Of a DNA stretch of 64,000 nt, positions 1-64,000 are shown in pieces; positions within the stretch are counted from its first letter, which is position 1, and each line of letters begins with the position of its first letter. The DNA is from Opitutia bacterium. GTDB taxonomy: Bacteria; Verrucomicrobiota; Verrucomicrobiia; Opitutales; UBA953. The notes under the pieces were generated by a model. The model ran no database searches. It was not told the DNA's origin and worked only from the letters and a program-made list of their open reading frames with translations. The position numbers and the translations under genes were made by a program. Where the stretch lies: positions 1 to 64,000 of the forward strand of contig SFEJ01000003.1 of NCBI GenBank assembly GCA_004558035.1, in the 5' to 3' direction.

Positions 1-579
1 CGTCGCGTCGTATTTCGTCGTGTTGATCGTGACGTCGCCGGAAGCCGTGAGCGCGTCGCTCGTGCTCCACGAATCGAGCGCGCCGAGCGTGCCGCCGTTA
101 AGAGTGAGGTCGATGGAGCCATCAGCGTAACCGGAACCGACGTATTGCTTTTTGTAGCCGCCGCCGCCGAGATTCAGCGTGCCGCCGGTTTCGAGCGTCA
201 CAGAGCTGCCGTTGTTATTGTGATAATTTGAAGACACCGTCAGCGCTTTCAGATTCGCGACACCGCCATTCCCGACAATCATTCCCATCGTTCCCCATAC
301 AGTGCCAAAACCGCTGGCTTCGAGGAGATTGCCGAAAGAGAACGACGAGCGATCGGCTGCAGCACTGACGTCGGATTCGGCTTTCGCCGTAGAGCCGGTA
401 ATCGTCAGCGCGGCGCCCGCGTCGATGGTCAAGGTTCCGGACGCAGAAAAGTAAATCTGATCCACGGACGTGTCCGTGGAAATCGTCCGTCCGGCGGACG
501 TGATTTCGTCCGCCCACGCGGTCGCGCTCATCGTCGCGGCGGCGAGGAGGGAGGTGAGGAGGAATTTTGAATTTCTCAT
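1..579 (-). CDS. Autotransporter-type passenger protein, N-terminal part
   Basis: Reading leftward from an ATG at 577-579 gives 193 open codons that run off the window, so the C-terminus is missing. The product begins with a signal peptide (MRNSKF, hydrophobic core LLTSLLAAA, AWA cleavage-type end) and then a Gly/Thr/Ser/Asn-rich, low-charge sequence with beta-helix style phrases such as GTLTIDAG, GGTLNLGGGG and LTLNGGTLG. Such phrases are typical of autotransporter-associated beta-strand repeats. It is therefore probably a type V secreted surface protein, related in style to the complete autotransporter at 41080-44589. A beta-barrel cannot be seen because it would lie outside the window. Unlike most genes here it has no exact copy of the iterated GCGGGAACG word, only GGGGAACG at 289. 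Confidence 0.75.
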   Translation of the reverse strand, partial: MRNSKFLLTSLLAAATMSATAWADEITSAGRTISTDTSVDQIYFSASGTLTIDAGAALTITGSTAKAESDVSAAADRSSFSFGNLLEASGFGTVWGTMGMIVGNGGVANLKALTVSSNYHNNNGSSVTLETGGTLNLGGGGYKKQYVGSGYADGSIDLTLNGGTLGALDSWSTSDALTASGDVTINTTKYDAT

Positions 580-821
580 TGTGTGGATTTGTTTTTGGTT
601 TTCGTTGAATTTTTGTGCGGATTCTACCCCGGTTAAGAATACCGAGGGGGAAACGCCTCCGAAGCCGCATAAACAAAAGAAACTGAACGACCGTTGAATA
701 TCGTTCAAAAGAGGAGCGAAATTCCCGACGCTCCCGCGAACATACTTTTAAGTAAATTTCGGCAAAGCGACAGGAATGTCGCTTCTCCCCTACGTTCCCG
801 CGAATCTTCGCCAAATGACGA

Positions 822-855
822 ATTCCGTGCTTTTCCGTGTTTTCCGTGGTTAAAA
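822..855 (+). repeat. TTTCCGTG triple-octamer intergenic repeat, solo copy
   Basis: Three TTCCGTG units spaced by one to three bases end in GTGGTTAAAA. The same arrangement borders the GxxExxY gene at 38541-38575 (inverted relative to this copy) and in shorter form at 38960-38985. No gene is enclosed here, so this looks like a solo copy or a remnant of such a cassette. Confidence 0.75.
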
Positions 856-995
856 CTTTCCTCTTGCCACGGTATTCTTAATCGGAGGGACGGCGAAAGG
901 CGGAGGAAGAAAGAAAGCTTAAAGGTTAAGGGTTAAAGCTTAAAAGGACGTTTGGGGAGATCTTCGGGGCAAGCGGGATGGTCGCCCTTCGGTGG

Positions 996-1026
996 AATTC
1001 GCGCTCATTCGCGGAAATTCGCGGTT
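996..1026 (+). repeat. ATTCGCG triple intergenic repeat, copy 1
   Basis: A 31-bp element made of three ATTCGCG units separated by CTC/GAA-type spacers and ending in GCGGTT. Identical 31-bp copies occur at 1246-1276 and 44713-44743. Its plan (three repeated octamer-like units, then GGTT) parallels the TTTCCGTG repeat, so the two may be sister families. Confidence 0.85.
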
Positions 1027-1245
1027 CCTAAAGATCTCCGTGCCTCGACGACGTTGGGGAAGTTGCGCCTTTCAGGCGCGTGTTCTCTTCGTGCCCAGCC
1101 TCAAGCGGCGTCGCCGCATGGGGTTATTTTTGTTCCGCATTTCATGCGAAGCGAAAAGCCTTCGAGAAACCCCGCTCCCAAAAAGAAATCCCTTAAAATC
1201 CCCGAAATCCCTGTTAAAAAAAGAGGGCAAGCGCGCCCCCCGTGA

Positions 1246-1276
1246 AATTCGCGCTCATTCGCGGAAATTCGCGGTT
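1246..1276 (+). repeat. ATTCGCG triple intergenic repeat, copy 2
   Basis: Identical over 31 bp to the copy at 996-1026 and in the same orientation, 250 bp downstream of it. It immediately precedes the tRNA-Leu fragment. Confidence 0.85.
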
Positions 1277-1296
1277 CCGTCTTCCCCGCGAAAAGC

Positions 1297-1322
1297 GCTT
1301 AGGGGTTCGAGTCCTCTCTGAG
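1297..1322 (+). pseudogene. tRNA-Leu 3'-end fragment in opposite orientation to the intact gene
   Basis: GCTTAGGGGTTCGAGTCC at 1297-1314 is the exact reverse complement of 1388-1405 inside the intact tRNA-Leu(GAG). It forms a complete T-arm (AGGGG/CCTCT around TTCGAGT) followed by CTGAGTC, which resembles an acceptor 3' strand but has no CCA. No 5' half is present. It may be the scar of an element that integrated at a tRNA 3' end, or a local inverted duplication. No integrase lies nearby. Confidence 0.5.
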
Positions 1323-1332
1323 TCCGGGCGCG

Positions 1333-1369
1333 AAAAAGCCCGCGAGCGTTGCGGCTTCGCGGGCTTTTT
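1333..1369 (-). terminator. Intrinsic terminator of tRNA-Leu(GAG)
   Basis: Stem AAAAAGCCCGCGA (1333-1345) pairs with 1357-1369 around an 11-nt loop. On the minus strand the stem ends in a T-run only five bases after the tRNA 3' end. The U-rich flanks on both sides would let it work in both directions. Confidence 0.85.
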
Positions 1370-1373
1370 GAAA

Positions 1374-1458
1374 TGGTGCTCAAGAGGGGACTCGAACCCC
1401 TAAGCCTCTCGGCATATGCACCTCAAGCATACGTGTCTACCAATTTCACCACCTGAGC
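1374..1458 (-). tRNA. tRNA-Leu(GAG)
   Basis: Full class II cloverleaf: acceptor GCTCAGG pairs with CTTGAGC (one G-U), D-arm region TGGTGAAATTGGTAGACACG, anticodon loop TTGAGGT giving GAG (Leu codons CUC/CUU), long variable arm, T-arm AGGGGTTCGAGTCCCCT, and genome-encoded CCA. A terminator follows directly. Confidence 0.95.
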
Positions 1459-1536
1459 AATGGAAAAAATGTAGAAGCGAATAAAATGTTTTTTCGGGAG
1501 AGGCGCAAGTCTTTTTTTGGAGATTCCGCAAAAAAA

Positions 1537-1568
1537 ACGTTCCCGCGGAGGGAAACCGCGGGAACGTT
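1537..1568 (-). terminator. Terminator built from an inverted pair of the iterated word
   Basis: CGTTCCCGCGG and CCGCGGGAACG face each other across a 7-nt spacer, giving a stem of about 13 bp, with an A8 run on the plus strand that reads as a U-run for the leftward carboxyltransferase gene ending at 1587. It is a textbook intrinsic terminator whose two arms are each an exact copy of the window-wide 9-mer, as uptake-sequence pairs are in Neisseria and Haemophilus. Confidence 0.9.
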
Positions 1569-1586
1569 CTTCGGGGAGACGCCGGC

Positions 1587-3203
1587 TCAGAGCGGCATGT
1601 TGCCGTGCTTCTTCGGCGGGCGCGTGCCGCGCTTGTTGAGCGTGTTGCGCAGCGCCATGGAGATGACGGCGCGCGACTTCGCGGGATCGATGACGTCGTC
1701 CACGATGCCCTGCGCGGCGGCGCGGTACGGCGCGGCGAACTGCGCGGCGTATTCGTCGGCGTGCGCCTTCTTCGCGGCGGCGGCGGCGGCTTTGCCCGCA
1801 GCTTCCGCCTCGGCTTCGGACTTTCCGGCGGCGAGCGCTTCGGCCTTCGCCTTTTCGCCCGCGGCGGCGATGTCCTTCTTGAAGATGATGTTGGCGGCGC
1901 CGTCCGGACCCATCACGGCGATTTCCGCGGTCGGCCACGCGTAGACGGCGTCGGCGCCGAGGTGCTTCGAGCACATGGCGATGTAGGCGCCGCCGTAGGC
2001 CTTGCGGAGAATGAGCGTGATCTTCGGCACGGTCGAGGCGGAGTACGCGTGGAGCATCTTCGCGCCGTGGCGGATGATGCCGCCGCGTTCCTGGTGCTTG
2101 CCGGGCAGGAAGCCGGGAACGTCCACGAGCGTGACGAGCGGAATGTTGAACGCGTTGCAGAAGCGGATGAAGCGCGCGCACTTGTCGGACGCGTCGATGT
2201 CGAGCACGCCCGCCTTCTGCGTCGGCTGGTTGGCGACGATGCCGCAGACGATGCCCTGCATGCGCGCGAAGCCGATGACGGCGTTCTTCGCGAAATCCTG
2301 CATGACTTCGAAGAACGTGTCCTCGTCGAAGAGGCGTTCGATGACCTTCTTCATGTCAATCGGATTCTTCGGGTCTTCGGGCACGAGCTTTTCCATGTAG
2401 GGATCCTCCTGCGTGCTGACGACGGGCGTCGGGTCGTGCGGCGGATCCTTCATGTTGTTGGACGGGAGATAGCTGAGCAGGCGGCGCGCGATCTGGAGCG
2501 CGTGCGCGTCGTCCTCGGCGACGAAGTGGACGTTGCCGCTGATGGAGGCGTGCGCGGCGGCGGAGCCGATTTCGTCCATCGTGCAGGCTTCGCCGGTGAC
2601 GGCCTTGATGACTTCCGGTCCCGTGATGAACATCTGCGCGTTCGTCTTCTTCATGATGATGAAGTCCGTCAGCGCCGGCGAATAAGCCGCGCCGCCCGCG
2701 CACGGGCCCGCGATGATCGAAATCTGCGGCACGACGCCGGACGACTGCACGTTGCGGTAGAAGATGTCGCCGAAGCCCTTGAGCGCCATTTCGCCTTCGG
2801 GAATGCGGGCGCCGCCGGAGTCGTTGATGCCGATGATCGGCATGCCGTTCGTGAGCGCGTATTCCTGCGTGCGCGCGATTTTCTGCGCGTGCGCGTGGCC
2901 GAGCGAGCCGCCCTGAACCGTAAAGTCCTGCGCGAAGATGGCGACGGGACGCCCGTCCACCAGACCGACGCCGGTGACGACGCCGTCGCAGGGCAGATCC
3001 TTGCCTTTCATGCCGAAATCCTGGCACTGATGCTTCACATGCATGCCGAATTCCATGAAAGAGCCGGGAGCGACCAGCCCTGCGATGCGGTCGCGCGCGG
3101 TCATGAGACCCTTGGCGCGACGAGCTTTCAGTTTGTCTTCGCCGCCGCCGTTGAGCGCCGTCTGGCGAAGCCGATTGAGATTTTCGATGAGCTCTTTCTT
3201 CAT
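1587..3203 (-). CDS. Biotin-dependent acyl-CoA carboxyltransferase beta subunit (PccB/MmdA family)
   Basis: The 538-aa product has the two crotonase-fold halves of the family. The first carries GGSLGHAHAQKI and INDSGGARIPEG, the second GFLPGKHQERGGIIRHGAK and YGGAYIAM, and it ends PPKKHGNMPL as these proteins usually do. It should transfer carboxyl groups between biotin and propionyl- or methylmalonyl-CoA, either in propionate/succinate metabolism or as part of a sodium-pumping decarboxylase. The biotin carrier and other subunits are not in the window, so the exact reaction is open. An Ala/Lys/Glu-rich insertion of roughly 25 residues follows NIIFKKDI, where relatives have a short linker. The start ATG lacks a clear Shine-Dalgarno. 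The gene has no exact copy of the iterated 9-mer, only CCGGGAACG near 2114. Confidence 0.9.
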   Translation of the reverse strand: MKKELIENLNRLRQTALNGGGEDKLKARRAKGLMTARDRIAGLVAPGSFMEFGMHVKHQCQDFGMKGKDLPCDGVVTGVGLVDGRPVAIFAQDFTVQGGSLGHAHAQKIARTQEYALTNGMPIIGINDSGGARIPEGEMALKGFGDIFYRNVQSSGVVPQISIIAGPCAGGAAYSPALTDFIIMKKTNAQMFITGPEVIKAVTGEACTMDEIGSAAAHASISGNVHFVAEDDAHALQIARRLLSYLPSNNMKDPPHDPTPVVSTQEDPYMEKLVPEDPKNPIDMKKVIERLFDEDTFFEVMQDFAKNAVIGFARMQGIVCGIVANQPTQKAGVLDIDASDKCARFIRFCNAFNIPLVTLVDVPGFLPGKHQERGGIIRHGAKMLHAYSASTVPKITLILRKAYGGAYIAMCSKHLGADAVYAWPTAEIAVMGPDGAANIIFKKDIAAAGEKAKAEALAAGKSEAEAEAAGKAAAAAAKKAHADEYAAQFAAPYRAAAQGIVDDVIDPAKSRAVISMALRNTLNKRGTRPPKKHGNMPL

Positions 3204-3282
3204 AGCAAAGTAATCGGTTCTTTTGATGGGATGGCACGCAGGGTAGCGCAGACGCGGGAAATAATCAAGCGTTCCCGCGCGC

Positions 3283-3639
3283 TCACGCCGCCTTCCCGCG
3301 GAAGACGAAATACACCGCGCCGACGAGGCAGCAGAACGCCCAGAGATAGTCCCAGCGCCATTTTTCGCCCATGAAGAGCAGCGCGAACGGCACGAAGACC
3401 GACAGCGTGATGACTTCCTGCATGATCTTGAGCTGCCCGAGCTCGAGCCCGCCCGCGTAGCCGATGCGGTTTGCGGGCACCATGATCAGATATTCGAAGA
3501 ACGCCACGCCCCAGCTCGTCAGCACCGCGATCATCCACGGCGCGTTCCGCAGCCCCTTGAGGTGCCCGTACCACGCGAACGTCATGAAGCAGTTGGAAAG
3601 TGCCAGCAGCGCCGCCGTCTTCAAAATCACCGGATTCAT
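3283..3639 (-). CDS. DUF486 family small membrane protein (DMT-like)
   Basis: A 118-aa protein with four predicted membrane helices, matching DUF486 in length and in phrases such as CFMTFAWYGHLK, SWGVAFFEYLIMVPANRIGY and LKIMQEVITL. DUF486 belongs to the drug/metabolite transporter-like clan, but no substrate is established. It lies downstream of the ABC transporter genes on the same strand with a 67-bp gap and may be co-transcribed or independent. Confidence 0.85.
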   Translation of the reverse strand: MNPVILKTAALLALSNCFMTFAWYGHLKGLRNAPWMIAVLTSWGVAFFEYLIMVPANRIGYAGGLELGQLKIMQEVITLSVFVPFALLFMGEKWRWDYLWAFCCLVGAVYFVFRGKAA

Positions 3640-3706
3640 ATGCGCGCAAAGCTCTACGCGCTTCGCCGAAAAAACGCAAGCACGCGCCCGTCGCGTTCCC
3701 GCGAGA

Positions 3707-5416
3707 TCACTTGTCCAGGCCCCAGCGTTCCCGCAGCCAGTTTTCCACCGGCGCGAAGCAGAGACGGTCCATCACGAGACCGACGAGGATGATGACGAGC
3801 ATCACGCCGTACACCTTTTCGACGTTCATCTCCTCGCGCCCGGCGTTGAGCATCCAGCCCAGCCCGACGCCGCTGAAGATGTACACGTAGATTTCCGCGG
3901 ACATCAGCGAGCGCCACGCGAACGCCCAGCCCTGCTTCATGCCCGAAAAGATCAGCGGGAGCGCCGCCGGGAACATCACGCGCGTCCACAGGTGAAGATT
4001 CTTCGAGCCCATCGTGCGCGCCGCGCGGACGTAGAGCGGCGGCACGCTGCGGATGCCGCTTTCCGTCGCGAGCATCAGCGACCACACCGAGCCCATCACG
4101 ACGACGGTCAGAATCGCCCATTCGTCCTGGCCGAAGATCACCAGCGAAATCGGCACCCAGCACACGCTCGGCAGCCCCTGGAAGCCGAGCGCGAGAACGC
4201 CCAGCGTGTCGCGCACGAGCTTGCTCTGCGACAGCAGCAGCCCGAGCGGGAGCGCGATCGCGAACCCGATCGCGTAGCCCAGCAGCAGGCGCCGCATCGT
4301 GACGAAGAGCGCGCTCAGAATCGAGCCGTCGCAGACGCCGCGCCAGAGAAAACACGCGATCTCCGAGGGTAGCGGGAAAATCCCCGCGCGCATCTTCGCC
4401 GAAATCTCCGTCGTCTGCACGAGCTTTTCGACGTCGACTTTTTCCGGAATCATGCCCGCCGCGTAGCCGTCGTTGATGTATTCGGCGAGCGAGCGTCTGT
4501 TCACCTCCGAGACGAAGCGGATGCGCGGGAACGCGTTGTTGACGATGCGCCGCGGGAACTCCGCGTGCGTCTCGCGCGTGAGCGCGCGCTGCAGCAGCGT
4601 CTTCGCCTCTTCCGGGTGCGCGTTGATCCACGCCGTGAGCTCGCCGTGCGCGACCGCGAAGGCGTTGAGCAGCTTCCTGCGGTGCGCGAGCGTCTCCGTC
4701 GAGCTCGCCAGCACGGTCGTCACGGATTCGAAGTCTTCGAGAAAAATCTTGCCGCCCGCGTCCAGTTCGAGCCGCGAGACCCAGGGCTCGACCGTCCACG
4801 CCGCCTCCAGCGTTCCCGCGCGGAAAAGCGCGAGCTGGTCGGGATTCTTCGTCGGCGCGATCTGCACGTCGCCGCCGCCCGCGGCGGGAACGGCGATTTT
4901 GTTCTTCACGAGCCAGGCGCGGCAGGCGACGTCCTGCGTGTTGCCGAGCTGGGGCGTGGCGATTTTTCTGCCGACGAAGTCGCGCGCCTCCGTTCCCGTG
5001 AAGTCCGCGCGCACGACGAGCGCGGCGCCGCCCTCGGCGCTCCCGCAGACGATGCGCACCGCGCCCTCGCGCCGGATGTAGGCGTTGATCGCGGGCGACG
5101 GACCGACGTAGGAGAGGTCGATCGAGCCGATCGTCAGCCCCTCCATCGCGGCGGGACCGGCGTTGTAGGGCTGCCAGGCGAGCTTCGTTCCCGCGGGCAG
5201 GCGCGGCTCGAACCACGGCTTGCCCTCGAACGCCATCTGCTGCGCGATGAGCGCCTGCGCGTGCGTGATGTTCGGGAAGTAGCCGACGCGCAGCGTCGAA
5301 TCGTCCGCGGTGTTTTTCTTCAGCGAAAAATCGGCGAGCCAGTCGCTGCGGCCGACGATTTCGAGCCCGGCGAGCAGAACCGCCGCGAAGAGAACGTAAA
5401 AAACGACGCGTTTCAT
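3707..5416 (-). CDS. Fused substrate-binding protein and permease of a nitrate/sulfonate/taurine-type ABC importer
   Basis: One 569-aa reading frame joins two proteins that are normally separate. Residues about 1-30 are an N-terminal membrane anchor or signal. Residues about 40-330 are an SsuA/NrtA-type binding domain (LRVGYFPNITHAQAL, YVGPSPAINAY, TPQLGNTQDVA). From about 350 the SsuC/TauC-type permease begins (FPLPSEI, then RRLLLGYAIGFAIALPLG and GFQGLPSVCWVP). No frameshift is needed, and the partner ATPase lies 55 bp upstream, so this is probably a real fusion with the binding domain tethered to the permease on its outer face. The substrate (sulfonate, nitrate, pyrimidine precursor or other) cannot be told from the sequence. 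Confidence 0.85.
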   Translation of the reverse strand: MKRVVFYVLFAAVLLAGLEIVGRSDWLADFSLKKNTADDSTLRVGYFPNITHAQALIAQQMAFEGKPWFEPRLPAGTKLAWQPYNAGPAAMEGLTIGSIDLSYVGPSPAINAYIRREGAVRIVCGSAEGGAALVVRADFTGTEARDFVGRKIATPQLGNTQDVACRAWLVKNKIAVPAAGGGDVQIAPTKNPDQLALFRAGTLEAAWTVEPWVSRLELDAGGKIFLEDFESVTTVLASSTETLAHRRKLLNAFAVAHGELTAWINAHPEEAKTLLQRALTRETHAEFPRRIVNNAFPRIRFVSEVNRRSLAEYINDGYAAGMIPEKVDVEKLVQTTEISAKMRAGIFPLPSEIACFLWRGVCDGSILSALFVTMRRLLLGYAIGFAIALPLGLLLSQSKLVRDTLGVLALGFQGLPSVCWVPISLVIFGQDEWAILTVVVMGSVWSLMLATESGIRSVPPLYVRAARTMGSKNLHLWTRVMFPAALPLIFSGMKQGWAFAWRSLMSAEIYVYIFSGVGLGWMLNAGREEMNVEKVYGVMLVIILVGLVMDRLCFAPVENWLRERWGLDK

Positions 5417-5471
5417 GAAGAATTTTCCTTTCCGTGTGCGGGGTGAAATTTCGGGGTCGCGCGGGAACGCC

Positions 5472-6317
5472 TCACGCGTCCGAGACGGCGCCGCCCGCCG
5501 CCTTGCCGAGATGCCGCTTCAGCGCGGCGGTGATCGGAATCGACGTCTTCGAAAGCTCGGGATCGTTGATGTCGCGCGGACGCGGGAGCGAGACGCGGAA
5601 ATCCTGCCCGACGCGCCCGGGATTCGGCGAAAGCAGAATGATGCGGTCGCCCAGGCAGACGGCCTCGCGGATGTTGTGCGTGACGAAGATGATCGTCTTG
5701 CGCCGCTGCACGAAGATGCGCTGCAGGTCGCCGTAGAGCTGCTCGCGCGTCATCGCGTCGAGCGCGGAGAACGGTTCGTCCATCAGCAGAATGCGCGGAT
5801 TCGGCGCGAGCGAACGCGCCAGCGCGACGCGCTGCTTCATGCCGCCGGAAAGCTGGTGGACGTTCGCCTTGTAGAACTTCTCCAGCCCGACGAGCGAAAG
5901 GTAGTACATCGCGACCTCGGCGCGCTCCGAGTTCGTCAGATTCGGCTTGAGCCGCAGCCCGAACATCACGTTCTGCAGCACGTCCAGCCACGGGAACAGC
6001 GCCGACTCCTGAAACATCACCATACGTTCCCGCCCGGGGCCGACGATGGGCTCGCCGTCCATCAGCACTTCGCCTTCCGTCGCGGTCTCGAGCCCGGCGA
6101 TCAGGTTCAGAATCGTCGATTTGCCGCAGCCGCTCGGCCCGACGAGGCAGACGAACTCGCCCTCGCCGATGTCGAGCGAAACGTCGTCGAGCGCGAGTAC
6201 CGAACCCTGGCGGGAACGGAACGTCTTGCTCACGTGGCGCAGACGGATTTTCGCGGCGGTGACGCACTCTCCGGCGATGCTCACCGGCGGCGGGGAAATG
6301 GGAGCGGCGTTCGTCAT
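5472..6317 (-). CDS. ABC transporter ATP-binding protein, SsuB/TauB/NrtD type
   Basis: The 281-aa ATPase has Walker A GPSGCGKST, Q-loop MFQESALFPWL, signature LSGGMKQR, Walker B ILLMDEPFSALD and the switch histidine in FVTHNIREA. The product belongs to the nitrate/sulfonate/taurine branch. An in-frame ATG exists 45 bp upstream, but MTNAAPISPP is preferred because the added residues (MFRRFFKQSP) look like leader sequence. It is the first gene of a probable operon with the fused binding protein/permease, and energises that importer. Confidence 0.9.
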   Translation of the reverse strand: MTNAAPISPPPVSIAGECVTAAKIRLRHVSKTFRSRQGSVLALDDVSLDIGEGEFVCLVGPSGCGKSTILNLIAGLETATEGEVLMDGEPIVGPGRERMVMFQESALFPWLDVLQNVMFGLRLKPNLTNSERAEVAMYYLSLVGLEKFYKANVHQLSGGMKQRVALARSLAPNPRILLMDEPFSALDAMTREQLYGDLQRIFVQRRKTIIFVTHNIREAVCLGDRIILLSPNPGRVGQDFRVSLPRPRDINDPELSKTSIPITAALKRHLGKAAGGAVSDA

Positions 6318-6450
6318 GGCAAAGAATAACGGGGGTGACTGTTTGAAAAACCGCCGAAACAATGCCCGCGCCGCCGCGCGAACGCGAGATTTTTTTGCGC
6401 GCCGCCTCCGTTCGTCCGCGCCGCCGCGCGTTCCCGCGGGCGGAGGCGCC

Positions 6451-8316
6451 TCAGCCTTCGAAGGGGAAGAAGAGCGGGATGAAGGCGACGCCTATCAGCA
6501 GGACGATGATCGAGAACGGGACGCCGACCTTCACGAAGTCGAAGAACTTGTAGCGCCCGGGCTCGAGAACGAGCGTGTTCACCGGCGAGGAGATCGGCGT
6601 CATGAACGCCGTCGACGCCGCGATCGCGATGCCGACCGCGAACGGGTAAGGCGAAAGATCCAGCGACTTCGCGACGCTGACGGCGAGCGGCGCGAGCAGC
6701 ACCGCCGTGACCGTGTTCGACATGAACAGCCCGACGATCATCGTCGTCGCCATCATCGCGCCGAGGATGACGCGCGGCGAGGAGTCGCCGAACGTCGCCA
6801 TCACGGCGGAGGCGGCGTGCGCGACGCCGCCGGTCTTCTCCAGCGCGGTCGCGAAAGGAATCATGCCGACGATGAGAATGATGCTCGACCAGTTGACGCA
6901 GCGGTAGGCGCGGTCGATGTCCACGCATTTCGAGAAGATCAGGATCATGCACGCGATCAGCGCGGCGAGCACGCTCGGGACATCCGTGAAGATCATCAGC
7001 CCGACCATGACGGCGACGCTCGCCAGCGCGAACGGGGCGCCGCCGGGCACGGCGACCGCGCGCGAATACTCTTCGGGCAGCGCGAGCACGATGAAGTGCT
7101 TGTTCCACGTCTGCAGCGAGGAGAGCTCCTTCCACGGCCCGCCGACGAGCAGCGTGTCGCCGACCTTGAAGCGTTCCCGCGCGAGGCGTTCGCCGGAGAT
7201 CGCGGCGTTGTTGCGGCGCAGCGCGTACACGCTCATGCGGTATTTTTCGCGGAAACGCGATTCCGCGAGCGTCTTGCCCTCGAGATCGGAATCGGGCATG
7301 ACGGAAATCTCGAGCAGCCCGAACTCGCGCTCCGCCTTCGCGAAGCGGCGGCCGCCTTCGAGCGGCTCCTGGCGCAGGCGGAGCTTTTCGGCGACGGCGG
7401 CGATCGCGGCGGGCGGCGTCTCGTTGAGAAAGTCGATCAGCAGCGCGTCGTCCTCGCGCAGCTCGGTGTCGCCGACCGGGTTGATCAGCGAGCGTTTGCC
7501 GAGGCGCTGTTCCCGCCGGTCGATGCACACGATGTTCGCGGCGTATTCCGAGCGCAGCGGGCATTCGCGGATTTTCCTGCCGCACAGCGGCGAGTCCGCC
7601 GTGACGACGAAGACCGCGTCGCGCCACGTCACGCGGTAGCGCTCGGCGAGCTCGACGAAGTTCATCTCGCGCTTGCCGCGGGAACGCGTCTGCGCTTCCG
7701 CGTCGTCGTTCCCGCCGAGAAATTTCCGCACGTAGAGCATGTAGCCGACGCCGGCGGCGAGCACGAGCACGCCGATCGGCGTGAACGCGAAGAAGCCGAG
7801 GCTCGGATAATTTTCGCGCGTGAGAACGGAGTTCACCACCATGTTCGGCGGCGTCGCCACGAGCGACATCATGCCGCTGATCAGACCGGCGAAGCTCAGC
7901 GGCATCATCAGTTTCGCGGGAGAAATCTTCTGGCTGCGACAGATGCCGAGCACGATCGGGATGAAGAGCGCCACGATGCCCGTCGAGCTCATCACCGAGC
8001 CGATCACGGCGACGGCGACCATCAGAAAGACGATGAGCTTCGTCGGATTGTTGCGCGACTTCTTCAGAATCCACAGCCCGACGTCGGTCGAAATGCCCGT
8101 GCGGATCAGCCCTTCGCCGACGACGAACATCAGCGCGATCAGAATCACGCTCGGGTCGCTGAAGCCGCTCAGCGCCTCCTTCATGTCGATGATGCCCAGC
8201 AGCGGCAGCAGCATCAGCGCGAGCAGCGAGACGACGTCCATGCGCGGCTTGTTGATGACGAAGAAGAAGACGCATACGCCCAGCAGCGTCAGCGAAAGAA
8301 TCAGATTTTCGTCCAT
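6451..8316 (-). CDS. SLC13/DASS-family anion symporter with two RCK_C (TrkA-C) domains
   Basis: The 621-aa protein has two blocks of membrane helices. The N-terminal block holds SSTGIVALFIPI and ATPPNMVVNSVL, and the C-terminal block SNTVTAVLLAPLAV and TPISSPVNTLVLEPG. These helical-hairpin repeats are typical of divalent-anion:Na+ symporters (sulfate, dicarboxylates). Between them, about residues 200-390, lie two cytosolic TrkA-C domains (SPLCGRKIRECPL... and SDLEGKTLAESRF...). That architecture is common in bacterial SLC13 members annotated as sulfate or C4-dicarboxylate transporters. It lies upstream of the ABC importer genes on the same strand, but a 130-bp gap makes co-transcription uncertain. 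Confidence 0.88.
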   Translation of the reverse strand: MDENLILSLTLLGVCVFFFVINKPRMDVVSLLALMLLPLLGIIDMKEALSGFSDPSVILIALMFVVGEGLIRTGISTDVGLWILKKSRNNPTKLIVFLMVAVAVIGSVMSSTGIVALFIPIVLGICRSQKISPAKLMMPLSFAGLISGMMSLVATPPNMVVNSVLTRENYPSLGFFAFTPIGVLVLAAGVGYMLYVRKFLGGNDDAEAQTRSRGKREMNFVELAERYRVTWRDAVFVVTADSPLCGRKIRECPLRSEYAANIVCIDRREQRLGKRSLINPVGDTELREDDALLIDFLNETPPAAIAAVAEKLRLRQEPLEGGRRFAKAEREFGLLEISVMPDSDLEGKTLAESRFREKYRMSVYALRRNNAAISGERLARERFKVGDTLLVGGPWKELSSLQTWNKHFIVLALPEEYSRAVAVPGGAPFALASVAVMVGLMIFTDVPSVLAALIACMILIFSKCVDIDRAYRCVNWSSIILIVGMIPFATALEKTGGVAHAASAVMATFGDSSPRVILGAMMATTMIVGLFMSNTVTAVLLAPLAVSVAKSLDLSPYPFAVGIAIAASTAFMTPISSPVNTLVLEPGRYKFFDFVKVGVPFSIIVLLIGVAFIPLFFPFEG

Positions 8317-8347
8317 GGCGTGAAGATTTTCGTCGCGGGAACGCGGT

Positions 8348-9100
8348 TCAGAGCGGGCAGCCGGTTTCGATGAACTCCCACGGAAGCGCGAACTTTTCGG
8401 CGGCCTCGGCGGCGAGCGCGCGCACGCCGAAGCGTTCCGTCGCGTAATGGCCGCACGGATACAGATTGAGGCGGAGCTCCTGCGCGGCGGTGAAATGCTC
8501 CTGCTTCAGCTCGCCGCAGACGAGCGTGTCGCAGCCCAGCGCGCGCAGCTCGGAAACGGCGGTGTTGCCCGAGCCGCAGAGCAGCGCGACGCGACGCGGC
8601 TCCGCGCTTCCGAACTCGATCGCGCGGAACGTGTCCGGAAACAGCGCGCGCAGCTTCGCGACGAGGCATTCCCGCGGCATGCCCGCGCAGATCGCGGCGA
8701 AGGTGTTGCCCTCGTATTCGAGCCCCCAGTCGAGGATTTCCGCGCCGAGCTCGCGCGCGAGAATCGCGTTGTTGCCGATCTCGCGGTGCGCATCCAGCGG
8801 CAGATGCGCGGAATAGACGGCGAGGTCCGCGTCGAGCAGCGCGCGGAATTTTTCGTAAGTCGGTCCGACGACGGGATGCTGCGCGCGCCAGAACATGCCG
8901 TGATGCACGAGCAGCAGATCGACGCCGCGCCGCGCCGCTTCGCGGAAGACGGGCGTGGACGCGTCCACGGCGGCGCCGATCTTGCGGACTTCGCCGCGGT
9001 TCTCGAACTGCAGCCCGTTGTTCGCTCCGGGAAAATCCCGGAAGCCGACCCGGCCGACGCGCGCGTCGCACCAGGCGACGATTTCTGAAAGTTTTGCCAT
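8348..9100 (-). CDS. Nif3-like dinuclear metal centre protein (YbgI/DUF34 family)
   Basis: The 250-aa length and motifs fit the Nif3/YbgI family: PGANNGLQF near the N-terminus, LLVHHGMFW, YSAHLPLDAH and GHYATERFGV supply the His/Asp/Glu ligands of the two-metal centre. Members form hexameric toroids; their physiological role is unsettled and the older 'GTP cyclohydrolase type 2' name is poorly supported. Its stop is 31 bp from the SLC13 start on the same strand. The N-terminus overlaps nothing; the next gene (metallophosphoesterase) is divergent. Confidence 0.9.
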   Translation of the reverse strand: MAKLSEIVAWCDARVGRVGFRDFPGANNGLQFENRGEVRKIGAAVDASTPVFREAARRGVDLLLVHHGMFWRAQHPVVGPTYEKFRALLDADLAVYSAHLPLDAHREIGNNAILARELGAEILDWGLEYEGNTFAAICAGMPRECLVAKLRALFPDTFRAIEFGSAEPRRVALLCGSGNTAVSELRALGCDTLVCGELKQEHFTAAQELRLNLYPCGHYATERFGVRALAAEAAEKFALPWEFIETGCPL

Positions 9101-9230
9101 GACGTTTTTTCTGCTTCGAGACTATCCGCAGAAACGCGTTTCGTCGAGCGGGCATTTGCTCCGGCGGGTTTTCCCGCGCCGCCGCCTCGAAAATCGACGG
9201 AAACGCCGAGCGGCGACGCTTCTTTTCCTC

Positions 9231-10187
9231 ATGAAGCGAACCATCAGGAAAATTCTGCTCGCGGGCGCGCTCGCCGTTCCCGCGGCGGCGCTCTGCCTGC
9301 TCGCGTGGGGATACTGGGTCGAGCCGAACATGCTCACGGAAACGCGCTTCAAATACCCGATTCCGGAATGGAACGGCACGAGCAACCGCGTCCGCGTCGC
9401 CGTCGCGGGAGATTTTCACGCGCGCCCGGGCGACGCGCCGCGCCTCCGCCGCGTCGTGAACGCGATCCGGGAACGCTCGCCCGACCTCGTCGTTCTCGTC
9501 GGCGACTACGCGTTCGCGTCCAGGGATCCCGCGGAAAACACGCTGAACCTGCCGCTCATGTCCGAGATTCTGAGCGAGCTGCGCGACGGCGGGAAGACGC
9601 CCGTCTTCGCCTGTCTCGGCAATCACGACTACGCGTACGGCGCGGACAAGATCCGGAAAATGCTCGAAGACGCCGGCATCCGCATTCTCGAACCGGGCAC
9701 GGCGCGGCTGCGCTTCGGCGACGACTGCGAGGTCTTTCTCGGCGGCGTGCGCAACCATCTCATTTCGCGCATCGCGCCGGAGGACGCGGCGCCGTTCCCG
9801 CCGGAAGACTTCTACGGCGCGGCGCTCTTCGTCGTGCACTCGCCGGACCTCGTGCTCGACCTGCCGCGCGAGGCGGGCTACGCGCTCACGCTCGCGGGGC
9901 ACACGCACGGCGGCCAGGTCTGCCTGCCGGGACGCATTCCGCTCGTGCCGCACGCGAGCCGCATCGGCGACCAGTACGTGCACGGCATGTTCGAGGAAGG
10001 CGGCAAGGACGTCTTCGTCACGCGCGGCGTCGGCGAAAGCCGCCTGCGCCTGCGCCTTTTCTGCCCGCCGGAGATCGTCTTCATCGACCTGGTGCCGACG
10101 GAGGCGCTCCCGCCCTCCCGATGGCGCGCCCGCGCGGCGAATCCGCGCAAGATCGTTCTCCCGCCGGAAGAAAAGGCGGGGAAATGA
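9231..10187 (+). CDS. Membrane-anchored metallophosphoesterase (YkuE/YaeI type)
   Basis: A 318-aa calcineurin-like phosphoesterase with an N-terminal membrane helix (ILLAGALAVPAAALCLLAWG). It has the ordered metal-site motifs GDFHARP, VGDYAF, LGNHDY, VHSPD and AGHTHGG. This subgroup includes enzymes acting on membrane-linked pyrophosphates, and the chlamydial UDP-2,3-diacylglucosamine hydrolase LpxG is a relative; a lipid A role is possible but not shown. The frame stays open upstream, but MKRTIRKIL at 9231 is chosen because the membrane helix follows it directly. Confidence 0.85.
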   Translation: MKRTIRKILLAGALAVPAAALCLLAWGYWVEPNMLTETRFKYPIPEWNGTSNRVRVAVAGDFHARPGDAPRLRRVVNAIRERSPDLVVLVGDYAFASRDPAENTLNLPLMSEILSELRDGGKTPVFACLGNHDYAYGADKIRKMLEDAGIRILEPGTARLRFGDDCEVFLGGVRNHLISRIAPEDAAPFPPEDFYGAALFVVHSPDLVLDLPREAGYALTLAGHTHGGQVCLPGRIPLVPHASRIGDQYVHGMFEEGGKDVFVTRGVGESRLRLRLFCPPEIVFIDLVPTEALPPSRWRARAANPRKIVLPPEEKAGK

Positions 10188-10196
10188 AGCCTCGCC

Positions 10197-11084
10197 TCAG
10201 CGGGCGAAGGTGTAGTCCACTTCGGCGCGGGAGGGCACGGCGCTCGCGCCTTCGCGGGCGGGCAGGTATTCCGAGGCGCGGGCGGCGCGGATCGCCGCGG
10301 CGTCCAGCGACGGCGAGCCCGAAGAACGTTTCACGCGCACGCCCGTGAGCGCGCCGCGCTCGTCGATCTCGAGCAGCAGCACGACCGTTCCCGTGCGTCC
10401 CGCGAGCGCGTCCGCGCGCGGATATTTCGGCGCGACGCGGCGGCGGTAGCGCACGGTCGCGGTCGCGTCGGCGCCGTTCCCGCCGCTGCCGAAATCGCCT
10501 TCGCGCGCGGCGGTCGGGTCGCCGCGTTTCCCGATTCTTTCGCCGCCGCGTTCCCGCGTTTCCTCGGGAGCGGGAGCCGGCGCAGGCGCGCCTTCCGCGG
10601 CGGGCGCGAGGGCGTCTTCCGGCGGCTTTTCCGCGGGCGCGGGAACGCCGAGCGTCTCGTCGGCGTCGAGCGCGTCGCCGCGCGCGTTCCCGTCTTCGCC
10701 GGGCGCGGCGTCGTGCGCGGATTCCGTGAGGATTTCCTGCGGCGGCTCCGGCGCGGGAGCGGGCGGCGGCGGGGGCGCCGCTTCGGTCTCCGCCGCCTGG
10801 AGCGGCGCCGCGTCTTCGGGACTTTCGGCGGGAAGCGCGTCCGCGGCGACGGCGGGCGCTCCCGCGGCGGCGTCGGCGTCTTTTTCCTCCGTCTCCGCTT
10901 CGGGTTCGGGCGGCGTTTCCGTGCGTTCGACGGGCGTTTCCGCGAAAAATTCGAGAATGAGCGGCGCGGATTCGGCAGAGGCGTCGGACGCGGATTCGTC
11001 GAGGGCGGCGAGCGCGAAAAGCGCCGCGGCGTGCGCGAGCGTCGCGACGCCGAAAGCGAGGATTTCGGTCCGGAGAGGCCTCAC
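10197..11084 (-). CDS. TonB-like energy transducer
   Basis: The 295-aa protein has the TonB plan: N-terminal membrane helix (FGVATLAHAAALFALA), a long Pro/Glu/Ala-rich periplasm-spanning region, and a C-terminal TonB domain of about 80 residues (RVAPKYPRADALAGRTGTVV, LDERGALTGVRV-like, SPSLDAAAIRAAR, YTFAR end). It would couple the proton gradient through ExbB/ExbD to outer-membrane receptors or another envelope task; no exbB/exbD lie nearby. It is convergent with the phosphoesterase gene (9-bp gap). Confidence 0.88.
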   Translation of the reverse strand: MRPLRTEILAFGVATLAHAAALFALAALDESASDASAESAPLILEFFAETPVERTETPPEPEAETEEKDADAAAGAPAVAADALPAESPEDAAPLQAAETEAAPPPPPAPAPEPPQEILTESAHDAAPGEDGNARGDALDADETLGVPAPAEKPPEDALAPAAEGAPAPAPAPEETRERGGERIGKRGDPTAAREGDFGSGGNGADATATVRYRRRVAPKYPRADALAGRTGTVVLLLEIDERGALTGVRVKRSSGSPSLDAAAIRAARASEYLPAREGASAVPSRAEVDYTFAR

Positions 11085-11105
11085 GAGAACGCTCCGCGCG
11101 GGCGA

Positions 11106-11642
11106 TTATTTTCCGTCGATCGCGGCGCGCACGGCGGCGAGGTTGCGCCCGTCGGCGACGAGGAGTTCGCCGTTTTTCTTGAAGACGCGGAAGTCCGGAA
11201 TGCCCTTGATGTCGTGGCGAATCGAGAAGCGCTGAATCACGCCGGAACCGCGCTTGGCGGCGAGCCAGGTCATGCCGTGGTCCTTCATGTATTTGAAGAC
11301 GGCCTCCTGGTCGCGGTCGGCGCCGAGCAGCACGATTTCGATTTTGCCCTTGTTCTTCTTGTAGAACGCGATGAGCTCGGGCGTGAACGCCTTGCACGGG
11401 CCGCACCACGACGCGGAGGAATACACGCCGATGAACTTCTTGGAGGTCAGCGCGGAAAGCGGAACCGGCTTGCCGTCAGCGGAAAAGAGGCCGTCGGCGA
11501 AGAGTTCCTGCCAGTTTTCTTTCGTCGCGGCGGGCGCCTTTTTGGCGGCGCGGACCGGCGCGGCTTCGAGCGCGGGAACGGCGGCGGGGAAAAACGCGCA
11601 CGCGGCGCAGATGAAAAGGGCGAAGGGCTTGAGGATTTTCAT
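11106..11642 (-). CDS. Exported thioredoxin-like protein (nucleoredoxin/TlpA type)
   Basis: A 178-aa protein with a signal peptide (MKILKPFALFICAACAFF) and a thioredoxin fold containing the active site SASWCGPCKAFTP, then GIPDFRVF with the expected cis-proline region. The length and the AFTPELIAFYKK stretch resemble nucleoredoxin-like periplasmic thioredoxins common in Verrucomicrobia and Bacteroidetes. It probably reduces periplasmic disulfides. The gene sits 21 bp upstream of tonB on the same strand and may be co-transcribed. The frame is open further upstream, but the signal peptide fixes the start at 11642. Confidence 0.88.
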   Translation of the reverse strand: MKILKPFALFICAACAFFPAAVPALEAAPVRAAKKAPAATKENWQELFADGLFSADGKPVPLSALTSKKFIGVYSSASWCGPCKAFTPELIAFYKKNKGKIEIVLLGADRDQEAVFKYMKDHGMTWLAAKRGSGVIQRFSIRHDIKGIPDFRVFKKNGELLVADGRNLAAVRAAIDGK

Positions 11643-11720
11643 GCGCACATTTTCGCGGGAACGCGCCGCGGGCGCGAGTAAATTTTCTTCCGGGCGCGCG
11701 TCCCCCGCCGCCTGCCGCCC

Positions 11721-11754
11721 CGTTTTCCGTTTTCCATTTTCCGTTTTCCGTTCT
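11721..11754. repeat. Short imperfect tandem repeat of CGTTTTC/TTTTCC units
   Basis: Four to five imperfect heptamer units (CGTTTTC, one with ATTTTC) lie directly before the Nudix gene, between two divergent genes. It is AT-richer than its surroundings and could include promoter elements for one of the divergent genes, but no clear -10/-35 pair was seen. Confidence 0.55.
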
Positions 11755-11766
11755 AAGCTTTTCCGC

Positions 11767-12297
11767 ATGGAAGCCCAGAATCCGAACGAAATTTTCGACG
11801 TCGTCGACGCGCGGGACCGCGCGATCGGGCGGGCGACGCGCGCCGAAGTGCACGCGCGGAAGCTCCTGCACCGCGCCGTGCATGTCTTCGTCTTCACGCC
11901 CGGCGGATCGCTGATTCTGCAGAAGCGCTCGCTCGCGAAAGACACGTGCCCGGGGCTGCTTTCGTCGTCGTGCGCGGGGCACGTGGACGCGGGCGAATCC
12001 TACGACGAGGCGGTCTCCCGCGAGTTGGCGGAGGAGCTCGGCGTCCGCGTTCCCGCGGCGCGTCTCGCCTTCGTCGGCGTGCAGAGGCCGAGCGAGGAAA
12101 ACGGCTTCGAGTTCGTCCGCGTGTACGCGCTGCGCGGCTTCACGGGAACGCTGCGGCCGAATCCCGCCGAAATCGACGCGCTCGAGATTTTTTCGCGCGC
12201 GCGCCTCGCCGCCGCCGTCGCCGCCGAGCCGGGGCGCTTCGCGCCGTCGTTCCTCGCGGTGCTGAAGGATTTTTTCGGGAACGACGATGGACGCTGA
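11767..12297 (+). CDS. Nudix hydrolase, IDI/YfcD-like
   Basis: The 176-aa product carries a complete Nudix box, GHVDAGESYDEAVSRELAEE followed by LGV, and the phrases AVHVFVFTPGG, LILQKRS and CPGLLSSSCAGHV seen in the YfcD/isopentenyl-diphosphate isomerase-like branch. It lacks enough context to tell whether it is a type 1 IDI or a Nudix hydrolase of unknown substrate; YfcD-like is more likely because the IDI active-site Cys context (NTCCSHP) is not present. The start MEAQNPNEIFDVVD is preferred, as these proteins usually begin right before this stretch. It overlaps the next gene by 11 bp. Confidence 0.82.
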   Translation: MEAQNPNEIFDVVDARDRAIGRATRAEVHARKLLHRAVHVFVFTPGGSLILQKRSLAKDTCPGLLSSSCAGHVDAGESYDEAVSRELAEELGVRVPAARLAFVGVQRPSEENGFEFVRVYALRGFTGTLRPNPAEIDALEIFSRARLAAAVAAEPGRFAPSFLAVLKDFFGNDDGR

Positions 12298-13039
12298 AGA
12301 CGGCTTCGATCTGCGCCTCCCGGCGAGCACGCGCGTCGTCCGCGTCCGGATCGTGCGTTCCGCGCGCGCGCGCCGCATGACGCTGCGCGTGCGCCCCGAC
12401 GGCGCCGTCTCCGTCACGCTGCCCGCGGGAACGCGCAGCGACGCGCTCGAAAAGGCGCGCCTCTTCGCGCTGACGAATCTCGACTGGATCGACCGCCGCC
12501 TCGAACGCTTCGCGGAAGACGCCCGCGACGAGAATTTCCCGCGGACGCTTTCCGAATACCTGCGGGAACGCCCGACGATCTTCGCGGACGCGAAGCCGCT
12601 GGCGCTCGAAATCGCCTTCACGACGGCGCGCCCGTTCTTCGTGCTGCGCCCGTGGGAGGACGTCGTTCCCGTTTACGTGCGCGAAGCGAGCGCGGACGCG
12701 GATCTGCGCGCGGCGCTCACCGGCATGGCGAAGGCGCTGCTGCCGCCGCGCGTGCGCGCGCTCGCGGAAAGTCGCGGCGTCTCCGTCGGCGCGGTTTCCG
12801 TGCGCGACCAGCGTTCCCGCTGGGGCTCGTGCACGGCGCGCGGCGATTTTTCGCTGAACTGGCGCGTCGCCCTGCTCCCGCCGGAAATCCGCGACCACGT
12901 GCTGCTCCACGAGCTCGCGCATCGGCGGCACATGGACCATTCCGACGATTTTTGGGACCTGCTCCACGCCTGGGATCCGCTCACGCCGGCGCACGACAAG
13001 GCGCTCCGCGACGAATGGTCGCGCCTCTTCCGCCTGTGA
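12287..13039 (+). CDS. YgjP/DUF45-type zinc metallopeptidase-like protein
   Basis: A 250-aa protein ending in the YgjP (SprT-like, M48-clan) metal site: HVLLHELAHRRHMDHSDDFW holds the HExxH pair and the third His, preceded by the family hallmark RWGSCTARG. The N-terminal half is the usual beta-rich part (RRMTLRVRPDGAVSVTLPAG). The biochemical role is unknown for most members. Its ATG lies inside the 3' end of the Nudix gene, so translation is probably coupled. Confidence 0.88.
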   Translation: MDAEDGFDLRLPASTRVVRVRIVRSARARRMTLRVRPDGAVSVTLPAGTRSDALEKARLFALTNLDWIDRRLERFAEDARDENFPRTLSEYLRERPTIFADAKPLALEIAFTTARPFFVLRPWEDVVPVYVREASADADLRAALTGMAKALLPPRVRALAESRGVSVGAVSVRDQRSRWGSCTARGDFSLNWRVALLPPEIRDHVLLHELAHRRHMDHSDDFWDLLHAWDPLTPAHDKALRDEWSRLFRL

Positions 13040-13060
13040 ACGCGGCGCGTTCCCGCTCGG

Positions 13061-14623
13061 TCATTTGAGGCGGGCGGAGAGCTTCAGCGTTTCGCCGGAG
13101 GCGAGGGAGACTTCGCGGAAGACGACGAAGTTTTCCGTCAGGATCGCGGGCGCGGGAACGCCCGCCGAGCCGGAAACCTTCAGCGTCTCCGGGCGGACGC
13201 GGCGCGGGAACCACAGGCAGAGCTCGCCCTTGCGCGCCGCGCCGTCGGCGGATTTCACGTCGAGAAAAAGCTCGTCGCCCGTCGCCGCCGCGACGAAATC
13301 CCAGCCCGCCGGCGGCTTCGGCGCGCGCGGGTCGAATTCGGCGGCGAAGAGCGGGTCGCCGTAAAAGGCGACGACGTCGCGGTCGTGAAAGCGCCCGAGC
13401 GTCTCGTGCGAGACTTCGGCGCCGGTCGCCGCGAGCGCCTCGCCGATTTCGCGGATATCCGCGCCGCGCAGGCCGCCCGCCGTGAGCGGCACGGGAACGC
13501 GCGCGGCGGCTTCGGGCAGCGCGGCGAGCAGAACCTGATTCGTGAAGAACCACGCCTGCGCGACGCTGGCGATTTTCCCCGCGCCGATGTCCGCGCGGCA
13601 GCCGTCGAAGAAGCGCCCGTGCGTGCCCCAGCCCATTTCGCCGAACCAGCTCGGCACCGTGTAGCCGACGAGCTGCTTCACGCCCGCGGCGGAAATCGCC
13701 GTGCACGCCATCGTGTACGGAGAGCCGAGGACGTCGCCCGCGAGGCAGTTCCCGGCGGCGATCCAGATCTTGTCGCCGGGCGCGGCGGGCAGCTTCTTCA
13801 GCCGGTGCGCGCGCTCGAAGGCGAGCGTCGCGGGCTCGTTCCCGAGCGTCGCCGCGAACGCGGGAAGCAGCGCCTTCGGCACGCGGAAGAAATGCGTTCC
13901 CGCGGACGCGATCAGCCCTTCGCCGAAGGGCATTTCGAGATTGTATTCCGTCGCGTGCGAGGCGGAGACGAAGTACTGCGGGCGCAGCTTCTTCCACTGC
14001 TCGGCAAAAAGGTCGGTCATCTCGACGCCGGGCGCGGCGGAGCGTTTTTCGCCGGGAACGTAGTCCCTGCCTTCGACGAATTCGCGCGCGCCCCAGTCGG
14101 TGATGAAAAAGCTCTCGCGGAAGCGCGCGCGGTCGAAATTCGTCGTGCCCATGGCGCGTTCGAGGCGCAGCGGGCGCGTTCCCGCGAGCTGCGCGGCGGC
14201 GGTCGCGCCGTCCCTGCCCGTGACGACGCCCCAGAGAAAATCGCCCCAGCGGTCGTCGTTCATCGCGCGCGAAATCCGGTGGAGCTTCGCGACGAAGACG
14301 CGGTCGATTTCGCGCGGCTCGGCGACGACGGCGACGTAGCGCGGATTCGCCGCCCGGAGCGCGTCGCGCGCGGTCTCGACGTCGTCGCCGCTCCACGTGA
14401 CGAGCGTTCCCGCGTAGCGCGCGCGGAATTTTTCGGCGGCGGCGCGCCAGGCCTTTTTCGCGAAAGTCTTTTCGGAGACGAGCACGACGTATTCGCCCGG
14501 CGCTGGCAGAAAATCCTCCGCGGCGAAAACGCGCGGCGCTTCGGGAGCGTTCGGGACGTCGAGCGCCTCCGCGTCGGGAACGGCGGCGGCGAGCGCGGCG
14601 GAAATCAGAAAAAGAAAACGCAT
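13061..14623 (-). CDS. Secreted protein resembling gingipain (peptidase C25, clan CD)
   Basis: A 520-aa protein with a signal peptide (MRFLFLISAALAAAVP). The mid-region has the order of features seen in C25 peptidases: an aspartate-rich NDDRWGDFLWGVVTGR (about 122-137), a candidate catalytic His in SASHATE (His223), a candidate Cys in AAGNCLAGD (Cys293), then CTAISAAGVKQLVGY and, late, FYGDPLF, like the 'GDP' phrase near the end of C25 domains. The classical His-Gly pair is His-Ala here. I infer a caspase-like fold, perhaps catalytically altered; an unrelated fold cannot be excluded. The start is set at the signal peptide; the open frame upstream runs into tRNA-Leu. Confidence 0.6.
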   Translation of the reverse strand: MRFLFLISAALAAAVPDAEALDVPNAPEAPRVFAAEDFLPAPGEYVVLVSEKTFAKKAWRAAAEKFRARYAGTLVTWSGDDVETARDALRAANPRYVAVVAEPREIDRVFVAKLHRISRAMNDDRWGDFLWGVVTGRDGATAAAQLAGTRPLRLERAMGTTNFDRARFRESFFITDWGAREFVEGRDYVPGEKRSAAPGVEMTDLFAEQWKKLRPQYFVSASHATEYNLEMPFGEGLIASAGTHFFRVPKALLPAFAATLGNEPATLAFERAHRLKKLPAAPGDKIWIAAGNCLAGDVLGSPYTMACTAISAAGVKQLVGYTVPSWFGEMGWGTHGRFFDGCRADIGAGKIASVAQAWFFTNQVLLAALPEAAARVPVPLTAGGLRGADIREIGEALAATGAEVSHETLGRFHDRDVVAFYGDPLFAAEFDPRAPKPPAGWDFVAAATGDELFLDVKSADGAARKGELCLWFPRRVRPETLKVSGSAGVPAPAILTENFVVFREVSLASGETLKLSARLK

Positions 14624-14686
14624 GGAGAAAGTGAAAAGCGGAAACGCGAAGCCGAAGGAAGTTAAAGAAAATTGTCTAGGAGGGGG

Positions 14687-14767
14687 TGCTCGAGGAGGGA
14701 TTCGAACCCTCACGCCTCGCGGCATCGGAACCTAAATCCGACGTGTCTGCCGTTTCACCACTCGAGC
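14687..14767 (-). tRNA. tRNA-Leu(UAG)
   Basis: Class II cloverleaf: acceptor GCTCGAG pairs perfectly with CTCGAGC, anticodon loop TTTAGGT gives UAG (Leu codon CUA and wobble), long variable arm GCCGCGAGGC-type, T-arm GAGGGTTCGAATCCCTC. CCA is not encoded (the three bases after discriminator A are CCC), unlike the other tRNAs here. Its 5' end is only 11 bases after the ahcY stop codon, so it may be processed from the ahcY transcript. Confidence 0.95.
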
Positions 14768-14778
14768 GCGCGAAAAAA

Positions 14779-16191
14779 TCAGTAGCGGTAGTTTTCCGCC
14801 TTGTAGGGGCCTTCGACGGGAACGCCGAGGTACGCCGCCTGTTTCGGCGTGAGCGTCGTCAGCTTCGCGCCGATGCGGTCGAGGTGCAGCCGCGCGACTT
14901 CCTCGTCGAGCACCTTCGGCAGAATGTACACGCCGGGCTTGTACGCGTCGCGGTTCTTCCAGAGATCCATCTGCGCGAGCACCTGGTTCGTGAAGCTGTT
15001 GGACATGACGAAGCTCGGGTGCCCCGTCGCGCAGCCGAGATTGACGAGGCGGCCTTCCGCGAGCAGGAAGATCGAATGCCCGTCCGCGAAGTCGTAGCGG
15101 TCCACCTGCGGCTTGATGTTCACTTTCTTCGCGTCCGCGAGCGCGTTCAGCCGCGCGACCTGGATTTCGTTGTCGAAGTGGCCGATGTTGCAGACGATCG
15201 CCTGGTCGCGCATCCCGAGCATGTGCTCGAGCGTGATGATGTCGCAGTTGCCCGTGGTCGTGACGTAGATGTCCGCGAGCCCGAGCGTGTCCTCGACGGT
15301 GACGACACGGTAGCCCTCCATCGCCGCCTGCAGCGCGCAGATCGGATCGACTTCCGTCACCCACACGGTCGCGCCGAGCCCGCGCAGCGACTGCGCGCAG
15401 CCCTTGCCGACGTCGCCGTAGCCGCAGACGACGGCGATTTTCCCGGCGATCATCACGTCCGTCGCGCGCTTGATGCCGTCCACGAGCGATTCGCGGCAGC
15501 CGTAAAGATTGTCGAACTTCGATTTCGTGACGGAATCGTTCACGTTGATCGCGGGAACGAGCAGCTTGCCCGCCGCGGCGCGCTGGTAGAGGCGGTGGAC
15601 GCCCGTCGTCGTCTCCTCGGAAACGCCGCGCCACTTCGCGACGACGCGATGCCAGTGGTCGGGATCCTCGGCGCGGACGCGCTTGAGCAGCGCCTTGATC
15701 ACGGCTTCCTCCTCGGACTCGCTCGGCGAATCCGCCCACGCGTCGCCGTTTTCGAGCTCGTAGCCCTTGTGGATGAGGAGCGTCGCGTCGCCGCCGTCGT
15801 CCACAATCAGGTCGGGACCGTTCCCGTCCGGCCACGTCATCGCGCGGTAGGTGCAGTCCCAGTATTCTTCGAGCGTCTCGCCTTTCCAGGCGAAGACGGG
15901 CGTTCCCGCGGCGACGACGGCGGCGGCGGCGTGGTCCTGCGTCGAGAAGATGTTGCACGAGGCCCAGCGGACGTCCGCGCCGAGATCGACGAGCGTCTCG
16001 ATGAGCGCGGCGGTCTGGATCGTCATGTGCAGCGAGCCCATGATCCGCGTTCCCGCGAGCGGCTTCGCGGGCGCGTATTTTTTGCGGACGGCCTGCAGGC
16101 CGGGCATTTCAAAGGCGGCGACGTCGAGCTCCTTGCGTCCCCAGTCGGCGAGGGCGAGGTCGGCGATCTTATATTCGGAAGCGATCGGCAT
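14779..16191 (-). CDS. ahcY: Adenosylhomocysteinase
   Basis: The 470-aa enzyme hydrolyses S-adenosylhomocysteine to adenosine and homocysteine in the methyl cycle. The sequence shows the family N-terminus ([20 protein letters not shown]), [13 protein letters not shown], the NAD-binding glycine motif [12 protein letters not shown], and the conserved C-terminus [10 protein letters not shown]. It is the longer bacterial form, with an insertion of about 40 residues around [14 protein letters not shown]. Copies of the iterated 9-mer are read here as V-P-A ([10 protein letters not shown]) and A-G-T ([17 protein letters not shown]). The leader is about 37 nt after a terminator and leaves no room for a SAH riboswitch. 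Confidence 0.97.
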
Positions 16192-16228
16192 GATGTGAAT
16201 TATGACTGTTTTTGACTTTTAAAAGAAA

Positions 16229-16264
16229 CGCCCGCGAAGCTTTCGTTTTGCAGCTTCGCGGGCG
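16229..16264 (-). terminator. Intrinsic terminator of tRNA-Met
   Basis: A 13-bp perfect stem CGCCCGCGAAGCT / AGCTTCGCGGGCG with a 10-nt loop lies six bases after the tRNA 3' end on the minus strand and is followed by GTTTCTTTT. It separates the tRNA from ahcY. Confidence 0.85.
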
Positions 16265-16270
16265 AGGAAA

Positions 16271-16347
<77 letters not shown>

Positions 16348-16366
16348 ATAAATGGAAAGGAACACC

Positions 16367-16395
16367 ATTAGACCTTTCCCGCGGAAAGATTGCAA
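16367..16395 (-). promoter_or_regulatory. Probable sigma-70-type promoter of tRNA-Met
   Basis: On the minus strand TTGCAA (-35) is followed by a 17-bp spacer and TCTAAT (-10), ending 19 bp before the tRNA 5' end. Match to consensus and spacing are good; no experimental basis. Confidence 0.6.
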
Positions 16396-16515
16396 GCTCT
16401 TTTTTCGAAAAATTTCGCGGGCGCGGCGCGCACGGACGGCGGCGTTCCCGCGGTTCTCCGCGGATGCGCGAGATTTTCCGTGCGTCGCGGGCGCGGCGCG
16501 GGTAGAATCGCGCGC

Positions 16516-19227
16516 ATGAAAGTCCCCTACCCGTTCGCAGTCGCGGCGCTCGCGCTCGCCGCATTCGTTCCCGCGCGCGCCGACGTGCCCGTCATTCCCA
16601 AACCCGCGAAGGAAAGCGCCTCGGGCGACTACGCCGCCGCGATCGCGGGAACGCGCGTCTTCACCGCGTCCGTCAATTGCCGCATCGAGGCGCCGAAGGA
16701 GCTCGCCGGCGAAGAAAAGCATCTCCGCACGGCGCTCGCGCGCATGACGAAGAAGGCGCCCAAGAGCGCGCGCGGCGCGATCGCGCTCTCGCTCGACAAA
16801 AAGCTCCCGCCCGAGGGCTACAAGCTCAAGATCGAGACGGGGCGCGTCTCCGTCGAAGGCGGGAGCGCGGCGGGCGTGTTCTACGGCGTGCAGACGCTGA
16901 ACCAGATGCTGTTCGCCTCGCGCCTCGCGGGAAAGCCCGGCGTGCTTCCGTGCGTCGCGATCGAGGACGCGCCGCTGTGTTCGTGGCGCGGCGTGCACGT
17001 CGATTCCGCGCGGCATTTTCAGCCCAAGGAGTGGATCATGAAGTTCATCGACGTGCTTTCGCTCTACAAGATCAACCGCCTGCACTGGCACCTCGTCGAT
17101 TCCGAAGGCTGGCGTCTCGAAATCAAGAAATACCCCAAGCTCGCCAAGCTCTGCGACGAATATCCCGCGTATTACGACTGCGAGGACCCGACGAACAAGG
17201 CCGCGCGCCCGACGTTCAAATACGGTTATTTCCACGGCGGCGGCCACTACACGCAGGAGGACGTGAAGGAGATCGTCGCCTACGCGAAGGCGCGCCACGT
17301 CGAAATCATGCCCGAAATCGAATTTCCCGCGCACGCGATGGCGGCGCTCACGGCTTATCCGGAATTCAACACCTCGGGCAAGGTGCCGAGCGTGCGCTCC
17401 AACCACTCGCCCGACCTCATTCTGCCCAACGACAAGGGGCTCGGCTTTCTCAAGGACATTCTGAACGAGACGATGGACCTGTTCCCGTTCGGCTTCATTC
17501 ATTTCGGCGGCGACGAAGCGCCCAAGGGCCACTGGAAGGAAAGCCCGATCGCGCAGGCGAAAATCCGCGAGCTCGGGCTCGACAAGCACGGCGACAAGGC
17601 GGAAAACGCGCTGCAGGCGTGGATGTTCAACGAAATGGCGGCGCACGTCGCCAAGCGCGGAAAGCGCCCCGTCGGCTGGGAGGAAATCATGCACGACGAC
17701 AACATGGAGCACCTGACGAAAAAGGCGGTCATCATGCCGTGGCTTTCGCTCGGGAACGCCGTCAAGAGCGCGAACGCCGGCCACGGCGTGATTCACGTCT
17801 CGACGGCGCCGTTCTACCTCGACTCGCAGCAGTCCGACTCGCCCGCCGACAACTGGCCGCTCTACGACGGCACGGCGTTCCGCCTGCCCAACCTCTACAA
17901 TTTCAACCTGTTCCCGGGCAGCCTCACCGCCGAGGGGCGGAAAAACATTCTCGGCGCGCAGTGCCAGCTGTGGGCGGAGCTGCTGCCCAAGCCCGAACAC
18001 GTCGAATTTCAGGCTTTCCCGCGCGTGCTCGCGCTCGCCGAGCTCACGTGGACGCCGCAGGAGCGCAAGAACTACGACGACTTTTACCGCCGCCTCATTC
18101 CGCAGGCGAAACTGCTCGACGCGCACAAGATCAACTATCGCCACATCGACCCGCTCCCGTCGGGAACGTGGAGCGCGGACGCGCTTTCCTCGAAGACCTT
18201 CGAAATTCCCGTCGAGCCCGCGCGGCTCAAGGCGGCGGACGAAACCGGGCTCGTCGCCGCGTTCCGCCACACGAAGGGCGTGCCGCTCAAGCTCCGCAAG
18301 GTCGAGCTGCTGCGCGGCGGGAAAGTCGTCGCCGCGGACGAGCACGACGACGTCGCGGACGAAAAGACGCCCGGCGGCGTCGCCTTCCGCCTGCCGCTCG
18401 AAACGCCCGTTCCCGCGGGCAAATACGCGCTGCGCGTCACGCACGCGAACGCTTCGGGCGAGCATGACAGCGCCGGCGAAGTCCGCGTGTTTTCCGGCAG
18501 GCGCGGCACCGCGCTCTTCGATCCGCGCAACTTCCGCGGCGGCGATTACCCGTCCGCCCTCTGGAACAAGACGCAGACCAAGGGCGGCAAGGCGGACGTG
18601 CGCTTTTCGACCGAAGGGCTGATGACCGCGCCCGGCGACTACGAGCTCGTCTTCACCGCGAAAAATCCCGAGGAGGAAATCCTCGTGAGCCGCCTCCGCA
18701 TCGCGGGCGCGAAGAACGAGACGCCCGTCTCGAAAGCCGTCGCGAAGATTTCCGCGCAGAACCCGACCGGCATCGTTCCCGTGAAGATCGACGCGAAGGC
18801 GCTCCGCGGCGGGAACGCGCTCGTCGCGACCGTCGAATCGAAAAAGCCCTCGCAGGGCGAAATCCGCGTCCGCCGCGCCGAAACGTTTCCGAAAAAAGGC
18901 GGGAAGTTCGCGTGGAACGCGGACGTGCTCTCGAAAGGCGCCGTGCTCTACGCGCGCGACGTCGCCGTGAAGAACGCGGGGCGCCTGCGCGCGACGTTCC
19001 GCTACACGGGCGGCGGGAACGGCGCGGACATCCTTTCCGTGCAGGCGCTCTCGGCGGGCGCCGTCGTCGCCGAAGACTCGCACAAGGGCTTCGCCGGCGG
19101 CAACCCGAAGGACAACGTCTTCACGCTCGAATCGTCCGCGCTCAAGCCCGGCGCGAAAATCGACCTGCGCGTCACGATGGCGGGCGCCGGCGGCACGAAC
19201 TCCGAAGGCGAAATCACCGTGGAATGA
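16516..19227 (+). CDS. Secreted beta-N-acetylhexosaminidase, GH20
   Basis: A 903-aa exported enzyme: signal peptide (MKVPYPFAVAALALAAF), N-terminal GH20b-type domain (about 25-145), catalytic barrel (about 150-520) with SWRGVHVDSARHF, INRLHWHLVDSEGWR, and the catalytic Asp-Glu pair in FGGDEAP (Asp333-Glu334), then about 380 residues of beta-rich accessory domains. GH20 enzymes remove terminal GlcNAc/GalNAc from chitooligosaccharides, glycoproteins or mucins by substrate-assisted catalysis. In a host-associated verrucomicrobium mucin glycan degradation is plausible but is inference. The upstream open frame has no features; the signal peptide sets the start. Confidence 0.93.
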   Translation: MKVPYPFAVAALALAAFVPARADVPVIPKPAKESASGDYAAAIAGTRVFTASVNCRIEAPKELAGEEKHLRTALARMTKKAPKSARGAIALSLDKKLPPEGYKLKIETGRVSVEGGSAAGVFYGVQTLNQMLFASRLAGKPGVLPCVAIEDAPLCSWRGVHVDSARHFQPKEWIMKFIDVLSLYKINRLHWHLVDSEGWRLEIKKYPKLAKLCDEYPAYYDCEDPTNKAARPTFKYGYFHGGGHYTQEDVKEIVAYAKARHVEIMPEIEFPAHAMAALTAYPEFNTSGKVPSVRSNHSPDLILPNDKGLGFLKDILNETMDLFPFGFIHFGGDEAPKGHWKESPIAQAKIRELGLDKHGDKAENALQAWMFNEMAAHVAKRGKRPVGWEEIMHDDNMEHLTKKAVIMPWLSLGNAVKSANAGHGVIHVSTAPFYLDSQQSDSPADNWPLYDGTAFRLPNLYNFNLFPGSLTAEGRKNILGAQCQLWAELLPKPEHVEFQAFPRVLALAELTWTPQERKNYDDFYRRLIPQAKLLDAHKINYRHIDPLPSGTWSADALSSKTFEIPVEPARLKAADETGLVAAFRHTKGVPLKLRKVELLRGGKVVAADEHDDVADEKTPGGVAFRLPLETPVPAGKYALRVTHANASGEHDSAGEVRVFSGRRGTALFDPRNFRGGDYPSALWNKTQTKGGKADVRFSTEGLMTAPGDYELVFTAKNPEEEILVSRLRIAGAKNETPVSKAVAKISAQNPTGIVPVKIDAKALRGGNALVATVESKKPSQGEIRVRRAETFPKKGGKFAWNADVLSKGAVLYARDVAVKNAGRLRATFRYTGGGNGADILSVQALSAGAVVAEDSHKGFAGGNPKDNVFTLESSALKPGAKIDLRVTMAGAGGTNSEGEITVE

Positions 19228-19236
19228 AAAAGTCGG

Positions 19237-19298
19237 GGAGCTGAAAAGGGCGGAGCGCCGGGGAGCGATTTCCTTCCGTCTCCACGCTTTTCAGCTCC
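19237..19298. terminator. Possible bidirectional terminator between convergent genes
   Basis: GGAGCTGAAAAG (19237-19248) pairs perfectly with CTTTTCAGCTCC (19287-19298) across a 38-nt loop. It lies in the 78-bp gap between two convergent genes, where a shared terminator is expected. The long loop and weak U-runs keep confidence moderate. Confidence 0.5.
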
Positions 19299-19305
19299 TC
19301 GACCT

Positions 19306-21258
19306 TCAATCGAAGCTCTTGTAGAGGTCGAGCTTGTAGGCGTAGGAGCCGTAGAGGACGGCGGCGAGCGCGTTCTTCGCCTCTTCTTCGGTCACGTCCG
19401 CGGGAACGAGCTCCTTTGTCGCGAAGTCGTAGATGAAGCCCTGCGCGGGCTTGGACGGGAGCAGGATCGTGACGCGGTCGCCCCGCATCATCGCGAAGTT
19501 CTTGTCGTAGATCATCATCGCGCGGTCGGGCGATTCGCGCGTGAGGTCGAAGCCGAGCATCGGATAGGACGCGTCGACGCCCGCGAGCGAAAGCAGCGTC
19601 GGCGCGAGGTCGATCTGCGAAATCAGCCGCGGATCGCGCACGGCGGGAACGCCGTCGCCGAGAATGAGCGCGGGAATGTGGAAGTTGCGGATCGGCACGA
19701 GCGCCGCCCCCGCCGCGCGCGAATCGTGGTCGGCGACGACGAGGAAGACCGTGTCCTTCCAGTAGTCGGAATTTTTCGCCGCCTCGAAGAATTTCCCCAG
19801 CGCGTGGTCGGCGTATTTCGCGGCGTTGTTGCGCGTCTGCTTTTCGGCGTCGTAAAGCTCGATGCGCCCGTCGGGAAACTCGAACGGGTCGTGGTGGCTG
19901 GACGTGAACACGAGCGAGTAGAACGGCGTTCCCGCGGCGGTCCATTCGCGGAACTTGCGGTCCGCCATCGCGAAAAGATCTTCGTCGGACGCGCCCCAGG
20001 AGCCCGTGAACACGGGATTTTCGTAGTCCTTTTCGTCGATGATCTCCTTGAAACCGTTCCCGTAGAAGAACGACGCCATGTTGTCGAAATGCTTTTCGCC
20101 GCCGTAGATGAACGCCGTGCGGTAGCCGCGATCCGCGAGCAGGTCGGCGACGGTGAAGAAGCCCTGCTGGCTTTTGCCGAGCTTCACGACGGAGCGCGCC
20201 GGCGTGGGCGTGAAGCCCGTGACGACGGCCTCGATCCCGCGCACGGAGCGCGTTCCCGTGGCGAAGCATCTTTCGAAGAGCCAGCCTTCGCGCGCGAGCG
20301 CGTCGAACTTCGGCGAAAGCGGCAGCCCGCCCAGCGTGCCGATGAACTGCGCGCCCTGCGATTCCATGAGAATGACGACGACGTTCTTCGGGCGTTCCCG
20401 CCGCACGCTCGCCGTGTTGCGCGTCAGCGTCGGCTGCTCCTCGGAGACGTAGTCGGACGCGGCGCGCCCGCGCATCGTCTTGACTCGCTCGAGCACTTCC
20501 GCGAGCGGCATTTTCCCGTAGATTTCGCCCGCCTTCTCCTCGTCGCCCATCTGCCTGGCGGCGAAAATCACGGAATAGCCGGAATTGATCGCGAGCGAGT
20601 TCACCATCGCGTCGGAGGAAAACGCGACCATCGACGGATTCAGCGGGCGGTGCCCGAACGTCGAGCGCGCGCCGATGAACAGCGCCGCCGCCGCGCACGC
20701 GGCGTAGAGCGGACGCAGCCGCCAGCGCGGGAACGCGAGCCCGCGCGAGACGCGCCCGGCGAATTTCCAGAAGAGCACGGCGCCCGCCGCCGTCAGCGCG
20801 AACGCGAGGAAAAGCTCGAGCAGATGCCCGTTCACGAGCATCGTGAAGACTTCGCGCGGGCTCGTCAGATACTCGAAGAACAGGCGGTTCGGGCGGAAGT
20901 CGTACGTCGCGAGAAACGCCGGCGTCGAAAGCTCCATGAAGAAAAAGAACAGCGTTCCCGCCGTGAGCCACACGCGCTGAACGGCGCTCCACGCGCGCCC
21001 GAGCCGGTTGTCCGCGAGAATCAGAGCGCTCAGGACCGCGGGAACGAGCATCAGCCAGCCCATGCTCGCGAAATCGACGCGCGCGCCCTGTAGCAGCAGT
21101 TCGCCCCAGCCGCCGACGGCGCTCACGCGCTCGTGCTGCCAGACGGCGAGCCCGAGCCGGAACGCGGAAAGCAGCGCCATGTTCAGGCAGACGACGGCGA
21201 AAACCGGGAAGAGCGGCCCGAAGAAAATTTTTGCTCGGCGATAAAATCTTTTCATCAT
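19306..21258 (-). CDS. LtaS-like membrane sulfatase-fold phosphoglycerol/phosphoethanolamine transferase
   Basis: The 650-aa protein has four to five N-terminal membrane helices (to about residue 195) and an extracytoplasmic alkaline-phosphatase-superfamily domain. Metal-site signatures are ILMESQGAQF (Glu), the nucleophile Thr in FATGTRSVRGIEAV, and VVADHDSRA. This is the LTA synthase/OpgB architecture. Gram-negative relatives add phosphoglycerol or phosphoethanolamine to membrane glycans or lipids; lipoteichoic acid itself is not expected here. No glycan genes adjoin it to indicate the acceptor. Confidence 0.88.
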   Translation of the reverse strand: MMKRFYRRAKIFFGPLFPVFAVVCLNMALLSAFRLGLAVWQHERVSAVGGWGELLLQGARVDFASMGWLMLVPAVLSALILADNRLGRAWSAVQRVWLTAGTLFFFFMELSTPAFLATYDFRPNRLFFEYLTSPREVFTMLVNGHLLELFLAFALTAAGAVLFWKFAGRVSRGLAFPRWRLRPLYAACAAAALFIGARSTFGHRPLNPSMVAFSSDAMVNSLAINSGYSVIFAARQMGDEEKAGEIYGKMPLAEVLERVKTMRGRAASDYVSEEQPTLTRNTASVRRERPKNVVVILMESQGAQFIGTLGGLPLSPKFDALAREGWLFERCFATGTRSVRGIEAVVTGFTPTPARSVVKLGKSQQGFFTVADLLADRGYRTAFIYGGEKHFDNMASFFYGNGFKEIIDEKDYENPVFTGSWGASDEDLFAMADRKFREWTAAGTPFYSLVFTSSHHDPFEFPDGRIELYDAEKQTRNNAAKYADHALGKFFEAAKNSDYWKDTVFLVVADHDSRAAGAALVPIRNFHIPALILGDGVPAVRDPRLISQIDLAPTLLSLAGVDASYPMLGFDLTRESPDRAMMIYDKNFAMMRGDRVTILLPSKPAQGFIYDFATKELVPADVTEEEAKNALAAVLYGSYAYKLDLYKSFD

Positions 21259-21351
21259 TTTTTGCGGGGAAAAAGTTGCTCTGGTTTTCCTCCGCCTGTC
21301 AACGCGGGAATTGTTAGGATTGTGTTAGGAAAACCGCTGCAGTCCGCGCGC

Positions 21352-21385
21352 AAAAAACCGCGCGCGGGCGTCTGCCCGTGCGCGG
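21352..21385 (-). terminator. Intrinsic terminator of ispG
   Basis: CCGCGCGCGGGC (21358-21369) pairs with 21374-21385 (one G-U), loop GTCT, and an A6 run on the plus strand gives the U-run for leftward transcription leaving ispG. Confidence 0.8.
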
Positions 21386-21422
21386 GATCGTCGGGTTCGC
21401 CCCGCAGAAACGCGCGGGGAAC

Positions 21423-23468
21423 TCAGGCGTCTTTCCAGCGACCGTGCTCCTTGATGAGCGCGACGAGGCGATCGACCGCCTCGCTCTGCGGGATGCCCGT
21501 CGCGACGCATTCGCGGCGGACGTAAAGATTGATTTTCCCGGGAGCGCCGCCGACGTAGCCGAAATCCGCGTCCGCCATTTCGCCGGGACCGTTCACGATG
21601 CAGCCCATGACGCCGATCGTCACGCCGTCGAGGTGCGCGGTGCGCGCCTTGATTTCGCGGACGGTCGCCTGAATGTCGTACAGCGTGCGCCCGCAGCTCG
21701 GGCAGGCGACGTATTCCGTGCGCGTCTGCCGCGCGCGCGCGCCCTGAAGGACGGCATAGGCGAGCTCGAGATTCTTGCGGAGCGTTCCCGCGGTCTCGAC
21801 GGAGACAACGTCGCCGATGCCGTCGCAGAGCAGCGGACCGGCGAGCAGCGCCGCCTCGAGCGCGGGCGCTTCGTCGGGCGTCGCCGTGGGAATTTTCGAA
21901 AACGGGAGCACGGTGTTCTTCGCGCTCGCGCGGATCCAGATCGGCGCGCGGATGTCCGCGTTCGCGAGCGCCTGGGCGAGCTGGCGGTACGCGCCGACGG
22001 GATGCACGCCGGGCGCCTTGCGGCTCGTCGTGAAGATGAGCTTTTCCTGCGGGAAATTCTTCAGATGCGGCAGCACCGCGGCGCGCGCGGCGGCGGTGGA
22101 ATCGACGACGAGGCCGACGCCCTTGTCGCGGCAGAGCGCCGCCCACGCGGGAACGATTTCCGCGTTCGCGGGATTGAAGCGGCGCTGGACGTAGGTCGCG
22201 GACCTGCGCGACGGCGAAAACCGCGCGAAGAGCTCGGGAACGCTGTCCTTCACGGGATCGAAGACGAAGGCGGGAATCTCGTCCTCGAGCGCGCACTGCA
22301 GCTCGCAGGCGGCGGCGAGGTCGGACTCCGTCGCGACGGGAAGCACGAGCCCCTCGACGGGCGCGGACTTCGCGTTCGCGGCGCGGACTTCGCGGATGAT
22401 CTCCTCGAGCGGCTTTTCGACGTCGGCGAAGGCGAACACGCGCGGCGGCGTTCCCGCGTCGATTCCGCATTCGTCGTTGAATTTCACCGACACGACGGGG
22501 CGGCGGTGAAATTCGAGCGGATCGACGTCGCGGTCGCTGACGGGCGCGTTCGCGGGAACGCTGCCGGCGATGAGCGTCTTTTCCGGAATGATGCGCGAAA
22601 GGATCTCGCGGCACACGGGCAGCTCGCGCCACGGGTCTTCGGTGAGCGAGACGCGGATCGTGTCGCCGATGCCGTCCACGAGCAGCGAGCCGATGCCGAT
22701 CGCGGACTTGATGCGCGCGTCCTCGCCCTCGCCCGCCTCGGTGACGCCGAGATGCATCGGGTAGTCCATACCCTCTTCCGCCATGCGCACGGCGGCGAGA
22801 CGGTACGCCTCGATCATCACTTTCGGGTTGGACGACTTCATCGAAAGCACGAGGTCGCGAAAGTTCTCCGCCTCGCAGATGCGCACGAACTCGAGCGCCG
22901 CCTCGACCATGCCCGCGGGCGTGTCGCCGAAGCGCCGCAGCGTGCGCTCCGCGAGCGAGCCGTGATTCGTGCCGATGCGCAGCGCGCGCCCGAGCTCCTT
23001 CGCGCGGCGGATCAGCGGCGCGACGGCGTCGTGCACACGCTCGAGCTCCTCGGCGTACTCGGCGTCCGTGTAGTCGCGCGGCGCGCCCGTCGGGGATTTC
23101 TTGTCGGCGTAGTTGCCCGGGTTGATGCGGACTTTCTCGACGTGCTCGATCGCCTCCATCGCCGCGGCGGGCAGGAAATGAATGTCCGCGACGAGCGGCT
23201 GGGAGAAGCCGGCGGCGCGGAACTTCGCGTGAATGTCCTTGAGCGCGCGCGCCGCGGGAACGCTCGGCGCCGTGACGCGGATGAGCTCGCTGCCCGCCTC
23301 CGCGAGGCGGATGCACTGCGCGACCGTCGCGTCCACGTCGAGCGTGTTCGACGTGGTCATCGACTGGATGCGGATCGGGTTGTTTCCGCCGATGCCGACG
23401 TTCCCGCCGACGAGGACTTCGCGCGTCTTGCGCCGGACGGTGTTGAAACGGGAAATTGCGTAATTCAT
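21423..23468 (-). CDS. ispG: 4-hydroxy-3-methylbut-2-en-1-yl diphosphate synthase, long form
   Basis: The 681-aa IspG (GcpE) makes HMBPP in the MEP isoprenoid pathway and needs a [4Fe-4S] cluster. The N-terminal TIM barrel is evident (GGNNPIRIQSMTT, VADIHFLP, KVRINPGNY, IGTNHGSL), and the C-terminal cluster domain shows ACPSCGRTLYD and GVMGCIVNGPGE. Between them sits an extra domain of roughly 250-280 residues, the three-domain layout known from plants, Chlamydiae, Bacteroidetes and Verrucomicrobia, whereas E. coli-type enzymes have about 370 residues. Copies of the iterated 9-mer lie in the insert, read as A-G-T or V-P-A. Confidence 0.96.
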   Translation of the reverse strand: MNYAISRFNTVRRKTREVLVGGNVGIGGNNPIRIQSMTTSNTLDVDATVAQCIRLAEAGSELIRVTAPSVPAARALKDIHAKFRAAGFSQPLVADIHFLPAAAMEAIEHVEKVRINPGNYADKKSPTGAPRDYTDAEYAEELERVHDAVAPLIRRAKELGRALRIGTNHGSLAERTLRRFGDTPAGMVEAALEFVRICEAENFRDLVLSMKSSNPKVMIEAYRLAAVRMAEEGMDYPMHLGVTEAGEGEDARIKSAIGIGSLLVDGIGDTIRVSLTEDPWRELPVCREILSRIIPEKTLIAGSVPANAPVSDRDVDPLEFHRRPVVSVKFNDECGIDAGTPPRVFAFADVEKPLEEIIREVRAANAKSAPVEGLVLPVATESDLAAACELQCALEDEIPAFVFDPVKDSVPELFARFSPSRRSATYVQRRFNPANAEIVPAWAALCRDKGVGLVVDSTAAARAAVLPHLKNFPQEKLIFTTSRKAPGVHPVGAYRQLAQALANADIRAPIWIRASAKNTVLPFSKIPTATPDEAPALEAALLAGPLLCDGIGDVVSVETAGTLRKNLELAYAVLQGARARQTRTEYVACPSCGRTLYDIQATVREIKARTAHLDGVTIGVMGCIVNGPGEMADADFGYVGGAPGKINLYVRRECVATGIPQSEAVDRLVALIKEHGRWKDA

Positions 23469-23513
23469 GGTTTGCTGTGAGGTAAAAAGGTTCGGAGAAA
23501 ATCGCCGCGCGCG

Positions 23514-24248
23514 TCACTTCCAGACGCCCGCGCGGAGCAGCGCCGCCGTCGCGTTTTCCGCCCAGCCTTTGTTCGCGAGCGGCGACGCGGGCGAGGGGTG
23601 AATGACGGAGGAGAACTTCACGGGCATTCCCGCGCAGGCGCGCATCGCCGCCTTCTGCGCGAACGCGCCGACGCCGACGATCCATTCCGGCTCGAGCAGT
23701 TCCGCCAGGCGGCGCAGAAACGCGTCGCAGGGCGCGAGCACGGCGTCGCGCTCCGCGGGAACGAGATCTTCGGGCGTGAGATTTTTCCCGCGCGGATTGT
23801 CCGCCGTGAAGAGCAGCGGACAGAAATTCGTCACGAAATGCTCCGCGAAAAAATTCTCGGGCGCGCCGAAGCGTTCCCGGAAAAGCCCCCAGAGGCGCCG
23901 CCCGCTGACTTCGGAGCGGCGGCACGCGAAGCCGTCCACGGGCTTGGCGGGGTGTTCCCGCGGCGGCTTCCCGACGAAGCCGAAGATGCCGAGCCAGTTC
24001 TGCACGGCGTCGATTTCGCCGAAGGGCACGCCGGTCTGCGCCATGCCGAACGGACCCGGATTCATGCCGACGAAAATCACGCGCTTGCGCGTCGCGGCGA
24101 AGCGGCGCAGGTAGGTTTCGTGCGTCTCCCGCGCGTAATCGAGCGGGTTGTACACGTAGGCGACGGGCGCGGAAAAACGCAGCGCGTCCGCGGCGGCGGA
24201 GAGTTCCCGCGTCGCCTCGACGACGGCTTCCGGAAGATTGCGGTCCAT
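23514..24248 (-). CDS. SMUG1-like uracil-DNA glycosylase
   Basis: The 244-aa protein carries the two active-site motifs of the SMUG1 family: GMNPGPFGMAQTGVPFG (61-77) and, near the end, HPSPASPLANKGW. The first activates water and holds the uracil pocket, the second inserts into DNA. It should excise uracil and oxidised pyrimidines in base-excision repair. SMUG1 homologues are patchy in bacteria and are seen in several Gram-negative phyla. The Met of MDRNLPEAVV is chosen; extension upstream runs into low-complexity sequence and the sppA end. It follows sppA by 17 bp inverted in map order (sppA lies upstream? no: sppA ends at 24266), so this gene lies just downstream of sppA. Confidence 0.9.
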   Translation of the reverse strand: MDRNLPEAVVEATRELSAAADALRFSAPVAYVYNPLDYARETHETYLRRFAATRKRVIFVGMNPGPFGMAQTGVPFGEIDAVQNWLGIFGFVGKPPREHPAKPVDGFACRRSEVSGRRLWGLFRERFGAPENFFAEHFVTNFCPLLFTADNPRGKNLTPEDLVPAERDAVLAPCDAFLRRLAELLEPEWIVGVGAFAQKAAMRACAGMPVKFSSVIHPSPASPLANKGWAENATAALLRAGVWK

Positions 24249-24265
24249 GAGGGGAAAACGAAAGT

Positions 24266-26158
24266 TCAGCGGCGCGCGTCCTCGCGGAGATCCCACGGCA
24301 GCCGCGCGTAGAGGCAGTTCGGATCGTTGAGCGCGCGGAGGCGCTTCCACGCGGCGGCGAATTCGCGCGAGAGCGTTCCCGCGGGCGACGCGTCGTTCCC
24401 GCGCGCGGCGAACGCGGCGAGCGCGGACGCGAACGGAGCGCCGCCGTCGTCCTCGGCGGAACTCAGCAGATCCGCCAGTTCCTGCAGCGGGTTCACGTTG
24501 CCGGGATATTGCCGGACTTCGAGCTCCGCGTCGCCGGCGAGCGCCTTGGCGGCGGCGATCGCGTCCGCGAGCCCGCCGATCTCGTCCGCGAGCTTGAGCC
24601 CGTGCGCCGTCACGCCGTCCCAGACGCGCCCTTCGGCGATCTCCTTCACGCGTTCCCGCGTCAGCCCGCGGCTCACGGCGACAAGGGAGACGAAGCGCCC
24701 GTAAGTCCTGTCCACCGAGTCCTGAAACACGGCGAGCTCCCGCGGCGTGTGCGGCCGGCGGGCGGTGCCGAGCTCGGCGAGCTCCGACGTGACGACGCTT
24801 TCCGTCGAGACGCCGATTTTTTTGCCGAGGTTCTCGAAATTCGGAATCACGCCGAAGACGCCGATGGAGCCGGTGACCGTCGTCGGATCGACGAAGATTT
24901 TTTTCGCGGGCGTGGAAATCCAGTAGCCTCCGCTCGCGGCGACGTCGCCCATCGAGACGACGAGCGGCACTTCGCGCGCGAGCAGCTCAAGCTCGCGCCG
25001 AATTTGCTCGCTCGCGAAGACGGACCCGCCCGGGCTGTTCACGCGCAGCACCGCGGCGCGCACGGAAGCGTTCCCGCGGAGCTCGCGGACGAGCGCCGCG
25101 AGGCGTTCCCCGCCGACTTCGTCCGGCGCGCCGTAGCCGTCGACGATCTCGCCTTCGGCGTAGATCACGGCGACGTGGTCGCGCGCGTCGTCGTTCGCGG
25201 ACGCGTTCACTTCGGGAACGACGGAAACGCCGCTGCGGCGCATGTAGTCGTAAAGATCGATCTGGCGGAAGGAATTGAGCTCGTCGTCCGCCGCTCCTTT
25301 TTCGCGCAGCGCGGCGATGACCTCGTCCGCGTATTTCGCGTCGTCCGAAAGCCCGAGCGCGCGCGCCGCGGGAACGTCGTAGAGCCCGACGGATTCCGCG
25401 CCGGCGGCGAGCTTTTCGGCGGGCACCTTGCGGAACATCTGAATCGCCGCCGTCATCGCGCTCCAGCGGTTTTCGACGAGCCGCGCGCGCTGCTCGCGGT
25501 CGGCGGCGCTCATCGAATCGGCGATCAGCGGCTCGACGGCGGACTTGAACGTGCCGACCTTGACGATCTGCACGCCGACGCCGAGTTTTTCGAGCGCGCT
25601 TCTGAAATAGACGCCGCCCGAGGCGAGTCCGTTCAGCGGAATTTCCGCGAGCGGATGCGTCCAGATTTCGTCCGCGGCGACGGCGAGGAAATAATCGTTC
25701 GTCGTCGGCGAAGGCAGGTAGGCGTAAACGGGCTTCCCGCTTCGGCGGAACATGATGAGCGCGCGCTGCAGCTCGAACTGCGTCGCCGTTCCCGCCGCGC
25801 AGTCCGAGCCCGTGAGCAGCACGCCGCAGATGCGCGGATCTTCCGCCGCGCGCTCGAGCGCCGTGAGCGAGTCGAGCAGCCCGTAGGCGCCGCCTTCGCG
25901 CGGGAGCAGCGCGCCGTCGCGGTTGTACGCGCTGAACGTCGGATGGTCCGTGAAGCCGCGGGAAATGTCCACGACGAGAAACGTATCCGAAAGCAGCGGC
26001 TTGCGGTCTTCGTCGCCGCCGAATTTCCACGAGCCCGCGCCCGAAGCGAGGCTCGCCGCGAGCGCGGCCAGAATCAGAAGCGGAAGCGACGCGATCGCGA
26101 GCACGCCGAAGCAGGAGCCGAACCAGCTCGCCAAAAAAGTTTTCAGAAAAGATTTCAT
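24266..26158 (-). CDS. sppA: Signal peptide peptidase SppA, 67K type
   Basis: The 630-aa protein has an N-terminal membrane anchor (about 15-40) and two ClpP-like halves. The catalytic pair is visible: Lys205 in VGTFKSAVEP and Ser409 in MGDVAASGGYW, matching the E. coli enzyme's Lys209/Ser409 layout. It degrades cleaved signal peptides in the inner membrane from the periplasmic side. Another in-frame Met lies seven codons upstream, but MKSFLKTF begins the anchor properly. The SMUG1-like gene follows 17 bp downstream and may be co-transcribed. Confidence 0.93.
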   Translation of the reverse strand: MKSFLKTFLASWFGSCFGVLAIASLPLLILAALAASLASGAGSWKFGGDEDRKPLLSDTFLVVDISRGFTDHPTFSAYNRDGALLPREGGAYGLLDSLTALERAAEDPRICGVLLTGSDCAAGTATQFELQRALIMFRRSGKPVYAYLPSPTTNDYFLAVAADEIWTHPLAEIPLNGLASGGVYFRSALEKLGVGVQIVKVGTFKSAVEPLIADSMSAADREQRARLVENRWSAMTAAIQMFRKVPAEKLAAGAESVGLYDVPAARALGLSDDAKYADEVIAALREKGAADDELNSFRQIDLYDYMRRSGVSVVPEVNASANDDARDHVAVIYAEGEIVDGYGAPDEVGGERLAALVRELRGNASVRAAVLRVNSPGGSVFASEQIRRELELLAREVPLVVSMGDVAASGGYWISTPAKKIFVDPTTVTGSIGVFGVIPNFENLGKKIGVSTESVVTSELAELGTARRPHTPRELAVFQDSVDRTYGRFVSLVAVSRGLTRERVKEIAEGRVWDGVTAHGLKLADEIGGLADAIAAAKALAGDAELEVRQYPGNVNPLQELADLLSSAEDDGGAPFASALAAFAARGNDASPAGTLSREFAAAWKRLRALNDPNCLYARLPWDLREDARR

Positions 26159-26233
26159 GTCGAAAAGAGTATTTCCCAAAAGGCTACGCCGTCGCGCGGA
26201 TTCCGCGAAGCAAAAAATGCGGCGCCGGGAAAC

Positions 26234-26264
26234 AAAAACGCCCTCGCGGTTGACGAGGGCGTTT
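26234..26264. terminator. Intrinsic terminator after the PEGA lipoprotein gene
   Basis: AAAACGCCCTCG pairs perfectly with CGAGGGCGTTTT around CGGTTGA, 18 bp after the stop of the PEGA gene on the minus strand. A/T runs on both sides make it potentially bidirectional. Confidence 0.85.
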
Positions 26265-26281
26265 TCGGCGCGGCGCGCGGA

Positions 26282-27346
26282 TCAGTAAGTCTTCGAGACT
26301 TCCTCCGAGAGTTCCGCGATGCGTTTGTTGAATTCCTCTTCGGAAATCAGGTTGAGCTTGCGCTGACGCTTCAGCTCGGAAAGATCCGCCTTCAGTTCCT
26401 TCAGCGTGCGTTCGCGCGCGGCGGGAGCGGGTTCCGCGGGAGCGACGGGCTCGGCGGGAACGACCTCGGGAGCGGGTTCGTCCGCCTTCGGCTCGTCGGC
26501 GGCGGGCGCCGGTTCTTCATCCGAAGCAGGCTCGTCCGAAGCGGCGGGTTCTTCCGAAGTCGCTTCGTCGGCGGCGGGAGCGGGCTCGTCCGAGACAGGT
26601 TCTTCATCCGCCGTGACGGGTTCTTCCGGAACGGGCGCCGGTTCAGGTTCGGGCGAGACCTCGGGTTCGTCCACGACAGGCTCCGGCTCGTTGATCGGAT
26701 CATCGACGGGCTCGGTCTCCGCAACCGGTTCCGGCTCGGGCTCTTCGTCCTCGGAAGCGACCGCGGGAACAGGCGCGACGACCGGAGCGGGTTCCACGTC
26801 GACGACGTCGACGTCGGGTTCCGGCACAGGCTCGGTTTCCGCGAGTTCCGAAGTCGCTTCGTCGGCGGCGGGAGCGGGCTCGTCCGAGACAGGTTCTTCA
26901 TCCGACGCGACGGGTTCTTCCGGAACGGGCGCCGGTTCAGGTTCGGGCGAGACGGCGGGTTCGTCTGCGCCAGGGACGGGTTCCGGTTCAGCGGATTCCG
27001 GTTGCGCGGGCGCTTCCGGCGCGACGACGTCTTCCGGATCGAGCTCGGGCACGTAAACGGAATCGAGGAAGCCGACCACGCCCGTGTCCGGATCTTCGAA
27101 CGGGACCAGCGAATACTTCACCGACTTGTAGCCGGGCTTGGAGAAAAGCACGTCGTGATTGCCCGAACGCGAGATGACCGCGCGGCAGTCCGTCGTACCG
27201 ACGACCTCGCCGTCCACGGTGACCGTGACGGAGGGCGTGTCTTCGGAAATGAATTTCACCTTCTGGTGCGTTTCCGTGTTGTAGCTCGCGCAGCCGGCGA
27301 GCGACGCGCAGAACACGGACAATGACAGGTATTTGATGAGGCTCAT
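26282..27346 (-). CDS. Lipoprotein with PEGA domain, acidic Pro/Glu repeats and SHOCT-like tail
   Basis: The 354-aa product has a lipoprotein signal (SVFCASLAGC, Cys19), a PEGA-type domain at about 35-85 (VTVTVDGEVVGTTDC... GYKSVKYSLVPF), about 220 residues of P/E/D/A repeats (PVPEEPVASDEEPVSDE, PAPAADEATSE), and a C-terminal helical pair (LKADLSELKRQRKLN, ISEEEFNKRIAEL) resembling a SHOCT domain. PEGA domains are associated with surface proteins; the acidic spacer may span peptidoglycan. Two 119-bp DNA repeats encode much of the spacer, so length variation between strains is likely. Exact function unknown. Confidence 0.8.
   Translation of the reverse strand: MSLIKYLSLSVFCASLAGCASYNTETHQKVKFISEDTPSVTVTVDGEVVGTTDCRAVISRSGNHDVLFSKPGYKSVKYSLVPFEDPDTGVVGFLDSVYVPELDPEDVVAPEAPAQPESAEPEPVPGADEPAVSPEPEPAPVPEEPVASDEEPVSDEPAPAADEATSELAETEPVPEPDVDVVDVEPAPVVAPVPAVASEDEEPEPEPVAETEPVDDPINEPEPVVDEPEVSPEPEPAPVPEEPVTADEEPVSDEPAPAADEATSEEPAASDEPASDEEPAPAADEPKADEPAPEVVPAEPVAPAEPAPAARERTLKELKADLSELKRQRKLNLISEEEFNKRIAELSEEVSKTY
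26552..26964. repeat. Pair of near-identical 119-bp intragenic direct repeats
   Basis: 26552-26670 and 26846-26964 (offset 294 bp) are identical except for a few bases, around CCGCCGTG versus CGACGCGA and ACCTCG versus ACGGCG. Both lie in the acidic-repeat part of the PEGA lipoprotein. High identity at DNA level suggests recent duplication or ongoing gene conversion. Confidence 0.85.
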
Positions 27347-27550
27347 AAGTTCGTTCGGATTAATAAGCTTTGGATTTGTAAGGTTTCAAGAATCCTACGA
27401 CCTCAGGATTTTTTTTCAACGCTAAATTGCGCCTCGGCGGCGTTTTTCAAAAAATCGCGGGAACCCGAAAAATTGTATTGACGGAGACGCGGTTTTCTGA
27501 GACTCTCGGCGTCCTATTTCGCTTCAACGGCGAAATGGGGATCGCCGGAG

Positions 27551-27625
27551 GCCGGAATAGCACAGCGGTAGTGCAATCGCCTTGTAAGCGATAGGTCGTC
27601 AGTTCGATCCTGACTTCCGGCTCCA
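27551..27625 (+). tRNA. tRNA-Thr(UGU)
   Basis: Acceptor GCCGGAA/TTCCGGC, D-arm TAGCACAGCGGTAGTGCA, anticodon stem ATCGC/GCGAT with loop CTTGTAA (UGU), T-arm GTCAGTTCGATCCTGAC, discriminator T and encoded CCA. Nine bases upstream of tRNA-Gln. Confidence 0.96.
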
Positions 27626-27634
27626 GTTCTTTTT

Positions 27635-27709
27635 TGCCCGATAGTGTAACGGTCAGCACTAATGACTCTGACTCATTCAGTCCAGGTTCGAATCCTGGTC
27701 GGGCAACCA
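27635..27709 (+). tRNA. tRNA-Gln(CUG)
   Basis: Acceptor TGCCCGA/TCGGGCA with discriminator A and encoded CCA, anticodon stem AATGA/TCATT with loop CTCTGAC (CUG), T-arm CCAGGTTCGAATCCTGG. Probably one transcript with tRNA-Thr. Confidence 0.96.
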
Positions 27710-27716
27710 CTTTCCG

Positions 27717-27749
27717 AAAAGATTCCGTTCCCGCGGAATCTTTTTTTTT
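27717..27749 (+). terminator. Terminator of the tRNA pair, containing the iterated word
   Basis: AAAAGATTCCG pairs with CGGAATCTTTT around TTCCCG, followed by a T-run. The apex reads CCGTTCCCGCGG, an exact copy of CGTTCCCGC at 27726-27734. It lies eight bases past the tRNA-Gln CCA. Confidence 0.88.
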
Positions 27750-27828
27750 GTCAACACCGCGGCGCGCAATTCAATTGCGCCCGACGCGCGGGAACGTTAT
27801 GCTGACGCCTTAAAAAATTTTGTTCCGT

Positions 27829-29694
27829 ATGACCACTTCCGAAATCAACGCATTGAAGCGCGCGGCCGACGAGGCCCGCGGCTTGGCAATCGACGCAATC
27901 GCCGGATGCAAGTCCGGTCACATGGGTCTGCCGCTCGGCGCGGCGGAAATCGGCGCGGCGCTTTTCGGCCGCTGCCTCAACGTCGCTCCCGCGCATCCGA
28001 AGTGGATCAACCGCGACCGCTTCGTTCTTTCCGCCGGGCACGGCAGCATGTTCAGCTACGCGTGGCTGCATCTCGCCGGCTTCGGCATTTCGATGGACGA
28101 CGTCAAGGCGTTCCGCAAGCGCGGCTACGAGGTCCTCTACATGACCGACCCCGTCGACGAGTGGATCGTCCAGGACATCTACAACTACCAGGAGAAGCAG
28201 CTCCGCGCCGTCAACCGCGGCGACGCGCCGCAGGTTTCCGCCTCGGACAACCTCATCCTCTTTTTCGACTCCAACGACGTCACGCTCGACGCTCCCGCCG
28301 CGAAGACGCAGAGCGAGGACGTCATGCTCCGCTTCGAGGCGGCGGGCTGGGACGCGTGGCTGCTCGAAGACGGGCACGACGTCGCCGAGCTCGTCCGCAT
28401 GTTCGAAGCCGCGAAGACGCACCGCAACGGCCGCCCGAAGATCATCGTCTGCAAGACGCTGATCGGCAAAGGCGTGCCCGAAGTCGCGGGAACGACCAAG
28501 GCGCACGGCGAAGGCGGCGCGAAATTCGCCGCCGAGGCGCGCAGAAATCTCGGTCTGCCCGAAGAGCGCTTCTTCGTTTCCGCGGAAACGCGCGCGTATT
28601 TCTCCGAGCTCGCCGCGAAGCGCGAAGCCGCCTACGCCGAATGGGAAAAGACCTGCGCGGCGTGGAAGTCCGCGAATCCCGAGCTCGCCGCGCTCCTCGA
28701 AAAGGGCGTCGCCGGCGACTTCGGCTCCGCGGAGGAACTGCTCGCGCAGATTCCGGAATTCGGCGCCAACGAGAACGCCACGCGCGTCTCCGGCGAAGCC
28801 TCGCTGAACGCGCTCGCGAAGAACAACCCGCTCATGATCGCGGGCGCGGCGGACCTCTTTTCCTCCGTCAAGACCTACATCAAGGAAGGCGGCGACTTCG
28901 ACGTCGCGACGCCCGCGGGGCGCAACGTCTTCTACGGCATCCGCGAACACGCGATGGCGGCGATTACGAACGGCATCGGCTATTACGGCATCTTCAAGCC
29001 GATGGCCTCGACGTTCCTCACGTTCATCGACTACGCGCGCGGCGCCGTCCGCGTGTCCGCGCTCGCGAAGCTGCCCGTGTACTACGTGCTCACGCACGAT
29101 TCCGTCGCCGTCGGCGAAGACGGCCCGACGCACCAGCCGGTGGAGCTCGTCTCCGCGCTGCGCTGCATCCCGAATCTCGACGTGATCCGCCCGGGCGACT
29201 CCGAAGAGACCGCCGCCGCCTACGCCTACGCGGTCGCGCGCAGGGACGGTCCCGTCGCGCTCTGCCTTTCCCGCCAGAACGTGCCGTCGCTGGAGACGAT
29301 TCCCGCCTCCGTGCGCCGCGCGGGAACGCTCCGCGGCGCTTACGTCGCCGTGAAGGAGACGGCTCCGCTGGAACGCATCATCATCGCCACGGGCAGCGAG
29401 CTCCGTCTCGCCGTCGCCGCGGCGGAAAAGCTCGGCGCGGGAACGCGCGTCGTCTCCATGCCGTCGATGGAGATCTTCGACCGCCAGCCCGCCGCCTACC
29501 GCGAGGAAGTGCTGCCCGCGTCGTGCGCGAACCGCGTCGCGATCGAGGCCGGCGTCACCGCGATGTGGTGGAAATACGTCGGGCTTTCCGGCAAGGTGAT
29601 CGGCACGGACACGTTCGGTTTTTCCGCGCCCGGCCCCGTCGTGCTCGAAGCGATGGGCATCTCGACGGACAACCTCGTCGCGCAGTGCCGCTGA
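27829..29694 (+). CDS. tkt: Transketolase with an Hsp90/HtpG-like segment replacing the TPP-binding region
   Basis: Most of this 621-aa protein is a transketolase of the pentose phosphate pathway: [84 protein letters not shown] and the C-terminal domain. Between [12 protein letters not shown] (ending about residue 96) and DNLILFF (from 140) the usual block of about 85 residues, with the PGVE.TTGPLGQG and GDG...EG motifs, is absent. In its place residues 97-135 read [20 protein letters not shown], then [13 protein letters not shown], which is the Hsp90/HtpG middle-domain sequence. The frame is intact. Without the GDG motif thiamine-diphosphate binding should fail. True recombination or an assembly chimera are both possible. 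Start at ATG 27829; an in-frame TTG lies nine bases upstream. Confidence 0.9.
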
Positions 29695-29716
29695 TCCCGC
29701 GCTCCCGTCCGCGACG

Positions 29717-29755
29717 AAAAAAGACGAAGCCGCCTCCGCGCGCTTCGTCTTTTTT
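29717..29755 (+). terminator. Intrinsic terminator of the transketolase gene
   Basis: AAAAAAGACGAAGC pairs perfectly with GCTTCGTCTTTTTT across an 11-nt loop, 22 bp after the stop codon, with flanking A and T runs. Confidence 0.9.
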
Positions 29756-29812
29756 GGTGCGCGAATTCCGCGGGAAGACAAATTTCCGCGCGCGGCGCGC
29801 TTAATTTTCGTC

Positions 29813-30292
29813 ATGAAAAATTCCTTACAGAGCGCGACGGCGGCGTTTTCGGAAGACGCCGGAAAATTCTTACTCCGCGCGGCGGTCGCCGTCGCGATTT
29901 TTCCCCACGGGGCGCAGAAGGTCCTGGGCGCGTTCGGCGGGAGCGGGCTCGAAGCGACCTGGACGGGCTTCACGGAAAAGCTGGGCATTCCCGCGCCGTT
30001 GGCGGGCGCGGCGATCTTCACGGAATTCGTCGTGCCGATTCTGCTGATTCTGGGCGTGTTCCCGCGCGTCTGCGCGGCGCTGCTCGTCGTGCTGATGGCG
30101 GGCGCGGCGCGCTACCATCTCGAAAACGGCTTCTTCATGAACTGGTCGGGAAAGCAGCCCGGCGAAGGCGTGGAATACCATCTGCTCTTCATCGGCGCGG
30201 CGCTGGCGCTCGCGCTCTTCGGCGGCGGCCGCTTCACGCTTTCGAATCTCTTCGCGCGCGGGAACGGCGCGTCCGAGAGCGACGAGCAGTGA
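29813..30292 (+). CDS. DoxX family membrane protein
   Basis: The 159-aa protein has four membrane helices and DoxX/YphA-type phrases: LRAAVAVAIFPHGAQKVLG, GIPAPLAGAAIFTEFVVPI, GARYH-like MAGAARYHLENGFFMNW, and GVEYHLLFIGAALALALFGGG. DoxX-like proteins are linked in some bacteria to thiol redox or oxidative-stress handling; for this one no specific role is shown. It is convergent with polA and ends 27 bp from it. Confidence 0.88.
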   Translation: MKNSLQSATAAFSEDAGKFLLRAAVAVAIFPHGAQKVLGAFGGSGLEATWTGFTEKLGIPAPLAGAAIFTEFVVPILLILGVFPRVCAALLVVLMAGAARYHLENGFFMNWSGKQPGEGVEYHLLFIGAALALALFGGGRFTLSNLFARGNGASESDEQ

Positions 30293-30319
30293 GCGGCGGC
30301 CGAAGCCCGCGCGCGTCCG

Positions 30320-32902
30320 TCACGCGTGGGCTTCGAGCCAGTTCGCGCCGACGGAGGCGTCCGCGACGAGCGGCACCGCGAGCGGGAACGCCGCCTCCAT
30401 CTCCTCCGAAAGCAGGCGCGCCGTCTTTTCCGCTTCCGCCGCCGGCGTCTCGACGATGAGCTCGTCGTGGATCTGCAGGACGAGTCCCGCCGCGGGCACT
30501 TCCCGCTTCAGACGCGCGCGCACGCGCAGCATGGCGATCTTGATGACGTCCGCCGCCGTGCCCTGAATCGGCGCGTTGAGCGCGACGCGTTCGCCGAAGG
30601 CGCGCAGATTGCGGTTCGACGAGCTCAGCTCCGGAAGCGCCCGCCGGCGGCCGAGCAGCGTCGCGACGAAGCCGTCCTCCTTCGCCTTTTCGACGACGCG
30701 CTTCATGTAGTCGCGCACGCCCGAATATTCGGCGAGATAGTTTTCGATGTAGGTCTTCGCCGCCTTGCGCGTGATGCCGAGCGACTTCGCGAGCGAAAAT
30801 TCGCCGACGCCGTAAACGATCCCGAAATTCACCGCCTTGGCGTGGCGGCGCATCGTCGGCGTGATCTGTTCCGGCTCGACGCGGAAGACGCCGCACGCGG
30901 TCGCGGCGTGGATGTCTCCGCCCTCGCGGAACGCGCGCCGCATCGCCTCGTCTCCGGAGACGTGCGCGAGCACGCGCAGCTCGATCTGCGAATAGTCCGC
31001 GTCCACGAGCACGTTCCCGGGCGCCGCGACGAACATGCGCCGCAGCTCGCCGCCGATCTCGCCGCGCGCGGGAACGTTCTGCAGATTCGGATTCGAGGAG
31101 CTGAGCCGCCCGGTCGCCGTCGCCGTCATGTTGAACGTCGTGCGGATGCGCCCGTCCGCCTCGATCGCGGCGAGCAGCCCTTCGGCGATCGTCCTGAGCT
31201 TCGTGAACTGGCGGAACTCGACGATCTTCGCGACGGCGGGATGCAGCGGCGCGAGCTCCTTGAGCGTCTCCGCGTCCGTCGAATAGCCGGTCTTCGTCTT
31301 TTTCCCGGCGGGCAGTTCCAATTTTTCGAAAAGGAATTCGCCGAGCTGCTTCGGCGAGTTCAGGTTGAACTCCGTTCCCGCGATCGCGAAAATTTCGCGT
31401 CGGACGGCGTCGGCGCGCTTGTCCGCGTCGGCGACGAAGGCCTCGATCTTCCCGCGGTCGACGGCGAATCCGCGCGCCTCCGTCTCCGCGAGCGCGGCGC
31501 AGAGCGGGAACTCGATTTCGCGGTAGAGCTTCGCCATGCCCTCGCGCTCCAGCGCCGCGTTCTGCGCGTCGAAGAGCGCGCTCCATTCCGCGGGATTCTC
31601 GGGAACGTCGGGCTTCTTCAGCGGGTCGAGCACGTAGGCGGCGAGCGCGACGTCGAAGACGAAGCCTTCGCCCGGCAGCCCCGCCGCCGCGCATTTCCGC
31701 AGCAGCGTCTTCACGTCGGCGGAGACTTTGCGGACGTCCGCCGAAAAAAGTTTTTCCAGAAACGCGCGCCATTCCGCCGCCGAAAAACGCGCCGCCTCGA
31801 ACGCGCCGACGAGCGTTCCCGCCGCGATTTCGACGCGCGGGAAAAGCGCCGCGGCGTCCGCGCCCGTTCCCGCGGGACCGCCCGTGCCGTCGCCGCTTTC
31901 CGGGACGCGCACGAACACGCGCTCGGCGCGGCGGCAGGCTTCGAGCAGCGCACCGACGTCCGTCTCCGCAGGTTTCGGCGCCTCCTCCGTTCCCGCGAAG
32001 AGCGGCAGGTCCGCCGCGGCGTCCGCGTCGGCGGGCGCGAGGTTCCACTTCGCGATGAACTTGGAAAATTCGAGCCGGCGGAAAATCGCGTAGAGCGCGG
32101 GAACGTCGAACTCGCGCCGCAGATTCGCTTCGGGGGCGAAGGCGATCGGCGCGTCGCGGCGGATCGTCGCGAGATCGTGCGACGCGAACGCGCTTTCCCG
32201 CCCCGCGAGCAGCCGCTTCTTCACGGAATCGCGCACGTCGAGCGCGTCGAGATCCGCGTAGATCTTTTCGATTCCTCCGAAACGCGAGACAAGCTCGCGC
32301 GCGGTCTTTTCGCCGATGCCGTCGACGCCGGGAATGTTGTCCGACGCGTCGCCCCAGAGCGCCTTCAGATCGACGATCTTTTCCGGCTCGAATCCGTATT
32401 CCTCGCGGAACGTCTCCGGCGTGTAGTCCTTCGTATCCGTTTTTCCCATGCGCGAGACGACGAGCTTCACGCGCACGTTCGCGTCCACCAGCTGCAGCGA
32501 ATCGCGGTCGCCGGTGACGACGACGCACTCGACGCCCTGCTCCGAACAGCGCGCGCCGATCGTGCCGATGAGGTCGTCCGCCTCCCAGCCGGCGAGCTCG
32601 TAGGTCGGCACGCGCATCGCGGCGAGCACTTCCTTCATCAGCGGAATCTGCGGCCGCAGCTCTTCCGGCATCGGCTTGCGGTGCGCCTTGTAGTCGGCGA
32701 ATTTTTCGTGGCGGAACGTCGGCGCGTGCACGTCGAAGCAGACGCAGAGCGCGTCGGGCTTTTCCTCGTCGAGCAGCCTGGAGAGAATGCCGAGAAAGCC
32801 GAAGACGGCGTTCGTGAAGACGCCGTCGCGCGTCGAGAGAATCCGCACGCCATAGAACGCGCGGTTGATGACGCTGTTGCCGTCGAGGGCCATCAGCTTC
32901 AT
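30320..32902 (-). CDS. polA: DNA polymerase I
   Basis: The 860-aa enzyme has an N-terminal 5'-nuclease (DGNSVINRAFYG, AHRKPMPEELRPQ, WEADDLIGT, GDRDSLQLV, LKALWGDASDNIPGVDGIG), a degenerate 3'-5' exonuclease region, and family A polymerase motifs A (VDADYSQIELRVLAH), B (RRHAKAVNFGIVYGVG) and C (IHDELIVE). In the exonuclease region the expected D-x-E metal ligands are missing (VGALLEACRRAERVFVRV), so proofreading is probably absent, as in Taq-type enzymes. The conserved LQNIPIR element reads LQNVPARG because an iterated 9-mer (31068-31076) is written through it. The start ATG overlaps the stop of the upstream oxidoreductase by four bases, indicating translational coupling. Confidence 0.96.
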   Translation of the reverse strand: MKLMALDGNSVINRAFYGVRILSTRDGVFTNAVFGFLGILSRLLDEEKPDALCVCFDVHAPTFRHEKFADYKAHRKPMPEELRPQIPLMKEVLAAMRVPTYELAGWEADDLIGTIGARCSEQGVECVVVTGDRDSLQLVDANVRVKLVVSRMGKTDTKDYTPETFREEYGFEPEKIVDLKALWGDASDNIPGVDGIGEKTARELVSRFGGIEKIYADLDALDVRDSVKKRLLAGRESAFASHDLATIRRDAPIAFAPEANLRREFDVPALYAIFRRLEFSKFIAKWNLAPADADAAADLPLFAGTEEAPKPAETDVGALLEACRRAERVFVRVPESGDGTGGPAGTGADAAALFPRVEIAAGTLVGAFEAARFSAAEWRAFLEKLFSADVRKVSADVKTLLRKCAAAGLPGEGFVFDVALAAYVLDPLKKPDVPENPAEWSALFDAQNAALEREGMAKLYREIEFPLCAALAETEARGFAVDRGKIEAFVADADKRADAVRREIFAIAGTEFNLNSPKQLGEFLFEKLELPAGKKTKTGYSTDAETLKELAPLHPAVAKIVEFRQFTKLRTIAEGLLAAIEADGRIRTTFNMTATATGRLSSSNPNLQNVPARGEIGGELRRMFVAAPGNVLVDADYSQIELRVLAHVSGDEAMRRAFREGGDIHAATACGVFRVEPEQITPTMRRHAKAVNFGIVYGVGEFSLAKSLGITRKAAKTYIENYLAEYSGVRDYMKRVVEKAKEDGFVATLLGRRRALPELSSSNRNLRAFGERVALNAPIQGTAADVIKIAMLRVRARLKREVPAAGLVLQIHDELIVETPAAEAEKTARLLSEEMEAAFPLAVPLVADASVGANWLEAHA

Positions 32903-34032
32903 GCGCGGCCTCCTTTTCCTTCGTCGGCGTTCCCGCCGCGGATCTTTTCCGCCGCGAGCCCGCTCCGCATCACGAGAGAACGCATCGTCGGGTTGTACAT
33001 GAAAGGATTCTTCAGAATTTTGGAAAGCAGTTTGAGCCGGATCTTCCGCGTTCCCGCGCGGTAGCGGGCGAAGATCTTTTCGGGCGAAAACGCCGCGTCG
33101 CCGCCGAAGGCGTCCGCGAGCGCCTCCGCGGAATCGAGCGCGTAGCTCATGCCCTCGAGCGAGCTCGGCGAAATGAAGCCCGCCGCCTCGCCGAGCAGAA
33201 ACGCGCCCTCGGGAACGCCGATCCGGAAATCGCGCGCGTGCTCCGGGCGGAGCACCTGGCAAGCTTCCGTGCGTATGGGATTTTTCAATACGAATCCGAA
33301 TCCCTCGGCGCGCTCCCGCAGCAGCTCGTAGGCGCGCGCGGAATTTTCGCGCGGGAACGCCGCGCCGAAGACCAGCGCGCCGTCCTTCGAGATCGCCCAG
33401 CCGTAGCAGTCCGAGAGCCGTTCGTCGAAAAAGCACGCGTAGAGCGGCGCGGGCTGGCGGTCGGGGAACCACTGCTGCACCGCCGTGTAGCTGCGGATCT
33501 TATGGCGCGGGAACAGCGTCCGCCGCACGAGCGACGCCGCGCCGTCCGCGCCGACGACCGCGCGCGCGAGCAGCGTCTTTTCGTTCCCGTCTTCGAAATA
33601 CGTCACGCGCCAAAGCCCGTCCGCGCCGCGCGAAAAGCCGCGCACGCTCGCCTCGTGGCGCACGCGGACCGACGCGGGAACGAGCGACTTGAGCCAGAGG
33701 TCGAACCGGTGCCGGTCCATGTTGACGTAGAAGCGGCGGTACGTGCGCTCGTGCCCGCGGCAAAGGTCGATCGTGCGCACGGCGAAGAGCTGCGGGTCGG
33801 CGAGAACGGCGTTCGGCAGCGCGAGCCCCTGCCGCGCGAGCGCGCGCTGCGCGTCCTCCGCGAGCAGCCCGCCGCAAGGCTTGCGGAAGCCCGGCGCGTC
33901 CGGCGAAGCCGCCTTGCGGTCGAACGCGACGACGCGGAAACGCGGCGCGAGCAGGCGCGCGAAAGTCGCGCCCGCGGGACCGAGCCCGACGACGGCGACG
34001 TCGTAAGCGGCGTTCTCGTCGCGCGTCGTCAT
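32899..34032 (-). CDS. FAD-dependent oxidoreductase, geranylgeranyl-reductase-like
   Basis: A 377-aa flavoprotein with an N-terminal FAD-binding Rossmann motif (DVAVVGLGPAGATFARLL), the family phrase RKPCGGLL, ARAVVGADGAASLVRR, and the second FAD motif GAFLLGEAAGFISPSSLEGM. It fits the geranylgeranyl reductase/FixC-like group that reduces or oxidises isoprenoid or quinone-like compounds. Substrate unknown. It overlaps the neighbouring genes by four bases at both ends (ATGA), so it is the middle of a three-gene operon with polA and an exported protein of unknown function; a functional link to polA is not obvious. Confidence 0.85.
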   Translation of the reverse strand: MTTRDENAAYDVAVVGLGPAGATFARLLAPRFRVVAFDRKAASPDAPGFRKPCGGLLAEDAQRALARQGLALPNAVLADPQLFAVRTIDLCRGHERTYRRFYVNMDRHRFDLWLKSLVPASVRVRHEASVRGFSRGADGLWRVTYFEDGNEKTLLARAVVGADGAASLVRRTLFPRHKIRSYTAVQQWFPDRQPAPLYACFFDERLSDCYGWAISKDGALVFGAAFPRENSARAYELLRERAEGFGFVLKNPIRTEACQVLRPEHARDFRIGVPEGAFLLGEAAGFISPSSLEGMSYALDSAEALADAFGGDAAFSPEKIFARYRAGTRKIRLKLLSKILKNPFMYNPTMRSLVMRSGLAAEKIRGGNADEGKGGRA

Positions 34033-35174
34033 TTCGCTTCGGGTTCGTCCGCGGGAACGCCCGCGTCGTCTTCGCTTTCTGCGATTTTGGTTTCGGCGGA
34101 GAATTTCCGCGTCGTGCTGCGCGTGATCTTCATGCCGGAATTTTCCCAGAATTTCGCGATGCCGCGCAGTTTTTCCGCCTCGGCGGCGGTGAGCGTTCCC
34201 GCGGCGCCGCGCGCGACGGCGGCGTCCTTCGCGGCGGAGACGACGGCGTTCATCGCCGCGAGATCCGCGAGCCAGCGCGCCTTCGCCGCGTCCGTCAGCG
34301 AAAGCGCGAACGTCAGCCCGTCGCCCGCGGCGAGCTTCACCGTCCGCGTTTCGGGAACGAGGTCGCGGTGCGAGACGGAAACGCGCAGCGCGCGCCCGAG
34401 CGGCAGCTTCAGCGTCGTCGGCGCGCCGTTCGGCGAAAGCGTGTAGTCCAGCCCGCCGATCTTCAGCGAAACGCCCGGCACGGCGACGCGCGCGGGCACG
34501 TCCGAAATCGCGAACGTGCCGTCCGGCTTTTCCTCGACAAGCGGGAACGCCGGCGCCTCGACGACGCAGGAGACTTCCACCGCACCGTAGGCGGCGTCGG
34601 CGGGAACGGGCTTCACTTCGCCCGAAGCGATTTTTTCGGAAAGCTCGGCGACCGCCTCTTCCGCGGTCTCGACGACACGGAGCTCGCGCAGCTCGGCGTT
34701 CGTTTCCGGAGCGTCGAAAATCTTGGAGACGTGTCCGGACGCGAGCGCCGTTCCCGTCGCGGAATACAGCGCGTAGAAAACCGTCTGACGCGCGTAGACG
34801 GTGCCGCCGCGCTTCGTTTCAAGCGGCGAAGCGAGGCGAAGATCGAGCACGCAGTCCGCGCCCGCGGCGCTCGCCGCGTCGGCGGGCGAAAGCGCGGAAA
34901 GAAAGGCGTCCCCCTCGGCGGCGTTTTCGAGAAAATCCGGCGCGATCGGCGCGAGTCCCGGCAGCGAGAGCGCGCCCGCGACGGCGGCGGCGACGTTCCC
35001 GCGGGCGTCGCGGAAAAGAGCCTTGCCCGACGCGTCGCGCACGAGCACGAGGACGGAGACGTCGCGCGAGGCGGCGGGAACCGCGGCTGCGCGCGGAGCT
35101 TCCGGCGCGGCGTCCGCGCACGGGAACGCGACGCCCAGCGCCGCGGCGGAAAGAAGTATGGCGAGATTTTTCAT
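34029..35174 (-). CDS. Exported protein of unknown function
   Basis: The 381-aa product has a signal peptide (MKNLAILLSAAALGVAFPCADA) written here only in part for family comparison: hydrophobic core AILLSAAALGVAF, cleavage near CADA. The mature part is Ala/Glu-rich with alternating beta-like segments (VSVLVLVRDASGKALFRD, VYARQTVFYALYSATG, LKIGGLDYTLSPNG). The middle (residues about 215-300) could be a PEGA- or carboxypeptidase-regulatory-like beta sandwich. I do not recognise the family. First gene of the polA operon, four-base overlap with the next. Confidence 0.75.
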   Translation of the reverse strand: MKNLAILLSAAALGVAFPCADAAPEAPRAAAVPAASRDVSVLVLVRDASGKALFRDARGNVAAAVAGALSLPGLAPIAPDFLENAAEGDAFLSALSPADAASAAGADCVLDLRLASPLETKRGGTVYARQTVFYALYSATGTALASGHVSKIFDAPETNAELRELRVVETAEEAVAELSEKIASGEVKPVPADAAYGAVEVSCVVEAPAFPLVEEKPDGTFAISDVPARVAVPGVSLKIGGLDYTLSPNGAPTTLKLPLGRALRVSVSHRDLVPETRTVKLAAGDGLTFALSLTDAAKARWLADLAAMNAVVSAAKDAAVARGAAGTLTAAEAEKLRGIAKFWENSGMKITRSTTRKFSAETKIAESEDDAGVPADEPEAK

Positions 35175-35267
35175 GCCTTCAATTTTTCCCCAAAGCCGCC
35201 GGGACGCAAAGAAAAACCGCGCCGCTCCGAAAAGTCGCGGGAACTTCCGGTCGGTCTCCGCGGGGCG

Positions 35268-36557
35268 TCAGCGGGCGGCGGCCTTGCCGAAGTCCGCGGA
35301 AAGCGTCCGCCGCGCGAGCGCGACGAGCCAAAAGCCGGGAATCGTGCACAGAATCGCCCACCAGAAGAACGCCTCGTAGCCGAGAAATTCCTGCAGCGCG
35401 CCCGCCCAGAATTTCGGCAGCATCGCGCCCAGCGCCATGAAGCCCGTGCAGATCGCGTAGTGCGCGACGGCGCGCCGCGTTCCCGCGCACGCGTGCAGCA
35501 TGTAGAGCATGTAGCCCGTGAAGCCGAAGCCGTAGCCGAACATCTCGACCACGATGCCCGCGCCGACGAGCGGGAGCGCCGAGGGCTGCGCGTGCGCGAA
35601 CGCGACGTAGATGAGGTCCGGCACGTTCAGTAGCAGAATCATCGGGAACAGCCACGCGCGCAGGCCGTTGCGCGAGACGAGCCAGCCCGCGAGCACGCCG
35701 CCCGCGAGCATCGCCGCGACGCCGAACGTGCCGTTGAGCAGCCCGAGCGCGCGGTTGTCCAGCGCGAGCCCGCCGTGCTCGAGCGCGTCCTTGAAGAACA
35801 GCGGCGAGACCGCGCCGATCTGCACTTCGCCGAAGCGGAAGAACAGCAGGAAAAGCAGCAGGAAGCCGATCCGTTCCTTTCTGAAGAAACTTTTCCACGT
35901 GTCCGCGAAGTCGCCGAAAAGCGAGCCGCCGCGCGTTCCTGCGGGAACGTCGTTCGCCGGGCGCGGCAGAGCCGCCGCGTGGAAGAACGCGAGCGCGCCC
36001 GAAAGCAGCGCGAGCCCGACGAACACCTGCGTCCACGCCGTTCCCGCGGGAACCTCGTTCGCGATGAGCACGCCCGCCGCCGCGATCACGCCGCCCTTGG
36101 CGAAGATCTGCGAAAGCCGGAAGAACGTGCTGCGCCAGCCCGAATAGAACGCCTGCCGCCCCGAATCCAGCGCGAGCATGTAGAAGCCGTCCGCCGCGAT
36201 GTCGTGCGTCGCCGAAACGACGGCGACCGCGAAAAGCGCCGCGACGATGCCGAGCGCGGGAACGCCGAAGAAGAACGCCGCCGCGAGCGCGCCGAGCAAC
36301 AGCGCTCCCGCCGCCTGCGTGCCGAAGATCCACGCGCGCTTGCGCCCGACGCTGTCCACGAGCGGGCTCCAAAGCGCCTTCAGCGTCCACGGCAGATACG
36401 CCCACGCGGCGACCGTCGTGATGACGGCGTTGTCGAAGCCGAGGTCCTTCATCGCGACGGGCGCGACGAGATCGACGACGGCGTTCGGCAGCCCCTGCGT
36501 GAAATAAAGCGTCGCGACCCAAAGAGCGGCGACGCCGGAAAGAGCGGAAGTCTTCAC
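35268..36557 (-). CDS. AmpG-like major facilitator transporter
   Basis: A 429-aa, 12-helix MFS protein. The N-terminal phrases LYFTQGLPNAVVDLV and AAWAYLPWTLKALWSPLVD, followed by GRKRAWI, and AATHDIAADGFYML-like VSATHDIAADG are typical of AmpG, which imports anhydromuropeptides for cell-wall recycling. Muropeptide or another sugar-peptide substrate is likely; this is a family-level inference. The preferred start is GTG at 36557, since the residues encoded further upstream are not transporter-like. Confidence 0.85.
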   Translation of the reverse strand: MKTSALSGVAALWVATLYFTQGLPNAVVDLVAPVAMKDLGFDNAVITTVAAWAYLPWTLKALWSPLVDSVGRKRAWIFGTQAAGALLLGALAAAFFFGVPALGIVAALFAVAVVSATHDIAADGFYMLALDSGRQAFYSGWRSTFFRLSQIFAKGGVIAAAGVLIANEVPAGTAWTQVFVGLALLSGALAFFHAAALPRPANDVPAGTRGGSLFGDFADTWKSFFRKERIGFLLLFLLFFRFGEVQIGAVSPLFFKDALEHGGLALDNRALGLLNGTFGVAAMLAGGVLAGWLVSRNGLRAWLFPMILLLNVPDLIYVAFAHAQPSALPLVGAGIVVEMFGYGFGFTGYMLYMLHACAGTRRAVAHYAICTGFMALGAMLPKFWAGALQEFLGYEAFFWWAILCTIPGFWLVALARRTLSADFGKAAAR

Positions 36558-36616
36558 GGAAAAAAACGACGGGAGAACGCCGCGAAAAAAGAATTTCCGC
36601 TGCGCCTCGAAACTCC

Positions 36617-36772
36617 TCAAGGAGTCTGAATCGTCACGCGCGAAGCGTCGCCCGCGCCGAGGTGGATGACCTTCGGTCCCGACGAGCACGCGCCCGCGAG
36701 CAGGCAGAGCGCGAGCGCCGCCAGCGCGAACGCCGCGCGGCGGGAACGCGCGGTTTTCTCAGTTTTCCGCAT
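36617..36772 (-). CDS. Small putative lipoprotein (51 aa)
   Basis: An ATG embedded in the end of the preceding gene (14-bp overlap) opens a 51-codon frame: MRKTEKTARSRRAAFALA, then LALCLLAGACSSGPKV, and ending ASRVTIQTP. The basic N-terminus, hydrophobic core and AGAC followed by SSG make a good lipoprotein signal, although the residue at -3 is Ala rather than Leu. The mature peptide would be about 23 residues. Stop TGA lies 60 bp before the AmpG-like gene. The tight overlap suggests it is a real gene coupled to its neighbour. Confidence 0.6.
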   Translation of the reverse strand: MRKTEKTARSRRAAFALAALALCLLAGACSSGPKVIHLGAGDASRVTIQTP

Positions 36773-37544
36773 GAGGCGCGCTTCCTTTCCCGAGCGTCTT
36801 TTCGCCGAACGCGTCCACCGCCCTGAAAAGCTTGTGGAAGAAATCCGCGACGGTGACGTTGAGCGAGAGCAACTCGCTGTTCGTAAGGTCGATCGTGTCG
36901 CCGACCTTGAACGCGCGGCGCGTGTCCGCGAGGCGCACTTCCGGCTTGTCCTCGGGCTTCAGCGGCTGAATCGTCTGCACGGTCTTGAACTCGAACGCGA
37001 GCTCGCCGTCGTCGTCCACGTCTTCCGCGGTGACGACGCCGTTGCGGCGCATCAGCGAGCCGAGCGCGATGCCGAGCGCGACGACCGCGTCCTCAAGCGA
37101 ATTGGTGATGCCGAATTCCTTTTCGAACGCCTCGAACTTGTCGGGCACGGAGGAATTGACGAACGCCTGCTGCTTGCGCCCGACGAGCTCGTTGGTCGCC
37201 TTCGGGTCCTTGTCCATCGCCTCCTTGTTGGCGATGAGCGTGCAGAGCAGATGGCAGCTGTCCATGCACGCGGCGGCGATGCCGAGAAGGTCGTTCAGCG
37301 TCTGGCGCAGGATGAGCCCGCGGACGTACGTCTTCATGCCCTCGAAAGGCATGTGCATGGGCGCGACGGGCATGACGCGCGTCATCGTGCTGAACGTGTT
37401 GTAGTTTTCTTCGCTGACGTGCTGCGATGCCGCGAGATTGAAGGCGAGCAGATCGTACTGGCGCTGCAGCGCGCTCAGAAACTGGCGGCTGATGGACTGC
37501 AGGCTGATGACCTGCCGGTTCGAGTTGTTTTCTTCTTCGGACAT
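36759..37544 (-). CDS. Conserved-looking cytoplasmic protein of unknown function
   Basis: The 261-aa product starts MSEEENNSNRQVISLQSIS and has no signal peptide or membrane segment. It is mostly helical, with phrases such as LQRQYDLLAFNLAASQHVS, GMKTYVRGLILRQTLNDLL and a C-terminal acidic beta part (DVDDDGELAFEFKTVQ). I do not recognise a family. A small lipoprotein gene overlaps its 3' end. Confidence 0.7.
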   Translation of the reverse strand: MSEEENNSNRQVISLQSISRQFLSALQRQYDLLAFNLAASQHVSEENYNTFSTMTRVMPVAPMHMPFEGMKTYVRGLILRQTLNDLLGIAAACMDSCHLLCTLIANKEAMDKDPKATNELVGRKQQAFVNSSVPDKFEAFEKEFGITNSLEDAVVALGIALGSLMRRNGVVTAEDVDDDGELAFEFKTVQTIQPLKPEDKPEVRLADTRRAFKVGDTIDLTNSELLSLNVTVADFFHKLFRAVDAFGEKTLGKGSAPHAEN

Positions 37545-37613
37545 AATGCGGAAGATGGAACAGCCAAACGCGCGTTCCCGCAACGATTTTCTCGCGGCGG
37601 GAACGCGGCGGCG

Positions 37614-38009
37614 TCATTCGCCTTCCGCCGGGAAGCCCTGCGCGTCTTCGGGGAAAAACCAGACGAAGGCGTCTTCGGGATCGCCGGAAAAATCCGCCGC
37701 GGCGGCGACGCGCAGCGTTCCCGCGTCCGAAAGGCGGAAGAAATTCTCCTCCGGCGGGCAGTCGTCGATGCGGAAGATCTCCGGCGGCAGCACGATCTTC
37801 ACGCGCGTTCCCGCGGGCGCGTCGTCGTCGCCGCGCCAGGTGCCGCGGATTTCGCCGAGCGGCGTCTTCGCGACGAATTCGCACGCGCCCGCCGCGACGA
37901 GCTCGCCGTAAACCGCCTGCTCCCGCGCCTCGGGCGCCTCCGCGGCGGGAACGCCCTTCTTCGGCGCGCGCCCGAAGAGCCTCGCGAAAACGTTTCCGAA
38001 AAACCCCAT
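37614..38009 (-). CDS. Small protein of unknown function, faintly TOBE-like
   Basis: The 131-aa protein begins MGFFGNVFARLFGRAPKKG, a possible amphipathic membrane-contact helix, and continues with a beta-rich domain (VAKTPLGEIRGTWRG, GTRVKIVLPPEIFRID, DAFVWFFPEDA). The phrase GTRVKIVLPPEIF recalls the TOBE domains at the ends of ABC ATPases, but the match is weak. Its neighbours are a Nudix gene (15-bp gap) and unknowns; all may form one transcript. Confidence 0.65.
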   Translation of the reverse strand: MGFFGNVFARLFGRAPKKGVPAAEAPEAREQAVYGELVAAGACEFVAKTPLGEIRGTWRGDDDAPAGTRVKIVLPPEIFRIDDCPPEENFFRLSDAGTLRVAAAADFSGDPEDAFVWFFPEDAQGFPAEGE

Positions 38010-38024
38010 GACGCGCCGCCTTTC

Positions 38025-38528
38025 TCAGCCGATTTTTTCCTCGTCCACGCGCTCGGGCGCGCCGTTCCCGCACTGCGCGCGGTAGGCGAGAAACGTTCCC
38101 GCGGCGGCGTGTTCGTCGAACACGGGCCAGACGAGCACGCGGTCGCTCGGCGGAATCGCGGCGGCGTCGATCTCCTCGCGCGTGAAGAACGCGAACCCGC
38201 CTTCGTCGATTTCGGGCGGGAGCGCCTCGAGCGGCTTGCGCGCGTCGAAAAGGAACATCAGCCAATGCCCGCTGCCTTCGTAGCCGCGCTCGGAGACCAT
38301 GCCGAAGAGATGCAGATCGGCGGGCGTCAGCTCGATGCCGGTTTCCTCGCGCGCCTCGCGGACCGCGCATTCGAACGGCGACTCGCCGAGCGCCATTTCG
38401 AGCTTGCCGCCGACGGGGCTCCAGCAGCCCTTGTTCGGGGCTTTTTTGCGCTGAATCATCAGAAATTTCCCTTCGGCGTTCCGAATGAAGATCAGCACGG
38501 AAATCTTAAAAGGAAGAATCGCGTCCAT
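38025..38528 (-). CDS. Nudix hydrolase
   Basis: A 167-aa Nudix protein with the box GGKLEMALGESPFECAVREA followed by REETGIEL. The N-terminus (FKISVLIFIRNAEGKFLMIQ) and GCWSPVGGK resemble 8-oxo-dGTP diphosphatase/MutT-like enzymes, though the substrate cannot be fixed. Translation is placed at MDAILPFKIS; the open frame continues upstream only because it crosses the CCGTG repeat. The start lies 13 bp from the left repeat of the GxxExxY cassette. Confidence 0.85.
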   Translation of the reverse strand: MDAILPFKISVLIFIRNAEGKFLMIQRKKAPNKGCWSPVGGKLEMALGESPFECAVREAREETGIELTPADLHLFGMVSERGYEGSGHWLMFLFDARKPLEALPPEIDEGGFAFFTREEIDAAAIPPSDRVLVWPVFDEHAAAGTFLAYRAQCGNGAPERVDEEKIG

Positions 38529-38540
38529 AAATTTTTTTCG

Positions 38541-38575
38541 TTTTAACCACGGAAAACACGGAAAGGCACGGAAAT
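38541..38575 (-). repeat. Left (3'-side) inverted repeat of the GxxExxY cassette
   Basis: On the minus strand this reads three TTTCCGTG units spaced by two and one bases and then GTTAAAA. It abuts the stop codon of the GxxExxY gene and is the inverted partner of 38960-38985; a solo copy lies at 822-855. Confidence 0.8.
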
Positions 38576-38961
38576 CAAAGACACATGCGGACAATCTCCG
38601 CGCGCGGATATGCTCCGAAATTGACAAGAAAACCGAGCGGGAGCCGCGTCGCGCGCAGATAGTTCAGCAGCTGCGAACGATGCGAATCGTTCAGCCCGCC
38701 TACGCTTTTCAGTTCGACCACGATCCGGTCGAAGCAGACGAAGTCCGGACGATAGCGCTGCTTCATCTCGGCGCCGCAATAGAAGATTTTGATTTCCGGC
38801 TGCGCGGCGAACGGGATTCCGCGCTTCTCGAACTCCATTTCGAGCGCCTCCTGGTAAACGGCTTCGAGAAAACCGTTCCCGAGATTTTTATAAACCTCGA
38901 ACACCGCTCCGCGAATCGCGTAGCTTTCGTTCTCGTGAATCAGCGCTTTTCCGGAATCCAT
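38575..38961 (-). CDS. GxxExxY protein
   Basis: The 128-aa product has the family signature NLGNGFLEAVYQEAL (GxxExxY), then FDRIVVELKSVGGLNDSH with an E-x-K of PD-(D/E)XK-nuclease type and QLLNYLRATRLPLGFLVNFG at the end. GxxExxY proteins are widespread in Bacteroidetes, Planctomycetes, Verrucomicrobia and Cyanobacteria and have no settled function; a nuclease-like fold is inferred for the family. The coding region is framed exactly by inverted CCGTG repeats: the ATG overlaps one and the stop codon the other. This suggests the gene and repeats move or are maintained as a unit. Confidence 0.93.
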   Translation of the reverse strand: MDSGKALIHENESYAIRGAVFEVYKNLGNGFLEAVYQEALEMEFEKRGIPFAAQPEIKIFYCGAEMKQRYRPDFVCFDRIVVELKSVGGLNDSHRSQLLNYLRATRLPLGFLVNFGAYPRAEIVRMCL

Positions 38962-38985
38962 TTCCGTGCTTTTCCGTGGTAAAAA
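38960..38985 (+). repeat. Right (5'-side) inverted repeat of the GxxExxY cassette
   Basis: Plus strand ATTTCCGTGCTTTTCCGTGG followed by TAAAAAA: two TTTCCGTG units and the same terminal GTGG-T-AAAA as the left repeat but inverted. It covers the start codon of the GxxExxY gene. Confidence 0.8.
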
Positions 38986-38998
38986 ATTCTCCTCCTCT

Positions 38999-40294
38999 TC
39001 ACCACACGATCGCCCAGAGCGCCTTCAGGTAGCGGCCTTCGGGGTAGTTCGACATCACGGGGTGATCCATGCCCGGGCCCGTGCGGTCGAGAATCTGCAG
39101 CCGCCGCCCGAGCCGGTGCGCGACGCGGATCACCAGCGCCTCGAAATCTTCGACGCGCAGCAGCCCCGAGCACGAGTTCGTCACGAACAGCCCGCCTTCC
39201 TTCACGAGCGGGAGCACGACCTTGTTCATGTCGTGATACTTCGCGAAACCGTCCTCGTAGTCGTCCTTGCCGTTGATGAGCTTCGGCGGGTCGAGCACGA
39301 CGACGTCGAACTTCTCGCCGTTCGCCTGCATCTGGCGCGCGTACGTGAACGTGTCCGCGTGCACGAAATTCACGCGCGCCTGGTTGAGGTTCGCGTTGCG
39401 CTTCGCCTGCGCGACCGCGTTCTCGTCGAGATCGACGCCCGTCACTTCCGCCGCGCCGCCGAGCGTCTTCGCCGCGATCGAAAAACCGCCCGTGTAGCAG
39501 CACAGGTCGAGCACGCGCTTGCCCGCGCAGAACTGCGCGAGCTTCTTGCGGTTGTCGCGCTGGTCGCAGAAAAAGCCCGTCTTGTGGCCGTTCTCGAAAT
39601 CGACCGCGAAGCGCATCCCGTTCTCGCGGATCTTCACTTCGCGTAGCCCGGGCGTGTGCGAATCGTCGCAGCCGCGCGCGTTCTCCATCGAGCCGAAGCC
39701 CTTGACGAGCTGGATCGTCTCCTTCGTCGTGCCGAGTAGACGATGAAAAATAGGCAGCCAGCCGCGAATGCGCTGAAAGACCGGCAGCGAGAAGATTTCC
39801 ACGCTGAGCACGTCGCCGTATTTGTCCACGACGAGCCCGTTCAGCCCGTCGGCGTCGCCGTGCACGACGCGGAAGGCGTCCGTCGTCTCCGGCAGGCGCA
39901 GCGTTTCCGTGCGCAGCCGCACGGCGCGTTCGATGAGATTTTCGAAATGGTTTTCCGGGAGCGCGTCGGGCGTGCGCGCGAAGATGCGCAGCGGAATGTT
40001 CGCGCCCGCGTTGTAGAAACCGTAGCCGAGCGGCGCGCCGTCCCTGTCGTACACGGAGACCTGCGCGCCGGGCTCGATCCCGCCGGAGGTCGCGCCGACG
40101 AAGTTCGGGAACACGTTCGGCGACGACGTGAAGTAGCGCAGCTGCACCCACGGTTCCCGCCGCTCACCGATTTCGGTCGGCGGCGTGAGGCTTCTCGCGG
40201 GCGCGTGCTCGCGGCGCGGCCGCGCGGCGTTCCCGTAAGGCGCGCGCGCGCCCGGGCGGAAATTTTTTCTCGGCGAAAAAGGCTTTTCGTTCAT
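38999..40294 (-). CDS. Class I SAM-dependent rRNA methyltransferase, RlmI-like
   Basis: The 431-aa protein has an N-terminal PUA-type part (PEALPLGYGFYN-like GAPLGYGFYNAGANIPLRI), the central RlmI linker (VHGDADGLNGLVVDKYGDVL) and a Rossmann methyltransferase domain: KTGFFCDQRDNRKKLA, VLDLCCYTGGFS, and catalytic-motif VLDPPKLI, then SCSGLL. RlmI methylates cytosine 1962 of 23S rRNA in E. coli; COG1092 membership is clear, the exact site is inferred. The Met of MNEKPFSPRKNF is used, preceded by non-conserved basic low-complexity residues. Confidence 0.9.
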   Translation of the reverse strand: MNEKPFSPRKNFRPGARAPYGNAARPRREHAPARSLTPPTEIGERREPWVQLRYFTSSPNVFPNFVGATSGGIEPGAQVSVYDRDGAPLGYGFYNAGANIPLRIFARTPDALPENHFENLIERAVRLRTETLRLPETTDAFRVVHGDADGLNGLVVDKYGDVLSVEIFSLPVFQRIRGWLPIFHRLLGTTKETIQLVKGFGSMENARGCDDSHTPGLREVKIRENGMRFAVDFENGHKTGFFCDQRDNRKKLAQFCAGKRVLDLCCYTGGFSIAAKTLGGAAEVTGVDLDENAVAQAKRNANLNQARVNFVHADTFTYARQMQANGEKFDVVVLDPPKLINGKDDYEDGFAKYHDMNKVVLPLVKEGGLFVTNSCSGLLRVEDFEALVIRVAHRLGRRLQILDRTGPGMDHPVMSNYPEGRYLKALWAIVW

Positions 40295-40477
40295 GCCCGC
40301 AAAGCATGCCCCGCCGCGCAGCTCCGCGCAAGCGCGGAACGGAAACGGGCGCGGAGGAAAATCTCCCGCGGAACCCGCGGGTCGCCGCGGAAAAGCCCTT
40401 ACGGCGCTCGCCCCTCCGCATGCGGCGCGGAACAAAATTTCCTCTCTCGAAAAAAACTCCTCTTTAGGCGTTAAGCA

Positions 40478-40726
40478 TTAACCTTTAGGCTCTCTTTCCG
40501 GCTTCCGCTTGTCGCGCTCGCGCGTGCGGTTCGGCAGATCCGTGCGCGCGCCCCAATAAATGTCCTTCCACTCGGGCCGAATCGCGTAGCCGAGCGCCTC
40601 CAGCTTCTCGATCAGCACCGCCCGCGCGAACGACGACGTCGTCGGATACCCCCGCTCCTTCGCGCCTTTTTCCAAAAGCGCGAACAGTTCCGGCGGCAAT
40701 CTGCACCCGAGTATCTTCATTCGCAT
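40478..40726 (-). CDS. Small ribbon-helix-helix-like protein, minus-strand member of a divergent pair
   Basis: The 82-aa protein starts MRMKILGCRLPPELFALLEK and continues with FARAVLIEKLEALG, the strand-helix-helix pattern of Arc/MetJ-type DNA-binding proteins. The C-terminus (RPEWKDIYWGARTDLPN, then KRKPEREPKG) is charged and probably disordered. It is transcribed away from another RHH-like gene across a 114-bp region with repeated AACT/AGTT boxes. It may be an autoregulator or antitoxin; no toxin is adjacent. Confidence 0.7.
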   Translation of the reverse strand: MRMKILGCRLPPELFALLEKGAKERGYPTTSSFARAVLIEKLEALGYAIRPEWKDIYWGARTDLPNRTRERDKRKPEREPKG

Positions 40727-40840
40727 CGCAACTAACTTATATAATCAGTTGCCCGCGAACAAGCGGAAAGGCGGCGAAACGCGCGTTCAAGGCTTGACTG
40801 CGCAAACAAGTTGGCTAAAAATCAACTGCGTAAACAAGTT
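40727..40840. promoter_or_regulatory. Divergent regulatory region with repeated AACT...AGTT boxes
   Basis: GCAACTAACTTATATAATCA followed by GTTGC gives an interrupted inverted repeat near 40728-40752. Two direct repeats, ACTGCGCAAACAAGTT (about 40797-40812) and ACTGCGTAAACAAGTT (about 40825-40840), are spaced 28 bp, and each is itself an AACT...AGTT half-palindrome. TATATAA lies in the AT-rich core. These look like operator sites for one or both RHH proteins; the last one abuts the ATG of the rightward gene. Confidence 0.55.
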
Positions 40841-41029
40841 ATGACTCCACTTAACGAACAACCCCTCGAAGAAAAATCCGTTCGCATTCCCATACCGGAC
40901 GAACTCTACGAGCTTGTTCTCGAAGCCGCCCAAAAAGCCGGCGTCTCCACCGAAGAATTTCTCCGAAACCTTCTTCGAGAAAAACTCCGCGACGTTCCCG
41001 CGCCTCTCGAAAGAAGCGCGGCGGCGTAA
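40841..41029 (+). CDS. Small ribbon-helix-helix-like protein, plus-strand member of the divergent pair
   Basis: The 62-aa protein MTPLNEQPLEEKSVRIPIPD, then ELYELVLEAAQKAGVS and TEEFLRNLLREKL, has a strand-helix-helix pattern like CopG/Arc proteins. A TTG ten codons upstream could add residues but lies within the repeated operator-like sequence, so ATG 40841 is preferred. It lies 50 bp upstream of the large autotransporter on the same strand and may regulate it or simply share its promoter region. Confidence 0.65.
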   Translation: MTPLNEQPLEEKSVRIPIPDELYELVLEAAQKAGVSTEEFLRNLLREKLRDVPAPLERSAAA

Positions 41030-41079
41030 AACGCCACGATTTTCATTTCACAACCAATCTCATTCACACGAACAAAATC

Positions 41080-44000
41080 ATGAAAACCAAAATATCACTC
41101 ATCACTCTGATCGCCTGCGCCGCCGCAGGCACGCTCGACGCCGCCGCCGCGACTTACAAACAAAGCTCCGGCTCGGGAACGAATTCCGGCACGCTGCGCC
41201 TCGTCCCGGATTCATGGGTCTTGCCGGAACTCGGCTTCGACACTCGCCGCGAACAAGCGCTTCTCAAAAGCGCTTACGAATCGGTCGGCGAGCAATACAC
41301 ATGGAATGCCGCCCGAACGATGTATCTCACGGGAGAAAGCCGATTCACAACGAGGAACAACGGGAAAACGGAAATCGAAATCTACAGAAAATACGAGGCT
41401 ACGGAATTGCTCATGTCTCTTTCCGGCAGCGCGTCCTATACGAACAACGGGACGATGAATTTCGCCGGCGGCGTCGGCCTGGAAGTTCCCGCGCATTCCC
41501 GCGAGGAAAAAGAAACGACCAGCGGAAACACGACCACGTACGAATGCGACGAACTTCAAAACAACAGCGCGATTCTCCTTTCGGGAACGTCGTCGTTCAA
41601 GAACGCAGGAACGATGAATCCGGACAACGACAAGGCGATTTACCAAATCTGGGCGCTTGAGAACTCGAATTTCCTCAACACGGGAACAATCGAGGATTTC
41701 GAAATCATGGTCGGCGGAAGCGCGACGATGACGAACGCGAGCGCGTTGACGGAAACCGATGTCTATCTTTTCGGCGGCGCGAAACTCGTTAACGCCGCCG
41801 CGGGCGAGCTCGGCAACGCGTGCATTGATCTTCGCGGGAACGTCGTCTTCGAGAACGCGGGCGCGCTCGGCGGCGACTGGGCGGAAATCGGGCTTCGCGA
41901 GAACGCGAAAATCGTGAACACGGGAACGTTCAGCACGGGCTTCAAAAACCTTTGGTTTGAATTCTACAAAGGCGATGCCGCGGGAACGGCGAAGGTCGAA
42001 AATCGCGGCACGATGAACGGCATGCGCGTCGATTTCGAGATCAACGTGAACTCGAACGGCAAATTGCCGACGAACGTTTCGGCGAGCTTCGAAAATTACG
42101 GGAGAATTTCCGTCGACTCGGACTCGCCGTCCCCGAGATTTTCGATTGAGCTCAACGCCGAGGATTTCGGAGACAAATACTTCGAACGCTACGACGAATA
42201 CGGAGACGCGTTCAAAGTGACGCTGGCGAAAAGCGACCTGAACGTGAAAAACTTCGGCACAATCGATTTCCAAAACGGAAACGTCGCGATTCCGAGTCAC
42301 GTGAAAACGACGCTGGCAGAAGGCTCGCGGATCATCGGCAATCTCTCCCTCGGCGAAGCCGTGAAAATCCACCGGAATTCCGACGAAAGATACGTGCTTG
42401 CCTCCAAGGAATTCCTTTCGGTCGTGCTCACGGGCAACGGCGGCACCGATCCGCTCGTTTCCGGCGATCTCGCGCTCGGCAATCTCGTCGAATTCGGCGT
42501 CTCCTTCGCCGACGACGCCGTGGAAAAACGGAAATACGAGCTCACGATTTGGGGCGGCGAATTGACGCTCGGCGAGAACGCCGGAACCGGCTTCATCGAA
42601 AGCTCGCTTTCGGGAACGCTCTCTAAATTCGGGACGACTTACGAGTGGGCGCTGAACACGGCGACGGGCGTGCTGACAGCGAAGGACGTGAACATCGGCG
42701 AGGAAGTGGCCATCACTTCGGGCTCGCAGAACGTCACGCTCGGCTCGAAGGACGTCGCGACGTTCGACGCCTCGCTGAGCGAATATTCCGGCTCGCTCGT
42801 CGGCTCGGGCGAGGTGCATTCCGAGGCGGACCTCACGTTCACGGGCGACGCGGGCTCGCTGACGGGAACGCTTTCCGTCGACGCGGGAACGATGACGGTC
42901 GCGGCGGGCGCGAATCTCGGTTCTTCGGCGACGCTCGACGTCGCGGGAACGCTTGCGCTGAACGGCGACCGCACGGTCGCGAACGCGACGCGCGGGAACG
43001 GCGCGATCGAGCTCTCGTCCGGCTCGGACGTGACGTTCACGAAATCCGTCGGCGTGAAGACGCTGAACGTGAACGCGGGCGCGACGCTGAACGGCGGCGT
43101 TTCGCTGACGCACGGCGCGGACGCGGAGCTGAACCTCGCGGGAACGCTCGCGCTGAACGCGGACGCGGGTGAGAAGGTGTCGCTCGGCGGCGGCAAGGTC
43201 GTACTCGTCTCGTCGGCGAATCTCGATCTCGGGGGCACGATGACCCGGAGAATCGCGGCGGACGAATCCGCTTTGGAAAGCGGCGCCCGCGTGACGATTT
43301 TCGAAAACGGGAGCGTCGAAGGCGACGCCCGAGCGTTCCTGGCGACGGACCCGACGCTGAGCGCTTTGGCGGCGTCGAACGTCGTGCTCTTCGACGCCTC
43401 GAACGGGCTGACGGTGCAGGCGCTGACGAATCCCGAGACGCTCTCGGGCGGCGTGAACACGAGCGGTCTGAGCGCGAGCTTCGTCGATTGGGCTCTCGGC
43501 GGGCTGGCGGACGAGCTCGCGTCTCTGTCCGCCGGATTCACGGACGCGGCGGACCTGAGCGCTCTCGGCGGCGGGAACGATCCGCTGCTGAACGCGCTGC
43601 TCTCCGGCGAATCGGGCACGGCGCGCTCGATTCTCGACCGGCTTTCTCCGAAAAGCTATGCGGCAATGATCGCGATGCCCGTCGAGACCTTCCACGACGA
43701 CGCGAGAAACGTTTCCGCGCGCCTGGAACAGCGTCGCCACGATTCGTTCTACCAAAAGAGCCACTGGGAATTCTTCGCGCAGGCGCAAACGACATCCGCC
43801 GAGAACGATACGGCGACGGACGCTCCGACCTTCGATTTCGACCGCAGCGGCGTGTTTGCCGGCGCGGATGTGAGATTGGATAAAACAACGACGCTCGGCG
43901 TCGCCTTGGGCGCGGGAACGGGCAAGGCGAAGATCCGCAACGGCGGCGGCAAGATCGAGTCCGACGACTATCGGCTGATCGTTTTCGGCGGGAAGACGCT

Positions 44001-44589
44001 CGCGAATCTGTTTTACGTGAACGCGGGGGCGCAGCTCGGCTTCGCCTCTTACGACGTGAAGCGCACGACGGATTACGGCGGCGCGAGCGCTTCGGCGGAC
44101 GGCTGGAACGCGGGCGTGTTCGCGGAAACGGGCGCGCGGCTGACGCTTTCGGAGGCGAACGAGCTCTACGCGACGCCGTACGTCGGCCTTGCCTACACGC
44201 ACGCGTCGACGGACTCGTTCACGGAAAGCGGGAACGAGCGCGCGGCGTTCGACGCGGATTCGCTCTCGGGCGACAGTCTGCGGGCGCGGATCGGTTGCGC
44301 GTTCTCTTGGAGCTTCGACGTCGCGGGCACGGAAGCGCGGCTCGGCTTGGACGTCGCGTACTCGCGCGAGCTGCTCGACGACGAAATCGACGTGAACGTG
44401 ACGGCGAAGGACGGAACGAGGATTTCGGAAAAGGCAAAAACTGCGCCGACGGACATGTTCTCGATCGGACCGACATTGGACGTGGCGCTCACGAATCGGA
44501 TGAACGTCTATGCGGGCTACATGTTCCGCACAGGCACGGACTCCTCGACGACGCACAGCGCGAACGTCGGCTTCCGCATGCGGTTCTGA
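41080..44589 (+). CDS. Autotransporter (type V secretion) with C-terminal beta-barrel
   Basis: The 1169-aa protein has a signal peptide (KISLITLIACAAAGTLDAAA), a passenger of about 850 residues rich in Gly/Asn/Thr/Ala with beta-helix phrases (ATMTNASALTETDVYLFG, GAKLVNAAAGELGNACI, ATLDVAGTLALNGDRTV, NVNAGATLNGGVSL), and a C-terminal autotransporter barrel of about 270 residues beginning near SHWEFFAQAQ and ending in GFRMRF with the terminal aromatic residue needed for BAM insertion. The first 500 codons are less GC-rich and poor in exact iterated words, while 42883-43146 holds four copies in 264 bp, read as A-G-T, which supports a mosaic passenger. Ligand unknown; adhesion is inferred. The leader is A/C-rich without a Shine-Dalgarno. 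Confidence 0.92.
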   Translation: MKTKISLITLIACAAAGTLDAAAATYKQSSGSGTNSGTLRLVPDSWVLPELGFDTRREQALLKSAYESVGEQYTWNAARTMYLTGESRFTTRNNGKTEIEIYRKYEATELLMSLSGSASYTNNGTMNFAGGVGLEVPAHSREEKETTSGNTTTYECDELQNNSAILLSGTSSFKNAGTMNPDNDKAIYQIWALENSNFLNTGTIEDFEIMVGGSATMTNASALTETDVYLFGGAKLVNAAAGELGNACIDLRGNVVFENAGALGGDWAEIGLRENAKIVNTGTFSTGFKNLWFEFYKGDAAGTAKVENRGTMNGMRVDFEINVNSNGKLPTNVSASFENYGRISVDSDSPSPRFSIELNAEDFGDKYFERYDEYGDAFKVTLAKSDLNVKNFGTIDFQNGNVAIPSHVKTTLAEGSRIIGNLSLGEAVKIHRNSDERYVLASKEFLSVVLTGNGGTDPLVSGDLALGNLVEFGVSFADDAVEKRKYELTIWGGELTLGENAGTGFIESSLSGTLSKFGTTYEWALNTATGVLTAKDVNIGEEVAITSGSQNVTLGSKDVATFDASLSEYSGSLVGSGEVHSEADLTFTGDAGSLTGTLSVDAGTMTVAAGANLGSSATLDVAGTLALNGDRTVANATRGNGAIELSSGSDVTFTKSVGVKTLNVNAGATLNGGVSLTHGADAELNLAGTLALNADAGEKVSLGGGKVVLVSSANLDLGGTMTRRIAADESALESGARVTIFENGSVEGDARAFLATDPTLSALAASNVVLFDASNGLTVQALTNPETLSGGVNTSGLSASFVDWALGGLADELASLSAGFTDAADLSALGGGNDPLLNALLSGESGTARSILDRLSPKSYAAMIAMPVETFHDDARNVSARLEQRRHDSFYQKSHWEFFAQAQTTSAENDTATDAPTFDFDRSGVFAGADVRLDKTTTLGVALGAGTGKAKIRNGGGKIESDDYRLIVFGGKTLANLFYVNAGAQLGFASYDVKRTTDYGGASASADGWNAGVFAETGARLTLSEANELYATPYVGLAYTHASTDSFTESGNERAAFDADSLSGDSLRARIGCAFSWSFDVAGTEARLGLDVAYSRELLDDEIDVNVTAKDGTRISEKAKTAPTDMFSIGPTLDVALTNRMNVYAGYMFRTGTDSSTTHSANVGFRMRF

Positions 44590-44604
44590 TCCGGCGGGCA
44601 AATG

Positions 44605-44645
44605 AAAACGGGCAAGCGGCGGTCGTCGTCGCTTGCCCGTTTTTT
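44605..44645 (+). terminator. Intrinsic terminator of the autotransporter gene
   Basis: AAAACGGGCAAGCG pairs with CGCTTGCCCGTTTT around GCGGTCGTCGT, 15 bp after the stop codon, followed by further T residues. Confidence 0.9.
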
Positions 44646-44712
44646 CAAAAATCAGGAAAGTTTGCGGGGAAGGATTTTCAGAAGGCGACCGGGACGGTCG
44701 CGCTCCTGTAAA

Positions 44713-44743
44713 AATTCGCGCTCATTCGCGGAAATTCGCGGTT
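44713..44743 (+). repeat. ATTCGCG triple intergenic repeat, copy 3
   Basis: Identical over 31 bp to the copies at 996-1026 and 1246-1276, here followed by AAAAAAA. It lies between the autotransporter terminator and the end of the leftward STAS gene. Two of the three copies thus lie near autotransporter genes. Confidence 0.85.
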
Positions 44744-44778
44744 AAAAAAATCCGCGGAAACCTTTTCTTCGCGGGACG

Positions 44779-45285
44779 TCACATGCCGAGATCGGCGCGC
44801 ATGAAGTCGACGACCTGCTTGAAACGCGGGACGTTTTCCGGGGCGGCCGTCATCAGCGTTTCGTGCGCCTGCAGAATCGTGCGGTTGGTCGCGGGAGCGG
44901 CCTCGGCGCAGCTCGTCGCGCCCTCGGCGAGGAGCTTTTCCGTTCCCGCGTCCACAGCGTCGCCGGAAAGCAGCGTGAGGAGCGAGCCGAGCCCGAGATT
45001 GGCGACGACTTCGGCGATGCGCGGTCCGCAGCGCTGCATGACGACTTCCCCGCCCTTCCCACGGAAATCGCCCGCCGCGCCCGCGATCAGCCCGAGCACG
45101 GTGCTGTCCACGCCTTCGCAGAGCTTCATGTCGAGAATGAGCTTGCGGACGTCGGGATTCCCGCCGACTTTTTCGAGGAATTCGCCGAATTCGCGGCAGG
45201 TCGTATAGACGGCGCGTCCGCGCACGGAAACGATGACGGCGTCGCCGAGCGCGGCGACGAGGTATTGCGTGTTGTCGTTCGACAT
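44779..45285 (-). CDS. STAS-domain protein (anti-sigma factor antagonist-like)
   Basis: The 168-aa protein has a STAS fold in residues about 8-110: VAALGDAVIVSVRGRAVYTT, RKLILDMKLCEGVDSTVLGL and GGEVVMQRCGPRIAEVVANL. The Asp-Ser of GVDSTVLG matches the phosphorylatable serine position of SpoIIAA-type antagonists. An extra helical tail (about 60 residues) follows. It is the last gene of the ABC operon (33-bp gap), so it may control or be controlled by an envelope-stress partner switch; no kinase or phosphatase is nearby. Confidence 0.82.
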   Translation of the reverse strand: MSNDNTQYLVAALGDAVIVSVRGRAVYTTCREFGEFLEKVGGNPDVRKLILDMKLCEGVDSTVLGLIAGAAGDFRGKGGEVVMQRCGPRIAEVVANLGLGSLLTLLSGDAVDAGTEKLLAEGATSCAEAAPATNRTILQAHETLMTAAPENVPRFKQVVDFMRADLGM

Positions 45286-45318
45286 GGGAAATGCGGGGGT
45301 TCGTTTTTTCGAAAAATT

Positions 45319-47445
45319 TCAGCGCGCGGCGGGAACGGTCGCGGGCGCATCGCGGCCGATCGGATCGGGAATCGGGATCTCGGGAACGTCGCGCGAAGAA
45401 TCGCGCGCGAACGTGAGCTTGTGCAGCGCGTCGATGAGCGGCTGCCGCGCGCAGAAAACGCAGGAAGGCTCGGGCGTTCCCGCGAGCTGGAAGGTGCCGC
45501 CGAGGCGTTTCGTGACCCACAGGACGCGACGCGTCAGCTCGGCGTCCTCCGCGGCGGCGATTTCGAGTTCGAGGCGAAAGCGCCACGTCTCCGGCGCGCC
45601 GGAATCCTGGTAATCATAGGAGAAATCCCGCGAAAACGGCTCGGGCAAAAACGACTCGGCGCGGAGATCGGCGAGGCATCCCCCGAGCGCGCGCAGCGCC
45701 GCGGATTCCTCGTCGCTCTTCGCTTCGAGCGCCTTCATCCAGTCGGAGACGCCGGCGGGGCGCTTCGCGTCGAGCACGATCTTTTCCTCGGGTCCGGCGA
45801 CGTCGACGACGCGGATCGAGACGAGCTTGGCGTCCTCGGGCAGCTTCCAGATTTCGCGCGCGCGGAAGAAGCTCGGTTCGGTGGAAAGCGTTTCGAGGAT
45901 TTTTTCGTCCACGGCGTAGATGGAGCCGCCGAATTTGGCGTGGCAGGGCGCGCCGGGCTTGTCCGCGGGCGGCGCGGCGACGGAGAGCGTCATGGTGCGG
46001 CGCGGGCTTTCGGCGTCCTTCACGGGAGCGCCGAACTGAAGCTCGACGACGCGCGCGGGATTCTTGAAGCCGAAGGATTCTATTTCGACGTCGGAGGCGT
46101 TGTCGGCGGCGAATGCGCGGTAGAATTCCCCGGGCTCGGCGTCGACTTTTTCCGGATCCGGGAAATTGACGGCGACGAGATTTTTCAGCGTCTCGACGAA
46201 ATCGCGGATGACGGCGGGCTCGACCGCGGTCGGCTCGACGACGCGGGAATCCGGCGCGGCGGGCATCTGCCACGCGGCGTAGAGGTTTTCGGCGGAGGCG
46301 TCCGCGGCGGCTTCGCCCACGTCCGCGCCGAGCGCGACGGCGCCGGAATCGACCTTTTTCGTTCCCGCGGCGCGCAGATTCGTGCGGTGGAGCAGGAGCT
46401 GCTTCTTGCCTTCGAAAATCGAGACGGAGCGCAGCTGCGCGGGATCGAATTCGAAGAAATGCGGGTCGCGCAGCTCGGTCGTCGCGCGTTCCCAGCGGTC
46501 CGCGATGTCGGCGGGAACGGTGAAGATCGCGTCGTTGCCGTCGAGCTTGGCGTAGCGCAGGTTCCCGTTTTCGGGCGTGAGCTTGCCGACGAGGAGCGTC
46601 TGCGACTTTTCGTTGCCGTCGGAAAGCGTGATGCTCATCTGCGGCGTCTTCACGCCGGATTCGCCGAGCAGCGAAGGCTTGTCGAAAAAGAATTCGCCGT
46701 AGTTGAGGGCGACGAGCTCGCGCAGGCGCGCTTCCGTGCGCGCGCTCTCGGCGGCGGCGGAAATCGGCGTCTCGAAGCGCCAGCCGTATTCGACGCGCGC
46801 GGCGACGCCGTCGTTTTCCTTGCGCGTGCGCACGAGGCTCACGCGGCGCGATTCCTTGTCGCGCGCCTGTCCTTCGAAGGAAAGAATCTTGAGGCTCTGC
46901 ACCTCGTAGGGCGCGACGGAGAAGATTTCGCGGGCGCGGAAGTCTTCGGATTTTTTGGAGATGACGTCCAGAAAGGATTTCGGCGCGGGAATGATCTCCG
47001 AGCCGTCGGGCGAGAGGACGTAGACGCTCTTCCGGTCCGGCGTGGCGTTGCCGATTCTGATCTGGCGCGTTCCCGCGTCGTCGGAAACGGAGAGCGTCGC
47101 GCGCGGATTTTCGAGCCCGTAGTCGGCGAGCGTGCTGCCGGTCGCCCTGGCTTCGGCGACGGAGAAGCCGCCGTCCGCGCCGAGGAAGCGCAGCTCGGTC
47201 AGCAGCCGGTTGACGGTGAAGGGATTGGCGGCCCAGCGGAAGGGGCTCGTGATGAACCAGTCCTTCTTTTCGAGCGTGAGCGAAAATTCGCCGGAGGAAT
47301 CCTTGACGGAAATCTTCGAAATGCCGGCGGAGAAGATTGCCCGGCGCACACTGTCCGCGACATCGCTCTTGCCGGATTCGTAGAGGATCAGGCCAAAGGT
47401 GAGGACGTTCGCCAAGATCAGAAAAAGCGTGAATTTGAAACGCAT
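45319..47445 (-). CDS. DUF4340 membrane-anchored periplasmic protein
   Basis: The 708-aa product starts with one membrane helix (FTLFLILANVLTFGLILYES) and continues with the DUF4340 pattern (SGEFSLTLEKKDWFITSPFR, ATGSTLADYGLENPRATLSV, RQIRIGNATPDRKSVYVL). DUF4340 proteins typically accompany GldG-type ABC auxiliary proteins, as here, and are thought to be extracytoplasmic parts of the same uncharacterised system. It follows the GldG-like gene by 24 bp. Confidence 0.88.
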   Translation of the reverse strand: MRFKFTLFLILANVLTFGLILYESGKSDVADSVRRAIFSAGISKISVKDSSGEFSLTLEKKDWFITSPFRWAANPFTVNRLLTELRFLGADGGFSVAEARATGSTLADYGLENPRATLSVSDDAGTRQIRIGNATPDRKSVYVLSPDGSEIIPAPKSFLDVISKKSEDFRAREIFSVAPYEVQSLKILSFEGQARDKESRRVSLVRTRKENDGVAARVEYGWRFETPISAAAESARTEARLRELVALNYGEFFFDKPSLLGESGVKTPQMSITLSDGNEKSQTLLVGKLTPENGNLRYAKLDGNDAIFTVPADIADRWERATTELRDPHFFEFDPAQLRSVSIFEGKKQLLLHRTNLRAAGTKKVDSGAVALGADVGEAAADASAENLYAAWQMPAAPDSRVVEPTAVEPAVIRDFVETLKNLVAVNFPDPEKVDAEPGEFYRAFAADNASDVEIESFGFKNPARVVELQFGAPVKDAESPRRTMTLSVAAPPADKPGAPCHAKFGGSIYAVDEKILETLSTEPSFFRAREIWKLPEDAKLVSIRVVDVAGPEEKIVLDAKRPAGVSDWMKALEAKSDEESAALRALGGCLADLRAESFLPEPFSRDFSYDYQDSGAPETWRFRLELEIAAAEDAELTRRVLWVTKRLGGTFQLAGTPEPSCVFCARQPLIDALHKLTFARDSSRDVPEIPIPDPIGRDAPATVPAAR

Positions 47446-47469
47446 CTCTTTGCTTCCTTTCCAAAAAAT

Positions 47470-49077
47470 TCAGATTCGACGCCGCCAGAGGGCGACCAGC
47501 AGACCGAGCAGCACGACGGCGGCGGGAACGAGCGCGAACGCCCACGCGACGCGGAACAGGTCGGGCATGGAGACGTTGAGCCGGAAGTCCGAGATCGGCC
47601 GCGGCGGAATGTTGAGATAGACGTCGCGGTCGATCAGCCAGTTCACGGCGTTGAAGAGGAACGTCTTGTTGCCGCCGTTCTCGAGCTGCGCGTTGGAGGC
47701 GAGATCGCCCGCGCCCACGACGACGATGCGCCCGCCGGGAATGTTGAAGCCGAGGCGCGTTCCCGCCACGCGTTCGGCGACGGCGGCGACGGAGACCGGG
47801 CCGGGCACGTCGCTCATGCGGTCGCCGTAGCGGTAGGGCGGCGTGCGGTATTCGCTTTCGCCCCAGCTCGTCGGCACGCCGGCGGCGTTCACGCCCGGCG
47901 AGGAGAAGACGAGCTCCTGCACGCGGCGCGTCGCGTCGTCCGCGGAACCGACGTCGCGGCGCACTTGGCGGAACTGCGAGGCGACGAGCGGGATCTTCTG
48001 CTCGGCAAGGATTTCCGTCGTCTTGTGCGCGGGAACGGAAATCGTGTTCACGGCGACGTTCCCGTCGTAGAGCAGCTTGGCGGGATCCTTTTCGACGACG
48101 AAATTGTCCGCGAGCTGAATGCCCCAGTCGAAGAGCAGATCGTCCAGCCCGGGATCGCGCCCGGGACCCGCGAGCAGCAGCACGCGCCCGTTGCGTTCCC
48201 GCAGGTAGCGACCGATCTTCTTTTCGTCCGCCTTGTCCACGGCGATGCGCGGATTGACGACGAGGAGCATCGCCGCGTCTTCCGGCACTTCCTTGTGTTC
48301 GCGGAGATTGAGCGTGACCAGGCGAATCTGCCGCGCGCGCAGCTGCTCGGCGAACGAGGAGAGCCCGAAGGAGCGGTCCGTGCTCTCCGGAGAAAATTCC
48401 CCGTGCCCGATCAGCGAATAGACGACGGGAACGGTCTCGTCGGCGACTTTGAGAATCGCCGCCATCAGCGCCTCTTCGCCGCGGAAGCCGTCCACGTCGG
48501 AGGGATTGCCGGCGTCGTCGCGGCGGATCTTCAGCAGTTCCGCGGCGGTGATGACGGCACAGCGCTTGCGCGAGAGCACGACGACGGCGGCGTCCGCCGG
48601 GATTTTTCTGACGCCGTTCTTCTCCATCTCCGCGGCGAGGCGCGTGTTCTTCACGAGGTCGCCTTCCTCGAAGCGGATGAAGCCGGGAACGCCGAGCGAT
48701 TCGGCCTTGTAGCGGAAATTGTCCGTGAGCGCGACGATGCGCTTGCGCATCATGTTCTTGCCGTACGCCTCTTCGCGGGATTCGCCGAAATCGGAACGCG
48801 GGAACGTGACGACGACGCGGATCCACGGGTTTTCCGCCGTCGTGTCCGCGGGCGCTTTGCCGACGAGCGATTCGAGGAACATGCCCGATTCGAGCGAGAG
48901 CGTGTGGCTCTTCGCCTCGTCGATGTCCCAGCGGAAACGGAAGGACGGCTGCGAGGCGAGATAGTTGAGCCCAAAGACGAGCAGCACGGCGAGCACGGCC
49001 TGCGCACACAGATTCGCGCCGCGCAGCACGCGCACGTAACGGAAATCCTCGATTTTGAAAAGACGGAAAAATCGCAT
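47470..49077 (-). CDS. GldG-like ABC transporter auxiliary protein
   Basis: The 535-aa protein has an N-terminal membrane helix (about 20-45), a large extracytoplasmic region with the ABC-type uncharacterised (GldG) pattern (FRWDIDEAKSHTLSLES, VVYSLIGHGEFSPES, AAMLLVVNPRIAVDKADEKK, GRVLLLAGPGRD), and a C-terminal membrane helix (FALVPAAVVLLGLLVAL). In Bacteroidetes GldG works with GldA and GldF in gliding/secretion; in other phyla these triads are of unknown substrate and no gliding is implied. Three bases separate it from the permease gene. Confidence 0.9.
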   Translation of the reverse strand: MRFFRLFKIEDFRYVRVLRGANLCAQAVLAVLLVFGLNYLASQPSFRFRWDIDEAKSHTLSLESGMFLESLVGKAPADTTAENPWIRVVVTFPRSDFGESREEAYGKNMMRKRIVALTDNFRYKAESLGVPGFIRFEEGDLVKNTRLAAEMEKNGVRKIPADAAVVVLSRKRCAVITAAELLKIRRDDAGNPSDVDGFRGEEALMAAILKVADETVPVVYSLIGHGEFSPESTDRSFGLSSFAEQLRARQIRLVTLNLREHKEVPEDAAMLLVVNPRIAVDKADEKKIGRYLRERNGRVLLLAGPGRDPGLDDLLFDWGIQLADNFVVEKDPAKLLYDGNVAVNTISVPAHKTTEILAEQKIPLVASQFRQVRRDVGSADDATRRVQELVFSSPGVNAAGVPTSWGESEYRTPPYRYGDRMSDVPGPVSVAAVAERVAGTRLGFNIPGGRIVVVGAGDLASNAQLENGGNKTFLFNAVNWLIDRDVYLNIPPRPISDFRLNVSMPDLFRVAWAFALVPAAVVLLGLLVALWRRRI

Positions 49078-49080
49078 AAG

Positions 49081-49848
49081 CTACGCTTTCGATTCGACGT
49101 TGAGCGTCGTCAGCCCCAGGGCGAGCGCCGTCCCGCTGATGAACAGGAAGAACGGGCGCGATTCGATCAGCCCGCCGTAGAAGTTTTCAAGATGCCGGAA
49201 CGTGCGGAGATATTCGGCGGGCGCCTCCAGCCACGCGAAGGATTCGTACACGTTGAGCGGAAGCATCTGCAGCACGCCGCCGAGCACGACGAAGACGAAG
49301 AGCCCGCACGACGTGAGCAGCCCGGCGACGAGCATGCTGCGCGTGAGGCTGCTCGCGAGAATGCCCATCGCGACGTAGAGCAGCCCGGAAAGCGCGACGA
49401 AGAGCGCCCCGCCCTTCAGCGAGCTCAGCGCGAGCAGGCGCGGATCCGGGCAGAAGTCCTTCAGCATCTGCCACGCGATCACCGGAAACAGCAGCGCCAG
49501 CGCCCAGAGCGCGACGTAGAGCGCGTAGGCGGCGGCGAATTTGCCGAGCACGACGGCGAAGGCGCTCGTCGGCGTCGTCATCAGCGCGCCGAGCGTTCCC
49601 GCGCGCCGCTCCTCCGCGAAGGAGCGCATCGTGATCAGCGGCACCAGAATGAAGAGCGGCACCCAGAAGACGAAGAAATAGCTCTCCACGGGCAGCAGCG
49701 TCTCGCCGTTCTGCATCGTCGCCTGCTGCAGCGCGAACCAGTAGATGCCGCCCATGATGCAGAGGAAGACCGTTCCCGCGACGTAGGTCGAAGGGGAAAT
49801 GAAGAGCATGCGCAGCTCGTAGCGGAAAATTGTCAGAAAGTGCCTCAT
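49081..49848 (-). CDS. ABC-2 type permease, GldF-like
   Basis: The 255-aa protein has six membrane helices and typical ABC-2 motifs: FRYELRMLFISPSTYVAG, FILVPLITMRSFAEERRAGT (the EERRAGTLG coupling element), SLTRSMLVAGLLTSCGLF. It is the membrane partner of the ATPase upstream, with which it overlaps by four bases. The longer frame upstream is only the overlapping ATPase region. Confidence 0.92.
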   Translation of the reverse strand: MRHFLTIFRYELRMLFISPSTYVAGTVFLCIMGGIYWFALQQATMQNGETLLPVESYFFVFWVPLFILVPLITMRSFAEERRAGTLGALMTTPTSAFAVVLGKFAAAYALYVALWALALLFPVIAWQMLKDFCPDPRLLALSSLKGGALFVALSGLLYVAMGILASSLTRSMLVAGLLTSCGLFVFVVLGGVLQMLPLNVYESFAWLEAPAEYLRTFRHLENFYGGLIESRPFFLFISGTALALGLTTLNVESKA

Positions 49849-50846
49849 TGCCGTTTGGAGACGTCGTCCACGACGTCGTAATTGCGTTTGGTCGCCGCGA
49901 TGAAGATGTCTTCGAGGCTCGCGCGCTTTTCGGAAAATTCTTCGACGCGGATTCCCGAGAAGTGGAGCTTTTCGAGGAGGTCCTCGCGCGGCGCGTCCGC
50001 GGGAATGCGCGCGAGCAGCTTGCTCGGCTCCGTCGCCGTCGCGGGAACGCGCTCGACGGAAACCGCGCCGAGCGTCTCGGCGATGCGTTCGGGCGCGGCG
50101 TCGGAGACGATCTCGAAGGCGCGGGAACGGACGAACTCCGCGCGGAGCTCCTCCGGCGTTCCCGCCGCGACGACGTGCCCCTGATTGATGATGATGACGC
50201 GGTCGCAGACGTTCTCGATCTCCGGCAGAATGTGCGAGGAGATCAGCACCGCCTTTTTCCCGCGCAGGCCGCGGATCAGCGAACGGATGCCGAGAATCTG
50301 GTGCGGGTCGAGCCCGATAGTGGGCTCGTCGAGAATCACGACGTCCGGTTCCGAAAGCAGCGCGTCCGCGATGCCGACGCGCTGGCGGAAACCCTTGGAA
50401 AGCGAGCCGATGAGCTTGCGCCGCGCCTTGCGCGCGAGATCGCACGCCGCCATGACGCTTTCGACGCGCTCCTGCAGCCGCTTTTCGGGAACGTCCTTCA
50501 GGCGCGCGCGCCAGCGCAGGTATTCGATGACGCGCAGCTCTTCCGGCAGCGGATTGTTTTCGGGCATGTAGCCCAGGTGCGCCTTCGCGCGGAACGCGTC
50601 CGTCGAGACCGGAATGCCGCAGATGCGCGCGATGCCGGAATTCGCCGGCGTGAGCCCAGCGAGAATGCGCATCGTCGTCGATTTGCCTGCGCCGTTCGGC
50701 CCGAGAAAACCGACGACCTCGCCGCGCTTCACGGAAAACGACACGCCCGAAACCGCCCTGTGCGAACCGTAGTTCTTGCAGAGCTTGCGGACGACGACGG
50801 CATCTTCGGCGCTTGCGGGTTCTGCTTTTTTACGGAAAGGAATCAT
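49845..50846 (-). CDS. ABC transporter ATPase, GldA-like
   Basis: The 333-aa ATPase has Walker A GPNGAGKST, signature LSKGFRQRVG (LSKG-type, common in ABC-2 exporters), Walker B VVILDEPTIGLDP and switch His in LISSHILPEIE, with a C-terminal extension of about 90 residues typical of GldA/CcmA-like subunits. It drives the GldF/GldG-like complex. Four-base overlaps with both neighbours show tight translational coupling. Confidence 0.93.
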   Translation of the reverse strand: MIPFRKKAEPASAEDAVVVRKLCKNYGSHRAVSGVSFSVKRGEVVGFLGPNGAGKSTTMRILAGLTPANSGIARICGIPVSTDAFRAKAHLGYMPENNPLPEELRVIEYLRWRARLKDVPEKRLQERVESVMAACDLARKARRKLIGSLSKGFRQRVGIADALLSEPDVVILDEPTIGLDPHQILGIRSLIRGLRGKKAVLISSHILPEIENVCDRVIIINQGHVVAAGTPEELRAEFVRSRAFEIVSDAAPERIAETLGAVSVERVPATATEPSKLLARIPADAPREDLLEKLHFSGIRVEEFSEKRASLEDIFIAATKRNYDVVDDVSKRQ

Positions 50847-51598
50847 TCGGTCGCGACGGTCTCGGAAGCGGATTCGGCGGGAACGGCGGCGAGGCTCGGC
50901 TCAAGCCGGATCAGATTGGATTTTTCGGAATGCCACATGTTCTGCGCGGAGAGCGCGCGGTCCATCTCGTCGAGCCAGCCGCGCGCGCCCGCCACGTCGC
51001 CGGCGCTCAGCGCGAGCACCGCGAGATTGTACATCGCCTGCCCGCGCACGGTCTCGTCCGTCTTCAGCGAAGACGCGAGCGCCGCGAGGCGTTCCCGCGC
51101 CTCGTCCTTTTTGCCGGACTTGTCGAGCGCGACGGCTTCGGAGAATTTCGCGCGGTCGCGCGGGAGCGCGAACTCGGGCTCGGACTTCTCCGCGAACACG
51201 GCGGCGGAAGCGGCGTAGTCCGCGGCGGCTTCGGCGAATCTGCCCTCGGCGAAGCTCTCGTTGCCGAGCGCGTAGAAAATCGTTCCCGCCATCGCATCGC
51301 CCGTGTGCGCGACGGCGAAGGCGCGGCGCTCGTCCGCGGTCTTCAGTTCGGCGTAATCGCTCTGCAGCGCCGCGACGTGCATCTTCTTGCCCTGCGTGTA
51401 GACGATCACGGAAAACGCCGCCAGAAAAACGGCGACCGCGGCGGCGACGGTCTTCTTCCCGTGCCGGCGCCAAAAAAGCCAAACCTTGTCTTCGAAATCG
51501 GCGTCCTGAAAATCGTCGTCCACCAGGACCAGATTGCGGTCGTCGCCGGCGGCGGACTTCATTTTTTCGTTCTCTCTGCGGATAGCGTTTTTTGCCAT
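50843..51598 (-). CDS. YfgM-like single-pass membrane protein with TPR-type repeats
   Basis: The 251-aa protein has a short cytoplasmic N-terminus, one membrane helix (TVAAAVAVFLAAFSVIVYTQ, about 50-69) and a periplasmic helical-repeat region (MAGTIFYALGNESFAEGRFA, LDKSGKKDEARERLAALAS, QAMYNLAVLALSAGDVAGAR). This is the YfgM/Tol-Pal-like TPR plan; E. coli YfgM assists periplasmic chaperones at the Sec translocon. As first gene of the ABC operon it may scaffold that system. Confidence 0.8.
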   Translation of the reverse strand: MAKNAIRRENEKMKSAAGDDRNLVLVDDDFQDADFEDKVWLFWRRHGKKTVAAAVAVFLAAFSVIVYTQGKKMHVAALQSDYAELKTADERRAFAVAHTGDAMAGTIFYALGNESFAEGRFAEAAADYAASAAVFAEKSEPEFALPRDRAKFSEAVALDKSGKKDEARERLAALASSLKTDETVRGQAMYNLAVLALSAGDVAGARGWLDEMDRALSAQNMWHSEKSNLIRLEPSLAAVPAESASETVATE

Positions 51599-51721
51599 AA
51601 AAAATCAAAGTGCTTCAATGCGCTAATGACACTCGAAAAGCGCCCTCCCGTCAACGGAATGTTTCGCCCGCGCCGGCGGACGCGAAAGAAAAACGGCGTT
51701 TCCGCCGCCGCGGATCACAAA

Positions 51722-51751
51722 AAAACGTTCCCGCGGGAGGGCGGGAACGTT
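51722..51751 (-). terminator. gapA terminator built from an inverted pair of the iterated word
   Basis: ACGTTCCCGC and GCGGGAACGT face each other across a 6-nt spacer (GGGAGG), with an A-run on the plus strand acting as the U-run for leftward gapA. Both arms contain the exact window-wide 9-mer, the second such case after 1537-1568. Confidence 0.9.
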
Positions 51752-51773
51752 CGTGAACAGAAGTCTCGGAAAC

Positions 51774-52787
<1,014 letters not shown>

Positions 52788-52802
52788 TTATGTTAGGTTA
52801 AA

Positions 52803-52822
52803 AAAATTCGTTCAGGCGAACG
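52803..52822 (-). terminator. Weak intrinsic terminator of the outer-membrane protein gene
   Basis: CGTTC-AGGC-GAACG with an A7 run on the plus strand, 11 bp after the stop of the leftward gene ending at 52833. The stem is short; an exact CGTTCCCGC starts at 52821 and could extend alternative pairing. Confidence 0.5.
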
Positions 52823-52832
52823 TTCCCGCAGC

Positions 52833-53642
52833 TCAGTAGCGGAAACGGAGGGCGACGCCCCACCAGAATTCGTTGCAGTCTTCGCCCGCGATGTGATCGT
52901 TGTTGTAGGCGTAGCGCATGCCGGCGGAAACGTCCGTCGTCTTGTTCAGGCTGTAGATGCCGTCCACCGAGAACTGGCAATAGCCGTAGTCGTTGTCCGG
53001 AGAACCGTGACCGAGCCACTGGTCGCCGTTCGCGTCCTTCATCGTGATGTAGCCGTAAACGGCGCGGAGATTGACGGAGAATTCGGGAACGAGGACTTCT
53101 TCGAAGGTCTTTTCCGCGTAGAATTCCCAGGAAATCTGTTCGAAGTTCCAGTCATAGGAAACCGTGCCGCCGATCTTCACCTGCGACCATTCGGCGTCTT
53201 GCCAGAAGCGGACGTCGCGCGCGATGCCGAGGAAGAGCTCGTTTTCGCGGTTGACGGAATTCTTGCCCTTGGCAGGTCCGGAATTCGGGTACGTTCTGAA
53301 GATGTAGCCGGCGTCGAAGTAATATTCGTCGGCGTAAACGGCGGTGCCGCCGATCTTCCAGTCGACTTCGTTCATTTCGTCGTCGAACGGAGCTTCGTAG
53401 AAAAATTCGCCGTAGACGCGGAAGCCCCAGTCGCCGGTGCCGCCGAGCGAGTAGCCGGCGTTGACCGTGGCCTGCATGTTTTCGTCCGTGATGGACTTGC
53501 CGCGGAAGACGTAGTGGGATTCAAAACCGAACTGAGCGCCGATTTCGAGCTCGTTGCTTTCGGGAGCGGCGACGGCCGCGTCCTGCGCGTAAAGACCGCC
53601 GGCGGCGGCAAGCATCATGAGAGGAAGGATTGCTTTTTTCAT
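52833..53642 (-). CDS. Putative outer-membrane beta-barrel protein
   Basis: The 269-aa protein has a signal peptide (KKAILPLMMLAAAGGLYAQ) and alternating aromatic/polar strands (GAQFGFESHYVFRGKSIT, DWGFRVYGEFFYEAPF, YFDAGYIFRTYPNSG, KIGGTVSYDWNFEQISWEFY), ending WWGVALRFRY with the terminal aromatic typical of BAM substrates. The opening FESHYVFRGKS recalls the 'exogenously induced' TorF/MetA-like family of 'SRGVS/YRG' barrel proteins seen in Gram-negatives. Ligand unknown. Confidence 0.75.
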   Translation of the reverse strand: MKKAILPLMMLAAAGGLYAQDAAVAAPESNELEIGAQFGFESHYVFRGKSITDENMQATVNAGYSLGGTGDWGFRVYGEFFYEAPFDDEMNEVDWKIGGTAVYADEYYFDAGYIFRTYPNSGPAKGKNSVNRENELFLGIARDVRFWQDAEWSQVKIGGTVSYDWNFEQISWEFYAEKTFEEVLVPEFSVNLRAVYGYITMKDANGDQWLGHGSPDNDYGYCQFSVDGIYSLNKTTDVSAGMRYAYNNDHIAGEDCNEFWWGVALRFRY

Positions 53643-53723
53643 GTTCAAGAAAATCTCCAAATCTGTTGAGTCTGCAATGGAATGCTTGCGGGAACGCTTT
53701 TGCAAGCCGAAAATCCCGCCGCG

Positions 53724-54635
53724 TCAGAACGTGTCTTCGACGGCGCCGTCGTCGTCGAACGTTCCCGCGGCGGACTTTCTGCCGGAGATTTTCCGCCTGA
53801 GCGCGCGGACGAGACCGAACACGACGTAGGCGAGCAGCGCCGCCGGAATCGCGTACACGTGGAACGCCAGCGCGAAGATCGCGAAAAGGATGATCAGCAC
53901 GAACGCCTGCGCCTTCGCCTTCGTGTTCCAGTCGATGTGCTTGAACGTCGGGTAGGGAATGTTCGTGACCATCAGGATGGAAACGAGCACCATCGTCGGC
54001 AGCAGGATGACCGGAAGCCATTCCTTGAGATCCTTCGCCTCGTCGGAATTGTGCGTGAGCAGGAGGACGAACGAAGCCGTGATCGCGGCCGCGATCGGCG
54101 AGGAGATGCCCATGAAGTCCGACGCCGGGCTTTTCTTCTCGTTCCCGGGAATGAGCGGATTCGTCAGCACGTTGAACTTCGCGAGGCGGATGCCGGCGCA
54201 AAGCAGGTAGATGAATCCTACGAACGGTCCCGCGTTCGTCAGAATTCCGGCGAGCGAATCCGCGCTGCGGCTCGGGTCGAGAATCAGGAAATACACGAGA
54301 AACGCGGGCGCGACGCCGAAGGAGACCGTGTCGGCGATGGAGTCGAATTCCGCGCCGAACATGGATTCCTTCTTGAACATGCGCGCCATGCGGCCGTCGA
54401 AGAGGTCGAAGATGCACGCGCCGAAAATCAGATAGACGGCGAGCATGTACTTCTCGTTGGCGGCGGCGACGGTCTCGCTGTATTTCGCCTCGATGCACTG
54501 GCAAAGCGACATGAAGCCGCAGAACATGTTGCCCGCCGTGAAGAAGTTGGGCAGCAGGTAGATGCGCGCCGCGTCCTGGACGCACTTGTATTTGGGCTCT
54601 TTGGCCGCGGGGACGTTTCGGTCTTCTTCGCTCAT
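53724..54635 (-). CDS. pssA: CDP-diacylglycerol-serine O-phosphatidyltransferase
   Basis: The 303-aa membrane enzyme contains the complete CDP-alcohol phosphotransferase motif: D80-G-x2-A-R-x8-G-x3-D98-x3-D102 within FDGRMARMFKKESMFGAEFD followed by SIAD. NFFTAGNMFCGFMSL near the N-terminus is typical of phosphatidylserine synthase type II. It commits CDP-diacylglycerol to phosphatidylserine and hence phosphatidylethanolamine. Seven to eight membrane helices follow. It is the last gene of an apparent operon starting with the phosphohexomutase gene. Confidence 0.93.
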   Translation of the reverse strand: MSEEDRNVPAAKEPKYKCVQDAARIYLLPNFFTAGNMFCGFMSLCQCIEAKYSETVAAANEKYMLAVYLIFGACIFDLFDGRMARMFKKESMFGAEFDSIADTVSFGVAPAFLVYFLILDPSRSADSLAGILTNAGPFVGFIYLLCAGIRLAKFNVLTNPLIPGNEKKSPASDFMGISSPIAAAITASFVLLLTHNSDEAKDLKEWLPVILLPTMVLVSILMVTNIPYPTFKHIDWNTKAKAQAFVLIILFAIFALAFHVYAIPAALLAYVVFGLVRALRRKISGRKSAAGTFDDDGAVEDTF

Positions 54636-54651
54636 GGTCGGCTCCGTCTTC

Positions 54652-55002
54652 TTATTTGTTGAAGGAATCGAGATATTCCCAGAAGTTCTTGTCCTGCTCG
54701 ACGAGGTGCTCGTCCTTCACGGGCAGATTGGCGCGGAAGGCGAAATCCGTGATGCTGTGCTTGTGAAGAATGTAGCAGCAGTAGATCTCGCCCTCGGTCG
54801 CGGTGAAATAAATGCGCAGGTCGCCCTGGCGGAGGCGGTAATACGTCTGCTTCCCGCGCGCGAACGCGCCGTAGGCGGACTTGTCCTTCTTCAATTCGTC
54901 GAGCGAAACGTTCGTCAGCGCATCGATGATGGGCATCTGGTCGAGCGGCGAAAGCTTGTTGAGTTCCGCCGTGCTTTGGTCACTGAAGTTCAATTGGTTC
55001 AT
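54652..55002 (-). CDS. RelE/ParE-like protein without a visible antitoxin
   Basis: The 116-aa protein reads MNQLNFSDQSTAELNKLSPL and later YYRLRQGDLRIYFTATEGEI and YCCYILHKHS, the strand order of RelE/ParE-type toxins, with Arg-Leu-Arg before the central strand. No antitoxin gene adjoins it: upstream is a lipoprotein gene (23-bp gap) and downstream pssA (16-bp gap). A housekeeping or orphan RelE-fold protein is more likely than an active toxin. Start chosen at ATG 55002, since the open frame upstream lies in another gene. Confidence 0.7.
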   Translation of the reverse strand: MNQLNFSDQSTAELNKLSPLDQMPIIDALTNVSLDELKKDKSAYGAFARGKQTYYRLRQGDLRIYFTATEGEIYCCYILHKHSITDFAFRANLPVKDEHLVEQDKNFWEYLDSFNK

Positions 55003-55025
55003 CGTGAAAAAAATCGTGTTGAAGT

Positions 55026-55271
55026 TCAAAAATCCTCCGGATTGCTCCAGACGTCTCCCTCGGTTCTGAGGCGTCGCGCGTTCTCCTTTTCCACCGCGTC
55101 CAGATAGGCGTCCATGGTGCGGATTTCGCCGCGGACGACGCCCGAAACCGCCGGCTTGTTGTAGCCCGGGTCGTCGGGATTTTCGGCCGTGGTGCAGGAC
55201 GCGAGCGTTCCCGCGACGCACAGCGCCGCGGGAACGACGAGCAGGAATTTTTCTGCGGGAACGCGCGTCAT
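55026..55271 (-). CDS. Small lipoprotein (81 aa)
   Basis: MTRVPAEKFLLVVPAALCVA followed by GTLASCTTAENPDD shows a strong lipobox (LASC). The mature part, about 50 residues, is charged and ends EGDVWSNPEDF. Function unknown. It sits eight bases after the phosphohexomutase stop and 23 before the RelE-like gene. Confidence 0.75.
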   Translation of the reverse strand: MTRVPAEKFLLVVPAALCVAGTLASCTTAENPDDPGYNKPAVSGVVRGEIRTMDAYLDAVEKENARRLRTEGDVWSNPEDF

Positions 55272-55279
55272 GCTTCGTT

Positions 55280-57214
55280 TCAGCCGTTCGCGCGGCGCAT
55301 CGCCTCGTCCTTGAGGAACGCCTTGGCGGCTTCGACCGCGGCGGCGGCGTCCGCCTTGGCTTCGGCGAGATCGGTCTTCGGGCTCGTCGCGAAGATGTAG
55401 AATTTGATTTTCGGTTCGGTGCCGCTCCCGCGCACGGCGATGCGCATGCCGTTTTCCAGCGTGAAGAAGTAGAAATCCTCCTTCGGAATCAGGTCGCCGT
55501 CGCAGTCCCTGATGACGTCGCGCCCGAAGTCCTTGAAGTCGACGACCTTGGAGCCGAGCACCTCCGTCGGCGGATTTTCGCGCAGCGAGGCGAGAATGCG
55601 CTTGATCTGCGCCGCGCCGGCCGCGCCTTCGAGCACGATGTTGAGCAGCGACTCGAGGAAGTAGCCGTAGTCGCGGTAGATGGAATCGAGGAATTCCGGG
55701 AGCGTCATGCCCTTGAGCTTCGCCCACGACGCCATTTCGACGACCATGAGCGCGGCGGCGTTCCCGTCCTTGTCGCGCACGCTGTCGGAGTGCAGATAGC
55801 CGTAGCTTTCCTCGCCGCCGAAGACGAAGAACGTTCCCGCGGAGAGCTGCGCCTTCGCGCGTTCGCGCCACGGGAGCGCCATGTAGCCGGGCACGGTCTT
55901 TTCGACCGCGAGCTGGTATTTCTGCAGCTTGGCGCCGATCCACTTGAAGCCCGTGAGCGCGTTCACGCAGCGCAGGCCGTTCTTTTCCGCGATCGCGTCC
56001 CAGAGCGGCGAGGTGACGAACGTCTTGATGAGCGTCGCGTGCGGCGAGCCTTCGGGCGGGAGAATGCCGAGCTCCTTCATGCGCGCGCAGCGGAACGCCG
56101 CGAGCATCGAGCCCGTCTGGTTGCCCGTGTAAAGCGTGTAGGAACCGTCGCGATTGCGCGCGGCGATGCCGACGCGGTCGTCGTCCGGGTCAGTGCCGAT
56201 GACGATGTCCGCGCCGATTTCCTTCGCCTTGGCGAGAGAGAGCGTGAACGCCTCGGCGTTTTCCGGATTGGGCGACTTGACGGTCGGGAAACGGCCGTCG
56301 TGCGGGAGCTGCTCGGCGACGGTCGTGATGTCCACGCCGAATTTCTTCATCGCGGGAACGATCATCACGTCGCCCGTGCCGTGAATGTTCGTGTAGCAGA
56401 GCTTGATCTTGGCCTGTTCGATCACGGACTTGTCGAGCACGGCGCATTCGAGATCGGCGAGGTAGCGCGCCTCGATTTCGGAGGGAACGGTCTTCACCGC
56501 GGCGAGATCGACGTCGAGGAACTGCGGAATGTCCGCGAGCGTGACGGCGTTCACTTCGCCGATGATGGATTCGGCGTGGGGCGAAATCACCTGCGCGCCG
56601 TCGCGGAAGTAGCACTTGAAGCCGTTGTCGTGCGAGGGATTGTGGCTCGCCGTGAGCGCGATGCCGGTGTCCGTGCCGAGCGCGCGGATGGAAAAGCTGA
56701 GCTGCGGCACGGAGCGCGGGCCGTCGAACACGTAGGCCTCGCCGCCGAGCTTCGTCCAGATGCTCGCCGCGAGCTGCGAGAAATGCTTCGAGAAATGGCG
56801 GACGTCGTGCGCGATGACGATGCGCGGCGCGCGCGTCTCGCCGTTTTTCGCGAGCCAGCCGGAGATGTAGCGGAACAGGCCGACCGTCGCGCGGACGATG
56901 TTGAAGTCGTTCAGATTCGCGGTGCCGACGGCGGTGTGCTCGGGCGCGCCGAGCGCGTCGCGCGTTCCCGCTTCCGCCGGGGGCGTGACCTTGCCGATCG
57001 TGCGGCCGCGCATGCCGCCCGTGCCGAAGGCGATCTTCTTGAAGAAGCGGTCGTTGATCTCGTTCCACTCCTTGGCGGCGACGAGCTCCTCGATCGCCTT
57101 GAGCGCCCACGCCGGAAGGAAGCCGGCGCCGAGCCATTCGGTGAGGTTGTCGCGGGAAGACCGGGTGATCTCGCCCGCGGAGAAGGCGTTTTCGATTGTT
57201 TCGGTGAGGTTCAT
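55280..57214 (-). CDS. Phosphohexomutase (phosphoglucomutase/phosphomannomutase, PGM2-like)
   Basis: The 644-aa enzyme carries all four alpha-D-phosphohexomutase motifs: the phosphoserine loop LTASHNPSHDNGFK (Ser190), metal loop GTDPDDDRVG, sugar-binding FGGEESYG and phosphate-binding RGSGTEPKIKFY. It interconverts hexose-1- and -6-phosphates for glycogen and cell-envelope sugars. The long form (>550 aa) with FGTGGMRGRTIG near the N-terminus fits phospho-sugar mutases of the PGM2 type. The frame is open far upstream, but translation should start at MNLTETIENAFS. Confidence 0.94.
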   Translation of the reverse strand: MNLTETIENAFSAGEITRSSRDNLTEWLGAGFLPAWALKAIEELVAAKEWNEINDRFFKKIAFGTGGMRGRTIGKVTPPAEAGTRDALGAPEHTAVGTANLNDFNIVRATVGLFRYISGWLAKNGETRAPRIVIAHDVRHFSKHFSQLAASIWTKLGGEAYVFDGPRSVPQLSFSIRALGTDTGIALTASHNPSHDNGFKCYFRDGAQVISPHAESIIGEVNAVTLADIPQFLDVDLAAVKTVPSEIEARYLADLECAVLDKSVIEQAKIKLCYTNIHGTGDVMIVPAMKKFGVDITTVAEQLPHDGRFPTVKSPNPENAEAFTLSLAKAKEIGADIVIGTDPDDDRVGIAARNRDGSYTLYTGNQTGSMLAAFRCARMKELGILPPEGSPHATLIKTFVTSPLWDAIAEKNGLRCVNALTGFKWIGAKLQKYQLAVEKTVPGYMALPWRERAKAQLSAGTFFVFGGEESYGYLHSDSVRDKDGNAAALMVVEMASWAKLKGMTLPEFLDSIYRDYGYFLESLLNIVLEGAAGAAQIKRILASLRENPPTEVLGSKVVDFKDFGRDVIRDCDGDLIPKEDFYFFTLENGMRIAVRGSGTEPKIKFYIFATSPKTDLAEAKADAAAAVEAAKAFLKDEAMRRANG

Positions 57215-57314
57215 TTTTTCGGGTTCCTTTTTGATTTGCAGGGGTAAAATATAAAAAAGAAGGTGAATTGAAAAGGCGGAAAGTATTTGACTCCGAGGAA
57301 GGATTTCAAGAATT

Positions 57315-60254
57315 TTGTGCGCAAAAACCGACCCTTCTTCCCCTAATCCCCGCGTTCCCGTGCCCCCGATTTCTTCGAAAACCCTGGACAAAAACGGCTT
57401 CGCGCTGTTCGCCGTCGTGCTGATGCTGATGCTCATGGCGGCCGTTTCCGCCGCGCTCTTCACGTTTTCGGAAAGGGAAAAGACGCTGACCGACGCCGCC
57501 CTGAAACGCACCGCCGCGAACCGGGCCGTGACGAACGCCGCGAGAATCGCCCTGGCGGAACTGCAGCAGCGCGCGGGAACGGATTCCGCGTCCACCGCGC
57601 CCGACCCGGGAAGTCCCGAAAATCCCTGGAGCACCGCGCGCGGCGGCGCGGCTTCGGAAGAAAATCCGTCGCCCGCGCGGAAGCCTTCCGCGCCCGTCCC
57701 GCTCGTTTCGCGCGCCTCGACGCAGAACGGCGGCGCGGCCTCGTTCCCGAATCCCAAGTCGCCCGGAAAAAGAACGTCCGTTCCCTGGAGATACGTCGGC
57801 GACGATCTCCGCATCGCCTATTTCATCGTCGACGAATCAGAGAAGTTTCCGCTGCGCGACGACCGTCCGGAAGCCGCGGAAACCGCCGCGGACGCGCGCG
57901 CGGAACAGCGGCGCGGTCAAGTGTTCGGCGCTCCCGCGGCGGCGCTCAAGGCGTTCCCGCGCAACGCCCCGGCGCTGCGGAACGCGCGATACGACCCCGC
58001 GTTCTTCTTCGCCGAAAATTCCGCCAAGGGAACCGACCGCGAGACGACGGCGCTGCGGACGCTCGGCGTCATCGCCGACTGGCCGCGGAACGCGCTCAAA
58101 AAAGATCTCTCGGAAACGGCGGACGCGAAAACGCTTTTCACGGCGGAAACGCTCGCGTCCCGCGAAACGGAACCGCATCGAGGCGTTCCCGTGGCGACGT
58201 CGGAGCGGAAACCCGCGGCGGGGAAGCTCGGACTCTGCGAGCATTTCTGCCCCGTCGTCGCGGATCTCCGGCTGCACGTCGGCTTCTTCAATCCGCGCAC
58301 CGACGGTCAGCACCGCGCGCGCTTCCACGTCACCGCGAAGCTGTGGAACCCCTACGCGTTCCCGCTGCTCGCGCACGCCGACGGCCAGCTCGGGCTGATC
58401 GACTTCTCCGTGCTGCCGGCGTTTTCGGTGACCAACAGGAACACCGGCGCGGAATTTTCGGCGGAGCTTTCGAATTTCCCGACGGGACGCTTCGGGCTCG
58501 TCCGCCAGACACCGTCCGACAAGACATTCAACGCCTACTGCAGAATTTTCGACGCGTCCGACCAGGGCTTCGGGACGGACAGGAAATCGCCGGAAGTCGG
58601 ACTGCACGCGGGCGAAATCTACACGGCGCGCTTCCCCGACCCGAAAGGCCAGCCGGAAGGCCTTTCCCGGATCACGGGCGGCGCGACCTGGAAGTTTCAG
58701 AAAGGCTCCAACCCGAACAAACCGCCCTCGGGCGCCGTCGGCGGAAGATGGTTCCACGACGAACACGCGATAGAATTCTTTTCGATTCCGCCGCTGTTTC
58801 CCGGAGAAATCGTACTCCGCCACTACAACGGAAGTTTCCGGCAGACCTCGACGCCGCAGGACTACGCGCCGCCGATTCTGAGATTCGTGAACGTGAATTT
58901 CCCTTACGTCCAGTTCACGCTGACGGGCAAGGAATACAACCGCCAGAAGGCGGGCGACCACGATGTCGCGCAGGCGAACCTGGTCTACCGCATCCGTCTG
59001 CGGACGGAGGACGAGAACGCGCTGAAGAATCTTCTGGAAAACGTGGACCTGCGCGACGCCGTCTTCGACTTCGCCGACCCCGTCGTGGCCGCCGCGTTCG
59101 AAGTCTCCGCCCACGTCGGCGAAGCCGCGAAGAGACTCGCCGACGCGGAGGACGACGAGAACGAAACGTATTTTTTCGATAAATACGTCAACGAACACAG
59201 GACGGAAGAGCGCGTTCCCGCGTTTTCGTCGATTCAGCTCTACGATCTGCCCGACAGCGGCGCGCTGTCCGCGAACGCGATCCGTTTTCCGCATCAGACC
59301 GGAATTCCTCCGCTCGCGCTCGGACGCTTCGACGGGAAGGTCGCCGAACTGAAGGTCAATCAGATCTTCGACAGGTATTTCTTCTCCGCGAAAAAACGTA
59401 TTGAAAATACGATTACAAGCGACAATCCGCTTTTCGTGAAGAAGGACCGGAGCCTGTGCGGGCTTTCGTTTTCGTCGCCCCGCCCCGTCGATTTCGCGGA
59501 AGAATGCATGACGGACGGTCCGTTCAACATGAACTCGACGAACGAAAAGGCCTGGACCGCCCTGCTCTCCAACGCGTTCGAAAAATGGGAGCAGTATTCG
59601 GGAAGAGCCGGAGAACTGAACATGCCCTGGGACGCGCCGCGCGCGAAAAAGGATTTTGACAACGCGTTTTTCGTCCGCCCGTTTTCGGCGCAGTTCTTCT
59701 CTCCGGACGGGAAAATCTTCCCGTTGAGCGACAAGGAGCTGGAGGCGGCGCATTGGCGTTCCCGCGACCATTTTCTGCTTTCTCAGGGTCTCCGCAGCGT
59801 TCCCGCGGAAAAGATCGCCCGCCTGGCGAAAAGCGTCGCCGACGAAAACCGCGAACGCCTCGCCGCGGGAAAACATTTCGCGTCCGTGGCGGAATTCGCG
59901 GATTCCGGCATTCTTCATCGCGGCATCGAACGCGCGGAAATCAACACGTTGGGCGGAAGGAAGATTCCCGCGTGGTTCCCGGGATTTCTGCGCCAGGAAC
60001 ACGTGCTGCAGAACATCGGGCAGCGGCTCTCGCCGCGCGGCGACACCTTCAAGATCTACGCGCAGGCGGAAATCCTCAATCCGCTCACGGGAAGACCGGA
60101 AGCGCGCGCGACGGCGGCGATGCTCGTCCAACGCTTCCCGGATCTCTTCGACGCGTCGCAGCGCCCGAACACGCCTTACGACGAATGCGGCGCGGTGAAC
60201 CGCAATTTCGGACGCCGCTTCAGAATCGTCAGCTTCAGATACGGCATAGAATAG
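57315..60254 (+). CDS. Verru_Chthon cassette protein A-like, prepilin-type N-terminus
   Basis: The 979-aa protein begins with a prepilin-like stretch: LDKNG then FALFAVVLMLMLMAAVSAAL, followed by ARIALAELQQRAGTDSAS, the pattern 'ALxELQxxxGxD' that marks Verru_Chthon cassette protein A of Verrucomicrobia. The body is large and beta-rich, with a 'GPFNMNST' phrase (DGPFNMNSTNEKAWTALLS) also typical of the family. These proteins are processed like type II secretion pseudopilins and have unknown function. The usual companions (cassette B-D) are absent nearby. The start is uncertain: TTG at 57315 or GTG at 57360; no ATG is available before the helix. Confidence 0.85.
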   Translation: MCAKTDPSSPNPRVPVPPISSKTLDKNGFALFAVVLMLMLMAAVSAALFTFSEREKTLTDAALKRTAANRAVTNAARIALAELQQRAGTDSASTAPDPGSPENPWSTARGGAASEENPSPARKPSAPVPLVSRASTQNGGAASFPNPKSPGKRTSVPWRYVGDDLRIAYFIVDESEKFPLRDDRPEAAETAADARAEQRRGQVFGAPAAALKAFPRNAPALRNARYDPAFFFAENSAKGTDRETTALRTLGVIADWPRNALKKDLSETADAKTLFTAETLASRETEPHRGVPVATSERKPAAGKLGLCEHFCPVVADLRLHVGFFNPRTDGQHRARFHVTAKLWNPYAFPLLAHADGQLGLIDFSVLPAFSVTNRNTGAEFSAELSNFPTGRFGLVRQTPSDKTFNAYCRIFDASDQGFGTDRKSPEVGLHAGEIYTARFPDPKGQPEGLSRITGGATWKFQKGSNPNKPPSGAVGGRWFHDEHAIEFFSIPPLFPGEIVLRHYNGSFRQTSTPQDYAPPILRFVNVNFPYVQFTLTGKEYNRQKAGDHDVAQANLVYRIRLRTEDENALKNLLENVDLRDAVFDFADPVVAAAFEVSAHVGEAAKRLADAEDDENETYFFDKYVNEHRTEERVPAFSSIQLYDLPDSGALSANAIRFPHQTGIPPLALGRFDGKVAELKVNQIFDRYFFSAKKRIENTITSDNPLFVKKDRSLCGLSFSSPRPVDFAEECMTDGPFNMNSTNEKAWTALLSNAFEKWEQYSGRAGELNMPWDAPRAKKDFDNAFFVRPFSAQFFSPDGKIFPLSDKELEAAHWRSRDHFLLSQGLRSVPAEKIARLAKSVADENRERLAAGKHFASVAEFADSGILHRGIERAEINTLGGRKIPAWFPGFLRQEHVLQNIGQRLSPRGDTFKIYAQAEILNPLTGRPEARATAAMLVQRFPDLFDASQRPNTPYDECGAVNRNFGRRFRIVSFRYGIE

Positions 60255-60263
60255 CCGCGCGCC

Positions 60264-61028
60264 TCACGCGTCTTCGCCGCGACGCGCGTAAAAAAGAAAT
60301 TCCTTGTTCCCGTCGCCGCCCAGGATGGGAGAATCGCAGAGTCCTTCGAGCCTGAACGCATCCAGATTTTCATTACAGAATTTCAGGACGTCCTCGACGA
60401 CGCGGCGGTGGACGGCCTCGTCGCGGATGATTCCCCTGCCCTTGGAGACTTCTTCTCGGTCGGCCTCGAACTGCGGTTTGATCAGCATGATCAGCGCCCC
60501 GCCCGGCCGCACCCGATTCCACGCCGCCGGCAGAATCTTCTTGAGGGAAATGAAGGACAGATCTCCGACCACGAAATCGTACCGCGGGAACGGAAGCTCG
60601 TAGGCGTCCAGATCGCGCGCGTTCACCTTTTCGAAATTCTTCACGCGCGGGTCCTGCAGGAGCTTGTAATGCAGCTGCCCGTGCCCGACGTCGACGCAGG
60701 TCACCGTCTCCGCGCCGTTCTGAAGCAGGCAGTCCGTGAAGCCGCCCGTCGAAGCGCCCACGTCCAGCGCACGCGCGCCGCGGACGTCCAGCGAAAATTT
60801 TTCCAGCGCGCCCGCTAATTTTTCGCCGCCGCGGGAAACGAAGCGCGGCGGATTCTCCACCTGCAGATCCGTGCTTTCGGGTAGCATCTGCGAAGGCTTC
60901 TGGACGACGCTGTCGGGACCGCTGCGCACCTTGCCCGCCATGATGAGAATCTTCGCGCGGGAACGCGATTCCGCCTTGCCCTGCCGAAAAAGCAGCTCGT
61001 CCGCCCTGATCTTCTTTTCGTTGCCCAT
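60264..61028 (-). CDS. tlyA: TlyA-family rRNA 2'-O-methyltransferase
   Basis: The 254-aa protein has an N-terminal S4 RNA-binding domain (RADELLFRQGKAESRSRAK) and a FtsJ-like methyltransferase domain (RFVSRGGEKLAGALEKF, ALDVGASTGGFTDCLLQNGA, VDVGHGQLHYKL, VVGDLSFISL). TlyA methylates cytidines of 16S/23S rRNA (known for Mycobacterium; capreomycin sensitivity) and is often misnamed hemolysin. ATG at 61028 is preferred to the TTG two codons upstream. Last gene of the envelope operon starting at 63620. Confidence 0.93.
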   Translation of the reverse strand: MGNEKKIRADELLFRQGKAESRSRAKILIMAGKVRSGPDSVVQKPSQMLPESTDLQVENPPRFVSRGGEKLAGALEKFSLDVRGARALDVGASTGGFTDCLLQNGAETVTCVDVGHGQLHYKLLQDPRVKNFEKVNARDLDAYELPFPRYDFVVGDLSFISLKKILPAAWNRVRPGGALIMLIKPQFEADREEVSKGRGIIRDEAVHRRVVEDVLKFCNENLDAFRLEGLCDSPILGGDGNKEFLFYARRGEDA

Positions 61029-61039
61029 GACCAAAAAAT

Positions 61040-61588
61040 TCAGATTTCCCGTTCAGTGATTCGCCTCAGCGTCGGCGCGCTCCCGTTTCCGCAGACCAGA
61101 CGCAGCGTCGTCGCCTTGCGCGGATCGAAGCCTTCGGGAAAAACGAAGACGCATTTCAGAACGCCGCGGGAGAAGACGAGACCCGAACATTTGAGAACGC
61201 GGCCGTCCGCGTCGAGAAGCTCGCAGTCGAGATCGGCGGCGCTTTCGGGAGACGTTTCCGCGTCGAATTCGAAGACGTATTCCGCGCCCCGGAGACCGGA
61301 CCGCGAGAGCGCGGCGCCGACGGGAAAATCATTATTCCCCTGCCCTGCCCTGAACGTCCCCGAAAAAATTTCCGACGCCTTATCCGAAACGCCTTCGGCG
61401 GGAACGGAAATTTTTCGCGCCTCGGGGACTCCTTCCCGATCTTCCATGACGAGTGCGAACATAAGCACCAGAATCAGAACGGCCATGAAGGCGAACAGCT
61501 TTTTCGGAAGCTTCACCTTCAGATTCACCGCCAACAGCGCGGCGCCGACGACGCACGCTCCGAGGAGCGCATAAAAAATTTCATTCAC
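61040..61588 (-). CDS. Membrane-anchored protein of unknown function
   Basis: The 182-aa protein has two adjacent N-terminal membrane helices (IFYALLGACVVGAALLAV and LFAFMAVLILVLMFALVM) and an extracytoplasmic beta-rich domain (AEYVFEFDAETSPESAADLD, GVLKCVFVFPEGFDP). I do not recognise the family. Four-base overlap with the M23 peptidase gene upstream and 11 bp to tlyA. Confidence 0.72.
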   Translation of the reverse strand: MNEIFYALLGACVVGAALLAVNLKVKLPKKLFAFMAVLILVLMFALVMEDREGVPEARKISVPAEGVSDKASEIFSGTFRAGQGNNDFPVGAALSRSGLRGAEYVFEFDAETSPESAADLDCELLDADGRVLKCSGLVFSRGVLKCVFVFPEGFDPRKATTLRLVCGNGSAPTLRRITEREI

Positions 61589-62580
61589 GGGAACCTCCTG
61601 TCGAAAATGATTTCCAAGTAGTTCTTCAGCGTGCTTCCCGGAACGTGTCCGCCTTCGACGGCGGAGAGAATCCCGCGCTTTTCGGCAAGCCCGGCGGAAG
61701 CGGCGTCCACGTCGAAGACTTCGACGTCCGCGTTCCCGACGGCGTCCGAATCCCGAAACGCCAAAGGCATTCCGAACCAGGTGAAATCGACAACGCAGGA
61801 TTTAGCTCCGTTCTTCCCGAACCTCTTGAGAGCCGGGCTTCTCGCCGCGAGGCTCGGCGTCTCCTCCGGCATCGGGAGACGGACGGAAAACGCCTTTTTC
61901 TGCGAAGCGATCCACTCGCGGAAACGGAGCTCCTTGCCGTCGGAATGAAACGCGAAGAAATCCAGCGGATCCGCGCCCGCGAGATTGAACCCGTTGCAGA
62001 CTCCGTGAAGATTTCCCGACCCGTATCTGCGCCGATACCAGTTTTCGAAACCTTTTTCGCCGAGCATCATTCCCACTTCGAAATGGAGATGCGCGGCGTT
62101 CTTTTCTATCCGGACCGCCGTGGAGGTCCGCCCGAGCATGCCCAGAACCGCTCCCGCGGGAACACGGTCGCCTTCCTTCAGCAAAGGAGAAACGGCGAGC
62201 AGATGCGCGTAAAGCGTGTAAAGCTGAACGCCTCCGTTTTCATGGATCAGCACGACGTACCTGCCGTAGGAGCCGTTGTTCAGAGGCGAAACGTGCGCGA
62301 CCGTTCCCGCGCAGACGGCGCGGACGACGTCCATGGGCACTCCGCCGTCCATTTTCCGGACGGACTTCACGTCCACGCCTTCATGAAACCGGGTTCCGCC
62401 GTTTCTCACCATGCCGAACGAAGCGGATTCCGTCCTTCCCGAAGCCACCGGCTGGAGAAAAGAAAAATCGCCCCGTTTCAGAAAATCCCCGATGTCCAAA
62501 GAAGTCGGACTCGCTATCTCCTCCGCGGAAAAAAGCGGAAAAGAACCCGAAAGAATGAGCAGAAACGCCGCGAAACGCAT
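61585..62580 (-). CDS. M23-family peptidoglycan endopeptidase
   Basis: The 331-aa exported protein (signal MRFAAFLLILSGSFPLFS) has a LytM/M23 domain at about 50-180: GGTRFHEGVDV supplies the first His and Asp, LYTLYAHL, and AAHLHFEVG the HxH motif. All metal ligands are present, so an active D,D-endopeptidase is plausible. A C-terminal domain of about 140 residues (HGVCNGFNLAGADPLDFF, then VVDFTWFGMPLAFRD) is unusual and not recognised. Overlaps the next gene by four bases. Confidence 0.9.
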   Translation of the reverse strand: MRFAAFLLILSGSFPLFSAEEIASPTSLDIGDFLKRGDFSFLQPVASGRTESASFGMVRNGGTRFHEGVDVKSVRKMDGGVPMDVVRAVCAGTVAHVSPLNNGSYGRYVVLIHENGGVQLYTLYAHLLAVSPLLKEGDRVPAGAVLGMLGRTSTAVRIEKNAAHLHFEVGMMLGEKGFENWYRRRYGSGNLHGVCNGFNLAGADPLDFFAFHSDGKELRFREWIASQKKAFSVRLPMPEETPSLAARSPALKRFGKNGAKSCVVDFTWFGMPLAFRDSDAVGNADVEVFDVDAASAGLAEKRGILSAVEGGHVPGSTLKNYLEIIFDRRFP

Positions 62581-62582
62581 CG

Positions 62583-63134
62583 TCAGTGCTTCACGTCCTT
62601 CATGTATTCACGCCGCTCCAGAATGTACTCGTTCAGCACGAAACAGACTTCGCGGAGCTCTTCCGCGAGCTCGCGGCCGTCTTTTCTGGATTCGATGACG
62701 AAAAAGAGGTCGTCTCTGCGGATCTGACGCCGGATGAGACAATAGCCGACGGGATTGCCGTCCACGACGAGGAAAAAGCGCTTGAGCCCGCGACCTTCCG
62801 CGATGGCTTCTCCGGACGCCTGGTAGATCTGCAGCCATTTCTCGGCCTTGACCTGAAGTCGAATTCCCGGAATCGCCTCGCCCATGTCCTCCTGAATCAG
62901 AAATTCCGCGTTGGTGAAGGAATCGATGTCGGCGACGGGCGGCGTGGTGATCCGCGCCTTCACGCCCGAAACCGGCATGACGATTTCCTGATGAAGCCCG
63001 AAACTGGACGAACGCGTGGGCGCCTCCAGAAAGACGTCGATGGCGTGGCGCGGCATGGGTTTCGAGCAGGCCGCGAGCAAAGCCAGAATTCCGGCGGAAA
63101 AAAAGAAAAGAATCTTCTTAAGCATTTTATTCAT
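62583..63134 (-). CDS. Lipoprotein of unknown function
   Basis: The 183-aa protein has a clear lipoprotein signal (KKILFFFSAGILALLAAC). The mature part opens RHAIDVFLEAPTRSS and contains GEAIPGIRLQVKAEKWLQIY and a C-terminal helical, Arg-rich end. Two start codons three residues apart are possible. Two bases separate its stop from the M23 gene start, so the two products may work together at the cell wall; that is inference from gene order. Confidence 0.75.
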   Translation of the reverse strand: MNKMLKKILFFFSAGILALLAACSKPMPRHAIDVFLEAPTRSSSFGLHQEIVMPVSGVKARITTPPVADIDSFTNAEFLIQEDMGEAIPGIRLQVKAEKWLQIYQASGEAIAEGRGLKRFFLVVDGNPVGYCLIRRQIRRDDLFFVIESRKDGRELAEELREVCFVLNEYILERREYMKDVKH

Positions 63135-63137
63135 GAT

Positions 63138-63620
63138 TCAGATTATAAAGGCGTCGATGACGGAAGCAAGCCGCGCCAAGATTTCGGGATCCGCGTCCCG
63201 GACGGGAACGCTGAATTTTTTTTTGCTCTTCACGTGAACGAAATTCTGAAATCCGTTCTCAGGCGCGCCCGCGGCGCGGAGAATTCTTTTCCGTTCGAGA
63301 TAAAGAGCGACGAACTGCTTGAGAATCTCGCCGTCTTCGCTCGGCGGCACGTCGAAGAGCGAAAAGAAGAAATCCTCCTGAGAGACCAGTTTCTGCTTCA
63401 TATCCGCGGACGCGGCGGGATCGGAAGAGAACACGCGCCGCCAGAATCCGACCAGCGTCCCGGGCGCCTTGAGCGCGGGAACGTTGCGTTCGAGCACGTC
63501 CGTGCGCTCGATCTCGCCGGATTCCGTCTTGAACACGAAGCACATGACGGAGTCTCCGTCCGAAAAAGCCTCGCCGGAAACGCCGCACCGCTTAGACAGG
63601 GATCTGATGCTCCATTCCAT
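63138..63620 (-). CDS. Conserved hypothetical protein of the W-x-I-x-S-x-x-C type
   Basis: The 160-aa protein starts MEWSIRSLSKRCGVSGEAFS and continues DSVMCFVFKTESGEIERTDV, then EILKQFVALYLERKRIL. The order (Trp near the start, Cys and a GEAF segment, an R-T/D phrase, later a Leu-rich LxRKRxL helix) recalls a family of short proteins of Planctomycetes and Verrucomicrobia with unknown role; only one Cys of the usual zinc-ribbon-like set remains. First gene of the operon with the lipoprotein, M23 peptidase and tlyA; three bases from the lipoprotein gene. Confidence 0.7.
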   Translation of the reverse strand: MEWSIRSLSKRCGVSGEAFSDGDSVMCFVFKTESGEIERTDVLERNVPALKAPGTLVGFWRRVFSSDPAASADMKQKLVSQEDFFFSLFDVPPSEDGEILKQFVALYLERKRILRAAGAPENGFQNFVHVKSKKKFSVPVRDADPEILARLASVIDAFII

Positions 63621-63683
63621 GCCTTCAGAGTATGAAGGCGCGTTCCTCAATCACAACCGAAAAGAGCAGGGGAAAAACGGAAA

Positions 63684-63699
63684 TGTTCCACGTGGAACA
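63684..63699. promoter_or_regulatory. parS chromosome-segregation site
   Basis: TGTTCCACGTGGAACA is a perfect 16-bp palindrome equal to a well-known ParB-binding parS variant. It lies in the gap between mnmG and the next gene. parS sites cluster near bacterial origins, and mnmG commonly adjoins rsmG-parA-parB, so the position fits; parA/parB would be expected beyond the right edge. Confidence 0.88.
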
Positions 63700-63706
63700 G
63701 GGCGGT

Positions 63707-64000
63707 TCACTTTTTCCGGGCGCGCAGATGAACCATGATCAGGGAAATGTCCGCCGGACCCACGCCGCTGATTCTTTCCGCCTGAGCCAGATCGGCGGGG
63801 TGCAGAGCCGAAAGCTTCTGCCGGGATTCCGTGCGCAGACCGACGATGGCGTCGTAGTCCAGATCTTCCGGAATGCGCACCTTCTCCAAATCCTTCATGC
63901 GCTCGACGGACTTCATTTCCCGGGAAAGATAGCCGGCGTAGCGGACTCGGTAGAGCACCTCTTCCCGGACTTCCTCCGGAAGAGCCGAGAATTCCGCGGG
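63707..64000 (-). CDS. mnmG: tRNA uridine-5-carboxymethylaminomethyl modification enzyme MnmG, C-terminal part
   Basis: The 97 codons up to the window edge read EEVLYRVRYAGYLSREMKSV, then RIPEDLDYDAIVGLRTESRQ, KLSALHPADLAQAERISGVG and end PADISLIMVHLRARKK. This is the conserved MnmG/GidA C-terminus that contacts MnmE and tRNA. The rest lies beyond the right edge. MnmG with MnmE makes cmnm5U34 in tRNAs; its gene is a frequent origin neighbour. Confidence 0.93.
   Translation of the reverse strand, partial: PAEFSALPEEVREEVLYRVRYAGYLSREMKSVERMKDLEKVRIPEDLDYDAIVGLRTESRQKLSALHPADLAQAERISGVGPADISLIMVHLRARKK

Follow-up and report, generated by a model that had tools for sequence, protein, structure and literature searches.

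A candidate DNA uptake sequence in a genus of Opitutales (Verrucomicrobiota)

Introduction

Within the literature surveyed, insofar as its text was available, uptake sequences are described only in Neisseriaceae and Pasteurellaceae. The neisserial DUS is read by the minor pilin ComP, according to the accessible parts of two studies (PMC3630211, PMC2397512), and its densest case in the family is Kingella oralis, with 5918 DUS in 2.4 Mb (PMC3630211). The same partial sources describe a DUS word that is conserved in slightly more divergent surroundings, and an absence of uptake sequences from recently acquired genes (PMC2397512). For the USS of Pasteurellaceae, the available text names the minor pilin ComN/PpdA as predicted receptor (PMC12616744). 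The H. influenzae USS has an extended AT-rich flank, and closely spaced inverted words form terminators in which one arrangement is preferred (excerpts of PMC1852404); one orientation is also reported to be commoner in the reading frame (excerpts of PMC2346458). Whether such words reflect selective sex or selfish drive is a long-standing dispute in the portions of this literature at hand.

Here we analyze a window of 64,000 nucleotides of an Opitutales bacterium, in which the nonamer GCGGGAACG had been proposed as a DNA-uptake-type word. As in the Neisseriaceae, judging from the published text available, this is a short non-palindromic word with thousands of copies, in both orientations and mostly genic, with a strict inner core, slightly divergent surroundings, terminator pairs and a similar top density. 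Unlike the DUS, it belongs to an unrelated phylum, is itself unrelated and has no CTG core; ComP was not found, terminator pairs are a small minority, and its role in uptake is predicted. With the Pasteurellaceae USS, as partially accessible accounts present it, GCGGGAACG shares a 9-base core word found genome-wide, in genes and in terminators, and the relatives carry a candidate receptor class, a GspH/FimT-like minor pilin; the word is again unrelated, however, and lacks the extended AT-rich flank.

Results

Copy number and layout in the window

String counts gave 149 exact copies of GCGGGAACG in the window, 72 in this form and 77 as the reverse complement CGTTCCCGC. The core CGGGAACG occurs 99 times on each strand, leaving 49 core-only variants. 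The original prediction, with about 149 copies (72/77) and about 50 variants between 793 and 63483, is thus reproduced by the recount, the first word starting and the last ending at exactly these positions. The array and the individual sites discussed below are as follows.

793..63483, both strands: word array, 149 exact GCGGGAACG and 49 core-only CGGGAACG, from string counts
1538..1566, terminator-like hairpin for the minus strand: inverted pair CGTTCCCGC...GCGGGAACG with an 11-base loop and a run of A before it
21423..23468, minus strand: gcpE, 681 aa, six words; query for relatives and tree
35268..36689, minus strand: MFS-family gene, four words, three of them exact at the same sites in genomes G042 and G148
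51726..51749, terminator-like hairpin: inverted pair CGTTCCCGC...GCGGGAACG with a 6-base loop and a run of A before it
55206..55263, outside predicted genes: a 58-base cluster of three words, one reverse followed by two forward

The expected number of copies is 1.45 under an order 0 model, close to the one or two chance copies estimated earlier, and rises to 3.9, 5.1 and 11.2 under Markov models of order 1, 2 and 3; higher orders absorb the word itself. Among all 9-mers of the window, GCGGGAACG ranks first by over-representation z-score. About 80% of the words (120/149) lie inside the 44 predicted genes, with all six frames represented. After 200 synonymous-codon shuffles the gene-internal count fell to a mean of 9.9 (sd 2.8, maximum 18), and the excess disappears. 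The distances between words follow a near-exponential distribution (CV 0.93, KS p = 0.52) and orientation is balanced (72:77, binomial p = 0.74). Within the word, CGGGA forms a strict core with tolerant edges, and the flanks carry no information, with no extended or shared flank.

A target of a methyltransferase or restriction enzyme, or an iterated word of modification origin similar to cyanobacterial HIP1, would have a precedent: HIP1 is a very dense, genome-wide and lineage-specific word, as GCGGGAACG is, and is not known to have an uptake role. We nevertheless consider such an origin very unlikely. HIP1 is a palindrome, whereas GCGGGAACG differs from its own reverse complement, is nine bases long around a strict core of five and pairs into hairpins, and restriction targets are usually avoided rather than enriched. 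The poor fit of restriction avoidance and HIP1-like explanations had been anticipated on the same ground.

Terminator-like pairs and a word-poor island

Across the window and six related genomes, T-flanked inverted pairs occur 28 times in a preferred arrangement versus four times in the other, and terminator-like pairs hold just 3-9% of the words. Together with the genic location of most copies, this bears out the earlier description of dispersed, in-gene words plus terminator pairs. In the window, the hairpin at 1538..1566 sits directly downstream of a minus-strand gene (1587-3203), and that at 51726..51749 directly downstream of a minus-strand GAPDH-like gene (51774-52775, by Pfam). In the triplet at 55206..55263, the first two words form an inverted pair with a 13-base gap, followed by a short run of T.

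On a G148 contig, C11 (490 kb), the 10-kb bin with the fewest words is a defence-gene island, with 5 versus about 18 on average. An rRNA operon was considered as the cause of this stretch and discarded, as Rfam finds only one tRNA there. Megablast against plasmids returned no match for the 8 kb tested.

Distribution across the genus and family

Relatives were located via gcpE, yielding eight genomes from the window's nearest genus and 71 other genomes of the family (79 in total). Six of the eight are word-rich, with 3,060–4,396 copies of GCGGGAACG each, about 1.8–2.7 per kb, against 44–60 copies of a reversed-word control. Over-representation thus extends beyond the window in these relatives. 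The density had been predicted to exceed that of the Neisseria DUS: it does stand above one per kb, but, on the figures available, it is about equal to that of Kingella oralis. The other two genomes of the genus, G001 and G188, are word-poor (743 and 336 copies), and in the remaining 71 family genomes the word is at background. GCGGGAACG persists across the sampled G+C range of 51.5 to 64.4%. Some genomes of the genus are of ruminant gut origin.

A GcpE tree with moderate support implies two putative losses of the word; the six words within gcpE differ one by one in their presence pattern across relatives. We examined whether G001 or G188 had shifted to another dialect, and rejected this possibility, since no new dispersed word emerged from k-mer scans covering 205 kb and 241 kb. 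G001 has a wider range of one-mismatch variants of GCGGGAACG, and G188 has clustered intergenic CACCACCAACCC repeats.

Conservation at the DNA level

The word is conserved as DNA in the word-rich genomes. Between pairs of these genomes, words are retained at the same sites above control 9-mers, as the original prediction had proposed to check: 136/162 words versus 2353/5536 controls in the first pair, and 123/172 versus 2742/5564, 21/31 versus 254/1253 and 16/33 versus 221/1745 in the second to fourth. Retention is low in two small comparisons, from the window to G002 (2/7) and to G042 (3/8). In the six larger comparisons between word-rich species, synonymous codon change is 3–12 times rarer inside words than outside (2.3% versus 20.1%, 4.8% versus 21.1%, 5.2% versus 17.0%, 1.5% versus 17.2%, 3.1% versus 38.2% and 8.8% versus 41.2%). 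Both the synonymous protection and the site retention are gone in comparisons against the word-poor G001 and G188. The flanks of the words are less identical than the alignment average.

These observations bear on the idea that the word spreads as a mobile repeat or as a terminator cassette, or is a by-product of codon or peptide bias, as its presence within some terminator-like hairpins might suggest. Location mainly in predicted genes, in all six frames and with no shared flank, does not agree with it, nor do the loss of the excess on codon shuffling, the suppression of synonymous change inside words and the persistence of the word over the whole G+C range. It is already largely refuted, and we give it the least credence of the explanations weighed here.

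Orientation and polarity

On contig C11 of G148, 378 words are forward and 487 reverse, so that 43.7% of 865 are forward, and strand composition predicts 43.3% (order 0) or 40.2% (order 2). Contig C1 (162:121) also matches its strand-composition prediction. In 20-kb bins, orientation varies beyond chance (p = 0.011 and 0.001). Sense copies outnumber antisense copies within genes, both on C11 (390 versus 281) and in the window (70 versus 50). Because there is no polarity beyond composition, the word is not KOPS-like, and the earlier statement that it is not polar like Chi or KOPS holds for the window, C11 and C1.

A Chi-like site, steering a repair nuclease of the RecBCD or AddAB type with different G-rich words per family lineage, is on this evidence unlikely. 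Chi words vary from species to species, and GCGGGAACG resembles them in being frequent, species-specific and G-rich; other words of the family are likewise G-rich on one strand (see below), and the words of C11 favour the G-rich strand. That excess, however, equals the composition prediction, and the window has none. GCGGGAACG, at about 2 per kb, is several times denser than E. coli Chi, and inverted terminator-like pairs in a preferred arrangement do not fit, such pairs not being a known feature of Chi.

We assign a similarly low probability to the reading that the word is bound by a protein which organises or segregates the chromosome and needs frequent sites everywhere. Near-random spacing genome-wide, conservation as DNA and lineage-specific loss would also fit such a protein, but no polarity beyond composition is seen, and this reading predicts neither the scarcity in one defence-gene island nor the terminator-like pairs.

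Uptake machinery and receptor search

All eight genomes of the genus have ComEC, the PilT family and DprA, with 7-11 type IV pilins per genome and a secretin in seven. A check of the machinery had been proposed: ComEC and the type IV pilus are present throughout, whereas no small ComEA-like protein scored over the cut-off in any of the eight genomes and ComP was not found. N-methyl pilin matches number 7, 11 and 7 in G096, G001 and G148; a motif-based pilin harvest misses one cluster pilin of G096 and, in both G001 and G148, the PilA-like pilin. A GspH/FimT-like minor pilin, of the candidate receptor class, sits in a four-pilin cluster. Profile searches with two pilin families matched pilins and returned no PDB entry named ComP, and no GRxR motif occurs in the pilins inspected; neither charge nor a GRxR-type motif nor PDB profiles pointed to a convincing receptor. 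Word-poor and word-free relatives have the uptake genes to the same extent, so that the distribution of the word is not mirrored in gene content. The idea that word loss stems from losing a pilin, ComEC, PilT or DprA is not supported, as G001 and G188 have them all.

Other dense words in the family

Outside the genus, three of the 16 family genomes sampled have other dense words: GCGGAGGAA in G186, ACGCCACC in G181 and, least clearly, a CACCGGCA-type word in G180. Like GCGGGAACG, the family words GCGGAGGAA, GGTGGCGT and TGCCGGTG are G-rich on one strand, and the other words have no core in common with GCGGGAACG. Word turnover may therefore be family-wide. These words loosely resemble DUS dialects; neisserial dialects, unlike them, have a core in common.

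Discussion

We suggest that GCGGGAACG probably serves this Opitutales genus as a DNA uptake sequence that evolved independently. The original proposal of a candidate uptake-type word gains support from the genome-wide excess, the lack of polarity beyond strand composition, the conservation at the DNA level amid slightly more divergent flanks, the terminator-like pairs and the machinery, all read from genome sequences. A predicted type IV pilus receptor, presumably a minor pilin, would read the word, and binding would raise uptake. Preference for word-bearing DNA would mean that incoming DNA comes mostly from close kin, and biased uptake with recombination may keep restoring the words. In the two word-poor species, specificity would have been lost and the uptake machine kept.

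A literature search, from which subscription journals were mostly out of reach, did not turn up any uptake sequence reported from Verrucomicrobiota. It had no match to the 9-mer as a whole word, and among the matches listed for CGGGAACG as text the titles look unrelated. This agrees, within that reach, with the earlier statement that no example is described with this word or in this phylum.

More tentatively, and with slightly less than even confidence, we propose that self-DNA uptake words are family-wide and swapped wholesale between genera. This genus would use GCGGGAACG, lost twice, with the losses leaving natural knock-outs in which the uptake machine persists; G186 would use GCGGAGGAA, G181 ACGCCACC and G180 perhaps CACCGGCA. 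Such a system would be independent of the neisserial and pasteurellacean ones, with a new receptor, and its words would be replaced far more quickly than those of any system described so far.

A single genus with six word-rich species and two word-poor ones, and with apparently other words in neighbouring lineages, provides replicated comparisons, which could show what gene change accompanies loss, how fast words decay and how a new word takes over. If the uptake reading is true, a pilus of Verrucomicrobiota is capable of evolving such recognition, and tagging DNA fragments with the word might make genetics feasible in bacteria that are without it.

Abundance of the word in the window

The original prediction of about 149 exact copies agrees with our recount of the window: 72 GCGGGAACG and 77 CGTTCCCGC, with 198 occurrences in total of the shorter core CGGGAACG. 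The claimed over-representation is evident under every Markov model tried (1.45 words expected at order 0, 3.9 at order 1, 5.1 at order 2 and 11.2 at order 3), and the word has the top z-score among window 9-mers. In the 44 genes predicted by a codon-usage caller we find 120 of the 149 words, in all six frames, versus 9.9±2.8 after synonymous-codon shuffling; the commonest encoded peptides are Ala-Gly-Thr (44) and Val-Pro-Ala (36).

Word starts in the window
Forward (+), part 1: 1558 4525 4884 5461 6210 7678 8335 10639 11572 11655 12425 12562 13152 15551 16645 18809 19013 19400 19643 20727 21038 22147 22552 23254
Forward (+), part 2: 23755 25368 26454 27788 28486 29320 29437 30258 30382 31068 32097 33351 33674 34051 34541 34600 35941 36256 36740 37597 37945 41834 41980 42883
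Forward (+), part 3: 42943 42992 43138 43571 43912 44228 45329 46511 47522 48029 48798 50041 50121 50877 51741 53688 55228 55255 56352 57573 60584 60957 61398 63475
Reverse (-), part 1: 793 1538 3270 3694 3726 4811 5186 6025 6429 7172 7707 9275 9793 10475 10549 12048 12812 13048 13895 14177 14405 15901 16048 16443 16566 18408
Reverse (-), part 2: 19927 20393 20953 21783 22449 23399 24374 24394 24651 25069 25787 27726 31373 31814 31865 31988 32928 33049 34194 34994 35478 36039 37573 37716 37806 38063
Reverse (-), part 3: 38094 40993 44941 45475 46360 47068 47758 48194 49594 49771 50157 51090 51281 51726 52821 53760 55206 55832 56963 57952 58357 59213 59757 59798 62302

Other frames noted in the window
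3707-5416 (-): single 569-aa frame in which an NMT1-like substrate-binding domain is fused with an ABC permease domain
13061-14725 (-): 554-aa frame without Pfam match; homologues lie near the orphan pilin gene in G003 and G096
57837-60131 (-): 764-aa frame without Pfam match, not picked by the gene caller

Distribution among relatives

MAGs with Opitutales in their titles give the best matches to the window GcpE: RGIG7497 from water buffalo colon (83%), RUI087 (76%) and RGIG2967 from goat rectum (71%), after which identity drops to 58%. Close matches fall in genomes G001, G002, G003 and G004. The genus of G002 comprises eight genomes, to all of which the window GcpE is 72-83% identical and among which it nests in the GcpE tree.

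Words on both strands, reversed-word control, and density (from rounded genome sizes) in the genus
G187: 4396, 44, 2.75 per kb
G042: 3907, 48, 1.86 per kb
G096: 3514, 60, 1.76 per kb
G002: 3488, 48, 2.18 per kb
G003: 3353, 52, 1.86 per kb
G148: 3060, 46, 1.80 per kb
G001: 743, 62, 0.35 per kb
G188: 336, 37, 0.18 per kb

Over-representation is genome-wide in six of the eight relatives, with 3060-4396 copies against 44-60 for the control. Judged by eye, density of the word does not exceed about 0.07 per kb in the remaining family (71 of 79) and order (171 of 177) genomes tabulated, nor in the remaining 384 of a 387-genome phylum sample, which drew only three genus members.

Shape and placement

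In the six word-rich genomes and the window, one-base variants at positions 2-6 (CGGGA) are mostly near or below expectation, and variants with A or T at position 1, with G at 7 or with A at 9 show a several-fold enrichment. The flanks carry little information past two or three bases, and the word persists across a sampled G+C range of 51.5 to 64.4%. Spacing is near exponential both in the window (KS p = 0.52) and on C11, a 490-kb contig of G148 (p = 0.09). On C11, density is 1.68 per kb inside predicted genes versus 2.14 outside, and genic words are 390 sense versus 281 antisense. The most word-poor 10-kb bin of this contig, 180-190 kb, has 5 words (mean about 18) and 48% G+C; 182-194 kb (L206) is one defence-gene island, possibly of foreign origin, encoding RexA-like, HsdR_N, Mrr-type restriction and ankyrin/Schlafen proteins.

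The proposed lack of polarity holds in the window (72 versus 77), and the orientation excess elsewhere follows strand composition: C11 has 378:487 (forward fraction 0.437, versus 0.433 at order 0 and 0.402 at order 2) and C1 has 162:121 (0.572, versus 0.533 and 0.598). Across 20-kb bins, orientation varies beyond chance (p = 0.011, 0.001). T-flanked inverted pairs in the window and sampled stretches of the rich genomes are arranged CGTTCCCGC...GCGGGAACG in 28 cases, versus 4 of the opposite arrangement.

Conservation as DNA, and near-loss in two genomes

We measured retention of word sites over 16 ordered genome pairs, using as controls 9-mers matched in G+C and CpG content. Between word-rich genomes, exact words are retained more than controls.

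Retention, words versus control
G003/G096: 136/162 vs 2353/5536; other direction 136/163 vs 2353/5726
G042/G148: 123/172 vs 2742/5564; other direction 123/133 vs 2742/4769
G003/G042: 21/31 vs 254/1253; other direction 21/31 vs 254/1210
G187 to G003: 16/33 vs 221/1745
G187 to G042: 10/29 vs 200/1608
G002 to G042: 3/4 vs 21/198
Window to G002: 2/7 vs 38/394
Window to G042: 3/8 vs 56/505
G002 to G001: 0/11 vs 42/481
G002 to G188: 0/13 vs 61/597
Window to G001: 1/14 vs 95/838
Window to G188: 1/9 vs 62/686

Word flanks fall below the aligned-average identity in nearly all rich-rich pairs (e.g., 0.901 versus 0.920, 0.875 versus 0.895, 0.780 versus 0.802). At the codon level (18 ordered pairs, taking longest open frames rather than annotation as genes), synonymous change inside versus outside words in the six larger rich-rich pairs is 2.3 versus 20.1%, 4.8 versus 21.1, 5.2 versus 17.0, 1.5 versus 17.2, 3.1 versus 38.2 and 8.8 versus 41.2; four pairs with few codons give 0/4, 2/4, 6/16 and 0/14 in words versus 45-55%.

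Both tests find this protection absent toward the word-poor G001 and G188. Over eight rich-to-poor pairs, synonymous change is 30-69% inside words (n = 3-26) versus 41-53% outside, and amino-acid identity is 46-72% at word codons versus 70-78% outside; the words therefore stood at dispensable residues. Terminator-like pairs hold 11/67 words in G001, versus about 3-9% in rich genomes; unlike G001, G188 has no raised share (1/48). A single gcpE word site is common to the window and G188. The GcpE tree splits in two: in one half the window pairs with G001, joined first by G188 and next by G002, and the other half holds the remaining five genomes (decisive forks: 87-91 ultrafast bootstrap, 93-95 SH-aLRT). 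It needs two changes between word-rich and word-poor; our reading of the word's history is one gain and two losses. G188 also has imperfect CACCACCAACCC repeats (L101-L110, L150, L163, L172, L179, L181, L230-L236), often close to contig ends and clustered, not dispersed as the word is.

Uptake machinery and pilins

The machinery to be expected of an uptake system was largely recovered. ComEC is found in all eight genus genomes (73/79 in the family), as are DprA and N-methylated pilins (7 per rich genome, 11 in G188 and 11 in G001, one of these below cut-off); no small ComEA was seen in the HHH_3 search of the eight. HHH_3 matches above cut-off sit in 773-831 aa frames, taken for Tex-like proteins, and five weaker ones fall below it. 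A PilT-family protein exceeds the cut-off in 75/79 family genomes, including all eight of the genus, in each of which it is accompanied by a weaker second member, taken for PilB. Secretin is found in 7/8, with none found in G187. Four of the pilin genes form a cluster whose products include GspG-, GspH- and GspI/PilV-like proteins; the remaining pilins are a GspG-like one, a PilA-like one and an orphan of 131-143 aa. Minor pilins serve as uptake receptors according to PMC12616744, which gives ComP as shown and ComN as predicted; none of the pilins here stood out as such a receptor.

Four extra pseudopilins and a second secretin share a contig in G001 (C36, L182) and in G188 (C62, L181). They occur only in these word-poor genomes, neither being present in the six word-rich, and are probably a type II secretion system.

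Other dense words in the family

Sampling 15-91 kb from each of 16 family genomes that lie outside the genus turned up other dense dispersed words in three. G186 (L248, L257-L263, L062) has GCGGAGGAA, with an extension to A and TT, 58 times in 90.6 kb (44 coding versus 5.8±2.3 shuffled); L062 (uncultured Opitutae SRR1561996_bin.4) matches contig C10 of G186 in reverse complement. Polarity of this word is possible, because its orientation leans with the strong GC skew of the genome and sometimes further (0:9, 0:8). G181 (L243, L264-L269) has ACGCCACC, also with a preceding G, 73 times in 68.7 kb (52 coding versus 12.0±3.0). G180 (L241, L242, L270, L271) has CACCGGCA and related words, with 107 matches in 79.9 kb (coding, 88 versus 22.0±3.1), a less clear case because of strong bias to one reading frame. 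Ribosome-binding sites were ruled out, since matches seldom precede a called start closely (2/58 and 2/73). The other 13 genomes gave nothing of comparable strength in 15-62 kb, where a sparser word would escape. In other Verrucomicrobiota contigs (L031, L009, L021), the short repeats CACGGATTA, GAGTACAGA and ACTCTCACT are locally clustered or paired.

The word of this genus is neither the neisserial DUS nor the pasteurellacean USS; judging from the genome sequences, which show most of the examined hallmarks of uptake sequences, it would work like them.
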